Shown one piece after another: positions 1-64,000 of a stretch of 64,000 nucleotides of DNA. The notes under the pieces were generated by a model that did no database searches, was not told the DNA's origin, and worked only from the letters and a program-made list of their open reading frames with translations. A program made the translations under genes and the position numbers. Origin of the DNA: Vicia villosa (taxonomy: Eukaryota; Streptophyta; Magnoliopsida; Fabales; Fabaceae); the NCBI RefSeq assembly GCF_029867415.1, contig NC_081185.1, positions 71,247,156 to 71,311,155 on the forward strand, read 5' to 3'. Every line of letters starts with the position of its first letter. The stretch's first letter is position 1.

Positions 1-542
1 TTTATAAAAAAGTATCCCAATTCGAATTAACAGGTGATGCAGATGCAGGTTACTTGTCAGATCCTCATAATGGTAGATCACAAACTGGTTATTTATTTAC
101 ATGTGGAGGTACAGCTATTTCATGGAGATCGGTGAAACAAACCATAGCAGCAACATCATCTAATCATGCAGAACTTTTAGCATTACATGAGGCAAGTCGA
201 GAATGCGTTTGGTTGAGATCCTTAATTCAGCACGTCCAGAATACTTGTGGTTTATCTTTTGAAAAATTAAATACAACGATCATATATGAAGATAATACCG
301 CATGCATCGCTCAATTGAAAGATGGTTACATTAAAGGAGACCGGACAAAACACATTTCCCCAAAGTTCTTCTTTACTCATGATCTCCAAAAGAATGGTGA
401 TATAAGCATCCAACAAATCTGTTCATGTGATAACCTTGCAGACCTTTTCACAAAGTCACTCCCAGGCAGAATTTTTAATCAACTAGTACACAAGATTGGT
501 CTTCATCGAAGAAATGACTGTTCAACTGAGGGGGAGAAATGA
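1..542 (+). CDS. Ty1/copia polyprotein, C-terminal RNase H part (cut by window edge)
   Basis: The reading frame is open from the first bases of the window to a stop at 540-542, so the 5' part lies outside. The visible 180 residues are the RNase H end of a Ty1/copia pol polyprotein. The motif DADAGYLSDP holds a catalytic Asp; then come TGYLF, ISWRSVKQ, the TSSNHAEL motif with the catalytic Glu, an EDNTACI block with another acidic residue, KHISPKFFF and LADLFTKSLPG. This domain degrades the RNA of the RNA-DNA hybrid during reverse transcription. It is followed at the right distance by a polypurine tract and an LTR start, so this is the 3' end of a plus-strand element. No stop or frameshift is visible in this part. 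The family is certain; whether the whole element is intact cannot be judged. Confidence 0.93.
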   Translation, partial: YKKVSQFELTGDADAGYLSDPHNGRSQTGYLFTCGGTAISWRSVKQTIAATSSNHAELLALHEASRECVWLRSLIQHVQNTCGLSFEKLNTTIIYEDNTACIAQLKDGYIKGDRTKHISPKFFFTHDLQKNGDISIQQICSCDNLADLFTKSLPGRIFNQLVHKIGLHRRNDCSTEGEK

Positions 543-643
543 AAGGATATTGTACTCTTTTTCCTTCACTAGATTTTTTCCCACTGGGTTTTTTCTAGTA
601 AGGTTTTAACGAGGCATATCCTCAATGGACATCCAAGGGGGAG

Positions 644-870
644 TGTTATAAACATTTATACTAGTGGATGTCCATCCCTCTTCTTATTCTTCATCTTCCT
701 ATTCCACTTTAATGTACTTAATTTTCTACATCCCTTGGGTCCTATAAATAAGACTCAAGTTACAATGTAAAGTTCACCCTTGAAAAAGAATACAATACAA
801 TATTGCTTGTTCTCTTCTCTTCCTATCTTTTGATCCCTATATAGTTTTAGTTGGTTTTATAATAGAATGA
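644..870 (+). repeat. 3' LTR of the left-edge copia element (right end approximate)
   Basis: A purine-rich tract AAGGGGGAG at 635-643 (polypurine tract, plus-strand primer) is followed directly by TGTTATAAAC, the expected TG start of an LTR. A TATA-like CCTATAAATAAG at 741-752 fits the U3/R promoter. I could not fix the CA end, because the other LTR lies outside the window, so the right boundary is an estimate. Confidence 0.65.
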
Positions 871-1260
871 CAATTTTATACCTTATAAATGAGTTTTGTA
901 AGCATGGATTAAACCAAACTCAAACTCTATTATGATATCTAGATATGGTATAGGACTATAGTTTTTGGGACATATAATTACCACTACTATTAAAACAAAT
1001 ATCATATTCCAGATGCTAAACTTTAATACTATTAATTAAGTAGATATATCACTTGAAATAATTAGGTTCATTTATTACGTTTATTAAAATAAATTGTTAA
1101 TGAAAATTACAAAAATATCTAAGATGCAAAAGTACAAAATTAAACACATCTATACAAAAGGGTATTCTAACAATACCTATTTATCAAATGAACACAACTT
1201 TACTCTATCCATTCTTATAATGTAGTGTATGCATATATTATAGAGCATCATACTGCATAT
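871..1260. other. Intergenic AT-rich spacer
   Basis: I see no coding potential or recognisable repeat in this stretch. It separates the copia LTR from the 3' end of the ceQORH gene, whose 3' UTR and polyadenylation signals would lie in its right part on the minus strand. Confidence 0.5.
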
Positions 1261-2927
1261 TTAGAACTCAAAAATGATCTTCCCAGTTGCATGACCATCA
1301 ATACTCTTAGCCCAACCATCTTCAGCTTTTTTTATAGGAAATTTGGAGTCAATCACTGTTCTAAGTTTTCCTTCCTTAACTAAATCAACAAGATATTCAA
1401 GATCCTTACCCTTTGGAATCAAAAGCAATGGCACAAGTTGTTTTCTGGAGAAGGTGAGTTTCTTAAGAGCAAATGTCATCATAGAACTAAAGGTAGGAGT
1501 TATGTCTACAACCTTACCATTCATGCTCAAATTAGGCTCAAAAGTTGACCATGGAACTTCCACTGCACAATGAATCACTGCATCATATTTCTTACCAGAA
1601 GGGCTCTTTAATGCAGCACCTTCTGGTGTCTTATAATCAATTACCTCATCAGCTCCTAAGCTTTTGACGAAATCGATGTTTCGAGCGCCACAGGTGGCCG
1701 TCACATGAGTGTTGCCCAGTTTTGCTAACTGAACTGCATAGTGGCCTACACCACCTGATGCAGCAGTGATCAAAATGTTTTTCCGTTCACCGCTTCCGTC
1801 GAGTTTGATTCCTATTGATTGGGAAATTGCTTGGAGAGCTGTAAGACCGGCAACAGGTAAGCCGGCGCATTCGGATGCTGAGATTTCTGGTGGTCTTGAG
1901 GCAGTGACAGTCTCCTTAACAACAGCAAATTCAGCTAGTCCTCCACCACTCTACCATAATATAATTTCATGTCTCATAAACAAGACAAAGAATAGACCAT
2001 AGACAAAAAATATACAATAGATAGTGGTCCGTTAGAATCGACTAATTTGAGTTTATTTCCTGACATAAACATTTGTAAGACTGTTTGAAAGAAGTTATAG
2101 GAACAACTTATCACATATCTATAAGTTGTTTTAAGCTTGTTTCCATAAGCTCTTCAATACAACTTGTAGCTTATATTAAAACACTTTGATTTTATTTGAA
2201 CAATACAAAACCGGCTTGTAGAAAACCGGCTGCAGGGTTAGGATTACTCCTACTATAAACACATGTTCAAATCATATACTGTCCCGTATAAGACGCATAA
2301 CAAACATAACAAACATGAAAACAAAGTTGTACTTATAATTTTCTCAAAGAAATTATTCATCTATGAAGTGGAATGAATAATATGCTAACAACTTACAAAG
2401 GGGCTGACAAAGCCTACAACTTTATCACCAGCTTTAACCTTTTGAACACCTTTACCAACCTCTGTGACTTCTCCTGCTATATCAGTACCTAGTACAGAAT
2501 GCAGCATCTTTGCTCTTCAAAGATTTGGAATAAACAAGATAAAGCTAAACTTTGCTCTATAAACAATTTTGTAATCAAAAACATGTTTCAGCATTCAGTA
2601 AAGATCAAGATCTAAAAGAATTGGAAAGGGAGTTACAAGGTATATATGGGAACTTTGGAGGCAAAATAGGCCACAGCATGCGTTTCTGTACTTTCCAGTC
2701 AAATGGATTTATGCTAGCTGCTTCCAATTTTATCAAAACTTCATCTTTACTAGGACTCGGTATCGGAACTTCAACATGCTGCAATAACTCAAATCAAACT
2801 CACATGGTGATAAATTAAAAGAGAAATGAAGAAATAAGAGAATAAGATGAAGTTGAAGAACCTTTAAGGCTGAGGATCCTCCTCCATAGGCATTGTACTG
2901 AATAGCATGCATGAGTCTCTTTTCCAT
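1261..2927 (-). CDS. ceQORH: Chloroplast envelope quinone oxidoreductase homologue (MDR family), 4 exons
   Basis: Minus-strand exons: 2927-2862, 2778-2637, 2488-2397 and 1950-1261. They total 990 bp (329 residues plus stop), keep frame, and use GT donors and AG acceptors. The length equals that of Arabidopsis ceQORH (At4g13010) as I recall it. The product is a zinc-independent medium-chain dehydrogenase/reductase of the quinone oxidoreductase group, which uses NADPH to reduce enones or quinones. Visible landmarks are the N-terminal substrate fold (ASINPFDWK), TDIAGEVTEVG, AGLPVAGLTALQ, and the nucleotide-binding loop AASGGVGHYAVQLAK at about residues 160-175. Then come CGARNIDFVKSLGADEVIDY and the C-terminal DGHATGKIIFEF. 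Arabidopsis ceQORH reaches the inner chloroplast envelope without a cleaved transit peptide, and none is evident here. The start MEKRLMHAIQYNAYGG is the first Met of exon 1. The exon 2/3 junction makes PCTD where homologues usually have PGTD or PATD. I see no damage; this is the only clear host gene. Confidence 0.95.
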
Positions 2928-2952
2928 CTCCAGAGAGAGAGAGAGAGAGTTG
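2928..2952 (-). promoter_or_regulatory. CT-rich 5' leader of ceQORH
   Basis: A GA run on the plus strand (about 2931-2949) reads as (CT)n on the gene strand immediately before the start codon. Pyrimidine microsatellites in 5' leaders are common in plants and can influence expression; the effect here is not shown. Confidence 0.5.
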
Positions 2953-3425
2953 AGAATGTGTGTGGGCTACAACAAGTAGAAGTTTAGAAGAAACATAAAT
3001 GGAAAAGTTGAAACGTAGTTAGCAAATGTGTGGACAAAAACAAGACAAGTAGTGGCATTAGATATTCATTTTAATTTCATACCAAAATTCAACAAATACA
3101 ACCTCTAGTAAAACTTTTTTTTTTAAAGTTCATTGAACAATTATATATCAAAATCATTCATGTTTAATTAAATTTTTTATTTAATATATATTATATTATG
3201 TTTTTTTTAAATAAAAAATATTTAACCTTTTTCATAAATCTATTTAACTAAAAGATGGTCAGGTCAGAATTATGAAAAAGTCTTTTAAATTTACCAAACC
3301 GACTTATGTAAATAAATATGCATAAATTTATTATTATTATTACTATTTTTTAAATATTATAAAAAAATAAATAAAAAAACAAAATTATTTTACAAAAGTA
3401 GTTTATTATTTTTAAAAGAAAGATA

Positions 3426-3568
3426 CTCTTTCCGCCCCATATTATAAGAAAAAATTACCTTTTTAAATTTATTAAATAATTAATGTATCTGGACTATATA
3501 GTTCAGATACATTAATTATTCAATGAATTTAAAAAGGTAATTTTTTTTATAACATGGGACGGAGAGAG
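3426..3568. mobile_element. Stowaway-type MITE (Tc1/mariner class)
   Basis: A 143-bp, almost completely palindromic element. The left end CTCTTTCCGCCCCATATTAT and the right end, read in reverse complement, CTCTCTCCGTCCCATGTTAT match the CTCCCTCCGTCCC consensus of Stowaway MITEs. TA dinucleotides flank both ends (3424-3425 and 3569-3570), as expected for Tc1/mariner insertion. There is no coding capacity. Confidence 0.85.
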
Positions 3569-4611
3569 TATATTTTTAAAATAAAAACAAATTTGTTTTA
3601 CTAAAATTGAATCAACAAAATAGTTTATTATTTTTAAAAGATAAAATAAATCGGTTATATAATTACTTTCATATATAAAAATATTTTAATCAACAATATA
3701 ATTATTTTTATATATACATATTGTTGTTTTGTAATTATTTAAAAAAAAAATTTAAATCAATAGTAGACTTGTTCCTGTTATTATTCTATATTTAAATCAA
3801 TAGTTTAATTTCGGTACCATATGCACGTATCTTAAAAAAATATTGTTTTTTAAATTAAAAATAATTTTAAAATAAAAATATTAACAACATAAATAATTAA
3901 AAAAACACATTTTTCCCGTGTTTGAATTCAAACATTATTTTAAATATATTTAATTCTACTTTCTTTATTGTACAAAAATTATAATAACCCGTAGGTTATC
4001 ACGAATTCTGGTTTAGATACTCGTGCGTTCGTACGAATACGGGCATTTGTTTTTAAAATATAATAAGAATGTACAAAAAATACAATAACTCGTGGGTTCG
4101 CACGTTATTTGGTCTATATAAATATTATTTTTATTTTCGCATCATTTACAAAATAATTAAATCAATAATAAACTTATTCCCGTTATTATTTGATTTTTTT
4201 ATCAATAACTTCATTTTCCCCGTTGCATAAAGTTTTCATATTAGTAGAAAATAAAATTTTAAATAAATAAATTTTCATGTTTGAATCAATAATTATATAT
4301 TAGTATTATTTTTTAGATAATAAAATAATTAAGAATATTTTATATTATCATACAATTTTGATACTATTTAATTCATACATTACTTATGTATTTATTCTAG
4401 ATGACAATACCATACTTTATAATCTTATCAATTTTTATATTATAATGCATTATCTCTCATAATCTTTAATTTTTAATGCATTTCAGCCGTCTTATTCTAT
4501 TACTCCAGTATTTATATTTAAATTAATCTAATTCATTTATGTTGTAGGATATTTTTTACCAATAAAAAAAGATTTTATGATTATTGATTTAATTATATAA
4601 ATTTCATTTAA

Positions 4612-4614
<3 letters not shown>

Positions 4615-4690
<76 letters not shown>
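4615..4690. repeat. (AT)n microsatellite
   Basis: About 75 bp of uninterrupted alternating A and T within AT-rich spacer. Confidence 0.95.
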
Positions 4691-4693
<3 letters not shown>

Positions 4694-5660
4694 CATAAAT
4701 ATGTTCGCACGGATTTTGGTCTGGTTATCTGTTCGGGTACATGTGTGTAACGCACATTATTTGTTTTAAAAATGTAGTAAGAAAGAAAAACAAAAAGCAA
4801 AATTATTTAACCAACAAAATTTTTTATTTAAAAAAATATATTTTTATTTATTTTTGGAACAATAATCTATTTCTATATAACTTACATAAATTCATATTTT
4901 ATCATTAATTTAAATTTTAATAATATGAATTATATTAAATTTCTAATAAGAATATTCATATTAATGTATTATATCTTCTAAACTCATGACAATTTTTAAT
5001 AATTGCAGTTAATGTATTAGATCAAAAGTTAACTTTTAAATCTAGTATTAAATTCATCCTCTCACCTTTCATTTGAAGCTGAAAATTAAAAAATAATTGT
5101 TCATCTTCACTATTCTCTCCTAAGGTTCGTAATAATTTTTCAACTAATTTTATTTATTACAATAATTTAATTACTCACCAATTATAAAAAAGACAAAATT
5201 ATAAAACAACAAAGTTTATAAATGTATTTTTTGTTTTAACTTTTTGAAACTTTTTAGGTATATATTTTTTTAAAAAAATTGTTAAAGGCTAAATACTTTT
5301 ATTATTAGCAAAATTGAATATTTATTTTATATTAAACTTTAATTTCCTAATTTATATCCATCGTTTTTTAAAACTATTTACTCTAAATATTTTCATCTTT
5401 TATAAATATATATTAATTAATATTATAATAATTTATTTACAGAACTTATACAATTTAGACTAATTTATTTTATTAATTGTAAAATATTCGTTAATGTTGT
5501 AAAAGGGTTATAGAAAGAACTTACATTTAGATTTTATCATTAATTTAAATTTAATATTATGAATTATTTTAATGTGTAATAAAAATATTCATAATTATAA
5601 CTAATACATTATATCTTTTAAATCATTTTAACAAATATCAAATTATCAATAGGTTGATTC

Positions 5661-5942
5661 ATATATAAGTTTTAATGAAATCCAAATATAGAAATCAAAA
5701 ATTATAAATTTAAGATCTTATTTTTTAGATAATAATAAAATATTGATTAAAACAGTAAAAATAAGGAAGTGTGACGAAGAAGTTGTAATTTATGAATTGA
5801 CATATATAAGGTTTAATCAAATCCAAATATAGAAAAACAAATATTATAAATTTAAGATATAATTTTTTGGATAATAATAAAGTATTCATTAAAACAGTAG
5901 AAATGAGAAAGTGTGACGAAGAAGTTGCAATTTATGAATGGA
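5661..5942. repeat. Two tandem copies of a ~141-bp unit just outside the MULE
   Basis: The segment starting ATATATAAGTTTTAATGAAA at 5661 recurs, diverged, from 5802 (ATATATAAGGTTTAATCAAA). Both copies carry GTGTGACGAAGAAGTTG. The duplication stops about 20 bp before the target-site duplication, so it belongs to the host flank rather than the transposon. Confidence 0.75.
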
Positions 5943-5963
5943 CAGGTATTAGACTTTCATAGC

Positions 5964-5972
5964 TATAACTCA
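5964..5972. repeat. 9-bp target-site duplication, left copy
   Basis: TATAACTCA lies directly before the left terminal inverted repeat, and an identical TATAACTCA follows the right one (35509-35517). A 9-bp duplication is the classic length for Mutator-superfamily insertion. Confidence 0.93.
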
Positions 5973-6021
5973 GGCGCCGTCTAAGGTGAGCAACGTGGAT
6001 AGGTCTCTCACCGTGAGAGAC
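5973..6021 (+). repeat. MULE left terminal inverted repeat
   Basis: It begins GGCGCCGTCTAAGGTGAG and ends in a near-perfect palindrome with arms GGTCTCTCAC and GTGAGAGACC around one central base. It pairs with 35460-35508. The transposase is expected to bind and cut here. Confidence 0.9.
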
Positions 6022-6022
6022 C

Positions 6023-6439
6023 ATTTTTTCCTTTTTTTTTTTTTCAAATGAACAAGAGCCGTTAGATTAGCTGTCCCTAATGGTCACTCACTTCACTAAC
6101 ACACACCATATCACCACCATCCCTTACACCTTTTGCAAACGTACAACACACCTTTCTTCACCGTCCTTCTTCCACTGTGTCCTTCTTCCATTGTCCTTCT
6201 TCATTTCTTTTTCTGCAGCCATTACTCTTCTGCGTTTTATTTTTCTGAAACCATTTTCTTCTTCATTTTCTTTTGTGCTCCCTTCTGATTTCTTCTTTTT
6301 GCGCTCCCTTCTGGTTTCTTCTTTTGCGCTCCCTTCTGATTTCTTCTTCATTTCTTCCATTTTCGATCCTCTTCCATTAACGATTTGTGTCTGAAGCAAG
6401 TTTTTGTGCTTAGTAAAAGTAACAGATATTGAGTTAAAG
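6023..6439 (+). promoter_or_regulatory. Probable promoter and leader region of the MULE transposase
   Basis: The 417 bp between the left terminal repeat and the transposase start codon hold no gene of their own. They contain a long pyrimidine run right after the repeat and tandem-like CTTCTTTTGCGCTCCCTTCTG segments at about 6280-6350. MULE transposases are usually transcribed from a promoter in or next to the terminal repeat; I cannot pinpoint a TATA box. Confidence 0.45.
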
Positions 6440-9132
6440 ATGGATGGTGGTGACGTTATTGGCCATGGAGTAATGCAAGTTAACTCTGTAAGTCAATTTT
6501 CAAACAATCTTATCTTGTGGTTGTAACCCTAATTGATGGTTGATTTACTATTTAGTTATTTATATTTTTTTAGGAAGCACACGATGGGATTTTTCATGAG
6601 AATGGTCGTGTTAACGATGACGGTGAACTGGATTTTGTTAGTGATGGATGCTTGGATAATGTTGAATATGACAACAGAGTTGTTGATGAAGATTCTGAGT
6701 TTGAAGAAGTTGAATACTATGATGAAGATGCGGAAGAAGATAATGAATTTTACGGATGTGAATACGATGATGAAGATGGAGATGATGATGGCGAATTAGA
6801 TGGTGATGATTATGATGACGAGATAGGTTCCGGTTATGTTAGTGGACACAAATATTGGAATACAGATTCAAACGGCGGTGGAATTTCTGGGGAAGGATCG
6901 GAATGGGGTTCGGACAGATTGAATGAATCGATATCTTCAGATCAACTTCCAGACGAATCATTTGTTGTTGACGAGTTTGACGACATTGCAAATATGGACA
7001 TGTTTAACTTGCAATGTGATGATGTTTCGAAGCTGCAATTTGGAAGTCTGGAAATAGCTTACACATGGTACTGTTGGTTTGCAAAGATGAACGGTTTTGC
7101 AGTCCGTAAAGGTCAAGTTATTAAAAAAAAGAGTGGAGATGTTACTCAACAAACATTTCTTTGTAACCTTGCAGGATTTAGGCAAAACAAAGTAGATAAT
7201 CGCAAACGTGGTCCGAGGCACGAAACCCGGTGTGGATGTGAAGCAAAATTTCGGGTTCATATTGATATAATTTCACACCGTTGGTATGTCACAGTTTTTA
7301 CCTTTGAGCACAATCATGCAATGTTAAAGGAGAAGCACTGCAGGCTGTTGGAAGGTAATAGGAAGCTTAGTAAGTCAGATAAGATGCAAATTAAGAATTT
7401 TGGGAATGCCGGAATCAAAGTAACTCAAATGATTGGTTCATTCGCTAATGCTGCCGGGGGGTATGATAAGGTAGGATTTTTGAAGAAGGATGTACATAAT
7501 CAAATTGCAAGACAAAGGAAAGAGATGTCTTCTGATGCTAAAGGTGCTGTCAGGTATCTTATTGATCTTCGTGTAATAGATCCATTGATGCTTGTTGCAC
7601 ACACGGTGGGTGCGGATGGAACGTTGCAAAACCTATTTTGGAGCGACGGTGAGAGTCAAAAGAATTATGAACTGTTTGGTGATGTGCTTGCTTTTGATGC
7701 TACCTACAAGAAAAATAAGTACATGTGCCCATTTGTTGTTTTTTCTGGTGTTAATCACCACAACCAGACGATTATATTTGCTACTGCCATAGTTTCAAAT
7801 GAGGTTGAAGGGACATATGTATGGTTGCTGGAGCAGTTTTTGGTTGCAATGAAAGGTAAGACACCTTTATCTGTAATAACGGACGGTGATGTTGCTATGA
7901 GAAATGCAATCAGGAAAGTCTTTCCCAACAGTTACCACAGGTTATGTGCATGGCATCTCCTACGAAATGCAATTTCCAACATTAGCAATCCCAATTTCAT
8001 CCCTGTTTTCAAAAAATTAATGCTTGGTGATCATGATGTTTGGAAATTTGAGAGTCTGTGGAATGAAATGTTAGATAGGTTTGGGTTAGAAGATAATAAT
8101 TGGATCAATGAATTGTACCAGAAAAGGAAGATGTGGGCAACAGCTCATATTAGGGGAAATTTCTTTGCAGGAATAAGAACGACATCGCGGTGCGAAGCAT
8201 TTCATAGTCATATGGGACAGTTTGTACACTCGAAGATGAATATGACTGATTTTGTTAAGCAGTTCCATAGGTGTGTGGCATATTTTCGATGTAGAGAGGT
8301 TCAAGCTGATTTTGAATCCCAATATGGACAGGCAGTGTTGCATACCAATCTTAGGGCGCTTGAGAGGTCAGCATCAAAGCACTGGACAAAAGAGATATTT
8401 GAAATGGTACGATCTGTTATGAAAAAGGTAACCTTAACATCTGTATTAGATATTCAAGATATGGCATCAGTTACCATTTATGCGGTGACAAAATACAGAG
8501 ACGAAGGGCATGGATGGCGTGTTTCCCACTGTCCATCGAATAACGATTTCAGATGCTCGTGTCTTAGAATGGAATCCATTGGGATTCCTTGTGAGCACAT
8601 TGTTGCTGTGATGGTTTATCTTAATATTGTAGAATTTCCTGAGAATCTTGTGCTGAATCGTTGGTCATTATATGCGAAGGAGTCTATTAGTGGAAGTTAT
8701 GAAGATGGTTCCCACTACTGGGATTCACATTTGGTTGCTAGACACGCTACTTTGGTGAATCTTAGTAAGGAGGTCGCTGACTTGTCATATATGGATGTTG
8801 ATGATTACAAAAAATATTTAGAATATCTGACTAATGAACTTTGTAGGCTTAAATCGAAGTACAACAATGAAGATGTTCCAGATAACATACATGTTGAAGA
8901 GGAGTTGGTGAATATACTTAACCCTTCATGTTCAAGAAGCAAGGGTTGTGGACCAGGTACTGTTGGTACATCAGAGAGACCCAGGCGGACACAGACGTGT
9001 GGGATATGCGGTGCAGCTGGTCACAACAGAAGATGCTGCCCTACTCTTGGAGCAGATGGAGAGCCTCCTGCAGATAGTTCTTTACAATCAGCATCTGTAA
9101 GGTTAAGTAATGACTATGGATTTTCAGTTTGA
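6440..9132 (+). CDS. mudrA: MURA/FAR1-type MULE transposase, 2 exons, 868 residues
   Basis: Exon 1 is 6440-6487 (MDGGDVIGHG..., donor GTAAGT) and exon 2 is 6574-9132 (acceptor TTTTAG). Together they encode 868 residues with no internal stop. A very acidic N-terminal tract (about residues 40-130) precedes a FAR1-like zinc DNA-binding domain (ETRCGCEAKFRVHID ... FEHNHA). The MULE transposase core follows: DAT in LAFDATYKKNKY is the first catalytic Asp, TDGD in VITDGDVAMRNAI the second, and SRCEAFHSHM carries the likely catalytic Glu. A SWIM zinc finger (CSCLRMESIGIPCEH) and a C-terminal zinc knuckle (CGICGAAGHNRRCCP) finish the protein. This is the enzyme that would mobilise the element. A domesticated FAR1-RELATED SEQUENCE gene is the alternative, but the position just inside a terminal repeat with target duplication argues for a true transposase. 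Confidence 0.93.
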
Positions 9133-10247
9133 AATTCAGTGAAGTGATGAAGCAATGCCAAAATGATGTTATGCTGCTTGTTTGGCAAGGAAGGTGTCTG
9201 TTTCTGTTAAGAATGGGTTAAGAATGGGAATGTGGTGAAGTAAGAGGTGGTATTCGTAGTTTATTGTATTGGATAATATAATTGGCAGTTATACTGATTT
9301 TGTAATTTTGGGTGCTGTGTTGCAAATGTGGGATTTGTTTTGTAATAGGCATTTGGTATGCTTATTGTAACAGACATTGTGTCTTGTTAGTTTTAATATA
9401 TCCAAGGCTGGAAGTTGATGTAACTGAAGAAGTGAATTGCTGTAATTTTATCCTAAAGCACATTGAAATTCATCTATTGTTGTGTTGTAATTTCCCTAAT
9501 TCAACATAATATATTTCATAAATTAATCAACAATGTTCTAAATATTACTTAGATAGAGTAAATTCATACTGTATTATTTGTGATAAAAATACAATGCACA
9601 ATTTTGATTATGAAACCAGCCAAATTAAATTAAAATAGAACAGCACCAAAATTTCTAAAGCAGTACAAATAAATAGGATTGCTTACCTGTACTATTTCAA
9701 AACTTTGGTACCTTTGGTGCAATATGAAAATGCAAAAATAAATAGCATAATTTTTCAATTCAATGAAACATAACAATTAAAGGTGCATCAACATAATTTA
9801 AATATTCTTCATGTTACATTTCTATTTTCCAATATCAGGTGCATCAACATAGTTTCAGTGGCAGCTACTATTATATCATCATTTTCCTCTAATCAAATGC
9901 TTTGGTGCAAGCACAGAAGCCTTAGGTGCAACCATTCAAACCGCTCCTTCAACAGCATTCGCTGCAGCCTACAGTTCAATCCATTGCCAATTACTTCACA
10001 TAATGCGTTGTTGTTATTTGCCATCATCAATATATCCACACCCAAGGACACAACAACTAGCACATAACAATGTAAGCAACAGAAAGCAGCAAAGGGCGGT
10101 CCAAATTACACAAAACTGCATAAAGCAGCAAGCAAATTATCCTAAAAATATATTACAGACAATCATAGTAGTAGTTTCAATCAACAAAACATGGTCCACG
10201 CAGCCATCCAAATATCCAAACAAATGGCCACCGCACATTCTCATTGT
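9133..10247. other. Intergenic region between converging transposase and Ulp1-like genes
   Basis: This is the shared 3' side of two convergent genes. It should hold the transposase 3' UTR (left) and that of the Ulp1-like gene (right, minus strand). A short sequence starting AGGTGCATCAACATA occurs twice (near 9780 and 9837). I see no additional gene. Confidence 0.5.
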
Positions 10248-13138
10248 CTAAGTCGCGGTTGTCATAACTTTCCAGTATTCCTTCGACTTCCAAATGAGCT
10301 CGTTGTTGCAGTCGTTATGGTTTCCCATAAGCAAACGCATAGTTACGGCCATCCTTGTGACAATCTCATTCATCTGGAAGTGAAATGTGAAATAGTTAAC
10401 AAAGATTATTTTTGGGGTTAAATGGTGATAATTTATTGTAAACACAATACATCAGAATTGCCATATAATCATACCACACCAAGAGTGTTGCTTGTGAAGT
10501 TGTTCTGCATATTCATCCACTCTACCACCCATAGTGCAGAGCTGTCGCTGCCAATACAACACAACGGGTTCAGTTTGACCAATTGTATATGGAAAGTGAT
10601 TGTCGATTGGAAGAAATTTGATACCTGGTTCCACAGTTTGGGATCCCCCTTGCCTCCACAATATCCCAGTATTCAAAGTCCGTCATCACGTGGAGTGAGA
10701 ATGAACTTTCATACACCGTTTCCACCAGCTTATTTAGCGCAGCTCCCTGATAAATTAAGAAGATATAGCTTATTATAGCTTCTTTTCTCAAACATGTGAT
10801 TATAAAATTCACTTATACTCACGATGTTTCTGATGGTGGACCTTCTTTCTGCGACCACGTCCTCGGTCAGATGCGAGTCCAAATGATAGATCTTGCGATC
10901 ATCTAATGAAATGACCATGAGGTACCAGTGTCCATGCTGGTCTTCTACTGGGACATAAATCTATAACGTATATCAAATTTTTGAACAAATCTGTTAATTG
11001 GCTTATGTAAAAAAGGAGGCAGTGCATACAACATCTAACGATTAGAGACAATTAAATGAAACATTCTACCAATCTCAGGTGATCAAAACGAACAGCCCAG
11101 TCATCTTTGTAAAACATGTGTAATTCCTCATGACCATTATTTTTAACAACATCTTCCTACAACCAACAGATAGTTTAATACATTAGCATGTGATTATCAC
11201 TTATTAGTAAAGACTCATGTAACATAAGCATCATGAATAATTTGGAGTTTATGGTAATTACCGCGAACGACGGAGGCAGGCACTACAAATTTTTGCATAA
11301 GTTTTGGTGTTGTGACCACATCACCTTCAACGCCATCATCAGTATAATCTGTTCCAAGGTTGGAATTCATTTACACCAGTAACCAGTTAGCCAACAAACA
11401 TAATACGTAAAATGATAGGTATGTGTATAGGTTAGAAATGTACCTCACTTGAAACCAACATTCCTGGACACATACACTCAAAATCAGCTCTGGTGTACGC
11501 TGTCCTACCAACCCTGAATATTGTATCACTGAAATACAACAACGGTTGTTAGTCATTGTTAAAGAGATTTCATAATAAGGTAATAAAATTCATGTCCACG
11601 TACGATGAGTCAAAGTCTTCTTGGAAGACATACGCACACACCCTGATTTCCGTTTGATCCAGTTTCATATCAGGGGAGGTCTTAACCGCGCATCTGAAAT
11701 GCTGCTTAATATAGGACTTGTTAAGAATATCATACACAATCGATATAAACATTGTTCTTTCATAAGTACTGCTTAATGAATTTTGATTACCTTCGGGACC
11801 ATTAAACCAGTACTGTTTCTGAATGCATTAGTCCTCCCAATAGCAACAGCTTTTTTAGCTCTACCGCCCGGAGATTGTCGTTTGACACCGAGTTATCTGG
11901 GAGTGGTTGCAGCTTTTCTCTGCAAGTTGCCAATAGCATTACCTGTAGGCCTCGACCCCTCTCCTGGTGATGGTGTGAATGAGAGCTTTCGACCCTTGGG
12001 AGTTGTTGATGTCGTCATCAGCTCCTTGTTTATTGAAATAAATATTAGAACAATTAATTTGAATAACATGGTAAATCAAGTGTTTAAAGTTTAAACAACA
12101 TTAACGTAAAACCATGCAAATATATGAGTGGAAGGCATGTCACCTTTGCATTAAACCTTCGGCTATAATCACTACTGAATGGCTTGTTGGTGTTGTCGGC
12201 AACTTCTTTCCCACCCCTGTTTGAATCGACATCAATGTATGGAAGTTTCCCATAGCTTGTGTTTTGCCGTTTGCAAACAGTATCGGTACGTACGTAGTTG
12301 TTATGGGAGACTGTTCTTTTTTTAGCATTCATTCTTTCCTCGGAGTCGTAGTCAGATATGTTTATTGTACCAAAGTTCTTCAGTTTCTCCATCCCTCTGT
12401 CCATCATCTTTTCTTTGCCCCGATCATTTCCATCATCTTCTGCATCAGGGGAATATCCAGAGCTAGCATGGACAACTTTGTCTTTGAACCTTGGGCTACG
12501 CATTTCCCCACCTACTTTTTTTAGTATCTCTTTTTGATTGAACACAAGTTTGGTCATCATGTCGTTGTGAGAAATCTCCAGAATATCTATCCTGAAACTT
12601 AGTTTCTGCATCATACACAATGGTTGAACCATATCAGTAGTTATATAACACAAAAGTTCAACATAAAACGTTTCAACACAACTCTTATATCTCTTTTTTT
12701 ATAAGCAATGGATTTTATTACTCAGCACCAGTAGTGCATTTCCACATTACAGAGTTGTATGAATATTACAACTCTTATACAGTTATATACTTATATTTTA
12801 AAAGCATGTTGGTTTCAAAAATGTTTACCTCCACGGCATCCAACACATCAGCTAACGTGACTTCTTTGGAGCTTACATCAGGTTTAAATGAGTCGTGATC
12901 TACATCTTGTCCAACCCTTGGAATGGTTGATGAACAAATCCTCTCGCCCATCTTTGAGGAGTTTTTGTCACCATCCCTACATAAACACCACAACCTTTAT
13001 TACTTATGTACATGAACATATAAAAATGTAACACATAAAGACATACTAATAAATATTATTAAGAAGGAAAACTTGCATTCCGTTGTCTTTTGAATGGCCA
13101 GGGATCAACACAAAGTCGTTGCATCTTGTTGGTTCCAT
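10248..13138 (-). pseudogene. Ulp1/C48-peptidase-like gene of the MULE, broken by two nonsense codons
   Basis: Minus-strand exons that all keep phase: 12976-12829, 12605-12144, 12024-11791, 11701-11604, 11528-11444, 11348-11262, 11156-11070, 10960-10823, 10746-10625, 10547-10475 and 10373-10248. The first coding exon, perhaps from ATG at 13138, is uncertain. The N-terminal half is a predicted coiled coil plus basic linker. The C-terminal half resembles the Ulp1 cysteine peptidase (de-SUMOylating) fold: GRTAYTRADFECMCPGMLVS, the His motif QHGHWYLMVISLDD, the Asp in YHLDSHL, and SDSSALWVVEWM where the family has a Cys-Gly-containing motif. By my hand alignment the catalytic Cys is Ser. In-frame stops are TAA at 11895-11893 and TAG at 11285-11283, the latter where relatives have Trp; both fit C-to-T-type change. 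About 560 codons in all. Ulp1-like genes are well known in plant MULEs. Confidence 0.82.
12690..12767 (-). mobile_element. 5'-truncated LINE insertion (78 bp) in an Ulp1-like intron
   Basis: A poly-T run followed by ATAAGCAATGGATTTTATTA (the reverse complement of a LINE tail) is bracketed by a perfect 12-bp duplication, ACAACTCTTATA (12678-12689 and 12768-12779). The tail resembles the 3' end of the large LINE at 35850 (ATAAGCAAGAGATTTTAATA). This is the signature of target-primed reverse transcription that stopped early. Confidence 0.8.
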
Positions 13139-13438
13139 TGATAATGAGTGCTCTCTTGCTTGTTGTTTTTTTTTATAGAACTTGCTTGTTGTTGATGTTG
13201 CTAATATAAAGAAAATAAGGAGAAACGTAGAGTAATGATGTAGAGACTAATCTCGATACCTATTCCATCAAATCACTTAATTACCATTTAATGTGGAATT
13301 GACCCAAGCTATCACAATTGCATAAAGTAAATCAGTTGATATCTTAATATAATATTAAGACCTGTTTGATATGCTACTTGCACATGAGATATTAATATTG
13401 TAATCACATACATACCATAAGGTTGAAACTAATGATAC

Positions 13439-13440
<2 letters not shown>

Positions 13441-13521
<81 letters not shown>
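13441..13521. repeat. (AT)n microsatellite
   Basis: About 80 bp of alternating T and A between the Ulp1-like gene and the viroplasmin-domain gene. An apparent reading frame of alternating Tyr and Ile through it is an artefact. Confidence 0.95.
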
Positions 13522-13524
<3 letters not shown>

Positions 13525-13744
13525 GTGCACACCACTCCATCCATAATCAAATATCCCATACACATATAGGGATCAAATGAAAGGTACTACAAACGACAAA
13601 CGAGTTTCATAAAATGGAACTTATACACATGCAACGCCATGCAACTAAGCTAAAAACACAACAACGATTAAGACCGTAGTCACTACATTGAGACCTGAAT
13701 CAATCTAAAAAATGGAACACCGTCCACATTGTTATTATATACAT

Positions 13745-14593
13745 TCACTTAACATGTTCATTAGCTAAAACTTGGTTACTGAGGAGCCTGTTTTCTGCTT
13801 TCAAAGTAGCAATCTCCATGTTCAGTTCAAAGTTTGCATCCCTCGCATTTTGAAGTTCTTCCGATAGTATTTGGACGTTATAGTAGTTGTAATCACAAAT
13901 CCTTCTACCTGTTGCGCAAAGCAAACGACGCATTAACAGCACCGCAACATCTTCCTTCGCGTCATAGTCGGTCTTCACAAAACGGCCAACTGAAACCATA
14001 GATTTGGAAAACAAAGGACTACACAAACAAGCATGATACCTTAAAAATTGGAAACCATGTTCAACCTTGACTTCGTGTAGATTGTATACCGGTACAAGGA
14101 TTCTCATACGGTTGCAAACTACCTCTACCTGTTTTTGTATGCTATTTTGTAGAACGATATCCTCCGCGTCTGTCTCCTCGGCCAAGTTCGACAAAACCGT
14201 AGCTTATAATACAAATAAAAAAGGTTCATAAAGGTTAATAAAGGCCATACATAGTTACATATCATGGTTATCGTTTAATATTATAAGCAACGTATATATA
14301 CTACATAACATAAGGTTGTATTGTATCAACTTACACGACAGATCTTGAGAAGGCTGAACTTTGTCGTCTGCATACGAACACTCTTCAGATTCGCACGAGT
14401 TGATGTTGTGATGTTGTTCATAGACACGACCTACTTGTTTGCAATATTCCGTGTATGCCCTTTCAGCTTGCTCAAGGCTGTAATATTTGCCATGTGCGTT
14501 GTTACTCCATTTGTTAACTTGAGCAAAACATTCAGGCCACGACAAATATATACCTGGGTTACGACCTTCAAAAACTACGTATACTTTCTCCAT
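13745..14593 (-). CDS. RNase H1 N-terminal (viroplasmin-type) domain protein of the MULE, 2 exons
   Basis: Exon 1 is 14593-14335 and exon 2 is 14202-13745, joined in phase (donor GTAAGT, acceptor TTATAAG) to give 238 residues. I chose the ATG at 14593, which directly precedes the domain. Residues 1-50 (EKVYVVFEGRNPGIYLSW ... YYSLEQAERAYTEY) match the small domain found at the N-terminus of eukaryotic RNase H1 and in caulimovirus viroplasmins, which binds RNA-DNA hybrids or double-stranded RNA. The remainder has no RNase H catalytic domain. It contains a compact Cys-containing region and ends in a Leu/Glu-rich coiled coil (about residues 190-235). The gene is divergent from B3-A and lies head-to-tail behind the Ulp1-like gene. 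I do not know its role; nucleic-acid binding and dimerisation are inferences. Confidence 0.75.
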
Positions 14594-15774
14594 TATCACC
14601 CAGGTCACAGTAGATCCCTTGTCTGTTTTGAGTGGATGAAGTTTACCAGCTTTCAAGTTTAAGTAGATGAAGTTGAGTAAATGAGAGCAATAACTGAGGT
14701 AGGGTGGTAGTAGTTGGCCATGGGTTAATTACTTGAGCGGTTGAGTATGGTAGTAATTGATATGATAGTTTAATATTGAGGAATGACATTATTACACCCA
14801 AATTTGACAATTACACACTATTTTGATACGGTTTGCTTTTTTATTTTATTTAATAGTTATTATAGCATTATTTGAATAACATGAAACTATGAATAATAAT
14901 ATGAATAAAATTAAATAAATAAAGTTTTGTACTCTTTTGTATTAATGAATATGTCACAAAATAAGTATAGTTAGATTGAAAAATATATGTTAGTAATTAA
15001 GTAATACTAATTAATCATAATATAAGCATAAAATAAAATGAAGAGGATCTAAAAATAAAAGCCATTTTAGAGAGTTGACCCCCCTAAAACGGTCCTAAAT
15101 TGGAAGACCCAATTGAGATTAATTTTGATATATATAAAATCAGTGACGGAGTCCGATATTTTGTGAGAGCAATATATTCATGTAGTGTAATAAAAGAGTT
15201 TTTATTTTCTAAGCTTAAATATACATCATACGTATATTAAATATATATCATACATATATTTTATTATGAGATTTAATTTTGAAAAATATTTAATAATTTT
15301 GTAATTTTTATTTGTATAATTTTCTCAATGTTATTATAAACAAAATTATTTATCTATCCATCTCTTTTTATATATAAATATAAATAATAATGATATGAAT
15401 AGTTGTTTGTTTGCCATCTTTGATGATAATGTTGTAATGTTAAAATAAAAATATACAACATAATCTTATTTTTGAAAATTTAATTAAGAATTATTTTAAA
15501 TTTAAGCATAAAACCAACTCGTCTCTAATTTAGTAGGACATATATGATTTTTATAATAAAAAACTTACTATCATTTATAATGAAACCTTAAATAATTATT
15601 CATATACCATGTGAATTCATATTTATAACAAAAATACTTTTTTGATTAGTTAATGCGTTATTCAATTTTAATTAAATATTTCTTATCAATGGTTAAATAA
15701 TTAGTGAGCATTGCTATTTCTTACGATAAACTTCTAAACAAAACGCAAGAATACATGTGGCAAACTATTACTAA

Positions 15775-16148
15775 GAGCATGATTATCGGTAAAATTACAA
15801 GGTTTCTACACAGTTTTTTATGCTACCGTGTCAGGAGTTATTGGATAATTGAATGGAATCAAGGTTCTTTAGTTTAACAAAGTTGTTACAGTAAAGAACG
15901 CTTCTACACTTCCTTTTCAATTATTTTCTTCTTTTTCTTTTAAATTTTTATTAAAAGTGTCCAAATTAATCCAAATGTCAATATATTATATAATTTAGTA
16001 GGACTCATTTTAAAGTTTTTGAAGAAGCATATGGATATTTGAAAAATATAGTTGAGTTGTTTAAAAAATTGGAAAAAGTGAAATAATATAAAAAATTATG
16101 TAGGACCCATTTAAAGAACTCATATGAGTATAATTGGTATGGATGCTC
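15775..16148. mobile_element. PIF/Harbinger (Tourist)-type MITE, 374 bp
   Basis: The left end GAGCATGATTATCGGT and right end, read in reverse complement, GAGCATCCATACCAAT form imperfect terminal repeats. Each end is flanked by TAA (15772-15774 and 16149-16151), the 3-bp target duplication of this superfamily. It is non-coding. A diverged partial relative lies around 25800-26020 in the same MULE (shared segment ATATAGTTGAGTTGTTTAAA and TAGGACCCAT). Confidence 0.75.
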
Positions 16149-16325
16149 TAATAGATGTGGCAGTAAAATATTGATAACAAAACATGGGTTGGATGGTTAT
16201 ATGTCAGTAAGAAATTGATAACAAAACATGGGTGGATGGTTTTTAAAATGGATCATCCAATTACATGAAGACACCTCATTTTCTTCACTTTCTTGCAAGT
16301 TTTTCTTCGTAAGTTTTAGTATTTT

Positions 16326-16327
<2 letters not shown>

Positions 16328-16418
<91 letters not shown>
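16328..16418. repeat. (AT)n microsatellite upstream of B3-A
   Basis: About 90 bp of alternating A and T, roughly 300 bp before the B3-A start codon. Confidence 0.95.
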
Positions 16419-16419
<1 letters not shown>

Positions 16420-16725
16420 CACTCATTTATTTTTTAGAAAACATAGTGGGTGCAAATTAGGGAGAGAGTTTCAGTGCACCTAGCTCCATCCCTGTATAAA
16501 ACTGAAAAAGACACCCGTGAATGAACAATTTTATTCCAATACTACATGTCGACCTCACTGCATTGACTGTTTCACTATATTGAGTGTTGCAGTAGTTATA
16601 TTATTCTTTTGAATGAACAACTCGACTGCACTTGTTTGAAACTGTTCCCTAACCGTGTGTGTATAAATGTCAAGCCAGCTGAGTGTTTCATTTTATATCT
16701 GCGAAGGTTTGCTGAAGAAGGAGAA

Positions 16726-17246
16726 ATGAATCACGGAAGCAGGTAATAAGTTATAAAATAGTTTGGTTGTTTGTTATACAAATGTTTTTGAAATGCATCT
16801 GTTGTAATATGTTACATATTGCAGTTCAAATGAATCATCAGATGATGGTGGAGCTGATGGATACTACTGGGAGGAAACCATTACATCAGGCTACACTGCA
16901 AGCCGAAATGTTCTTGTAAGTATATACATGTTATTCAATATGCTGCTTCCATGTTTCATTAACACTAACTCAGGTGTTGTAATCATATATTCTGCAGCAT
17001 ATTCCAAGGAGAGTCTGTAGGTCCTGTAGCTTTTTCTCTTCAATGATAGAATTGTGTGATTATGATACAGGACTTACACATGATTGCATCATCCAGAGTG
17101 AAACTCTTGACGGTGTAGAGTATCTGTATATAGGGGAGGGGTGGTACCAATTTGCAAGGAAGAAAGTATTCAGGAGAGGTGATCGGGTAGGTTTTACCGT
17201 TTCACTGGTTCCTAATAGGTTGTACGTGAAATTGTTGAATCGTTGA
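16726..17246 (+). CDS. B3-A: small B3-like DNA-binding protein, 3 exons, 118 residues
   Basis: Exons 16726-16742, 16825-16915 and 16998-17246 keep frame (357 bp) and use GTAATA and GTAAGT donors and GCAG acceptors. The short N-terminal part is Ser/Asp-rich (SSSNESSDDGG). Exon 2 ends in WEETITSGYTASRNVL, and exon 3 opens HIPRRVC. The last exon is a compact B3-like fold: strand motif SMIELCDYDTGLTHDC, then EGWYQFARKKVFRRGDRVGFTV and NRLYVKLLN. The G-W-x-x-F-x-(6)-GD-x-(2)-F pattern is the core of plant B3 DNA-binding domains, although the barrel is shorter than in ARF or LAV proteins. It is one of five paralogues in this transposon and the shortest. DNA binding is inferred from fold resemblance; the target is unknown. 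Confidence 0.82.
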
Positions 17247-18699
17247 AGGTGACATGTTTCGCGGTGTAAAATCAAAAAGCTGGAAAACTTAATGTTTATG
17301 GGTCGCCGTATCTAAGTATGTAATAATGTGAACTGTAGTGTTATGTAGCAGTCACAATAGTCGTGTTATATGTAACGCAAATCCGCGTTGTGTCGCGGCG
17401 GCTGCCAGTGCTGGGTGTTGGTTTTGACGTTGTCGTGATCCCAAATGTGTTTTATGTTCTTAAATATTAGTGATGAATGAGCAATATTTTATTTTGTGTA
17501 TTGGAGCATTGATTTTTACTTTGTTGAATAGCATATTGAATTGTTTTTACTTTGTTTTGTTTAAACTATTTTTTATAAAAAGAATTTTAACACATAAATG
17601 TATAACTATAAAAATATAAATACTTTAGCTATTTTAAGTTTAATATTTAAGTTATAAGTTGGATTTAAAATTTTTATTATTATTATTATTTAACTTATAA
17701 TCTGAATCGTAAAAGATAGAGATATTTAACTTATATTTTAATATTTATAAATTTTTACATTTAAGTTATATTTTTAATTTTTTAATTCTTTATAAATTAT
17801 TTGTATAAATTTATTTATATTTATTTTTATATATTCGGACATTATATTATCATTAATATTTTCTTTTATTATTATGATTACCTAAATATTACATCTTTAT
17901 ATATTATTTATATAATTATTATTAATAGTTGTGGATGAATATTATATTATTATTATGATTATTATATTTATTTTTAATATAGGATTAAATTAGTAAAAGC
18001 CAAAATTAGGGTTTCTAATAAACTCCCTATGTTAAGAGTAAATTTTCAAAATTAAAAAAATATTAAGAACTAAAATTTATACTAAAAAAACAAATAAATA
18101 TTAAAGGTTATACAATTATAATAATGACAAAATTAAAATAATAATTATTACATATAATTACTATGTATAACTCCTATAATAATTTGTAATTAAAATTGAT
18201 AAAAGTTAGAATAAAAGTTTGTATGAATTATATTATTTTTACAAATTAAATCAATTTTATATAAAGAATTTTAACTATACTATGCTTTATATTTCCAACC
18301 TTTATGTTACTTTTGTAGAATACTTATTTTACTAAGCCCAAAATTCCAGTTTGCATGTGTTAACCCTTGCCACATGCGTCCACTAAAATGAAAATGGTTA
18401 GAGCTCCATCCCATGCAAAATCAACACTACAAAGTTTAACCACTACATAATAGTAGACATGCAGTAATATTCATACAATCATAAAAGAGCAGCAGCTCTA
18501 AAGTTCAAAATACACCATTAGACCATTACACATATAGTTCACACATGAAGTCTTCAACAACATTTATAATACTCCAACAAAATCTAACTGAAATTGATTA
18601 GACTATTAACCAAACTGAACCAACAACGTCACTTACGACCCACCAAGTATGAACCAAAACAACCACCTGCTGCACGGATACATTATCGACCCAGAATTA
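17247..18699. other. AT-rich spacer between convergent B3-A and B3-B
   Basis: Contains the 3' sides of both genes (a GC-richer tail to about 17420) and then strongly AT-rich DNA. No gene or clear repeat family is recognisable. Confidence 0.5.
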
Positions 18700-20648
18700 T
18701 CATCTCTCCACACAGACTAATATCCTTGTGGCTGGAGGGTATCTGATGCAGAAAGACAAAACATCACCTACTCTTAGATCACGGTCTTTTGCAAAGCGGT
18801 ACCAATCACGGCAAAGATACTTTTCCACCTCATCGTCCCGTCCCCCCATTTCACACTGGTAGGTTTCTCCCGTGTCGGTGTCAAAAAGTTCAATCGTATC
18901 CTGGGGGGCGGACAAACAGGTCCTTATCACATGTCTTGGAATTTGCTGCACATATTCAATTTAATGAAATCATTTACCGTCAAATAACAGAACTAATCAA
19001 TATCATTATAATTTGTCAATATGCAACTTACAAGCACATTATTCCTGATAGTCTTAGTCTTCCCCGACTTCACCACTAGCTCCCAGGTGATCTCTTTACT
19101 TTCAAACTCAGTGTTTTCCTCCCTTTCTTCATCACTATATTCACATTACATGCAACATAGTCAACTTAAAGTTAACACACTTTATAATAAAACAGCCACT
19201 TTGGTTAACATGATGTGATAATAATCGTGAGTCGTGACCTCAAAATACTATCAGTACACCGTAAGAATAGTGACTAATAAAACAGCTTACCATGTCGTAT
19301 CTGCAACAGCACGTTGAATATCATCCTTAGCAGTTTTGCTTGTTTCAACATCATCTTTACTTCCTTCACCACCCGATCCCAGCACTTCCTCCTTACCCGG
19401 TTCCTTGTCTTCAACATCATCTTTACTTTCTTCACCACCCGATCCCAGCACTTCCTCCTTACCCGGTTCCTTGTCTTCAACATCATCTTTACTTCCTTCA
19501 CCACCCGATCCCAGCACTTCCTCCTTACCCGGTTCCTTGTCTTCAACTTCATCTTTACTTCCTTCACCACCCGATCCCAGCACTTCCTCCTTACCCGGTT
19601 CCTTGTCTTCAACTTCATCTTTACTTCCTTCTCCACCCGATCCCAGCACTTCCTCCTTACCCGGTTCCTTGTCTTCAACTTCATCTGTACTTTCCACATA
19701 ACACATTCCCAGCATCTCCAAACAATATTCTTCATATGACAACGTTTTCCTGGTCTCTTTTGTTCGCATAAATCGGTCGGCCTCATAATGCAGATAACCG
19801 TTGTACAACCTTTCCCTGACGTCTTCGTCAAAGTGTAGCTTCTTCAGATTTCGAGATCTGCATAAAATAACACATGTAACAAACATTATTTATACACCAT
19901 GCATATTCCAGTTAATAACAATTGTGTTTATCTCTACCTCTTCCATTAACTAAAATCTTACAGCTTTCTTTATATATCATGATCAAGAAAAAGACAGTAC
20001 TTACTTATCATGACACATGCAGATATCATGAACAATAAATCTGAATCGAAAACACGACCACTACATGTTGTACTCAGCAAAACTTTTGCATAAGTTGCAA
20101 CATAGTCATAATCAGTCAATACTCAATGTATATATTGGAACAACAGAACCACCACATTTATATAATGCTAAATAGTATACCTTGCCGCCTCGGGTGACAT
20201 TGATAAATGAGTAGGAAAAGGGATTTCCTTATCTGCTTCAAGTTCTTCATTACTTCCCGCCTCACCAGATTGCAGCACAATCCCACAAAATTCTTCATAA
20301 GATATGGTTTTTCTGATCTTATTTGTTCTTAGCTCCCGCTCTTCCTCGTGATCAACATAGTTGTCGTACATCTTTCGAAGTTCATGCTCTTCGAAATGTC
20401 GTCCATTGTGGGTTTCAGATCTGCATAAAACATAAACTTTCAAGACACATTAGATATACACCATGCATGCCGGTAGAAATGTGTTAGGCCTCTCTGTAAG
20501 TCTACCATAAATGGGTAACACAACGATTCTTTACGGTTCAGAAGCGGTTTCATGAGGGAACATGGTACAATATGAAATTAACACAAAGGGAGTGTTAAAC
20601 ATGGTACGCTTACCCAGAAAGTCTTTGTCTTTTATCTCCATTAGCCAT
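18700..20648 (-). CDS. B3-B: B3-like protein with internal 22-residue repeats, 5 exons, 396 residues
   Basis: Minus-strand exons 20648-20614, 20420-20181, 19857-19291, 19134-19032 and 18945-18700 total 1,191 bp in frame. The last exon encodes the B3-like fold (QIPRHVIRTC, DTIELFDTDTGETYQCEM, RDWYRFAKDRDLRVGDVLSF, YPPATRILVCVE). The preceding exon ends KSGKTKTIRNNVL, as in its paralogues. Exons 2 and 3 begin with versions of the same unit (compare RKTISYEEFCGIVLQ with RKTLSYEEYCLEMLG), so an exon has been duplicated. Exon 3 then carries about five tandem copies of a 22-residue acidic/Gly repeat (EDKEPGKEEVLGSGGEGSKD). The gene is intact. The acidic repeats could serve as an interaction or activation region, which is speculation. 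Confidence 0.82.
19345..19680. repeat. 66-bp tandem repeat inside B3-B exon 3 (about 5 copies)
   Basis: The unit contains CCACCCGATCCCAGCACTTC on the plus strand and recurs every 66 bp with few differences. The period is a multiple of three, so the gene frame is kept and each copy adds 22 residues. Frames on the opposite strand are also open, but these are shadows. Confidence 0.93.
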
Positions 20649-22233
20649 TTTCAGCCGTGAGACCGCCGGTGATGGAGGCTGTGTTGATGGGGTGTGGTGT
20701 GGGGTTACTGTTGAAGAAGCAGCTCCTCTCACTAGGAAACTAAAGAGACGTTGCTATTCCTCTTTCAATCTTCCGTTTATTTTGGCTACTAAAAGTCTAA
20801 AAGCGTATAAATGAGTTAGTCTCTACACGTGTTGACACTATTTTTTATTGTTTAAAATGTTTTATGGTGGCATATATTTTAAAATCCATTAAAATTTAAA
20901 GTTACAATTTGATTTGGAAATGTGTAATAAAATAAGAGAAATAGGGTGATGCTCCCTGACAGTGTAAAATAATTTTACACTATCAACCAATCACACCCCA
21001 TGCATCTAATTATACCACACTTTTATTTTGAAAAAGTTTTAATGATATGGCAGATTGTTTGTTTTCTATTGGATGACAGTGTAAAACTAATTTACACTGT
21101 CAATGCATATCCATTAAACCCTAAAATCAAAAGAGTGTATTTAAGGAATATTGTGTTTGCTATGTTGTAAACAAGATTAAAAATATTGATAAATTTTTAA
21201 AAGTGAATGTGAAAACATTTATTATTATATAAAAAAATAAATACATTAATAATTATTCAACAAATGTTTAAATGTAAAAGAGATCAAGAATAAAATTATT
21301 TACTACTTTATTTTTATATATAATATAAATATTGAATTTAAAATAAAAGAGATCAAGTCAAAGAATAAAATTGTTTTTAAAAATTAATTTATGAAATGAT
21401 TATTTTATGTTTCATAAAAAATAATAAATAAATAGTAAATATATATCTTTATTATTATTTTTATTAATAATTTTATAAATATAAATAAGGTGTTGATTTA
21501 AATATTTATTAGGCTAATATTATTATCCAAAAATTATAATAAATAATAACAATTAAAATCAAATAAATATAAATATTTAATTGAGTTTCTTTTTTTAATA
21601 AGTAGCATTTCTACACATAACATGTAAAATTGAGGTAAAACGAGGCAATAACAAAAACTAAAAGAAAACACATTTTATTTAAAATTTGAGAATCATTTTG
21701 CATATTTGTTTCAGATTAGAGAGAAAAAATAATCGTTGCCACATATAGAAAAATATATTTAATTTTTTAAAAACAACCTGTTCTTATGGCGGATCTTCTG
21801 TTAATTGACAAATCAAATAAACCAGAGTAGCTTCCTCGTCAATTTGTTTATTTAGAAACCATAGTTTGTTGTTACCGAGCCAAGCTATTTCAGTTAAATA
21901 TTTGTTGAAAACAGTTTATGTCACAATTTTATTTTCACAATTCTAAAATTCAACAAACGCATTGAGAATTATTGATGACAAACAATCATCAAAGATAAAG
22001 AAAGCATTCTTAAAACATTCGGAATTGCGATTCAACCATAGAGTCAATGTCATTGACTACCAAACAAACAAACTGCAGTTGATGTAAACATATATACTTC
22101 AAAACAAGTCTTGTATCAACTAAAAATAACTACCAAAAAACCAACATTGTAATTGTACCATATATAATACAAAAAACTAATAATGTTTGAGATTAAAGCT
22201 CCTTAAAAAACAGGCCACCACAACCAAACAAGA
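20649..22233. other. Spacer between B3-B start and B3-C end
   Basis: Holds the B3-B promoter (20649-20830), a MITE (20945-21115) and AT-rich DNA. No gene is seen. Confidence 0.5.
20945..21115. mobile_element. MITE with ACAGTGTAAAAT subterminal repeats, copy 1
   Basis: About 170 bp with TGACAGTGTAAAATAATTTT near the left end and a matching inverted copy near the right end (ACACTGTCA). Each end is itself palindromic around TAAAATAATTTTA. The copy at 23731-23896 is homologous in inverted orientation, so this is a repeat family. Exact termini and target duplication are unclear. Confidence 0.65.
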
Positions 22234-23444
22234 CTAAGGATTTCTCAACGTAACGTAGAGACGTCTCGGTGGCGATGTTATTGTGAAGAACAAAATGTCT
22301 CCGGTTCCAAGATTCCTGTTTTTCGCAAACTGATACCATCCTTGCCCCATGAATTTTTCCTTTTTCAACAGTTTCTTCCTCTTCCTTTTGCAGCCAATTT
22401 CAACATAATAGTTCTTGCGAGTGTCTTCATCTATAAGTTCTATAGATCTCTGGTTCCAAAACAGGTAGTGTTTGGTAACACAGCGAGGGAAATGCTGCAT
22501 GAAAAACAAAATCCAAGCTAACTCACTTAAAACTATTTCAAATCATAATTCAAACAATAGTTATAACCAGTCTACGACATTACCAGGACATTCTTCTGCG
22601 CACTTTGACCGTCTTTCACCACTCGTTTCCAACAGTAATCATCCGGGTATTCCTCATCACCTGATTCATCACTTTCCGAACCAGAGCTGTGAACATCCAC
22701 ATTTGGATCTCTCAGTTCTTTCCGAACTCGCATCTGAATAGCAGTTAATCTTTCAAATAGTCCATCATATGATTCATCAGAGGTATCGTCTCTGCAAAAT
22801 CATAGAGTACAACATTAACTAATGACTTAAAAAACGGGAAACTGCATTACATTAAAACATGATACTTACGGGTTCACACCATTTACTTCCACAACGTCTC
22901 CAACGACGCTTTCACCATTTGCTTGCCCAACAACAAATTCAGAAGAGCTGTACACAAAACCCTAATAAACTTACCATCCACATAATATCCCAAAATACAA
23001 ACCTAACGCATATTTAAAATTTTAAATACCGTAAATCTAAATCAGCTGTTCCAAACAAATGTAGATTATAAAAAAAAATGCAAAATAACAGAGTTTCCTT
23101 CAATGGGCCGATTACAGATCAAAACATAACAATGTACTGGAACTGGATAACTACAACAACACATACATTTTTGAAAAAGAAACAACAATCAAAAAATGGG
23201 TACCAAACATCTACCATGCAAAACGAAATATAAACATTTCCTTCAATGGGACTACAGATCAAAACATAACAGTTGTACTGGATAACTACAATAACACCTA
23301 CATTTTTGAAAAACAGACAACAACCAAAAAAATGGGTACCAAACATCTACCATGCAAAACGAAATATAAACATTCACTACTTCCGATCAACGTCAACACC
23401 TACACGTACCTCTTATCCTCTACTATCGGCACAGGGGTAGACAT
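22234..23444 (-). CDS. B3-C: B3-like DNA-binding protein, 4 exons, 193 residues
   Basis: Minus-strand exons 23444-23410, 22947-22870, 22791-22584 and 22494-22234 total 582 bp in frame. The start ATG (MSTPVPIVEDK) lies in a 35-bp first exon, the same length as B3-B exon 1. The middle exons are acidic (NVDVHSSGSESDESGDEE). The penultimate exon ends KRVVKDGQSAQKNVL, and the last exon begins HFPRCV. The B3-like core is RSIELIDEDTRKNYYVEIG, a Lys/Arg-rich loop (KRKRKKLLKKEK), GQGWYQFAKNRNLGTGDILFF and PPRRLYVTL. The basic loop could double as a nuclear localisation signal. B3-C and B3-B are in tandem on the minus strand. The gene appears intact; function is inferred from the fold only. Confidence 0.82.
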
Positions 23445-23606
23445 AGTAGGGCTGGAGAAACCGGATTTCAAACCTCCTTTGCGAACGGACGGACGGAGAG
23501 CCTCTGCAACTTCTGCAACTTCTATTTGAGGATAAATGCAAAAAGTTCTATTTGTAGGCCCAATATGTTCCTAAAAAGTTTTTAAAAACTGTTGGGATTC
23601 TTTAAA

Positions 23607-23644
<38 letters not shown>

Positions 23645-23662
23645 CTGTTGGGATTCTTTAAA

Positions 23663-23725
<63 letters not shown>

Positions 23726-23730
23726 TTAAA

Positions 23731-23896
23731 AGGTACTCCACTGACAGTGTAAAATAATTTTACACTGTCATCCAATAGAAAATGATAAAGGTGTCATGTC
23801 ATTTAGTTTTTTTTAAATAAAAAAATCTTTAATTAGATACATGGGTGGTGATTGGTTGACAGTGTAAAAGTATTTTACATTGTCAGTGCATCACCC
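23731..23896. mobile_element. MITE with ACAGTGTAAAAT subterminal repeats, copy 2 (inverted relative to copy 1)
   Basis: CACTGACAGTGTAAAATAAT at the left is mirrored by ATTTTACATTGTCAGTGCAT at the right. Its internal sequence matches copy 1 at 20945-21115 when reversed (CAACCAATCAC near one end in both). Confidence 0.68.
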
Positions 23897-23936
23897 CTTT
23901 TCTCTCTCTATCTATCTCTCTATCTATCTCTCTCTA

Positions 23937-23998
<62 letters not shown>

Positions 23999-24138
23999 AG
24001 CCTTCTATATATTTTATATTGTTAACAAACCTAATTTAAAACAAAAATATTTTATATTATTGAATTTATAAAAACTTTAAAATAAATTTATATATAACTT
24101 TCTTATGAAACAATTATAATGGATGAATAAATAACTTT

Positions 24139-24690
24139 TTTATGACCGTCATCGGTTCATCTATAACACGCTTCACACAAAGTTGACAATCGTCAGTTGA
24201 ATCTTTTACATGGTTATCACATAGTTGACCGTCATCGGTTGAATCCCTGACATGTTCCACACATATTCGGACCTCATCAGTTCATCTGTAACACGCTTTG
24301 CACATAGTTAATTAACCGTCATTAGTTGTGTCCCTGACATGGTTAACACATTTTCGGACCTCATCAGTTCATCTGTAACACACTTCGCACATAGTTAATT
24401 AACCGTCATTAGTTGTGTCCCTGACATGGTTAACACATAGTTGACCGTCATCAGTTCATCTGTAACACGCTGCGCACATAGTTTACCATCATCAGTTAAA
24501 TCACTGACATGGTTAACACATAGTTGACCGTCATCAGTTGAATCCCTGACATGGATCACACATGGTTTACCATCATCAGTTCATCTGTAACATGCTTCAC
24601 GCATAGTTAACCGTAATCAGTTCATCTGTTACACGCTTCGCACATAGTTGACCGTCATCAGTTGAATCCCTGACATGGTTGACACATAGT
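24139..24690. repeat. Decayed array of the 42-bp unit (about 13 copies)
   Basis: Units built from TGACCGTCATCAGTTGAATC, CCTGACATGGTTAACACATA and variants CATCTGTAACACGCTTCGCA repeat with a period near 42 bp. The motif ATCAGTTGAATCCCTGACAT is shared with the large array at 28556-32047. These units are much more diverged from one another than those of the large array, so this is the older or relic array. Confidence 0.85.
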
Positions 24691-24847
24691 ATACACATAT
24701 TATTGATAAAAAATATTCTCATATTTTTGTATAATAATCAATGACATATATTTGAACATATTATTTTATATGTCATCAATAAATATGTGTATAGTGTATT
24801 TCATTTTATTAGCGATAAATATTATATGTCCCATAATATATTTAAAC

Positions 24848-24886
<39 letters not shown>

Positions 24887-25828
24887 AATAATTAATAATT
24901 GATAAATATTATATTTAAACAACTCACTACGTTTCAATTAACCACCTACTCCCAAAAATTTATGATAACTAACCATTTCTTTAATGATTACCCCCACTAA
25001 TTTACACACAAAGAAAATTTTGGTCAAATTTTTTTCTATTCTTAAATTTAAATACTTAATAATAATTAAATTAAAATAGTATTACATCCCACTAACTCAT
25101 TATTATTTATCAATAAAAATAAAAACTATTAACTATTAGTCAAAACGTCCCACTAACTCAATTCACGATCCAACCTCTATTTATATTAATTACTATTAAT
25201 GATTTAAGAAAATTTTATTAAATTAAAATATTTACCATCGTCAGTCCACACTCCCTAAAAATGAAATAAATCCCACTAAACCATTAACTCCACTTCCTAA
25301 ATAAATGATACGTATTCTATCATTAATTAATTATAAAAAATAATGCTTTTCTAAAAAAAACTTCCTCAAAATTTAACTTCTCATTATCTCATAAAACTAT
25401 ATCAATTTCTATTTCTTTTAAGCTGTTTCTCTTTCCCCTTCTTCATATTAATTCTCATTTTTAAGGTTTGGTAAAAAATTTGTAAGAATAGGAAATATAA
25501 TTGTAAAGAGATGGAGGTTAGAAAATATTGTTGTAATATTATTTTGTTAATTGATTTTTGTTATTCAATATTATAGTAATGGAGGTAAAGGTTTTTTAAT
25601 TTTATTTTGTTGATGTACGTACATTACACGAAAATTTAGTTACAAAATATTATACATGTAAGTTTTAAAAAATAAACAAAATAAAAGAAAAAGAAAATAG
25701 AAAAGTACTATATGTTATTAATAGTATGTTTTTTTAAAAGTTAAATAAATAAAAATAAAGAAAGGGATGGATATATAAATGGCTTGCATAAATATATTGT
25801 CATGCTGTCACAGTTGATGGATAATTAA

Positions 25829-25948
25829 GAAAAAATAGGGTTGGCTGGATATGTAAAAAATATAGTTGAGTTGTTTAAAATTTTTGAAGAAAAAATAGGG
25901 TTGGCTGGATATGTAAAAAATATAGTTGAGTTGTTTAAAATTTTTGAA
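25829..25948. repeat. 60-bp perfect tandem duplication
   Basis: Two adjacent, apparently identical 60-bp copies containing AATAGGGTTGGCTGGATATG. It lies in a segment related to the PIF/Harbinger-type MITE at 15775-16148. Confidence 0.9.
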
Positions 25949-26430
25949 AGTGTAATATAAATATAATGTGTAAAATTGAGTAGGACCCATCTAAATACTC
26001 ATATTTAGAGACTATGGTACATATATAGTATATAAATCAAAATGAAGTGGGGGCATAGGCCTACAGTGTTGCAAACGTGGCTCCGTCCCAATGGTAAAAT
26101 GTCTTGAAAACCTTCTGTTAGATAATTGTGAGAATATAGCTTTTGAGAAAATATATTTATGGCATTATTTTGAAGATTTAGAATTGTAAAAGTTAAAGAA
26201 TTTGAAAGGATGTTTTGGGGTTCCAATTAAGAGGAGTAAATGAGATCATCGAGGATTGGAAGCTGGTAGGGTATTGGTAGTTGTGGATATTAAATTTACT
26301 TCATCTATACCATTTATAATTACCACTACACTACTTACTCTTAAAACTTGCATTTGCTGCTGAAACGTAAAGGTGGAAAAATAACATAAGTTCTTCTGTA
26401 ATCTCTCCAATCTTTTCATCTGTTCATACA

Positions 26431-27248
26431 ATGGCATCTGCAAGGTAAGTTTTAGATCATATGTTAGTATTATTTGTTTGCATGCTCTGTTTAACAAATA
26501 ATCTTTAACATGGTGTGTTGATTCCAAAACTTCTTTTTGCAGATCTTTTTTTACAGACCACAGTGAAGGGAAAAACGATGAGGAGGCCAGAAGCAAATCA
26601 CCAGATTGGTCATTGTTGTAGGTTCTGAAACTTTGATCACTTAACTCACACACATAGCTTTTGAAAGTGTAGATTTTATTTATATGTTATTGCAATCATC
26701 GGTTATTTATATGTTATGATGTAAGCTGATTTATATTTCCTTGCAAAATTTATTTTAGTCGGGATGTAGTGTCTGTTGGTTATGACATTGTTGGAAGTAG
26801 GACCCGTCGTTCATCATATTGCTTATGGAAGAGGGAGGTTAAAGATGCGCAGATTGCTCGAAGTAACCTTCTTGTAAGTTAGTTGCTAAAACCATAAACA
26901 TGTACATATATGAATTTAGTTTATTTTATATTAAGCGTAAACATAAAAACTAACATTGGTTGAGATGTAAACGTGCAGCAAATCCCGCAGGAAGTTGTTA
27001 TGACTGGCCGTCTTCAGCAAGTGAGGTATATCGACATTGTCGATGGCATAACCGGTGACACCTATCAGTCTGAAGTGCATACTTTTGAGAGGGGAGGCCA
27101 CACTGAGAAGTATTTAGGTGGCGGCTGGAACAGGTTTGCAAGGAATCTGGGGCTATGCAATGGAGACTTGGTGGGATTCAGCATCAAGTATCCTCCTGCT
27201 GAAGAAATCGTTGTCACAGTTTTGAACATTGAACACAGGGGATGGTAA
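26431..27248 (+). CDS. B3-D: B3-like DNA-binding protein, 4 exons, 157 residues
   Basis: Exons 26431-26444, 26543-26617, 26759-26873 and 26979-27248 total 474 bp in frame. The first exon is tiny (MASAR). The exon 2 donor is the least certain; GTAGGT at 26618 avoids an immediate stop. Exon 3 ends WKREVKDAQIARSNLL, matching the pre-B3 linker of its paralogues. Exon 4 opens QIPQEVV and shows the B3-like core: RYIDIVDGITGDTYQSEV, GGGWNRFARNLGLCNGDLVGF and YPPAEEIVVTVLN. The gene is transcribed away from B3-C and towards the large minisatellite. It appears intact. Role inferred: sequence-specific DNA binding in the nucleus. Confidence 0.8.
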
Positions 27249-28206
27249 GGCCAGATTTTGTGGGGTTTGTTGAAGTTACTATGTATTTTGATGATGTTTT
27301 GAAGGTTGTTGCATGTATTTTGAAATATTGTGGTACTATTATTTCCAAGACTTCTATTTTGTTTAAGAATTAGCTATGCACGTTGAACATTGGTTGTGTG
27401 TTAATTATCTATAGCATTTATATTCCCTATTGCAGTAGTTATATTATATATTGAAATGCTTATATTTATGTTAAATATATGTTGCAAATTTTGGCATATC
27501 TGCCCATGTTTGGTTTCTCATGTTTCTGGGGATTGGGATATATATGTCGTTCAGCTTTTCCCATGCAAACTATGTCGTTTTCGAAAAAGGACAAATGCTA
27601 CAGAAAATACAATTGTTCACACATAGCCATCTCTGCTGGTCCTACCACCCCATTCTTTCCACTACTTTAATCAAAAATAGCATAATATATTGATTTCTTG
27701 AGCATTACTTAAAGTAGTACTAGTACTACTAGTAGTACATTATTTTTTCTGCAAAAAATCTACTTTACTGACACAGTTGATATTCACCTTTTGCTTCATT
27801 TAATATAGCTTTTTTTTTCACACGTGGACAACACATTCCTTTCCTTCATCCATCTTGACCCATTTGTGCAATAGTAGGCGGTAAAAACTAAATATTTTAT
27901 GCATTCATTTTACTGCCTAATTAAAATATGGCGCCTTTAAATACACTCCCTCCAAAAAAACCAAGTGCTGTAACATGATAAAGTGGTGATTTTTCTATGG
28001 GCCATATGTATTATTTGAAAAGGTTATTTTAATATAAGTACTTAATTTTAATTGAAATATGTATATTTATAAAAAAAACATATTTCAATTTTGCATTAAA
28101 AAACAACATATTTATTAATTGGACAAAATAAGAATATTTGTGTTTAAATAGTAAATTTAAGTAAGTATTTAAATAAAAATCTGAAACAACCAATGGATTG
28201 GACATT

Positions 28207-28277
<71 letters not shown>

Positions 28278-28555
28278 ATTTCAATATATACTTAACTGCA
28301 ATATTATTGATTAAAGTATATTATAGTATATATTGATTTAAAGCCAATGCAAAAATAATGATTAAAGTATATTAAAGTATATATGTGTTGACGTTGATGA
28401 ATTTAAATACTTATTTGGTGCTATAATATTGATTTCAATCTAATGCAATAATTTTCACAAATACGTATATATTTAGTTTAATATTGTTTGAGATGTATCT
28501 TCATTAAAAATATAATTTTACAAATACATACTTTACAAATAAATACTTAATATTG
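27249..28555. other. Spacer between B3-D and the 42-bp array
   Basis: Contains the B3-D 3' side, AT-rich DNA and an (AT)n tract at 28208-28275. No gene is evident. Confidence 0.5.
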
Positions 28556-31500
28556 TACACACATAGTTTGACATCGTCATTTGAATCCCTGACATGGATC
28601 ACACATAGTTCGACATCATCAGTTGAATCCCAGACATGTTCCACACATAGTTCGACATCATCAGTTGAATCCCTGACATGTTCCACACATAGTTCGACAT
28701 CATCAGTTGAATCCCTGACATGTTCCACACATAGTAAGACATCGTCAGTTGAATCCCTGACATGTTCCACACATAGTTCGACATCATCAGTTAAATCCCT
28801 GACATGTTCCACACATAGTTCGACATCATCAGTTGAATCCCTGACATGTTCCACACATAGTTCGACATCATCAGTTGAATCCCTGACATGAATCACACAT
28901 AGTTCGACATCATCAGTTGAATCCCTGACATGTTCCACACATGGTTCGACATCATCAGTTGAATCCCTGACATGTTCCACCCATAGTAAGACATCCTCAG
29001 TTGAATCCCTGACATGGATCACACATAGTTCGACATCATCAGTTGAATCCCTGACATGTTCCACACATAGTAAGACATCATCAGTTGAATCCCTGACATG
29101 TTCCACACATAGTAAGACATCATCAGTTGAATCCCTGACATGGATCACACATAGTTCGACATCATCAGTTGAATCCCTGACATGTTCCACACATGGTTCG
29201 ACATCATCAGTTGAATCCCTGACATGGATCACACATAGTTCGACATCATCAGTTGAATCCCTGACATGTTCCACACATAGTTGGACATCATCAGTTGAAT
29301 CCCTGACATGTTCCACCCATAGTAAGACATCATCAGTTAAATCCCTGACATGTTCCACACATAGTTCGATATCATCAATTGAATCCCTGACATGTTCCAC
29401 ACATAGTTCAACATCATCAGTTGAATCCCTGACATGTTCCACCCATAGTAAGACATCATCAGTTAAATCCCTGACATGTTCCACACATAGTTCGACATCA
29501 TCAGTTGAATCCCTGACATGTTCCACCCATAGTAAGACATCCTCAGTTGAATCCCTGACATGGATCACACATAGTTCGACATCATCAGTTGAATCCCTGA
29601 CATGTTCCACACATAGTTCGACATCATCAGTTGAATCCCTGACATGGATCACACATAGTAAGACATCATCAGTTGAATCCCTGACATGTTCCACACATGG
29701 TTCGACATCATCAGTTGAATACCTGACATGTTCCACACATAGTAAGACATCATCAGTTGAATCCCTGACATGTTCCACACATAGTAAGACATCATCAGTT
29801 GAATCCCTGACATGTTCCACACATAGTTCGACATCATCAGTTGAATCCCTGACATAGATCACACATGGTCCGACATCATCAGTTGAATCCCTGACATGTT
29901 CCACACATAGTTAGACATCATCAGTTGAATCCCTGACATGTTCCACACATGGTTCGACACCATCAGTTGAATCCCTGACATGTTCCACACATAGTAAGAC
30001 ATCATCAGTTGAATCCCTGACATGGATCACACATAGTTCGACATCATCAGTTGAATCCCTGACATGTTCCACACATAGTTCGACATCATCAGTTGAATCC
30101 CTGACATGTTCCACACATGGTTCGACATCATCAGTTGAATCCCTGACATGTTCCACCCATAGTAAGACATCATCAGTTGAATCCCTGACATGGATCACAC
30201 ATAGTTCAACATCATCAGTTGAATCCTTGACATGTTCCACACATAGTTCGACATCATCAGTTGAATCCCTGACATGGATCACACATAGTTCCACATCATC
30301 AGTTGAATCTCTGACATGTTCCACACATAGTAAGACATCATCAGTTGAATCCCTGACATGGATCCACACATGGTTCCACATCATCAGTTGAATCCCTGAC
30401 ATGTATCACACATAGTTCGACATCATCAGTTGAATCCCTGACATGTTCCACACATAGTTCGACATCATCAGTTGGATCCCTGACATGTTTCACACATAGT
30501 TCGACATCATCAGATGAATCCCTGACATGGATCACACATAGTTCGACATCATCAGTTGAATCCCTGACATGTTCCACACATAGTTCGACATCATCAGTTG
30601 AATCCCTGACATGTTCCACACATAGTAAGACATCATCAGTTGAATCCCTGACATGTTCCACACATAGTTCGACATCATCAGTTGAATCCCTGACATGGAT
30701 CACACATAGTAAGACATTATCAGTTGAATCCCTGACATGTTCCACACATAGTTCCACATCATCAGTTGAATCCCTGACATGTTCCACACATAGTTCTACA
30801 TCATCAGTTGAATCCTTGACATGTTCCACACATAGTAAGACATCATCAGTTGAATCCCTGACATCTTCCACACATAGTTCGACATCATCAGTTGAATCCC
30901 TGACATGTTCCACACATAGTAAGACATCATCAGTTGAATCCCTGACATGTTCCACAAATAGTTCCACATCATCAGTTGAATCCCTGACATGGATCACACA
31001 TGGTTCGACATCATCAGTTGAATCTCTGACATGTTCCACACATAGTTCCACATCATCAGTTGAATCCCTGACATGTTCCACACATAGTTCTACATCATCA
31101 GTTGAATCCCTGACATGTTCCACACATAGTAAGACATCATCAGTTGAATCCCTGACATGGATCACACATAGTAAGACATCATCAGTTGAATCCCTGACAT
31201 GTTCCACACATAGTTCCACATCATCAGTTGAATCCCTGACATGTTCCACACATAGTAAGACATCATCAGTTGAATCCCTGACATGTTCCACACATAGTTC
31301 GACATCATCAGTTGAATCCCTGACATGGATCACACATGGTTCGACATCATCAGTTGAATCCCTGACATGTTCCACACATAGTTCCACATCATCAGTTGAA
31401 TCCCTGACATGTTCCACACATAGTTCGACATCATCAGTTGAATCCCTGACATGGATCACACATAGTTCCACATCATCTGTTGAATCCCTGACATGTTCCA

Positions 31501-32047
31501 TACATAGTTAGACATCATTAGATGAATCCCTGACATGTTCCATACATAGTTAGACATCATCAGTTGAATCCCTGACATGTTTCACACATAGTAAGACATC
31601 ATCAGTTGAATCCCTGACATGTTCCACACATAGTTCGACATCATCAGTTGAATCCCTGACATGTTCCACACATAGTTCGACATCATCAGTTGAATCCCTG
31701 ACATGTTCCACACATAGTTCGACATCATCAGTTGAATCCCTGACATGTGACACACATAGTTCGACATCATCAGTTGAATCCCTGACATGTTCCACACATA
31801 GTTCCACATCATCAGTTGAATCCCTGACATGTTCCACACATAGTTCTACATCATCAGTTGAATCCCTGACATGTTCCACACATAGTAAGACATCATCAGT
31901 TGAATCCCTGACATGTTCCACACATAGTTCGACATCATCAGTTGAATCCCTGACATGTTCCACACATAGTAAGACATCATCAGTTGAATCCCTGACATGT
32001 TCCACACATAGTAAGACATCATCAGTTGAATCCCTGACATGTTCCAC
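28556..32047. repeat. Large 42-bp minisatellite, about 83 copies
   Basis: The unit is GTTGAATCCCTGACATGTTC followed by CACACATAGTTCGACATCATCA and recurs every 42 bp for 3.5 kb. Copies differ mainly at two sites: TTCCACAC versus GGATCACAC after CATG, and the AGTTCGAC / AGTAAGAC / GGTTCGAC / AGTTCCAC block. The variants are interspersed rather than blocked, which suggests repeated unequal exchange of mixed blocks. Since 42 is a multiple of three and most frames of the unit lack stops, long minus-strand frames arise with a 14-residue period (HVRDSTDDVELCVE). These are interrupted by a few stops and one indel near 30361, and I do not regard them as a gene. The array lies inside the MULE between B3-D and B3-E. 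Confidence 0.95.
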
Positions 32048-32054
32048 TAGTGAT

Positions 32055-32400
32055 GGTCAAAAATTAATAATTAATAAGAAAATAAGAAAATAATTTAGAA
32101 AATAATTAATAACTTTGTGAAAAAAATTAATAAGAAAATAACTTTGTGAAAGTAATCAATAATTAATAATTAATAATTTAGAAAATTAATAATTAATAAG
32201 AAAATAACTTTGTGAAAAAAATTAATTAAAAATTAATAAGATAATAATTTAGAAAATTAATAATTAATAAGAAAATAACTTTGTGAAAAAAATTAATTAA
32301 AAATTAATAAGATAATAATTTAGAAAATTAATAATTAATAAGAAAATAACTTTGTGAAAAAAATTAATTAAAAATTAATAAGATAATAATTTAGATAATA
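32055..32400. repeat. 71-bp AT-rich tandem repeat after the minisatellite
   Basis: AACTTTGTGAAAAAAATTAA recurs at a 71-bp spacing (ACTTTGTG near 32207, 32278 and 32349), with shorter degenerate copies before it. The block directly follows the 42-bp array. Confidence 0.88.
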
Positions 32401-32599
32401 AATCCACTTTGCCATTAATGAAAAACTATTTTTCCTGTTAGTGTGTTTTGGAACATCAAAACAATGAAAATTAAAAAAATAAAAACAGAGGTTAATATGT
32501 TTGCATAAAAAGTAAGGGTGAAATTAGGGTTTATTTCCATCTTCAATCGATACTGCTACTGCCAACGGCATTGCGCGAGATTCACGGACACACACGACC

Positions 32600-34105
32600 A
32601 TGGCTGAATGGGGAAGGTTTGTTCCAAAAATTTGTTTAATTCCTTGATCTTAAACTGTTCTTCTGCTTCTCCAATATCGGGTTTTCATGTAATGTGTTTG
32701 TATAATGTCTATAATGCAACCTGATAATCATACTGTATTTGAAGAAGACAGTAATATTCGTGTAAAAAGTGATACGAGATATTGAAGTGGTTGTTTGTTA
32801 AAATGCAGGGTGAAAGAAGGAAGCTGCGATGAGGATGATTCCCAGGAAAGGAAAATACCTGGGAAACGCACAAGGAGCTTTGTTTTGAAGCAAATGTTGG
32901 AGGAGGTCGCCAGGAACAAGAAAGAAAGCAAAGTTAAAGGTAAAGACGGTCAAGGAGAGATGCCATCATCTGCATCCCAAAGGTACTTAACTTATGATTT
33001 TTAATAACATGAAAACCAATTTCTCCTTGCCATTTCTTGTTGAGTAGGATGCAGGTATGATTGTAACCATTAAGTGTTTTATTGGACCCTGATATGATGA
33101 ACTCACTACCAGGAAACATAGTCTGCATAAGGATACTTCCAACATTAGGAAGGAAAAAGGCACCATGGAGAAAGGAAAAAGGAAATGTGAGGGAAGTGGT
33201 GAGGTAGAGAAAGGGAATCTTAAAAGAGAAGGATGTGCTGAAGGTGGTGTTGGTTGCAGCACAAACATAAGGGTAAGAACATGGAGTCTTCGGATCTCCA
33301 CGACATTCAAAGAGATGAGCATGAATACACAACTATATCATCGGATAGCGAGAGGTAAATCAAATGTGTACTGGAATTGTGTTGAAGTAACTGCATAAGC
33401 AATTGTTTGACCTTTTTATACATTGTGTTCGTATGAAGCGCCGACACGCCATTCAGAAGGCGTGTCGCCGCGTCGGACATGGATACTCGCACGACACGCG
33501 TATGACACGTACATTGCATTGTTATATTAATATATAAAATATGTTCTTGCCGTGTCTGTGTCCTATGTTTTCTGTATTAGCGGAGTCCTCGTGTCTGATG
33601 ATATGTCCCGTGTCCGAGTCCGGGCTTCATGTTAATTGTGATTTTGTTTCAGTGTTAGGGTGTATAGCCCTATAATTGTGGATCAGGACGAAGAGATGTG
33701 GTCGCGAGAAGTAGTTGATGCGAAGAGGACGCGGAGTAATGTTATGGTAGGAAATGAAAAAATTTGATCTGTTGTATTATTTCAATTGTGTTTGAATTGT
33801 ATTGAAGCTGATAATGATTTCTACTTAATTTGCAGCAACTTCCAGCCAACGTCATCGACAGCTGCCAGCTGCGAAACTTTTCAAATATTGAGCTCTATGA
33901 CTGTGACAATAATGAACCCTATGACTGTGAGATTAAGAAGAATTTGAAGAAGAAGGAGTGTTATTTGTGTAGGGCTTGGTTTGACTATATAAGGCATGCT
34001 GAAGTGCAGGTTGGTGACAAACTTCGCTTTGCCATCCGTTACCCACCAGCTGAACAAATCATGGTTTATGTTGAGCGTAGGGGTGATACCGCAGGAGGAC
34101 ATTGA
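32600..34105 (+). CDS. B3-E: B3-like DNA-binding protein, 6 exons, 246 residues
   Basis: Exons 32600-32616, 32809-32982, 33113-33203, 33260-33354, 33653-33746 and 33836-34105 total 741 bp in frame. The intron between exons 3 and 4 (33204-33259) is only 56 bp, so that junction needs a transcript. Exons 2-3 are strongly basic (KIPGKRTRSFVLKQMLEEVA, NKKESKVKGK, KGKRKCEG) and may contain a nuclear signal. Exon 4 is acidic and ends TISSDSE. Exon 5 ends MWSREVVDAKRTRSNVM, the shared pre-B3 linker. Exon 6 opens QLPANVI and carries the B3-like core: SNIELYDCDNNEPYDCEI, CRAWFDYIRHAEVQVGDKLRF and YPPAEQIMVYVERR. Here the usual GWY.FA is changed to AWFDYI. The gene is the last one before the right terminal repeat. 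Confidence 0.78.
33436..33631. mobile_element. GC-rich MITE-like insertion in B3-E intron 4
   Basis: A GC-rich island with ATGAAGCGCCGACACGCC at the left and, in reverse complement, ATGAAGCCCGGACTCGG at the right, rich in CGTGTC/GACACG motifs between. The inverted ends and base composition suggest a DNA-transposon derivative. I could not find a clean target duplication, so ends and class are tentative. Confidence 0.5.
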
Positions 34106-34340
34106 AAGGATCCGTCGTGAATGAATTGCTGCAGAATACTCAGTTTTTTTTTTTGCAAACTGTATGTTATGTTGGGTGCTGAAATACTTGTAAAACATAA
34201 GCACTCATATTGAATATTTCAGGTTTTAAAAGAATACTTGTAATGTAGTTTATTTGTCTATTTTATCTATTAATATATCTAAAGTTTGTCTATTTTATTA
34301 TAACTATGTGTTGTTGATATTATTATTTTTATTATTATTA

Positions 34341-34372
<32 letters not shown>

Positions 34373-35459
34373 GTTATTATTATTATAGTTTTCTTATTAT
34401 AATTACTATTATTACTATTATTATTATTATAGGTCAATATAATTTATTTAAACGTCAAAATAATTGTTTTTAAATACAATAACTTTTAATTTAAATTAAC
34501 GTGAGATTTCTAAATTTAGACATAATTTATTTTTTAAATTAAAAAAAATCAAATTTTATAAAATACATTTAGCGTCAGATTTTGTAAGTTAATTTTTTTT
34601 TTAAATTTAAGTAAACATCAAGTTTTTAAATTTTCAAACAATATTTTTTTAAATTTAAAAACGAATTAAAATTAACGTGAGATTTTATAAGATTAATATA
34701 ATTTATTTTTTAAATTAAAAATAATCAAATTTTACTAAATAAATTTAGCGTTAGATTTATTAAGTTAAATTTTATTTTTTTTTAATTTAAATAAACATCC
34801 AGTTTTTAAATAAAAAATAATATTTTTTAAACTTAAAAAAAATTAAAATTAACGTGAGATTTTATAAGATTAACATAATTTATATTTTAAATTAAAAAAA
34901 AATCAAATTTTACAAAAAATATGTTAACGTATTTAAATAAAAAATATGTTAATGTATTTTTAAAAAAATGTTATTGATTTTTTTAATTTAAATGAATATC
35001 AAGTTTTTAATTTAAATAAATAAATATGCAGTTTTTAATTTAAATAAATAAATAAATATGCAACTTTTCTATTATTAATTTTAATTTAGTAATGTTTATA
35101 TGTTAATGAGGGGGTGCAGGTTGCAAAATTAAAATATAATGAGGGGGTGCAGGCAGCAAATAGCAATACCAAAGATAATGCATTTGTTAATTTGCTGCAT
35201 TTCTCATTTTGCTTCCCAACAATTTTTCTTTTATTTTTTCAATTTTTTCAGCACTCAATTAATGCATAATCATTGGCTTGCAGCATTTTCAGCTTTACTG
35301 TACAATTTGCATTGGAAACAGCAATGTGAGAAACTATCATTAAAGCATTTTTATTGTGTGTGTTTGGTACACCATAGCATCCATGGGCCCAATTCAATCC
35401 AATGGTACCCCAATTCAATCCAATGGCAGAAAAGCATTTGAAACAAAAAAAAAAATTAA
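34106..35459. other. Right-terminal non-coding region of the MULE
   Basis: Contains the B3-E 3' side, a long (ATT)n-rich stretch (about 34318-34432) and several diverged copies of an AT-rich unit around TTAACGTGAGATTTTATAAG (near 34500, 34675 and 34855). A duplicated GAGGGGGTGCAGG occurs near 35108 and 35140. No gene is seen before the right terminal repeat. Confidence 0.55.
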
Positions 35460-35508
35460 GTCTCTCACGGTGAGAGACCTAAACAGGCCTCTCACCCTAG
35501 CCTGAGCC
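35460..35508 (-). repeat. MULE right terminal inverted repeat
   Basis: In reverse complement it begins GGCTCAGGCTAGGGTGAG and ends with the same palindrome arms as the left end. It is followed at once by the 9-bp duplication TATAACTCA. Confidence 0.9.
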
Positions 35509-35517
35509 TATAACTCA
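35509..35517. repeat. 9-bp target-site duplication, right copy
   Basis: TATAACTCA, identical to 5964-5972, directly outside the right terminal repeat. Confidence 0.93.
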
Positions 35518-35849
35518 TATGTGGAAGACATGAAAACATATACCAACATATACCAAAAGCAAAATCATATGTGCAAGACATGAAAACATATACCAACATA
35601 TACCAAAAGCAAAATGAATGATTTGACAGGTAAGAAATATTGAATAATGTAATAGGACCACTAAAAACATTTGATGGGTTTATATCTATATTTATTTTAT
35701 TGGAAGAATATTGATGTTTACCATTAGATAAAATTATTTTTATCAAAATATTTTTTGTTCAATTTTATAATTTTTTTATTATAAATATTCAATAATAGAT
35801 TGTAATATGAAATTGATTTTTTTATTTAAATAATAATAATTATTATTTT
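35518..35849. other. Spacer with a 50-bp tandem duplication
   Basis: Two near-identical 50-bp copies (35516-35615) containing GACATGAAAACATATACCAA lie right beside the MULE. The remainder is AT-rich without a recognisable gene and ends at the poly-T tail of the LINE. Confidence 0.7.
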
Positions 35850-35958
35850 TTTATAAGCAAGAGATTTTAATAATGAGAGTACTAGGGGTACTCTAATCCC
35901 GCTTACAAAAGACTAAGAAACAGCGCTTGGAAAACCAAAAATTACCCACCAACTGAAA

Positions 35959-36846
35959 CTACCCCTCTAAGACCAAAGGGTTTAAGCAAAAGTCGTAGTA
36001 GTTACACTTGGAATAGATAGTATTACCGGCACACGACCACTTCCAAACCTTGAATTTAATGTCCCATCCCAAATCAGAGGGACACGCTTTAGCGTTGTTG
36101 AAGATAACATCATTCCAAAAACACCAAATGCTCCATAGGACCGCTAACCAAATCTTAATAGCAAAAGCTTTTTTAATCCCACTATTACAACAGGCTTGAG
36201 TCCAAAGTCCCAAGCTCACGACTATATCCCCTCGTAAATCCGCCGACAAACCCAACCACTTAAAAATCTCTGTCCACACCAAACGGGAAAAACGGCACTC
36301 TAAAAATAGATGATTACAACTTTCAGTAAAATCCAAGCAAAGAACACAAAGAATATTATTAGAAGGAATAATAATACCTCTGTGGATTAACTCTTCCTCC
36401 GTAGGTAAACGATTATGAGTGCATCTCCAACCGAAAGCTCGAATTCTATAAGGAACAGGAGCTTTCCAAATAACCTCAAAACAAGCAGAGTGATCATTGT
36501 TCCAATCCTCCCCAAACCGTAAAGAAGCCAATAATTTGTATCCACTTTTAGTCGAGTAACTCCCATCCACTTCTGGCCACCAAACAATTGAGTCCGCTTC
36601 CGAAAGAGAAGGAGAGATACCGTCGAGTAACATGAGTAACTGCTGCCATTGGAACAGCATCTCCGGGTCTGCCGCAGTCACCCCGAACTCTCCCCAATTC
36701 CAACCTGCAGAATTCCAACATCCCATGCTAGCCACATAATCGCCTTTGAGCTTGGAAGCACGGAACAGAGTCGGGAACACCTCCTGCAAGATACCCGCAT
36801 TACTCCACTGACAACTCCAAAAAGGAACATTGCAACCAGTCCCCAA
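35959..36846 (-). pseudogene. LINE ORF2 C-terminal region (zf-RVT)
   Basis: A 295-residue open stretch with GTGCNVPFWSCQWSNAGI, WWPEVDGSYSTKSGYKLL and FGWRCTHNRLPTEEELIHRG, then a Cys/His cluster (CVLCLDFTESCNHLFLEC) and a Trp-rich end. This is the zinc-binding region that follows reverse transcriptase in plant L1-type LINEs. It is separated from the reverse transcriptase by a stop. The segment that normally joins NNFLWG to this block is absent, consistent with an internal deletion near 36850-36870. Confidence 0.85.
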
Positions 36847-36859
36847 AATAGCCCTGCAA

Positions 36860-38488
36860 TTAACCGAAAAAACAGGAGACGGAACCCCACAGGAAATTGT
36901 TTTGAATTTGTTGGATAGCTTTGCAAACCTTCCCTGGGGCTTTGAAAAAAGAAAGTTGGAAAATCGATAAGCTAGATAAAACAGATCTAATCAAAGTGAT
37001 TCTGCCGCCTAAAGATAAAAATCTGCCCTTCCAAGCTGCCAGCCGCTTCTTGATTTTTTCGACGAGAGGGTTCCACCAAGACACCCTTCTATGATTATTA
37101 CCTACCGTGATGCCGAGAAAAGAAAAAGGAGTGCCCTTAACTTTGCAACACAGGAAATTAGCTGCAGCGTTAATAAAGTGATTGGATAAGTTAATACCGA
37201 TAATCTGACTTTTGTGAAAATTAACTCCTAATCCTGATATCGCTTCAAATCCTCTCAGCACTGCCTTTAAGCCCCAAACGTGACTCCAACTCCCCTCACC
37301 CACTAAAAGCGTATCGTCCGCAAACTGACGGATGTCAATATTGCAGTTATCGGCGAATTTGAAAACAGAAAACAACCCACTGTTGACAGCTTTTCTAACC
37401 AACGCACTCAGCCCTTCCGCAATGATAACGAAAAGAAACAGAGATAGAGGATCCCCTTGTCTTAAACCCCTCCTCACCTCAAAATCTTTGGTCGGACTAC
37501 CATTGACAAGAACCGACATCCAACTCGAGCACACCAAAGCCTCAATCCATTTAATCCAAGTCACCCCGAACCCCATCCTTCTAAGCATGAAACAAAGAAA
37601 ATCCCAACAAACGTTATCATACGCCTTTTCAAAGTCCACCTTGAATAACAAGCAGCCTCTGTTTTCCTTGACAGCCAAGTCCACCACTTCATTCGCAACT
37701 ATAACACCGTCGAGCATCTGTCTACCAGGGACAAACTCACTCTGAGAGGGATAAATAACAGAGTCCAGCACCCTTTTCAATCTGGCAGCCAACAGTTTTG
37801 AAATAGCTTTGTAAAGACAGCCCACAAGACATATAGGGCGATAATCGTCAAGATGGATAGGATTGGGCTTCTTCGGAATCAAGGTGATAAAAGAGTACAC
37901 GACCGCTTTAGAGAGGATAGAGCTTCTATGGAAATCGTTAAAGAACCGACAGAAATCCTTCTTCATAAATGACCAGCATTTTCTAATGAAGAAAAAGTTA
38001 TACCCGTCCGGCCCCGGACTCTTCGACCCCTCGCAACCCCACACCGCCTCCTTGATTTCCAGATCAGAAAAAGGTTCTTCCAGCTTCCATTTATCGATGG
38101 CAGAAATGGACTTAATCGAATCACCATCCAGCACCGCTCGCGTCCTATCATGCTCAGCAAATTTAGACGAAAAGTGACTCCAAACTTCCTCCTTAATGTC
38201 GCCCACTGACTCCAACACACGGCCTCCTGTCGTGATGCTACTAATGAAATTACTCCTTCTCCTAGTCTTCATAATGGCGTGAAAATACCTACTGTTAAGA
38301 TCTCCCTCTTTGTCCCATTTAACTCTTGATTTTTGAAGAATCATATTCTCCTTAATCTTCATGTTCATCCACATCCTGCTTGTCGCCTTGCTTCTTTTAT
38401 CCACCAATTCCTTGAAACCCTCCTCAGAGACCGTATAAAGAAGTCTGTTAGCTTCGTTCATATCCTTTTCATCTTCCTTAATTTCCAA
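36860..38488 (-). pseudogene. LINE reverse transcriptase domain
   Basis: An open stretch of 542 codons holds the non-LTR reverse transcriptase: SPGPDGYNFFFIRKCW, the FITLIPKKPNP block, DDYRPICLVGCLYK, KVDFEKAYDNVCWDFL (catalytic Asp), RRGLRQGDPLS and the active-site FADDTLL. It continues in frame from the endonuclease apart from one TGA at 38497-38495, where relatives commonly have Trp, so a single substitution probably split the frame. The frame ends just after NNFLWG. The reverse transcriptase domain itself is largely preserved. Confidence 0.9.
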
Positions 38489-38494
38489 ATTGAT

Positions 38495-39379
38495 TCAACC
38501 AAACACCTCTAAATTCCACCTCCTGAGACTATCTTTCAGTAATCGCAATTTTTCTTTAAGGATATAATCACCTCTGCCCGATACGACTAACTTCTCCCAC
38601 TCCTTCTCAACAAAAGGCAGAAAATCCTTGTCTTCAAACCAAGAGTTATTCACCAAGAAAGGTTTGGGACCCCAATTTTCTTTGTTAATAATAATCCACA
38701 CCGGACAATGATCGGATATAGATCTAGACCCGATCCGCTGACCCACAATCCCCCATCTACAAATAAGAGAGTCCTCCACCAGAAAACGGTCTATTTTACT
38801 CATGAATCTGCCATCGCCACTATACCAACTGAACTTGTTGCCACTGCTCGGGACATCGATAAGTCTGCTTTTGTCGATGAAGGAGGAGAAGCAATTAGAT
38901 TCCATCGACCTACCTATACAGTTCCCTTTCCTCTCCCTGCTATCCTTCGTAGCGTTAAAATCCCCTCCCATCAGCCATTCGCTGTCAGCATATTTAGTTT
39001 TGAGCAAGAGAAAATCTCTCCATAATTCTTTCTTGCCTTGAAAAGAACAGGGAGAATATATGTTACAAATATAGTAGTAACTGTCCTTCAACCAAATCTT
39101 GATCCCAATGTATCCAGTCCCTTTGAAAGAAAAAACTAGATCAAAGATATTCTCCCTCCAGAGAATGACGAGACCCCCCGACCTGCCTTCAGACTTTGAG
39201 AAAGACCACCCCACATTTTCATTTTGCCACAAACTACCTGCAATAACAGAATCTATAACTTCCAACTTCGTTTCCTGCAAAAGAAAAATATCGGCATTCC
39301 CTGACTTGATAATCTTGCTGATGCAGTTCCTCTTGAAAGAGCTTCCTCCACCCCTAATGTTCAAAGAGCCTACAATCAT
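38495..39379 (-). pseudogene. LINE AP-type endonuclease domain
   Basis: 294 codons starting MIVGSLNIRGGGSSFKR. The endonuclease landmarks are LLQETKLE (metal-binding Glu), WLMGGDFNATKDSRER (catalytic Asp and Asn) and RSISDHCPVWI (catalytic His). This domain nicks the target to prime reverse transcription. It ends WNLEVFG followed by TGA, and the frame then continues into the reverse transcriptase. A short open segment at 39570-39376, Lys/Glu-rich near its end (RIEAMERKDRERKDGQ), precedes it and is probably the end of the upstream protein. Confidence 0.9.
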
Positions 39380-39589
39380 CGAAACAAATTGACTGTCCCC
39401 TTCTGACCATCCTTCCTCTCCCTATCCTTTCTTTCCATAGCCTCGATCCTTTTCAAAAGATCCCTCTCTTCTCCTATAGGAATGACGCCTAACTTTGATA
39501 CTACAGACCATAACTTTTCCCCCACATTAGATTCCAAGAGCTCTTGGTTTCTGAAGTTGCAATTTATCACATTTGAGTCTGATAAGATA

Positions 39590-39756
39590 TAATCGCAAAG
39601 ATAACTTCTCAGGATGTGGTGGTGTTATTCGAGATAGTAGTGGCGACTAGATATGTGGCTTTTCCAAGTTTATTGGCTCGTGTAGTGCTTTTATGGCGGA
39701 GGCTTGGGGAGTTTTTGAAGGCCTCAATCTCATGTTGGCTAGAGGTTATGCAAAGT
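39590..39756 (+). pseudogene. Fragment of a second LINE: RNase H (RVT_3-type) domain
   Basis: On the plus strand, GATAACTTCTCAGGATGTGG encodes DNFSGCGGVIRDSSGD; after an in-frame TAG it continues ICGFSKFIG and FMAEAWGVFEGLNLML. This is the RNase H domain found at the end of many plant LINEs, holding the catalytic Glu of MAEAWG. It is in the opposite orientation to the neighbouring LINE, so it is a separate older fragment. It is cut at its right end by the LTR-like sequence. Confidence 0.75.
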
Positions 39757-40920
39757 GTAGCAACCTGCTTTAAAATTTACGTTTAAACGAGAGTCGCCAC
39801 CCACTACTTGTTTTAGGCAAGTGAGAAACCTTAAAATGAGATTTTTTGGTAAGTAGGTAGATTAGGCAAAGGGAATGTGTTAGACATCTTTTGCCTACCT
39901 TGTACTCAAGGGGACCCATTTAGCCTTTAGGTTTTAGGTTTTAAAAAAATACGTGAAAAATTTGGAAAATTGGGAAAAAATCCCCAAGGGTTTAGAAAAT
40001 AAAATTGTGATAGTAAATTTAAACCAAAGTGTAGCAACAATAGCCTTATCATCACTGTCCAAAATAAATATTTTTTAAAAAAAGGGCCTCGTATGAAATC
40101 ATTGGCCAAAAGCATTGTAAAAAACATTTTGAAAAAGGAAGGCCTCAGGTATCATCATTGGCCAAAAATATTGTAATTCTAGATAAAGTATTTGAAAGAG
40201 GTTTTTTTAAAAAGGGGGAGGCCTCATATGAAATCATTTGCCAAAGGATAAACCCTTTTTGTTTTTAAGGGGGACCTCATATGAAATCATTGGCCCCCAA
40301 AACATAAGATTTTTGATTAAAAAAAAGGTTTAAAAAGTTTTGTGTAAAAGAGAGAAGGTTTGTCGGTCGTTGTCTATTCAGTCAACGAGACAAACCTCCA
40401 AGAGGGAGAAGAAGTAACTTAGAGAAAAAATGGGAATGGAAAGAAAATGTTTTGAAACAAATCGTACGTGAAACCAAAGAATTCTCCCCCAAATAGGGTT
40501 GCAAAGGCCCTATTTATAACGTTAGAAATTAGGTTAAAAACCCAAAAAAGGAAATAACCCAATAGAAAAAGCCCAAAATTTGATATGTTGAAACAAGAAA
40601 GAAAATTAGTAAAATTTGAAGAAAAATGCCAAATTGTCACTTGCGAGCTTCAAACCCATGACCTTGTGTTTACAAGCTTTGCTCCTTTACCTATTGTGCT
40701 ATATTATTTATTCGAAATATAAAACTAATTAAAAGTATATGAAGTGCAAGCAAGTATTTCCTATTTAAAAATACAAATAATTTTAAATAAACTATTATAT
40801 ATTTTTAAATAAATAAAATAAATAAATCTAAAATTCAAAATGTTAGTGTAAATAAACCAAAAAAATTAAAAAACCAAGACGTTAGTGTAGATAACGTAAT
40901 ATTTGAATTGATTTGCACAG
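39757..40920 (-). repeat. Ogre/Tat-family LTR, solo or fragment, minus orientation
   Basis: It begins TGTAGCAACC on the plus strand, which is the CA end when reversed. Near that end the minus strand contains GGGTGGCGACTCT, as does the Ogre-like LTR at 52217-54410 (CGGTGGCGACTCT). Farther in, TTTCGAATAAATAATATAGC parallels TTTCGAATAAATGAATTGGC of that LTR and leads into the same tRNA-like segment. No internal region or partner LTR is nearby. The right boundary, against copia sequence, is approximate. Confidence 0.65.
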
Positions 40921-41164
40921 TTACCTAGGGCGGCGTCTCATCGACTGCACACGTACTTGTCCAAATAGAGTGAACACGTGTTCATCTTCTGGAACAGTTG
41001 GTGACAGCTGTTTTGCTTTAAAAGAGATTCTGAATCAACTTAGATAATGAAACGTCAGTAATAACAGAATCAGAACTTTTAATTGATTAACATCAGAACT
41101 TCTTATAAGAAGATAAAACAAAATCATTTCAGAACTAATCCATACGTCAGAACTTCCCATCTTC

Positions 41165-42493
41165 TCATTCTGGGCATAAATCCATATTGATATTCTTCAG
41201 AATGAACTTAAACCTATCTTCAGCAAGGGGTTTTGTAAAGATATCAGCCCATTGATGGTCTGTATCAACAAAGTTCAAAGATAGAACACCCTTCTGAACA
41301 TAGTCCCTAATGAAATGTTTGATCTCAATATGTTTATCTTTGGAATGTAAGATTGGATTCTTAGATAAACAAATAACAGAAGTATTATCACAGAAGATAG
41401 GAATGTTACTCTCATATATATGATAATCTTCTAACTGACTCTTCATCCAGAGCATCTGTGTACTACATCCAGCAGCAGCAACATATTCTGCTTCTGTTGT
41501 AGAGAGGGCAATGGTAGCTTGCTTCTTGCTGTACCAGGAGATCAGATGACTTCCAAGAAATTGACAACTTCCAGAAGTACTCTTTCTTTCAATTCTATCT
41601 CCAGCGTAATCAGCATCACAATATCCTACTAAGTTGTAATCTTTAGATCTTCTGTAGATTAAACCAACATTAGTAGTACCTTTCAGATACCTCAGAAATC
41701 TCTTAACAGCTGTTAAGTGAGATTCTTTAGGATCTGATTGGAATCTTGCACACAGACACACACTGAATAAAATATCAGGTCTAGAAGCAGTAAGATATAG
41801 AAGAGATCCAATCATACCTCTGTACAACTTCTGATCTACCTTCTTACTTACCTCATCCTTACCTAAGATACACGTTGGATGCATAGGAGTCTTTGCTTCT
41901 TTGCTTTCAGAAAGATTAAACTTCTTCAGAAGTTCTTTCACATACTTGGTTTGGTGAACATATGTTCCTTCGGATGTTTGATTGATCTGGATCCCAAGGA
42001 AGTACTTGAGTTCTCCCATCATGCTCATTTCAAACTCAGCCTGCATATACTTAGCAAACTCCTTTCCAAGTGTAGCATTAGATGTTCCAAATATAATATC
42101 ATCAACATAAATTTGGAAAATTAAAAGATCCTTTTTAAAGGTTTTACAAAAGAGAGTAGTATCCACTTTTCCTCTAGTGAAACCATTATCCAGAAGGAAA
42201 GAACTTAATCTTTCATACCAAGCTCTAGGAGCTTGCTTCAATCCGTATAATGATTTCTTTAGTTTAAAAACATGATCTGGAGACTTAGAGTCTTCAAAAC
42301 CAGGAGGTTGGTGGACATAGACTTCCTCATCTATATAACCATTTAAGAAGACACTCTTAACATCCATCTGATATAGAGTGATGTTATGTTGAGTGGCAAA
42401 ATAAATCAATAAGCGAATAGATTCTAACCTGGCCACTGGTGCAAAGGTTTCTGTATAGTTAATACCTTCTTGCTGACTATAGCCCTGAGCCAC
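41165..42493 (-). pseudogene. Copia reverse transcriptase-RNase H (decayed element)
   Basis: 442 open codons: MAQGYSQQEGINYTETFAPV, the catalytic-Asp block YQMDVKSVFLNGYIDEEVYV, the active-site [24 protein letters not shown], then RNase H motifs YCDADYAGDR, ALSTTEAEYVAA and the end [14 protein letters not shown]. This is the largest undamaged part of the element. It lacks the start of the polyprotein, which lies upstream behind stops (for example before 42494). Confidence 0.92.
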
Positions 42494-44187
42494 CAGTCTG
42501 GCTTTGTTTCTTATAACTTCTCCTTTTTCGCTTAGCTTGTTTCTAAAGACTTACTTTGTACCAATGATGTTAAATCCTTTTGGTCTAGGAACAAGATCCC
42601 ACACATCATTCCTTGTAAATTGATTTAGTTCTTATTGCATGGCAATTATCCAGTCTGTATCTTCTAGAGCTTGATCAACAGAAGTTGGCTCGATCAGAGA
42701 AACAAGACCTAATTGACATTCTGCATTTTTCTTAAGGAATGCTCTTGTTCTGATAGGATCATCCTTCTTTCCAAGAATGACATCTTCTGAGTGAGCAGAG
42801 GTGAGTCTAGAAGATCTTCTGACAGTTGGCTCTTCAGAAATTCTGAGATTCTCTAAAGAAGCAGCAGCTTGATCTTCTGATCCTTTGCTTCAGGGTTCTT
42901 CAGCTTCTAATACTTTGCTTCTTGGTTCTTCAGCTTCTGAAATTGAGATATCTATATCTGCAAAATTCTCAAACTGCTTTGGCTTTTCAAGACCAAGCTT
43001 ATCATCAAATTTGATATTGATTGACTCTTCAACAATCAATGTTTCAGTATTGTATACTCTGTAGCCCTTAGAGCGTTCAGAATATCCAAGAAGGAAACAC
43101 TTCTGTGCCTTAGAATCAAACTTACTCAGATGATCTTTAGTATTTAGAATAAAAAAACACATCCAAAAGGATCAAAATATGAAATGTTGGGCTTTCTGTT
43201 CTTCCACAATTCATAAGGAGTCTTATTAAGAATAGGTCTTATAGAGATTCTATTCTGAATATAACATGCAGTGTTTATTGCTTCTGCCTAGAAATGCTTA
43301 GCCATATTGGTTTCGTTGATCATGGTTCTGGCCATTTCTTGTAGAGTCCTATTCTTTCGCTCTACAACTCCATTTTGCTGTGGAGTTCTAGGGGAAGAGA
43401 AATCATGGGCACTACTATTTTCTTTGAAGTAAACCTCAAAGAATCTGTTCTCAAATTCGTCACCATGATCACTTCTGACCTTTATGATTTTACACTCTTT
43501 CTCAGATTGAATCTGAGTGCAGAATTCAAAGAACAATGAATGAGACTCATCCTTGTGTTTCATGAATTTTACCCATGTCCAGCGACTATAATCATCTACG
43601 ATGACTAATCCATATTTCTTCCCTCTGACAGATGTTGTTTTGACTGGGCCAAACAGATCAATGTGCAGAAGTTCTAGCGGCCTAGAGGAAGAAACAACAT
43701 TCTTAGACTTGAATGCAGGTTTGGAAAACTTCCCTTTCTAACATGCTTCGCAAAGAGCATCTGATTTGTATTTCAGATTAGGGAGTCCTCTAACCAGATT
43801 TAGTTTGTTAATCTGAGAAATCTTTCTCAAACTAGCATGGCCTAATCTTCTGTGCCAGACCCATTGCTCTTCGCTAACAGACATAAGACAAGTTACCTTC
43901 TGATTCTTAAGATCTTGAAGATCAATCTTGTAAATGTTGTTCTTTCTCTTGCCTGTAAATAGGATTGAGCCATCCTTCTGATTTACAGCCTTACAAGACT
44001 TTTGATCAAAGATTATGTCATAACCATTGTCACTTAATTGACTTATGGACAACAAGTTATGAGCTAATCCATCTACCAGAATAACATTAGTTATAGAAGG
44101 AGAGTTACCAGTACTTATGGTTCCTGAGCCAATTATCTTGCCCTTCTGATCTCCTCCAAACTTAACTTCTCCAGCAGATTTAAGCAC
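42494..44187 (-). pseudogene. Copia protease end, integrase and linker (several stops)
   Basis: Three open pieces lie in series. 44187-43738 carries the end of the protease region (VDGLAHNLLSISQLSDNGYD) and the integrase zinc-binding start (WVWHRRLGHASLRKI ... DALCEAC). 43563-43288 carries part of the integrase core (VRSDHGDEFENRFFEVY and SSPRTPQQNGVVERKNRT with the catalytic Glu). 43162-42890 is the post-integrase region (LGYSERSKGYRVYNTET). Stops between them inactivate the protein. Confidence 0.88.
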
Positions 44188-44335
44188 CAGGTCTTAGAAC
44201 ATAGACCTTCTTCCCGTCATGTGTCGAGAGCACCCAGAGTCCAGGTACCATGACATGCTTTCCTTTTTCTTCTTTGCAGCCAAGGATATCTGCAACGGGA
44301 ATAATATTTTCCTTAGGTACCCACATTTTCTTGAG

Positions 44336-46107
44336 TCATTTCTTGTTAGTTCTCCTCAAGTTCTGATTGAACTTGGGTTTAGCATTATAAACAATAGGAG
44401 GTACAACATGGTAATTCTTATTCTGAGTTACATGATATTTTCTAGGTTGTGTCACATGCTTCTTAGTGTGTGTAATGTAAAAGCTTTTAGCATGTGATGT
44501 GAGCCAAATATCATGGGAGTGGCCATACTTGAACTGATCATACAATGGCTTGTATGTGATTTTCATATCATCAACAGGTTCAGGTTTGTATGGGGTTTCA
44601 CCCTCATAGCCAATGCCAACTCTCTTGTTTCCACTAATAGCATATATCATAGAGGCAAGTTGACTTCTACCAATACCTCTAGATAAGAACTTTCTAAAGC
44701 TCATGTCATATTCTTTAAGAATATGGTTCAGACTAGGAATGGACTTTCTGAGTCAGAAGGAGATCCAATATCTTTGGATAATTTTAAAACTTTTTCCTTC
44801 AGTTCAGAATTTTCCACTTCCAGCTTCTTAGTTTCAGATTCAAATAGTTTTTTTAGCCTTTTGTATTTGATACTAAGATGAGCCTTGAGTTCCAGAAGTT
44901 CTGTTAAACTGGAAACTAACTATTCTCTAGATAGTTCAGAAAATACCTCTTCAGAATCTGATTCTGATGAAGATTCTGATCTATCATCAACTGTGGCCAT
45001 CAGCGCAATGTTTGCCTGCTCGCCTTCAGAGTCTGATTCTGATTCTGATGAATCTGAATCATCCCAAGTTGCCATAAGACCTTTCTTCTTATGAAACTTC
45101 TTCTTGGGCTTCTCCTTCTAAAGCTCTGGACACTCATTCTTATAGTGACCTGACTCATTGCACTCAAAGCAAGTGACCTTCTTCTTGTCATATCTTCTGC
45201 TTCCAGAAGATTCTCCTTTTTCAAGCTTCTTAGAACTTTTGAAGTTCTTGAACTTCCTATGCTTGCTTTTCCAGAGTTGGTTTACCCTTCTGGAGATCAT
45301 GGATAGTTCATCTTCTTCTTCTAATTCTGATTCTTCAGAATCTTCTTCTTCAGCCTGAAAAGCGTTAGTGCATTTTTTATAATTAGATTTTATTGCAATA
45401 GACTTACCTTTCTTCTTAGGTTCATTTGCATCCAGCTCAATTTCATGACTCCTCAAGGCGCTGATCAGCTCTTCCAAAGAGACTTCATTCAAATCCTTTG
45501 CTATCTTGAATGCAGTCACCATTGGGCCCCATCTTCTGGGCAAGCTTCTGATAATCTTCTTGACATGATCAGCCTTTGTATATCCCTTGTCAAGCACTCT
45601 TAATCCAGCAGTTAGAGTTTGAAATCTTGAGAACATTTTTTCAATGTTTTCATCATCCACCATCTTGAAGGCTTCATATTTCTGGATTAAGGCAAGAGCT
45701 TTGGTCTCCTTGACTTGGGCATTTCCTTCATGAGTCATTTTCAATGATTCATATATGTCATAGGCAGTTTCCCTGTTAGATATCTTCTCATATTCAGCGT
45801 GAGAGATAGCATTCAGCAAAACAGTCCTACACTTGTGATGATTTTTGAATTCTTTCTTTTGATCATCACTCATTTCTTGTCTTGTCAGCTTTACTCCTCT
45901 AGCTTTCACTGGATGTTTGTAACCATCCACCAGAAGATCCCATAAGTCACCATCTAATCCAAGAAAGTAACTTTCAAGTTTATCTTTCCAATATTCAAAG
46001 TTTTCACCATCGAACACTGGTGGTCTAGTGTAGACATTGTTACCATTTCCATTGTGTTGCTCAGCAGAGCCAGAAGTAGATGTAGGTGTTGGAATCTCAC
46101 CAGCCAT
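44336..46107 (-). pseudogene. Copia gag and gag-pol linker
   Basis: 46107-45118 encodes the capsid-like gag starting MAGEIPTPTSTSGS, with NFEYWKDKLESYFLG, a long helical region and the zinc knuckle CFECNESGHYKNEC. It ends at a TAG (45120-45118), after which a Lys-rich reading continues in the same frame (KEKPKKKFHKKK), so the stop is probably secondary. 44704-44336 is a further linker piece. Gag packages the element RNA in virus-like particles. Confidence 0.85.
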
Positions 46108-46171
46108 CTAAATTATGTGTTTTTCTCTTCCTGAATATTTTCTAACACGGTTAAGTGCTTGCACCTTAGAA

Positions 46172-46188
46172 CCGGCGCTCTGATGCCA
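46172..46188 (-). promoter_or_regulatory. Primer-binding site (tRNA-Met type) of the decayed copia element
   Basis: The reverse complement reads TGGCATCAGAGCGCCGG, close to the initiator-Met tRNA complement used by copia elements, two bases inside the LTR. Confidence 0.8.
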
Positions 46189-46190
46189 AT

Positions 46191-47255
46191 TGAAGGATAG
46201 AAAAACACTTAGAAAGGGGGTTTGAATAAGTGTGACTTTAAAAACTCTTAAGATAAAAACAATTGCACAATGATTTTTATTTTGGTTCGTTGTTAACGAA
46301 ACTACTCCAGTCCACCCCCTTAGAGTGATTTACCTCACCTGAGGATTTAATCCACTAATCAACCTTGATTACAATGGTTTTCCACTTAGATACCCTCTAA
46401 GTCTTCTAGAGTATTCTGATCACACCTTGATCACTCTAGGAACCTTTTACAAATTAATGTAAACAAATTCTTACAAGAGTATTACAATGCTTCTTAATAA
46501 GCTATAATCACAACTGTTATATTTCTCTTAAGTTCTAAGCTTAAATCTCACTAAGATATTACAATGAAGTGAGGTTGAAGATGAAGTTTGATAGCTTTTG
46601 AATTCAACAGAGTTTCTGTATTTTTGCACAAAGAGTTCGTATTCAGCTTCTCATCAAAACTTCTATTTATAGGCGTTTTGAGAAGATGACCGTTGGGAGC
46701 ATTTAATGCGTTGCGTGATCCATACAACATTGCATTTAATGTTTCACTCTTTTGTCAACTACCTCGAGCCTTGCTTTTCCTACTTTAACTGACTTTGCCT
46801 TTAATAGCTTCTAACGTTCCTTTTGTCAGTCAGCGTAGCCTGCCATCTTGTACTTGTTTCTGATCTGATGTTTGTAGATACAACGTTTGAATTAATCAGA
46901 GTCAAACAGCTTGGTGCAGAGCATCTTCTTGTCTTCTGACTTTGAAGTGCTTCTAGCGTGATACCACAAGAACTTCAGTGCTTTTGCTTCTGATATCAAG
47001 TCCTTCTGATGCTTCAATAGACCATGTTTTGATTCTGCTTGACCATCTTCTGATGTCTTGCCAGAGCATGTTCTGATGTTGCATACTTGAACCTTCTGAG
47101 TCAGTGCTTCTTGCGCTGAATTGTGCATACTCTTTATATATTTCCTGAAATGGAAAATGCATAGGATTAGAGTACCATATTGTCTTATACAAAATTCATA
47201 TATATTGTTATCATCAAAACTAAGAATATTGATCAGAATAATTCCTATTCTAACA
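46191..47255 (-). repeat. 5' LTR of the decayed copia element, 1,065 bp
   Basis: Read on the minus strand it starts TGTTAGAATAGGAATTATTC and ends CTATCCTTCA, giving TG...CA termini. The primer site follows at the expected place. Short open frames inside it are not genes. Confidence 0.82.
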
Positions 47256-47817
47256 GTTTTTACCACAACCTGAACAACCACCATCACTAGGGTTGTTTTC
47301 GGTCTGGACCGGTCCGGGTATCCAAGGTCCCGAGAGTTGGACCGAACACTTAACCGGGTAAATCGGGACCAGACCAAAACAGTAATGGTTAAATTTTTGA
47401 ACCGAAACCGATCCGGTACCTTCTGGTAAACCGAGACCGGACTAGATACTTGAGGAATTGGTATTGAAAACCGAAACCGGACCGATAATTTTGGATCGGG
47501 TATCTAGACCACCCGAATTAGAGAGGAAAAAATGAAAATTTAAAGCAAAATTCACATAATCAACTCACATCATTTTCTCATTCCAATTTGAGTATTTGAC
47601 ATTTAACATTCACATTAAATTTGACATTCACATTACATTTGATCAAAATTCACATAATATGATAACAATTCACAAGTTCAAAATAGAAAGTTGATGCAAA
47701 TAATTAAAACTTGTTCAAACATAAGTTATACAAATTTTGTTTTCAAAATAATACAAAATATCATTACATTTGTTAATGCCTCAGAACAATCTCATCATTG
47801 GCATTGCAATTATATCT

Positions 47818-48192
47818 TCAAGTTGTTGTTATAGAAGAAGCGACAACCGGATCCTCACCAAAATGATATGCTAAAGGTTCATCTTGTGGTTCTCCAAGCT
47901 ACAAAAGTAAAAGGATAACTTCATAAGCAAAAGTAATATAATTATTCAATTAAAATAGACCATCCATAAATATAATCAAAGGTTACTTACAATGCTAGCA
48001 GTGCAGCCCTTTTTAATTCCATACTTCTCCTTCACCCAATCACCCCCACAAAGAACCATTTCAATTGTCTTAGTTTTCATTGAAGATCGTTTCGGATCAA
48101 TAACCCTTTTACCAGTACTAAAAATTGCTTCAGAAGCAACAATTACAACTGGAACAGTTAGAATATCCTTTGCCAATTTACTAAGAACATGA
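47818..48192 (-). pseudogene. hAT transposase C-terminal dimerisation domain, truncated
   Basis: Minus-strand exons 48192-47991 (donor GTAAGT) and 47898-47818 (acceptor TTTGTAG) keep frame. The first encodes LAKDILTVPVVIVASEAIFS, then TGKRVIDPKRSSMKTKTIEM and a WVKEKYG end. This is the hAT C-terminal dimerisation region, as in plant Ac/Tag1-type transposases. The second encodes LGEPQDEPLAYHFGEDP and ends at TGA. The upstream part is separated by the copia insertion. Confidence 0.85.
48188..48192. repeat. Predicted target duplication of the nested copia (CATGA)
   Basis: The 5 bp before the LTR start TGTTAGACGC are CATGA. The partner copy would lie right of the window, so this is a prediction. 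Confidence 0.4.
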
Positions 48193-49736
48193 TGTTAGAC
48201 GCTGGCCTTAGGATCTAGAGGGGGGGTGAATAGATCGTTCACAGTTTTACGGATTTAAACGACTTTTCAGCGGAAGTGAATTCTGAATCGACTCGCGTCT
48301 ATTCCGAACCACTATCGAAACGATTATATATGTGTTTGGAAAAACCAGTCAAAGACTTGAAGTAAATGATAAGAGTATATGTCGCAGAATCAAGATGTTT
48401 CTCTTATGAAAATCAGATTAACTTTTTGTATGATGGACAATGTTTGCAATGCAGTAAGAGTGATAGAAACAAATATACAAACACTTGGTGATAATGATCA
48501 AATTGAAGGTAATTCAATGTGTGATGGATTGTGATGTTTATGAACGAACTTAATTCACAATCTTAACACCCGAATCATTGATCAATTTGCTATTATAACC
48601 AAATATGAACAGAATGTAAATGAAAAAGTAAAAGCGACAAGAACACGATATTTGTTTAGGCAGTTCGTCGATCGTCCTCGCTACGACTACGTCTGCCCCC
48701 AATTCCAAATTGAAATTGGGTAATCTTTCATTAATGTTGAAAGTAGTATATACAAAGAAGATAACAAAGCGATAAACGATAAACCAATTATGTCGATCCT
48801 TTGAATCTTCTTCCCCCTTAATCTTGACCAAGATCAAGGTTATCCAAGAGCTTCACTTTGATTCCCTTCTGCAGTGTCTTGATTCCTTGAACTCCCCGTT
48901 CCTCAATCGTTACACTCAGCCGAATCCTCAATGAACGCCTCTTGATAAAAACCCCCAAGAACCACCCGTCGTGGAGGACAAAACCCGCAGATTTTATTCA
49001 CCAACAAACCCCACAAACCTTCACCCACTAGGAATCTTCAATTCCGTTCCATGGACGTTATCGAGCTCATCACTAACCCGCAACGCAAGAATGATTATGT
49101 GTAATTGTGTTGGAGATGATGAAGAACGAAGATGAGAAGCGTTTGTGTATCTTTCAGTCGTTGGTGTTTCTTGAATAATTACCCTTGCACAATATATATG
49201 ATTGCATAACAGTTAGAACCAAGAAAAACTGATTTTTGAACTTTCTTGATCAGTTAGGTCGACCACTTGTAGTGCTTAGGTCGACCTAACAGAGCTTGCA
49301 GAATTTTGCTCCCAGTTAGGTCGACCTGTTGAAGGAGTAGGTCGACCAGAATCCTCTTCTGATGCATTCTGGGGATATTTTCACAGATTAGGTCGACCTA
49401 GTTGATGTGTAGGTCGACCTAACAGGCTGGTATGTAGAATTCATCAATTTAGGTCGACCTAAATGATGTGTGAGTCGACCTAGCAGGGGTATATGAATTT
49501 TTCTCCATTTTAGGTCGACCTGGGTTGATGGTAGGTCGACCTAACTGCTGTTTTTCTGCATTCTTCTTGTTTTGCTTGTGTTGAGACAACCTATAAACAT
49601 ATAAACATAATGGGTTGACCTATGAGTGATCAATGCTTGCTTTTCTTTGGGTTTTCTGCTTCCGTCTTGTTGTTTGAATGCTTATTTGAGTTTGCCATGA
49701 ATCAAAAACATCTTTGAGTGTAATCTTGTATTCACA
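48193..49736 (-). repeat. 3' LTR of the nested copia element, 1,544 bp
   Basis: Plus strand starts TGTTAGACGCTGGCC and ends GTATTCACA; the matching 5' LTR begins at 63454. It contains an array of AGGTCGACC palindromes in its U3 part. Confidence 0.88.
49253..49547 (-). promoter_or_regulatory. Array of ten AGGTCGACC palindromes in the LTR
   Basis: Nine copies of AGGTCGACC (several extended to TTAGGTCGACCTAA) and one variant (GAGTCGACC) occur in five closely spaced pairs within 300 bp. In the transcriptional sense of the element this lies in U3, upstream of a TATA-like ATATATAT near 49190. It looks like an enhancer with repeated protein sites. Confidence 0.75.
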
Positions 49737-49738
49737 TA

Positions 49739-49750
49739 CTCCCCCTTTTT
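49739..49750 (-). promoter_or_regulatory. Polypurine tract of the nested copia element
   Basis: On the minus strand the sequence AAAAAGGGGGAG directly precedes the 3' LTR. It primes plus-strand DNA synthesis. Confidence 0.8.
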
Positions 49751-50232
49751 GATGATGGCAAACCATTCATCTAAACTTTGGTAGTAAGTGATAAAGACTC
49801 AGCTCCCCCGTACATCCAGCATCTATCTCTCAACAAGGCAATCTCTCAATAAAGCTCCCCCGTGCATCCAGCATCTATCTCCCCCTTTGTCAACATCAAA
49901 AAGAGAAAACAAGAGAATAGGAGAGTAACAAGAGAACCATAGATAATAATGCTAGCATGTACAGTATAGTAGGTAAAAGGTAGTTAATGATAGAATGAGA
50001 CACATATGTGAGCAGGAGCAGTTTTTATGCATGAAGTCACTATAAGCATGTTAATTGATAGCATATTATAGTATCAATAATATTTTTGGAAGTGAACAAC
50101 AATTACGTTACCGCTTTTTCAATATGACGCCTGGCTTGATGATGAACTACCTTTACGCTAAGAAAGATGTTAGCAAGACAAATAGATATATACATAAAGT
50201 AAAGAAATAATATTAAGAGAAAACAAACGTAA
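49751..50232 (-). other. Non-coding stretch between pol and polypurine tract
   Basis: This 3' untranslated region of the copia RNA repeats AGCTCCCCCGT...ATCCAGCATCTATCT twice (near 49801 and 49854), each holding an extra purine-rich run on the minus strand. No gene is seen. Confidence 0.6.
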
Positions 50233-51640
50233 TTAGCCCAAATTAGAGATATCGAGTATCCCTAATTCCCTACGAATGTTGAAATATTGCTCCGTTGCTA
50301 GAGGTTTGGTGAAGATGTCAGCTAGTTGCTTCTTGCTTTCTACATGTTCAAAAGTAACGTCTCCTTTCTCTACATGATCTCGTAGAAAGTGATGCCTTAT
50401 TTCAATATGTTTGGTACGTGAGTGTAAGACAGGATTTTTACTCAAGTTTATGGCGCTTGTGTTGTCGCACATGATAGGTATGTGATCAAGCTTAATACCA
50501 AAGTCAAGAAGTTGTTGCTTGAGCCATAATATTTGTGCACAGCAGCTTCCAGCAGCTACATATTCTGCCTCAGCAGTGGATAATGCAACCGATACTTGTT
50601 TCTTACTATGCCAACTTATTAATGAGTTTGAGAATAGATGACACGTTCCACTAGTGCTTTTTCTATCGGATTTGCAGCCAGCAAAATCTGAATCGGAGAA
50701 TCCTACCAAATGACACTCATTTCCTTTTGGATACCATAGGCCATATGTAGTAGTTCCACGTAAGTATCGCAGAATTCTTTTGACAGCTTTCAAGTGAGAT
50801 TCTTTTGGACACGATTGATATCTTGCACACATACATACACTAAACATAATGTCTGGTCTTGAGGCAGTAAGATACAATAGTGAACCTATCATACCTCGGT
50901 ATAATTTCACGTCAACCTCTTTACCTTTCTCATCTTTGTCTAGATTTGTATTTGTTGCCATAGGTGTGTCAATTTCCTTTGCTTCACTCATTCCAAATCT
51001 TTTGAGCAGCTCCGTACAATATTTAGTTTGATTCACAAACGTTCCATGACTGAGTTGCTTGATTTGTAGGCCAAGGAAGAAATTTAGCTCACCCATGAGA
51101 CTCATCTCAAATTCACTCTGCATAAGCTTAGAAAAGTCTTTGACAAGTTTTGCATTAGTGGACCCAAATATAATATCATCTACATAAATTTGGACTAAGA
51201 GAATATCCTTATCTTTTCTTTTAATACAGAGAGTAGTATCAACTTTACCTCTAGAGTACCCTTGACTAAGGAGAAATTTGCTCAAACGTTCGTACCAAGC
51301 CCGAGGGGCTTGTTTAAGACCGTATAGAGCACGTTTCAGCTTATAAACATGAGTTGGATACATGTAATTCTCAAAGCCGGGTGGCTGAGCAACATAGACT
51401 TCTTCATTTATATAGCCATTTAGAAAGGCACTCTTAACATCCATTTGGAATAGTTTGAAGTCTTTAGAACAAGCATAAGCAAGTAAGAGGCGAATAGCTT
51501 CGAGACGAGCTACAGGAGCGTATGTCTCTTCATAATCAATACCTTCCTCTTGATTGTAACCTTGGGCAACTAATCTAGCTTTGTTTCTAGTAATAACACC
51601 GTTTTCATCAAGTTTGTTACGAAAAAACCCATCTAGTGCC
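50233..51640 (-). pseudogene. Copia reverse transcriptase-RNase H (nested element)
   Basis: The frame runs from about 51640 ([20 protein letters not shown]) through [18 protein letters not shown] (catalytic Asp), IYVDDIIFG (active site), [15 protein letters not shown] and the RNase H motifs [22 protein letters not shown] and [15 protein letters not shown] to the stop at 50233. It is preceded by a one-base shift in a run of T (about 51625-51630 on the plus strand as A), which separates it from IGTRWVF. Apart from that the domain looks intact. Confidence 0.9.
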
Positions 51641-52211
51641 TATTACTTGATGATCTCCCGGATGAGGGACTAAGTCCCAAACATCATTCCGTTTAAATTG
51701 GTTTAATTCTTCTTGCATGGCCATTAGCCAATGCTCATCAAGTAATGCATCCTTAGCATTTTTCGGCTCAACTTGTGAAACAAAAGCAAAATGATGGCAG
51801 AAGTTACTTATCTTTGAGCGTGTTGTAACGCCCCTTGAGATGTCTCCTATTATATTGTCAATTGGATGGTCTTTCACGTTTGTCCAGGCCTTGGGAAGTT
51901 CTTCATTGTTTGAGATGCTTTCTTTTTCATTTTCATTGTGAGACTCATCTTTCTCTCTCTCAGCATCTTTCTTTACAATACTTTCATCCTCATCTTCCTT
52001 ATCCTTGACAATGTCTTCAGTGAATGGACCTGCACCATTAAATGAAAGACCTTTCTCGACATATTTTGCATAAGATTCATCAAAAGACACGTGTACTGAC
52101 TCTTCTACTATAAGTAATCTCTTATTATATATCAGATATGCTTTGCTAGATTGTGAGTAACCAAGGAATATGCCCTCATCAGCTTTAGCATGTAGATGTT
52201 GTTTACTCTTA
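51617..52211 (-). pseudogene. Copia post-integrase region and start of reverse transcriptase
   Basis: The frame reads AKADEGIFLGYSQSSKAYLI (end of the integrase region), VEESVHVSFDESYAKYVEKG, an acidic linker, then WLMAMQEELNQFKRNDVWDL and IGTRWVF, the first reverse transcriptase motif. It stops after a one-base shift. Upstream it runs straight into the Ogre-like element's target site; no integrase core is present. Confidence 0.88.
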
Positions 52212-52216
52212 AGCCC
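52212..52216. repeat. Target duplication AGCCC, left copy (Ogre-like element)
   Basis: AGCCC occurs directly before the left LTR (52212-52216) and directly after the right LTR (61949-61953). Confidence 0.88.
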
Positions 52217-54410
52217 TGTTGTACCCCAAAATTTGCCCTCATATATTTACGAATGCCATTTTATTTCGAATAAATGAATTGGCACAGTTGGTAAGAATTT
52301 GAGCATGAAAGGCACAAGAGCGAGAGGTCTCGGGCTCGAATCTCACTTCTACCTTTTTCTCCATTTTATTTGTTTCTAATTTCAATTCTAACCTTATTTC
52401 CATTTAGTCAACAAAAATCATAAAAAATATGTTTTTTTTTAGTATTTAAATTTAATTTTCGTTTTCTAATTTTAGGCATTTTTAAATAATAATTTTTAAT
52501 TTGTTTTATGCACTTTTATCAAAAAATGAGTCAAAAAATGTCCATAAAAATCAAATCTTTTCCTTTCTTGTCATCATTGTTTCTTATTGGTTGATTAGTG
52601 TCATAATTAGCCTTTGATTGGTCCAAATAGTGTCAACTTTATCACCAAGTAAAACATGATATCATTTAATTAATTTTGTAATTAATATTAATTTTCTTTT
52701 CCTTATTTGTTAACCTAAATTTTTATATATAAATAGACTAACAATTTTTCAGCCTTGAACCTCTCCCCCACAATTCAACCAGAAACCCTTATTTTTGTAA
52801 CATCCATTCTCTTCACCTCACGCGTACAACAACAACAATTTCATTCACGTACAAACAACAAACTTTCCACAAAAAAGCCTTCTTTTTTCAGTCAAACCCT
52901 ATATTTGTTTTAACCTTGTACATACACAGACTTTTCAAAAAAAAAAACAACAAATCAATCCTCTGCACCTCATTACAACTTCACAGTGTTACAACAATTT
53001 ACTTCAACCATCACGCAACTTTATTTTCTCCTTCAATGTTTCCTCACTAATATGCATCCACCATTATTTTTCATTATGTAAATTGCAATTTTTTTTGTTT
53101 GGTTGGTGTTGTTGTTTTAATTTTGTAGGTTCCAAAGCATACGACGTTGGTTCGGTTTCACATGTGGCTGCTGTTGTGAAACTGTTACTCGGTATCTCTT
53201 CCTTCCGATCCCACTCAACCGACCTCCGCTGTGAAGATCCGACGAGCAACCCACACCTTCAACACGCACGCGAGTCACAACCGCGCTACCACCATTAAAG
53301 TCTCACCGTGGATCGCCCCATCCCGCACAAGGAGGATCTCCGGGTTTACTTGGCACTGGAACTTGAAGAACCTGTGGATTTATTTTCCACTTCAAGTACT
53401 ACACTTGAGGCTTTCGGAATATTTTCATGGACATTTACAAGTACTTAATTTTGCACACTTATTCGTTTTATTTTTATTCGATTGTTGTAATAAGTTTTCT
53501 ATCCCCATTTGTTAAATTGTAATCCCCTCCCCCGAAGCCTTGTAATAGCGTAGGACCTTATGTTTCTGCTTTTATTTTCCGCACCCTTATAACTGCTAGA
53601 TGTATGTTAGGGCGTGTATGGCAAGATTAATCAATTAACCGTTAGATCACTAACTCAAAGATAATATATCTGAATCAACACACTTGCACTCACTCACCCC
53701 TAGGGTACGCCCCTCTCGATTGCCTTCGATTATATGACTGCGTCCCTCGAATATAGAGGTACCAAATAGCAAATGTCCCTCGATAAACAAAAATCATCAA
53801 AGATCATGGTCCCTCGATGACCCCGATGTTGCCTACGAATACATGATCTAGTCCCTCGAACTGCTGCCTACGAAAGATGATTGTCCCTTCGAATTTGCTA
53901 AAGGTACCTCTATCTTGTTGCCTTCAACGACCTTCGATGATCCTTCGATGTCCCGAACACGTCCAATAGATAGGACTACCTACCCACAAATGGTATGGTT
54001 AGCCATATCCCTTCCAAAAGCATAAAAGTATAGGAGAGACTAAGTGTAGGGTAAAAAGCTTTAGTTTGCTTGCTCAACATAAAAATGCTTTCCACATCCC
54101 ATTTTTCAACATTGTCTCTTCAGACATTTTCAAAAATCAAACTGTCTTTCAAAACACACACACTTGCTTTTTCAAGCTTTTCAAACAAAACAAAACGAGC
54201 TAAGCAAACTAAGAGCCCGTAGATAACTACGGATGAAAAGGGTGCTAACACCTTCCCTTTTCATAACTTACCCCCCGAACTCTTTTTCTCAAAAGGTCTT
54301 TCCTGTACTTTTATACCTTTCCTAAATTGGACAAAATAAAATTCGGTGGCGACTCTTGCTCACCGCAACATTGTTGCTTATAAAAATAAAAGTCAGTTCA
54401 CCGTATTACA
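52217..54410 (+). repeat. Left LTR of the Ogre-like element
   Basis: Starts TGTTGTACCCCAAAATTTGC and ends CACCGTATTACA. It includes a tRNA-like segment (52280-52343) and a GGTGGCGACTC near its end. The open frames near 53083-53515, repeated in the right LTR, are LTR sequence, not genes. Confidence 0.93.
52280..52343 (+). promoter_or_regulatory. tRNA-like A and B boxes in the left LTR
   Basis: TGGCACAGTTGG fits the polymerase III A box (TRGYNNARNNG), and GGGCTCGAATCTC about 40 bp later fits the B box (GGTTCGANTCC) with small changes. Copies sit at 59829-59892 (right LTR) and, reversed and diverged, at 40647-40701. Confidence 0.6.
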
Positions 54411-54414
54411 GAAC

Positions 54415-54432
54415 TGGCGACTCTGCTGGGGA
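54415..54432 (+). promoter_or_regulatory. Primer-binding site (tRNA-Arg type)
   Basis: TGGCGACTCTGCTGGGGA lies four bases after the left LTR and matches the primer site known from legume Ogre elements. Confidence 0.85.
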
Positions 54433-57400
54433 TACTTTCGAATAAAAGAGGGGTTACCTTAGAGCTTAGACCATTTAATATGCTTGTTTTGTTTGCTTTA
54501 CTTTTCAAGGTTGCTTGGGTTTTGAATGGAAGATGAATCCTATACCCGGATTCGAGTGCACCTTAAGATAGGAGCGGCATAGTCATGGAGACCTCCCTTG
54601 TGCATGCTTGGGATTGGTCAAAATGAAGTTCGCGCTTGAGTTAGGCCTCCACTGGTTATTGTGTACCTCTTTTGCATGAGAGAGGTTTACGCATGTATCT
54701 TTGGGTGCGTCGGAGCTCAAGGACCTTTAGTCACCTTTAACCCATCCTGACTTTTAGGAACGTAGTGGGAGGGCTATTCTTGGTGCATGCCAAGTTATGG
54801 TCGCGACCCGATACTACAGCTCAGATAGGTTTCTTCCTAAAGTATCATTGCGTGGTATGCATGTACCATGTTCGAGGGTGCTTTAGAAGGGGCTGAAAAT
54901 TCTGGGTCACTGGTAGAACCCGTTGCTGATATCATCCTTATCCTTAGAAGTACCTTTGGGGAAGGGTAATTACCTGGTCATACTCCATGCAAGCTGTAAA
55001 CCTAAGGACTCTTGTGTGACATGTTTGTTATCTAACCACTTGATCTCCTTGCAGGTTTTGTTTGTAGGACTTACTTGTCCGTACTACCCTATGCTTTTAC
55101 ATAATGTGCTGACTAACCTTTTCAGGGATCTTTGGTATTTAGGATGCATAATTCCCAGGTACTGTTATGGAAGGACTATCAAGAGCCTTAATTCATATCA
55201 AGGGGCAAGAGGATTTATTTTCCTCCAGCCAGATGCTTTTCAAACTCGAAAGTAGAATAAACTTCTGTCAATGGGCAAGAGGATTTATTTTCCTCTAGCC
55301 AGATGCCTTCAAACTCAAGGGTACAGTTCCTATCAAGGGGAAAGAGGATTTGTTTTCCTTTAGCCACATGCTTTTAAGCTCAAAAGTACCATACCCCGAA
55401 TCAGAGGCTGTGACCCACTGGATATGGTGAGCCTGATTCTTAAAGAAGGACGTTCAAAGACGGAAGTCGAAGTTCTTCAACAAAGCTGCAAATACATGTC
55501 AATGTTGCAAATTGGGTTCCAAAAAGATCCTTGAAAGCATTGCATATGCATTTGCATACATATCATTGCATAACAGGTTTCCAGACAACGAGCTTCTCAT
55601 TTTCTACCTCAAATCCCTAAAGCTTGATACTTACAACTCCTTTGTGGCTTCGTCAGAATCTTCTTCTTAGAAGTAATCTGTAGTTCAGATACGAACGCTT
55701 GGTTTGGTTTCCTATCTGGGGCACTTGGTCAGTCGATCGATAATTGCCAACCAGTCCGAGATAAGGTACAAGACCTGATTGATGCAAAGGTTATCATATT
55801 CACACCTGCAGGACAGATTTGAAGTTCTCCCTCGACTCAATGGACCTTCTGAAGCAATACGTCCATAGGGAGAAATTCTCCTCAATGTTGGCAATTCGTA
55901 ATTTATCATGCATTTTCATGCGTAATCTTTCTTGTTCTTGTTCAATACTGTCTATATGCAATACTTGTTTGTTTTTGAACTATAATAACGATGCATTGGA
56001 TGTGTTTGTCTTGAAAAAATTCACTCGCTCTCGCTCTAATATGTTCTTATTTGCTTGTGATACCAAACTCTCAATGATAAAGCATGATGACTCTGAAGGG
56101 AGAATGACGAACACATAATACCAATAATCTCAAATGGTGTGCTTTCGAGTAAAACCCTGTTGATGATGTACAGGCATTGTTTCAAATTCCCAAACGCTGG
56201 AGATATAAGGAAGTTAATCCCTCGTCAACCCCTTTGAGCCTTGAAGTAGGAGTTTCTTTTCTATATGGAAAACCCTCATATTTAATCCAGGGGCAGGGTA
56301 GTGTTCAGTTAACCTGGTTGAGCATTCAAAATTCATCAGGAGCACGCATATAAGGATACAACAATGGTTATCCTTCAAAAGGCTGAGGAAAAGTCGAGAC
56401 CGCAATGGTCATCTCTCGCGCAACAAGAGGTCAAATATGACGATACAACAACAACTATCCCTCGTCAACCAATAAATGAGGCAGTCACAATCTTTCCAAC
56501 AAATCAAAGACGTCTCAGGATCATACGACTTGCTCAAAAAAAAAAAACAATAAAAAGGACGAATAAAAAAAAAGAAAGCCCGCTAAGTCAATAACTTGAA
56601 AACAAGTGACTTAGGCATAAGTTAGGGCATCCCGCTGGACTTCAAACTCAGAATTCAAAAGAATTTGTCCAGGCAAAAGTCAGGGAAACAAAAAAAATCC
56701 TCAACAAAAAGGAAAAGTCGCGTGACTATAAATTCAAGGTCGTGTGATCAGACACAAAATACGAAAGGTAAAGTGACTTCCATGTCCAAACACCTCATTG
56801 ATTCCTCAATCTTCTCAAACTCCTCTTGAAGGATGAATGATCGCATCAAGTTAACTGAACTTAGGTTGGAGAACATCACGAAGGGGGTGGGCACCAATAA
56901 AATTTTGAGCCTACAAATCCATTTTTTTTCTAAAAAACCGTGAACCTGGCCACGTTACAACCCTCAAAAGTCCTAATTGAAGCAGGGTTAATTCGAAAGC
57001 ATACTGTAATGAAAATACGGTAAACTGACTCCTAGAAGTTTTGCTAAAACGTTTGAGTTGGTATCACACCATCTTTAACAAAAATCGATGTTTTGACATC
57101 CTTTCAAAAAAAAAATCTTTTTTTTAAGAAAAAAAAAAAACTTCAAGACAAACATGCACTTTGCATTAGAATTATATTTCTCATACTAAACATTCTTTGC
57201 ATATGAACAAGTACTTGACACCAGGAAAGCTTCCATCATGAACTGCAGATGAAAAATTGAATCCTCTCAAGGGACAAGTTGTCTTCAGAACTCCGTTGAG
57301 TTCGAGCGAGAATATCTCAAATACTGATCACCCTCAGGGGCACAAAAAAAAAGTTGAATACCCTTTTGAGTAAGAATTCATATGTCTAGGGCAATCAAGT

Positions 57401-59765
57401 CAAGACTCGAAGACTCTCTCAAAAGTGTTGATCAATCGTGGGCATCGTTCCTAAACTTATGATACTGGGCAGGTTGCTTGTGGTAGCACAGAACTCAGAA
57501 AGTCCTCCCGACAGACAAAGTCGCTTCAAAGGCGCATCAAAAGCAGAGATGTTTCCTACGCCTGACTCAGTCAGCTAAAAAGCTTGTATATACAAGGAGC
57601 ATATTATCACTCCATCTACCAGAGGCAATTTGGTCACAGTTCATAGAACCTCTCAAAGACGTTGAACCACCAGAAAGGCTAGGCCATCACTGGGGGCATG
57701 CTGCATTAGTCACAAATTTCAAGAAGAGCTGTTTAGCTACCAGTATCACATGGTGTCAGTATCAATCTCTCATACGAAGTTCTAGTTCCTGTAATCTCAA
57801 GTATCAAGCATACCGGGTTACTGAAACCAGGGGCAGGTAGCCTCCCACAAGCGAAGGACCATATATGGTTAAAAAGTGTTTTCCAACAGCAAGTACTCAG
57901 AGACATGGGGCAATGGAAAATTTGAAATTCCCGGGAATCTTCCCCACAGAGTTGTTTTCACAAAACATCCCCACAGAGTAATCCTCGAGGGGTTATCTTC
58001 AAATATTCTCTTCCCAACAAAAGCTCGGTTCCCCAACGGAGTTTATATCTCTGACGCTATCGGTTCTCCGATACAATCTTCTTCTCCAACAGGATTTATT
58101 CAAACTCACTGTTCCCAGTAAAGTTGGCACTCACGGTGGAAACTTGGTCAGTTATCCATCTCTCTTATCCCCAATCAGGGCACATCAGGATCAAATCACT
58201 CAAGCCACTTTCATCCCCAAGCGGTAATAAAAATCCCCAGCTGGATATCCTCGAACGGAAGACATGAATTCTCAACACAATCACCTTGTCATCATCTCCA
58301 GCAGCATACAGAGATTTATTTTCTCAATCAGCAATTGCTATACAAAGTTACCAATATGCTTCGACTATATAGTCCATCCATGCGTCATTCACAATACATA
58401 CATAACATACAACGTTCTCGTTTATTTCGAGAACCTCATTTACATTACATACATAACATATAACATTCTTGTTTATTTCGAGAACCTCATTACACAATAC
58501 ATGCATCATGACATTGCATAAAACTAATTTTTCCTCTTCAGGTCACTTCATAATCAAAAGAATATTATCATCCAAGTACAGTGCAAAGATGATCTTATCA
58601 ACGAGTTAATTTTGACACTCATTCCAAACACAAATACAATTCTGAGGCTTCATTCTGGGTCTTTCTTCAAAGATAATTCAGAAACAATCAAAGAACTTCT
58701 CATCCTTTCTAGGAACCTTTCTAGGTAGCCTTGTTTAAGACATATCATATCCTTTCTAGGAACCTTTCTAGGTAGTCTTGTTTAAGACGTTTCATATCCT
58801 TTCTAGGAGCCTTTCTAGGCAGTCTTTTCTAAGACGTTTCTCATCCTTTCTAGGAGCCTTTCTAGGCAATCTTTTCTAAGACGTTTCGTATCCTTTCTAG
58901 GAGCCTTTCTAGGCAGTCTTTTCTAAGACGTTTCGTATCCTTTCTAGGAGCCTTTCTAGGCAGTCTTTTCTAAGACGTTTCATATCCTTTCTAGGAACCT
59001 TTTCTAGGTAGTCTTTTCTAAGACGTATCACATCCTTTCTAGGAACCTTTCTAGGTAGTCTTTTCTAAGACATTTATCAACCTTTCTAGGTAGTCTTTTC
59101 TAAGACGTTTATCAACCTTTCTAGGTAGTCTTTTCTAAGACATTTATCAACCTTTCTAGGTAGTCTTTTCTAAGACGTTTATCAACCTTTCTAGGTAGTC
59201 TTTTCTAAGACGTTTATCAACCTTTCTAGGTAGTCTTTTCTAAGACATTTATCAACCTTTCTAGGTAGTCTTTTCTAAGACGTTTACCAACCTTTCTAGG
59301 TTAGTCTTGTTCAAGACGTAACTTAGTCCTTCTCGGTAGTCTTCTCTAAGACATATCTCCACCTTTTTTAGGTAATCTTCTTTAATACATTTATCCAATC
59401 TTTTCTAAGACATCTCTTGCCATTTCAAGGAGCTTCTCAGTTAATCTTCTACAAGACAGTTATTCCCGAGCTTTGTTTAAAGCCTAATCTTCTTTACATC
59501 AGTCATTGATATACCCTATTCAAGAACCTCTCCAGGTAGTCTTATGTAAGACATTACTTCATTTTGATGAATTCCTCCATCTCATACAACACTCTGTCAA
59601 CATCTGGATGGCATCTTTAAGCCCATCTCCAGCGCCATTACTTCGCACACCGACGAGTGCAAATTTTTGGGCACTTTAGTGTTCAATCCTCTTCCACCTT
59701 CAGATCACAATTGGCAAGCGAGCCAATCTTCCTCTTCAGGTTTAAGAAGATTGAACAGGGGCAGC
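54433..59765 (+). other. Interior of the Ogre-like element (mostly non-coding)
   Basis: No intact gag or pol. A short plus-strand reading at about 55747-55808 (QPVRDKVQDLIDAKVIIFTP) resembles the C-terminal part of Ogre-type gag (KVQDLIDSK...FTPNGP), a relic. Three similar segments containing GGGCAAGAGGATTTATTTTC or variants occur at about 55200-55370. The region 58680-59330 is a tandem array described separately. Poly-A-rich runs around 56930-57140 are of unknown meaning. I find no other gene. Confidence 0.65.
58690..59320. repeat. 35-47-bp tandem repeats in the Ogre-like interior
   Basis: The left half repeats TCCTTTCTAGGAACCTTTCT with AGGTAGTCTTTTCTAAGACG at a 47-bp period. The right half repeats the shorter 35-bp unit CCTTTCTAGGTAGTCTTTTC plus TAAGACGTTTATCAA. 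The short unit is the long one with one CCTTTCTAGG segment removed. Confidence 0.9.
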
Positions 59766-61948
59766 TGTTGTACCCCAAAATTTGCCCTCATATATTTACG
59801 AATGCCATTTTATTTCGAATAAATGAATTGGCACAGTTGGTAAGAATTTGAGCATGAAAGGCACAAGAGCGAGAGGTCTCGGGCTCGAATCTCACTTCTA
59901 CCTTTTTCTCCATTTTATTTGTTTCTAATTTCAATTCTAACCTTATTTCCATTTAGTCAACAAAAATCATAAAAAATATGTTTTTTTTAGTATTTAAATT
60001 TAATTTTCGTTTTCTAATTTTAGGCATTTTTAAATAATAATTTTTAATTTGTTTTATGCACTTTTATCAAAAAATGAGTCAAAAAATGTCCATAAAAATC
60101 AAATCTTTTCCTTTCTTGTCATCATTGTTTCTTATTGGTTGATTAGTGTCATAATTAGCCTTTGATTGGTCCAAATAGTGTCAACTTTATCACCAAGTAA
60201 AACATGATATCATTTAATTAATTTTGTAATTAATATTAATTTTCTTTTCCTTATTTGTTAACCTAAATTTTTATATATAAATAGACTAACAATTTTTCAG
60301 CCTTGAACCTCTCCCCCACAATTCAACCAGAAACCCTTATTTTTGTAACATCCATTCTCTTCACCTCACGCGTACAACAACAACAATTTCATTCACGTAC
60401 AAACAACAAACTTTCCACAAAAAAGCCTTCTTTTTTCAGTCAAACCCTATATTTGTTTTAACCTTGTACATACACAGACTTTTCAAAAAAAAAAACAACA
60501 AATCAATCCTCTGCACCTCATTACAACTTCACAGTGTTACAACAATTTACTTCAACCATCACGCAACTTTATTTTCTCCTTCAATGTTTCCTCACTAATA
60601 TGCATCCACCATTATTTTTCATTATGTAAATTGCAATTTTTTTTTGTTTGGTTGGTGTTGTTGTTTTAATTTTGTAGGTTCCAAAGCATACGACGTTGGT
60701 TCGGTTTCACATGTGGCTGCTGTTGTGAAACTGTTACTCGGTATCTCTTCCTTCCGATCCCACTCAACCGACCTCCGCTGTGAAGATCCGACGAGCAACC
60801 CACACCTTCAACACGCACGCGAGTCACAACCGCGCTACCACCATTAAAGTCTCACCGTGGATCGCCCCATCCCGCACAAGGAGGATCTCCGGGTTTACTT
60901 GGCACTGGAACTTGAAGAACCTGTGGATTTATTTTCCACTTCAAGTACTACACTTGAGGCTTTCGGAATATTTTCATGGACATTTACAAGTACTTAATTT
61001 TGCACACTTATTCGTTTTATTTTTATTCGATTGTTGTAATAAGTTTTCTATCCCCATTTTTTAAATTGTAATCCCCTCCCCCGAAGCCTTGTAATAGCGT
61101 AGGACCTTATGTTTCTGATTTATTTTCCGCACCCTTATAACTGCTAGATGTATGTTAGGGCGTGTATGGCAAGATTAATCAATTAACCGTTAGATCACTA
61201 ACTCAAAGATAATATATCTGAATCAACACACTTGCACTCACTCACCCCTAGGGTACGCCCCTCTCGATTGCCTTCGATTATATGGCTGCGTCCCTCGAAT
61301 ATAGAGGTACCAAATAGCAAATGTCCCTCGATAAACAAAAATCATCAAAGATCATGGTCCCTCGATGACCCCGATGTTGCCTACAAATACATGATCTAGT
61401 CCCTCGAACTGCTGCCTACGAAAGATGATTGTCCCTTCGAATTTGCTAAAGGTACCTCTATCTTGTTGCCTTCAACGACCTTCGATGATCCTTCGATGTC
61501 CCGAACACGTCCAATAGATAGGACTACCTACCCACAAATGGTATGGTTAGCCATATCCCTTCCAAAAGCATAAAAGTATAGGAGAGACTAAGTGTAGGGT
61601 AAAAAGCTTTAGTTTGCTTGCTCAACATAAAAATGCTTTCCACATCCCATTTTTCAACATTGTCTCTTCAGACATTTTCAAAAATCAAACTGTCTTTCAA
61701 AACACACACACTTGCTTTTTCAAGCTTTTCAAACAAAACAAAACGAGCTAAGCAAACTAAGAGCCCGTAGATAACTACGGATGAAAAGGGTGCTAACACC
61801 TTCCCTTTTCATAACTTACCCCCCGAACTCTTTTTCTCAAAAGGTCTTTCCTGTACTTTTATACCTTTCCTAAATTGGACAAAATAAAAGGTCTTGCTCA
61901 CCGCAACATTGTTGCTTATAAAAATAAAAGTCAGTTCACCGTATTACA
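59766..61948 (+). repeat. Right LTR of the Ogre-like element
   Basis: Almost identical to 52217-54410. Differences seen by eye are a handful of substitutions, homopolymer changes, and an 11-12-bp deletion that removes the GGTGGCGACTC near the end (at about 61888). A purine-rich ACAGGGGCAGC lies just before it. Confidence 0.92.
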
Positions 61949-61953
61949 AGCCC
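61949..61953. repeat. Target duplication AGCCC, right copy
   Basis: Matches 52212-52216; the copia protease reading ends here. Confidence 0.88.
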
Positions 61954-62312
61954 TTAAACATAATGTCTCTTTTCTTAGTATGTTCTATTGTGCAGCCAGA
62001 ATTTGTAAACATTACTTTAAAATCTTTGTCACACAATTGACTTATACTTAAAAGATTATGTTTAAGACCTTCTACTAGCAGCACATCAGTTATAGTAGTG
62101 GTAGAAGGGTTACCTACACTTCCTTTACCAAGTATGGCTCCCCGATTGTTATCTCCATAGGTGACATACCCCTTTTTCTTTGCTTGAAACTCAACGAAAA
62201 GAGATAGGTCTCCAGTCATGTGTCTTGAACATCCGCTATCAAGGAACCACAACCTTTCGGCAATGTCAAGACACTTTTCCTGCAAGATTAATTTAAAGAG
62301 GGAGGTCCCCAA
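61954..62312 (-). pseudogene. Copia aspartic protease region (nested element)
   Basis: Frame with RLWFLDSGCSRHMTGD (the DSG active site of the retroviral-type aspartic protease; here LDSGCS), then DVLLVEGLKHNLLSISQLCD. It ends at the Ogre-like insertion. It is one frame off from gag, with an overlap at 62288-62312, so a small indel near 62295 separates them; in intact copia elements they form one polyprotein. Confidence 0.87.
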
Positions 62313-63400
62313 TTTTCATTGGGTCCTTGGTAGTGAGTACACAATTTGTTGCACTTAGGCAACCATTGAAATACTCCTTTAGGAACTAAAATTCTCCTAA
62401 ATTTGCATTTTTCAATGGTATGTCCCTTTTTGCAACAATAATGACAGGTAATATGATGAGAATATGGAGTTTTGCTAGTTGATACTTTTGGTACAAAAGT
62501 GTATTTACTATATAAAGGAGTATACGATCTTTTGCCTTTGTCGGAATGTTTTGCTCCATTTTTCTTTAGATATTTGTTGTATCTTCGCACAAACAGTCCC
62601 ATTTCCTCATCATCGGAGTCTTCGTCATCACTTGTGTCACTATCCTTTGGCTCTCGTTTTGAGGTCTTGGAGCTCGAAGCTTTTAGAGCTATTGACTTCT
62701 TCTCTACCTCTTTCTCCATGTTCTTTTCTTTCTTTGTCCTTTTCTCATGCATGTCAAGGCATTTAAGGTGCTGTTCATGTTCCTCTAGTTTACCAAATAG
62801 AGTTGTGATATCTAAAGTGTTTAGATCATTTGCTTCCTTTATTGCTGTAACTTTGGGTTGCCATTCCCTGTTCAAACATCTTAAGATTTTGTTAGTAGCA
62901 ACTGCATTGGAAACAGGTCTATCAAGAGAATTTAACCGATTTTTCAGATGAACGAATCTCTTCTGCATGTTTTCGATGGATTCACCATCTTCCATGTGGA
63001 AGAGTTCGAACTCTTGAGTTAACGTATTGATCCTAGCTAGTTTGACATCATCCGTTCCCTCGTGGGCAACTTGCAATGTGTCCCACATAGCTTTAGCTGA
63101 TCTACAATGGGAAACGCGATAGTATTCATCAACTCCTAGAGCTGAGATTAGAATGTTTCTCGCTTTCCAATCGTATGCATATCTCTTTTCATCTTCAGCA
63201 TTCCAAGTATCTTCTGGTTTTGGAACAACTGCACCAGCTGCATTTGTCATGGTGATCTGAAATGGACCATTGACAATAGCTGTCCAGATGTTCCTATCAA
63301 TTGCATTGATATGGACACACATACAATCCTTCCAATAGCCGTAGTTTTCGCCGTTGAAAACTGGAGCTCTATTATGAGCCCCTTTAGGTCCGGAAGCCAT
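62288..63400 (-). CDS. Copia gag (nested element)
   Basis: I place the start at the ATG at 63400 (MASGPKGAHNRAPVFNGENY), preceded by the primer site and LTR. The protein has the copia gag helices (NYGYWKDCMCVHI, WDTLQVAHEGT, LTQEFELFHMEDGESIENM), an acidic stretch (DSDTSDDEDSDDEEM) and one zinc knuckle (CHYCCKKGHTIEKCKF), about 370 residues. It ends GPPSLN at a stop produced by the shift relative to the protease. Gag assembles the cytoplasmic particles in which reverse transcription occurs. Confidence 0.9.
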   Translation of the reverse strand: MASGPKGAHNRAPVFNGENYGYWKDCMCVHINAIDRNIWTAIVNGPFQITMTNAAGAVVPKPEDTWNAEDEKRYAYDWKARNILISALGVDEYYRVSHCRSAKAMWDTLQVAHEGTDDVKLARINTLTQEFELFHMEDGESIENMQKRFVHLKNRLNSLDRPVSNAVATNKILRCLNREWQPKVTAIKEANDLNTLDITTLFGKLEEHEQHLKCLDMHEKRTKKEKNMEKEVEKKSIALKASSSKTSKREPKDSDTSDDEDSDDEEMGLFVRRYNKYLKKNGAKHSDKGKRSYTPLYSKYTFVPKVSTSKTPYSHHITCHYCCKKGHTIEKCKFRRILVPKGVFQWLPKCNKLCTHYQGPNENWGPPSLN

Positions 63401-63435
63401 CTTTCCAATAAGTGTTTCACGTAGCACGGAATAAA

Positions 63436-63451
63436 CCAGGCTCTGATACCA
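63436..63451 (-). promoter_or_regulatory. Primer-binding site (initiator-Met tRNA) of the nested copia element
   Basis: The reverse complement reads TGGTATCAGAGCCTGG, the standard copia primer site, two bases from the LTR end. Confidence 0.9.
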
Positions 63452-63453
63452 CT

Positions 63454-64000
63454 TGTTAGACGCTGGCCTTAGGATCTAGAGGGGGGGGTGAATAGATCGT
63501 TCACAGTTTTACGGATTTAAACGACTTTTCAGCGGAAGTGAATTCTGAATCGACTCGCGTCTATTCCGAACCACTATCGAAACGATTATATATGTGTTTG
63601 GAAAAACCAGTCAAAGACTTGAAGTAAATGATAAGAGTATATGTCGCAGAATCAAGATGTTTCTCTTATGAAAATCAGATTAACTTTTTGTATGATGGAC
63701 AATGTTTGCAATGCAGTAAGAGTGATAGAAACAAATATACAAACACTTGGTGATAATGATCAAATTGAAGGTAATTCAATGTGTGATGGATTGTGATGTT
63801 TATGAACGAACTTAATTCACAATCTTAACACTCGAATCGTTGATCAATTTGCTATTATAACCAAATATGAACAGAATGTAAATGAAAAAGTAAAAGCGAC
63901 AAGAACACGATATTTGTTTAGGCAGTTCGTCGATCGTCCTCGCTACGACTACGTCTGCCCCCAATTCCAAATTGAAATTGGGTAATCTTTCATTAATGTT
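63454..64000 (-). repeat. 5' LTR of the nested copia element (cut by window edge)
   Basis: Starts TGTTAGACGCTGG on the plus strand and follows 48193-48739 with only a few differences, such as an extra G in the poly-G run and two substitutions near 63830. It continues past the window. Confidence 0.9.

Follow-up and report, generated by a model that had tools for sequence, protein, structure and literature searches.

A probable 29.5-kb Mutator-like element of Vicia villosa with a transposase, an Ulp1-like gene and five B3-like genes

Two similar ends that face each other across 29.5 kb of the Vicia villosa genome raise the question of whether they bound one Mutator-like element (MULE) or are the remains of several. 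The window, that is to say the whole stretch of DNA analysed, comprises 64,000 nucleotides of contig NC_081185.1 (assembly GCF_029867415.1, forward strand, positions 71,247,156 to 71,311,155), and all coordinates below refer to it.

Ends, target site and transposase

The features at and near the two ends are as follows.

5964..5972, no strand: left target-site duplication (TSD), TATAACTCA
5973..6050 (core 5973-6021), plus strand: left terminal inverted repeat (TIR)
6003..6021, no strand: subterminal near-palindrome GTCTCTCAC-C-GTGAGAGAC, identical in both TIRs and predicted to form a hairpin
6440..6487, plus strand: transposase exon 1, matching V. villosa P0002
6574..9132, plus strand: transposase exon 2, with FAR1, MULE and SWIM domains and no internal stop
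35435..35508 (core 35460-35508, palindrome 35460-35478), minus strand: right TIR
35509..35517, no strand: right TSD, TATAACTCA

The initial annotation had reported inverted repeats with 39 of 49 matches, a perfect inner 22 bp and identical 9-bp flanks, and our comparison reproduced these values exactly. The gapless match between the ends at 5973 and 35508 (39/49) is composed of 17/27 in the outer part and 22/22 in the inner part, and local alignment stretches the TIRs to 5973-6050 and 35508-35435 (78%, E 1.5e-9). Whether taken as 39/49 or as 78 bp at 78%, these TIRs, together with a TSD of 9 bp, agree with the MULE norms given in the available text of PMC6446971 (TSD 8-11 bp, TIR 14-500 bp). 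A null computed for the left end alone, from 100 Markov sequences each 128 kb long, gave best matches to the left 49-mer that averaged 25.4 and never exceeded 28. The gapless runner-up partners in the window matched the left end at 27/49 and the right end at 26/49, and a gapped partner search of the window returned nothing beyond the two ends themselves and poly-T stretches. The 9 bp TATAACTCA adjoin both ends (9/9) and do not occur again in the window; given the base composition, the chance of such an identity at two given positions is ~8.6e-6. The inner 22 bp are a near-palindrome and therefore match in either orientation. The orientation of the ends is carried by the outer TIR part and the flanks.

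Just inside the left end lies the transposase named in the initial annotation, which is confirmed by its domains and by an uninterrupted frame of 868 aa (Pfam: PF10551, E 3.4e-28; FAR1, 1.4e-16; SWIM, 2.8e-4). The protein differs from V. villosa P0002 at 10 residues. It contains D391, D453, and E557, which we take to be the DDE residues of a MURA-type transposase; among the 120 homologs listed, these presumed residues are kept in 118, 115, and 114, respectively. With these presumed DDE residues and a SWIM zinc finger, the protein has the characters of the MURA-type transposase of MULEs. Two distinct transposases occur in V. villosa: P0003 and P0002, the latter a cluster with 21 members (counted as sequences, not as loci). 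Pack-MULEs are defined as non-autonomous, with the transposase supplied in trans (PMC6431247, available text), whereas the transposase here is uninterrupted.

We conclude, with a probability of about 87%, that the segment is a single MULE of 29,536 bp, because (i) the two ends share TIRs and a TSD, and no other partner end was found in the window; (ii) a MULE transposase is located just inside the left end; and (iii) six-frame Pfam matches inside, the big array excepted, include no retroelement domain, and no flank homology was found. The proposal of one MULE between both ends is thus strongly supported, and the partner ends that two separate smaller elements should each possess were not found in the window. 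The limited likeness of the outer TIR parts (17/27) counts against the single-unit reading.

Accessory genes and tandem arrays

The remaining features of the element are listed below; for B3-like genes b to e the exon starts are approximate.

10266..12978, minus strand: Ulp1 (C48)-like gene, ~11 exon pieces, in-frame stops at ~11894 and ~11284
14330..14593, minus strand: RNase H1 N-terminal (Cauli_VI, "viroplasmin") exon
16726..17246 (exons 16726-16742, 16825-16915, 16998-17246), plus strand: B3-like gene a, complete 118-aa reading frame
18700..19136 (18700-18945, ~19032-19136), minus strand: B3 exons of B3-like gene b
19287..20449, minus strand: probable upstream exons of gene b, including one duplicated exon and a tandem repeat of 66 bp
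22234..22793 (exons 22234-22494, ~22584-22793), minus strand: B3-like gene c, probable first exon near 23.4 kb
24143..24690, no strand: older array of a 42-bp repeat, ~13 units
26760..27248 (exons ~26760-26873, 26979-27248), plus strand: B3-like gene d
28558..32047, no strand: younger array, 83 units of the 42-bp repeat (38 distinct)
33651..34105 (exons ~33651-33746, 33836-34105), plus strand: B3-like gene e

The Ulp1-like gene runs opposite to the transposase, as in KAONASHI-type Ulp1 MULEs. A six-frame Pfam scan gave no Ulp1 match, and the gene was recovered by homologs of the joined query. These homologs and the fold of homolog P0123 bear out the Ulp1 assignment, although the present copy has two in-frame stops. 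In the 17 of 21 Ulp1 homologs that were aligned, the catalytic columns hold His in 16 (1 gap) and Asp in 15 (2 gaps), and the Cys column, which was paired by eye, holds Ser in 15, Ala in 1, Val in 1, and Cys in none. Judged from this alignment, the relatives apparently lack the catalytic cysteine and, with it, an intact C48 catalytic triad. The viroplasmin exon is present as annotated but is probably not a separate gene: 14330-14593 and 13853-14005 together probably make up the 5′ portion of the Ulp1-like gene, an arrangement also seen in V. faba model P0124. V. faba has relatives of this Ulp1/Cauli_VI gene, and a single gene model there contains both parts in matching order. The genes named in the initial annotation are present, but the element as a whole, transposase included, has 7 or 8 genes and not certainly eight. 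DUF1985 gave no match at E 0.1 in three full-length Ulp1-like homologs (P0122-P0124). Nor did it appear in the six-frame Pfam scan, which covered the element apart from the big array and also missed the short Ulp1 exons, so that split exons can escape it.

The five B3-like genes, recognised as such from the start, form one paralogous family with one intron position common to all; both B3 exons are open in 5/5 genes, at 35-42% identity to gene b. Their assignment to B3 follows from sequence matches: (i) PDB profiles of TEM1 (E 1.6e-5), RAV1 (2.7e-5), and NGA1 (0.0017); (ii) Pfam B3 in 4/5 genes at E 1.1e-5 to 5.1e-3, below the curated cut-off, with no match for the fifth at E 0.1; and (iii) PF02362 in 3/6 B3-like relatives. 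A structure model of a single B3 exon was poor (mean pLDDT 53.7). In simulated neutral drift to the 35-42% level, a B3 exon of 80 codons stayed free of stops in 7.1% of 1000 runs. The exons at 19287..20449 probably belong to gene b, and their 66-bp tandem repeat (19339-19692) encodes an acidic peptide. Five relatives of the B3-like genes are annotated in V. villosa. The last exon of gene c is 100% identical to V. villosa P0143 over 86 aa, and P0144, P0145, and P0147, three distinct V. villosa relatives of gene a, comprise 4, 3, and 1 member sequences (not loci). V. faba holds relatives of gene b. Among proteins of 0.55-1.75x query length, a range that leaves long host B3 proteins outside, B3-like relatives were found in Vicia alone. 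No adjacent locus tags were seen among the transposase, Ulp1-like, and B3-like relatives in a by-eye comparison.

The kilobase-scale arrays of the initial annotation proved to be two arrays of one 42-bp repeat, which together occupy 4.0 kb and leave 25.5 kb of other sequence. A first 8-mer count (per 10 kb, 20.8 inside versus 8.4 for the flanks) suggested scattered copies of the motif, but this enrichment was dropped: outside the arrays the element is ordinary relative to shuffled units (8-mers, 53 versus a mean of 44, reached by 74/400 shuffles; 9-mers, 14 versus 11.4, reached by 119/400), and the flanks are poor (29 versus a mean of 56, reached by 400/400). Because the motif is not enriched outside the arrays, there is no link from them to the rest of the gene content. 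The CpG observed/expected ratio, considered as a trace of methylation, gave no clear message (0.61 in the element, 0.62 in the left flank, 0.68 and 0.56 in the right flank, 0.30 in the younger and 0.93 in the older array).

Possible roles of the encoded proteins

The transposase would bind the ends, most likely at the palindrome that both share without mismatch (28-49 bp from the tip), and would mobilise the entire element through a cut-and-paste mechanism. The small B3-like proteins, five in all, may bind DNA, most likely the 42-bp arrays or the TIR palindrome of the element, and, once bound, may regulate the element or shield it against silencing. Apparently devoid of a catalytic cysteine, the Ulp1-like protein would serve as a binding module and not as a protease. 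The mover enzyme, the five DNA-binding genes, and the arrays may together constitute a self-control system of the element.

There is a substantial chance, somewhat short of even, that the B3-like genes are instead passengers or decaying duplicates without a role. The match to Pfam B3 in 4/5 genes, never above the curated cut-off, and the ordinary motif content of the element outside its arrays point in this direction; the two exons open in all five genes, the intron position kept despite deep divergence, and the five annotated V. villosa relatives point away from it. That the B3 proteins act on the element's own DNA as control or protection is a tentative proposal drawn from sequence, which we consider rather doubtful, and VANC-like anti-silencing by these proteins is a guess. 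A more specific version is unlikely: the B3 family would recognise the element's own 42-bp arrays as a B3-based counterpart of VANC that arose independently in vetches, the proteins and arrays would co-evolve, and the MULE would thereby reach ~30 kb and stay mobile. Five diverged copies of a DNA-binding family beside single-repeat arrays make element-encoded control or anti-silencing directly testable.

There is a small chance of the Ulp1-like gene, and not the B3-like genes, being the anti-silencing or control factor, if there is any. Its orientation equals that in KAONASHI, and Ulp1-carrying VANC genes (KIU, Arabidopsis) are described as directing hypomethylation of related elements (PMC13317346, available text). 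Since the same text reports an Arabidopsis Ulp1 gene as part of a VANC gene, anti-silencing does not have to reside in the B3 genes. Against this role stand the two in-frame stops of the present copy and the three full-length homologs without a match at E 0.1 to DUF1985, a domain marked in VANC proteins (PMC5735166, available text).

Unity of the element and comparison with known systems

The single-unit reading has to be weighed against three other origins. A smaller MULE could have been enlarged later by nested insertions and repeat growth, which we regard as improbable. The arrays contribute 4.0 kb, and a ~170-bp palindromic, MITE-like sequence occurs twice inside (20935-21105 and 23739-23905); however, 25.5 kb persists without the arrays, and the genes of one B3 family span 17 kb in both orientations. 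Moreover, no LTR-like pair was found inside the element, and no reverse transcriptase or integrase matched Pfam there in the six-frame scan outside the big array, a scan that missed the short Ulp1 exons and could likewise pass over decayed or split nested genes. Macrotransposition, in which the left and right ends of related MULEs moved the intervening host DNA once, has a distinctly smaller probability: it would account for the TIRs being rather unlike outside the palindrome and predicts TSDs at the outer ends equally well, but neither end has an inner partner end left. In addition, V. villosa has further transposases and further B3-like genes of these kinds, and both gene b and the Ulp1/Cauli_VI gene have relatives in V. 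faba, as a lineage predicts. A chance pairing of the ends of two unrelated smaller elements is extremely improbable, given 39/49 matches against a null maximum of 28 and flanks identical at 9/9, even though MULE ends are common in legumes and the palindromic core fits both orientations.

If the segment is a single mobile unit, cut-and-paste transposons of plants are able to move ~30 kb with multi-gene cargo, well beyond the published sizes that we found, and this bears on how large gene sets travel in large legume genomes. MuDR of maize shares with the vetch element the transposase class, the TIRs, and a 9-bp TSD, but is ~5 kb long with mudrA and mudrB, compared with 29,536 bp here. The largest published MULE found, Mutavine-1 of grapevine (17.7 kb, 70-bp TIR; PMC2528002, available text), is likewise a large TIR-MULE with a transposase but is 12 kb smaller, in line with the earlier remark that the vetch element is unusually large for a MULE. 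According to the accessible part of a review, no Pack-MULE of Jiang et al. 2004 is above 7 kb (PMC6431247).

MULEs with Ulp1 domains are described in the available texts of PMC2528002 and PMC13317346 as KAONASHI (Arabidopsis) and from melon, rice, and grapevine. They have in common with the vetch element a MURA-type transposase, an Ulp1-like gene (opposite to the transposase also in KAONASHI), and a 9-bp TSD, and Ulp1 is also reported there in TIR-MULEs of grapevine and melon. They differ in that (i) KAONASHI is described as having no TIRs, whereas the vetch element has them; (ii) four grapevine families with a ULP region measure 7.1-16.2 kb (PMC2528002); and (iii) these texts, as far as available, describe no B3 genes, versus five in the vetch element.

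VANDAL elements and their VANC genes resemble the vetch element in the accessory genes beside the transposase, the tandem arrays in non-coding parts, and the peptide repeats in an accessory protein (PMC5735166 and PMC10398659, available texts). By contrast, VANDALs have degenerate TIRs there, and the vetch element has TIRs, gave no DUF1985 match in the scans described above, and has B3-like proteins as its candidate DNA-binding proteins. B3 genes in Mutator-like transposons were not found in the open-access literature searched. The suggestion of an undescribed lineage therefore holds in part: Ulp1-bearing MULEs are known already, and the novelty lies in the size of the element and in its five B3-like genes.

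Element ends and integrity

The inverted repeats at 5973 (left) and 35508 (right) are identical at 39 of 49 bases, with 17/27 in the outer part and 22/22 in the inner part. Both ends are bordered by TATAACTCA, which is absent from the rest of the window, and the inverted ends and identical flanks described in the initial annotation are thus confirmed. In 100 Markov sequences of 128 kb, no stretch matched the left 49-mer at more than 28 positions. A nearby partner of its own for each end, named earlier as the observation that would speak against a single element, was not found in the window, where the next best partners match just 27/49 (left end) and 26/49 (right end). By local alignment the repeat is 78 bp long, with 78% identity. 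The inner, perfectly common part is a near-palindrome that is predicted to form a hairpin in single-stranded DNA and occurs at only two sites in the window, both element ends, with up to 3 mismatches permitted. Because it is palindromic, it does not by itself establish the inverted orientation, which is proven by the outer part of the repeat together with the flanks.

A six-frame domain scan of the element outside the younger array (28558–32047) gave no match to retroelement domains, reverse transcriptase and integrase included; inside the element no LTR-like pair was found, and its interior has no detected homology to the rest of the window. The same scan missed the Ulp1 exons described below, and decayed insertions may therefore have escaped it. 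A single element, 25.5 kb long after subtraction of the arrays, is the simplest reading.

In the neighbourhood, a 142-bp tandem duplication (5660–5944) ends immediately left of the element, and a 50-bp direct duplication (35515–35615) starts inside the right target-site duplication. About 4 kb to the left, at 1261–1950, lies a piece of a zinc-binding dehydrogenase (ADH_zinc_N) gene, apparently a host gene, and LINE-like and copia-like ORFs were recognised by eye in the right flank (35959–39421, 41165–46107, 50233–52246 and 61944–63475).

Transposase and Ulp1-like gene

The main features inside the element are as follows.

6440–6487 and 6574–9132: transposase exons, 868 aa, no internal stops
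17.0 kb (+): B3-like gene a
18.7 kb (-): B3-like gene b
22.2 kb (-): B3-like gene c
24143–24690: older array of 42-bp units
26.9 kb (+): B3-like gene d
28558–32047: younger array of 42-bp units, 83 units, 38 distinct
33.8 kb (+): B3-like gene e

The transposase includes MULE (E = 3.4e-28), FAR1 (E = 1.4e-16) and SWIM (E = 2.8e-4) domains. Of the 120 homologs listed out of 294 found, 118, 115 and 114 retain the three residues that we take to be the DDE triad. Compared with the Vicia villosa protein P0002, which belongs to a 90% cluster of 21 member sequences, 10 of the 868 residues differ, and a second V. villosa protein, P0003, has 95% identity across 54% of the query. These matches suggest that the window comes from V. 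villosa or a closely related species.

Minus-strand exon pieces, joined into one Ulp1 query, retrieved 21 homologs among 3883 candidates; those with an organism name given are from legumes. Nine homologs aligned to the window mark out its exon pieces on the minus strand, between 12978 and 10266. The V. faba model P0124 (RYX36_029752) begins with a Cauli_VI exon, the counterpart of window 14593–14330, and then runs into the Ulp1 part, in the order found in the window. The Ulp1-like gene and the "viroplasmin" (Cauli_VI) domain reported initially were both recovered; on the evidence of P0124, the two are probably one gene, a reading kept at this strength because the homologs P0122 and P0123 have no Cauli_VI part.

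The window copy has two in-frame stops at places open in homologs. The predicted structure of P0123 has a mean pLDDT of 59, with 25 of 27 ten-residue blocks at ≥70 from residue 281 on, and its top structural match is yeast Ulp1 (E = 2.5e-8, TM 0.75 on target). Among the 17 of 21 homologs that entered the catalytic-residue alignment, His is retained in 16 and Asp in 15, the remainder being gaps; the presumed catalytic Cys column, as we placed it, reads S in 15, A in 1 and V in 1. Judged from these residues, protease activity is unlikely in this family, and the Ulp1-like proteins (10266–12978 and P0122–P0141) likely represent a transposon-borne pseudoprotease.

B3-like genes and arrays

The five B3-like genes form one family, because (i) their last exons are recognisably similar, (ii) an intron with a GT donor and CAG acceptor occurs at the identical place and phase in all five, and (iii) identity to gene b is 35–42% across the family. 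The family profile matches the B3 domains of TEM1, RAV1 and NGA1. Taken singly, four of the five genes match Pfam B3, all below the curated cut-off, and no match was found for gene e. A profile search restricted to proteins of 0.55–1.75 times the query's length hit 6 of 929 candidates, all from Vicia (five V. villosa, one V. faba). Of these, P0143 is 100% identical to gene c in its last exon; the last exon of gene a is matched at 90, 79 and 68% by P0144, P0145 and P0147, respectively; and gene b is matched at 74% by P0146 (V. faba) and at 52% by P0148 (V. villosa). No close relative of genes d and e was found among the six. When neutral drift down to 42% protein identity was simulated, one B3 exon stayed stop-free in 7.1% of 1000 runs; the five open exons suggest maintenance, short of proof.

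A 66-bp tandem repeat (19339–19692; 5.4 copies, 97% matches) encodes a repeated acidic peptide, which probably lies in one of the upstream exons of gene b; a stretch beside it occurs twice (19849–19904 and 20413–20468). A palindromic MITE-like sequence is present twice, at 20935–21105 and 23739–23905, on either side of gene c.

The arrays noted at the outset are borne out: both are built from one 42-bp unit, the older between genes c and d and the younger between genes d and e. Variation in the younger array clusters at unit positions 11–13 and 40–42. Words of the unit showed no enrichment in the element outside the arrays.

Proposed mechanism and comparison with known elements

The best-supported explanation, from the anatomy, is that the element's own transposase would move the whole unit by cut and paste. 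Their family membership suggests that the B3-like proteins may act on the element's DNA, and we hypothesize that they would bind the arrays and counter silencing.

In the open-access library searched, three papers mention a B3 domain together with Mutator-like elements, once each, and judged by their titles none of them deals with transposons; 11 papers mention Mutator-like elements together with Ulp1. Ulp1 domains are described in MULEs of Arabidopsis (KAONASHI), melon, rice and grapevine (PMC2528002; PMC13317346). Grapevine MULEs are tabulated at up to 17.7 kb, and those including ULP at up to 16.2 kb (PMC2528002). A giant-transposon review names CACTA elements of 16–20 kb and states that all Pack-MULEs of Jiang et al. 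2004 were at most 7 kb long (PMC6431247). VANDAL elements are described as encoding VANC proteins, which cause methylation loss; the motif bound by VANC21 is short and has accumulated as tandem repeats (PMC5735166; PMC10398659), and some VANC genes, according to a review, include an Ulp1 domain (PMC13317346).
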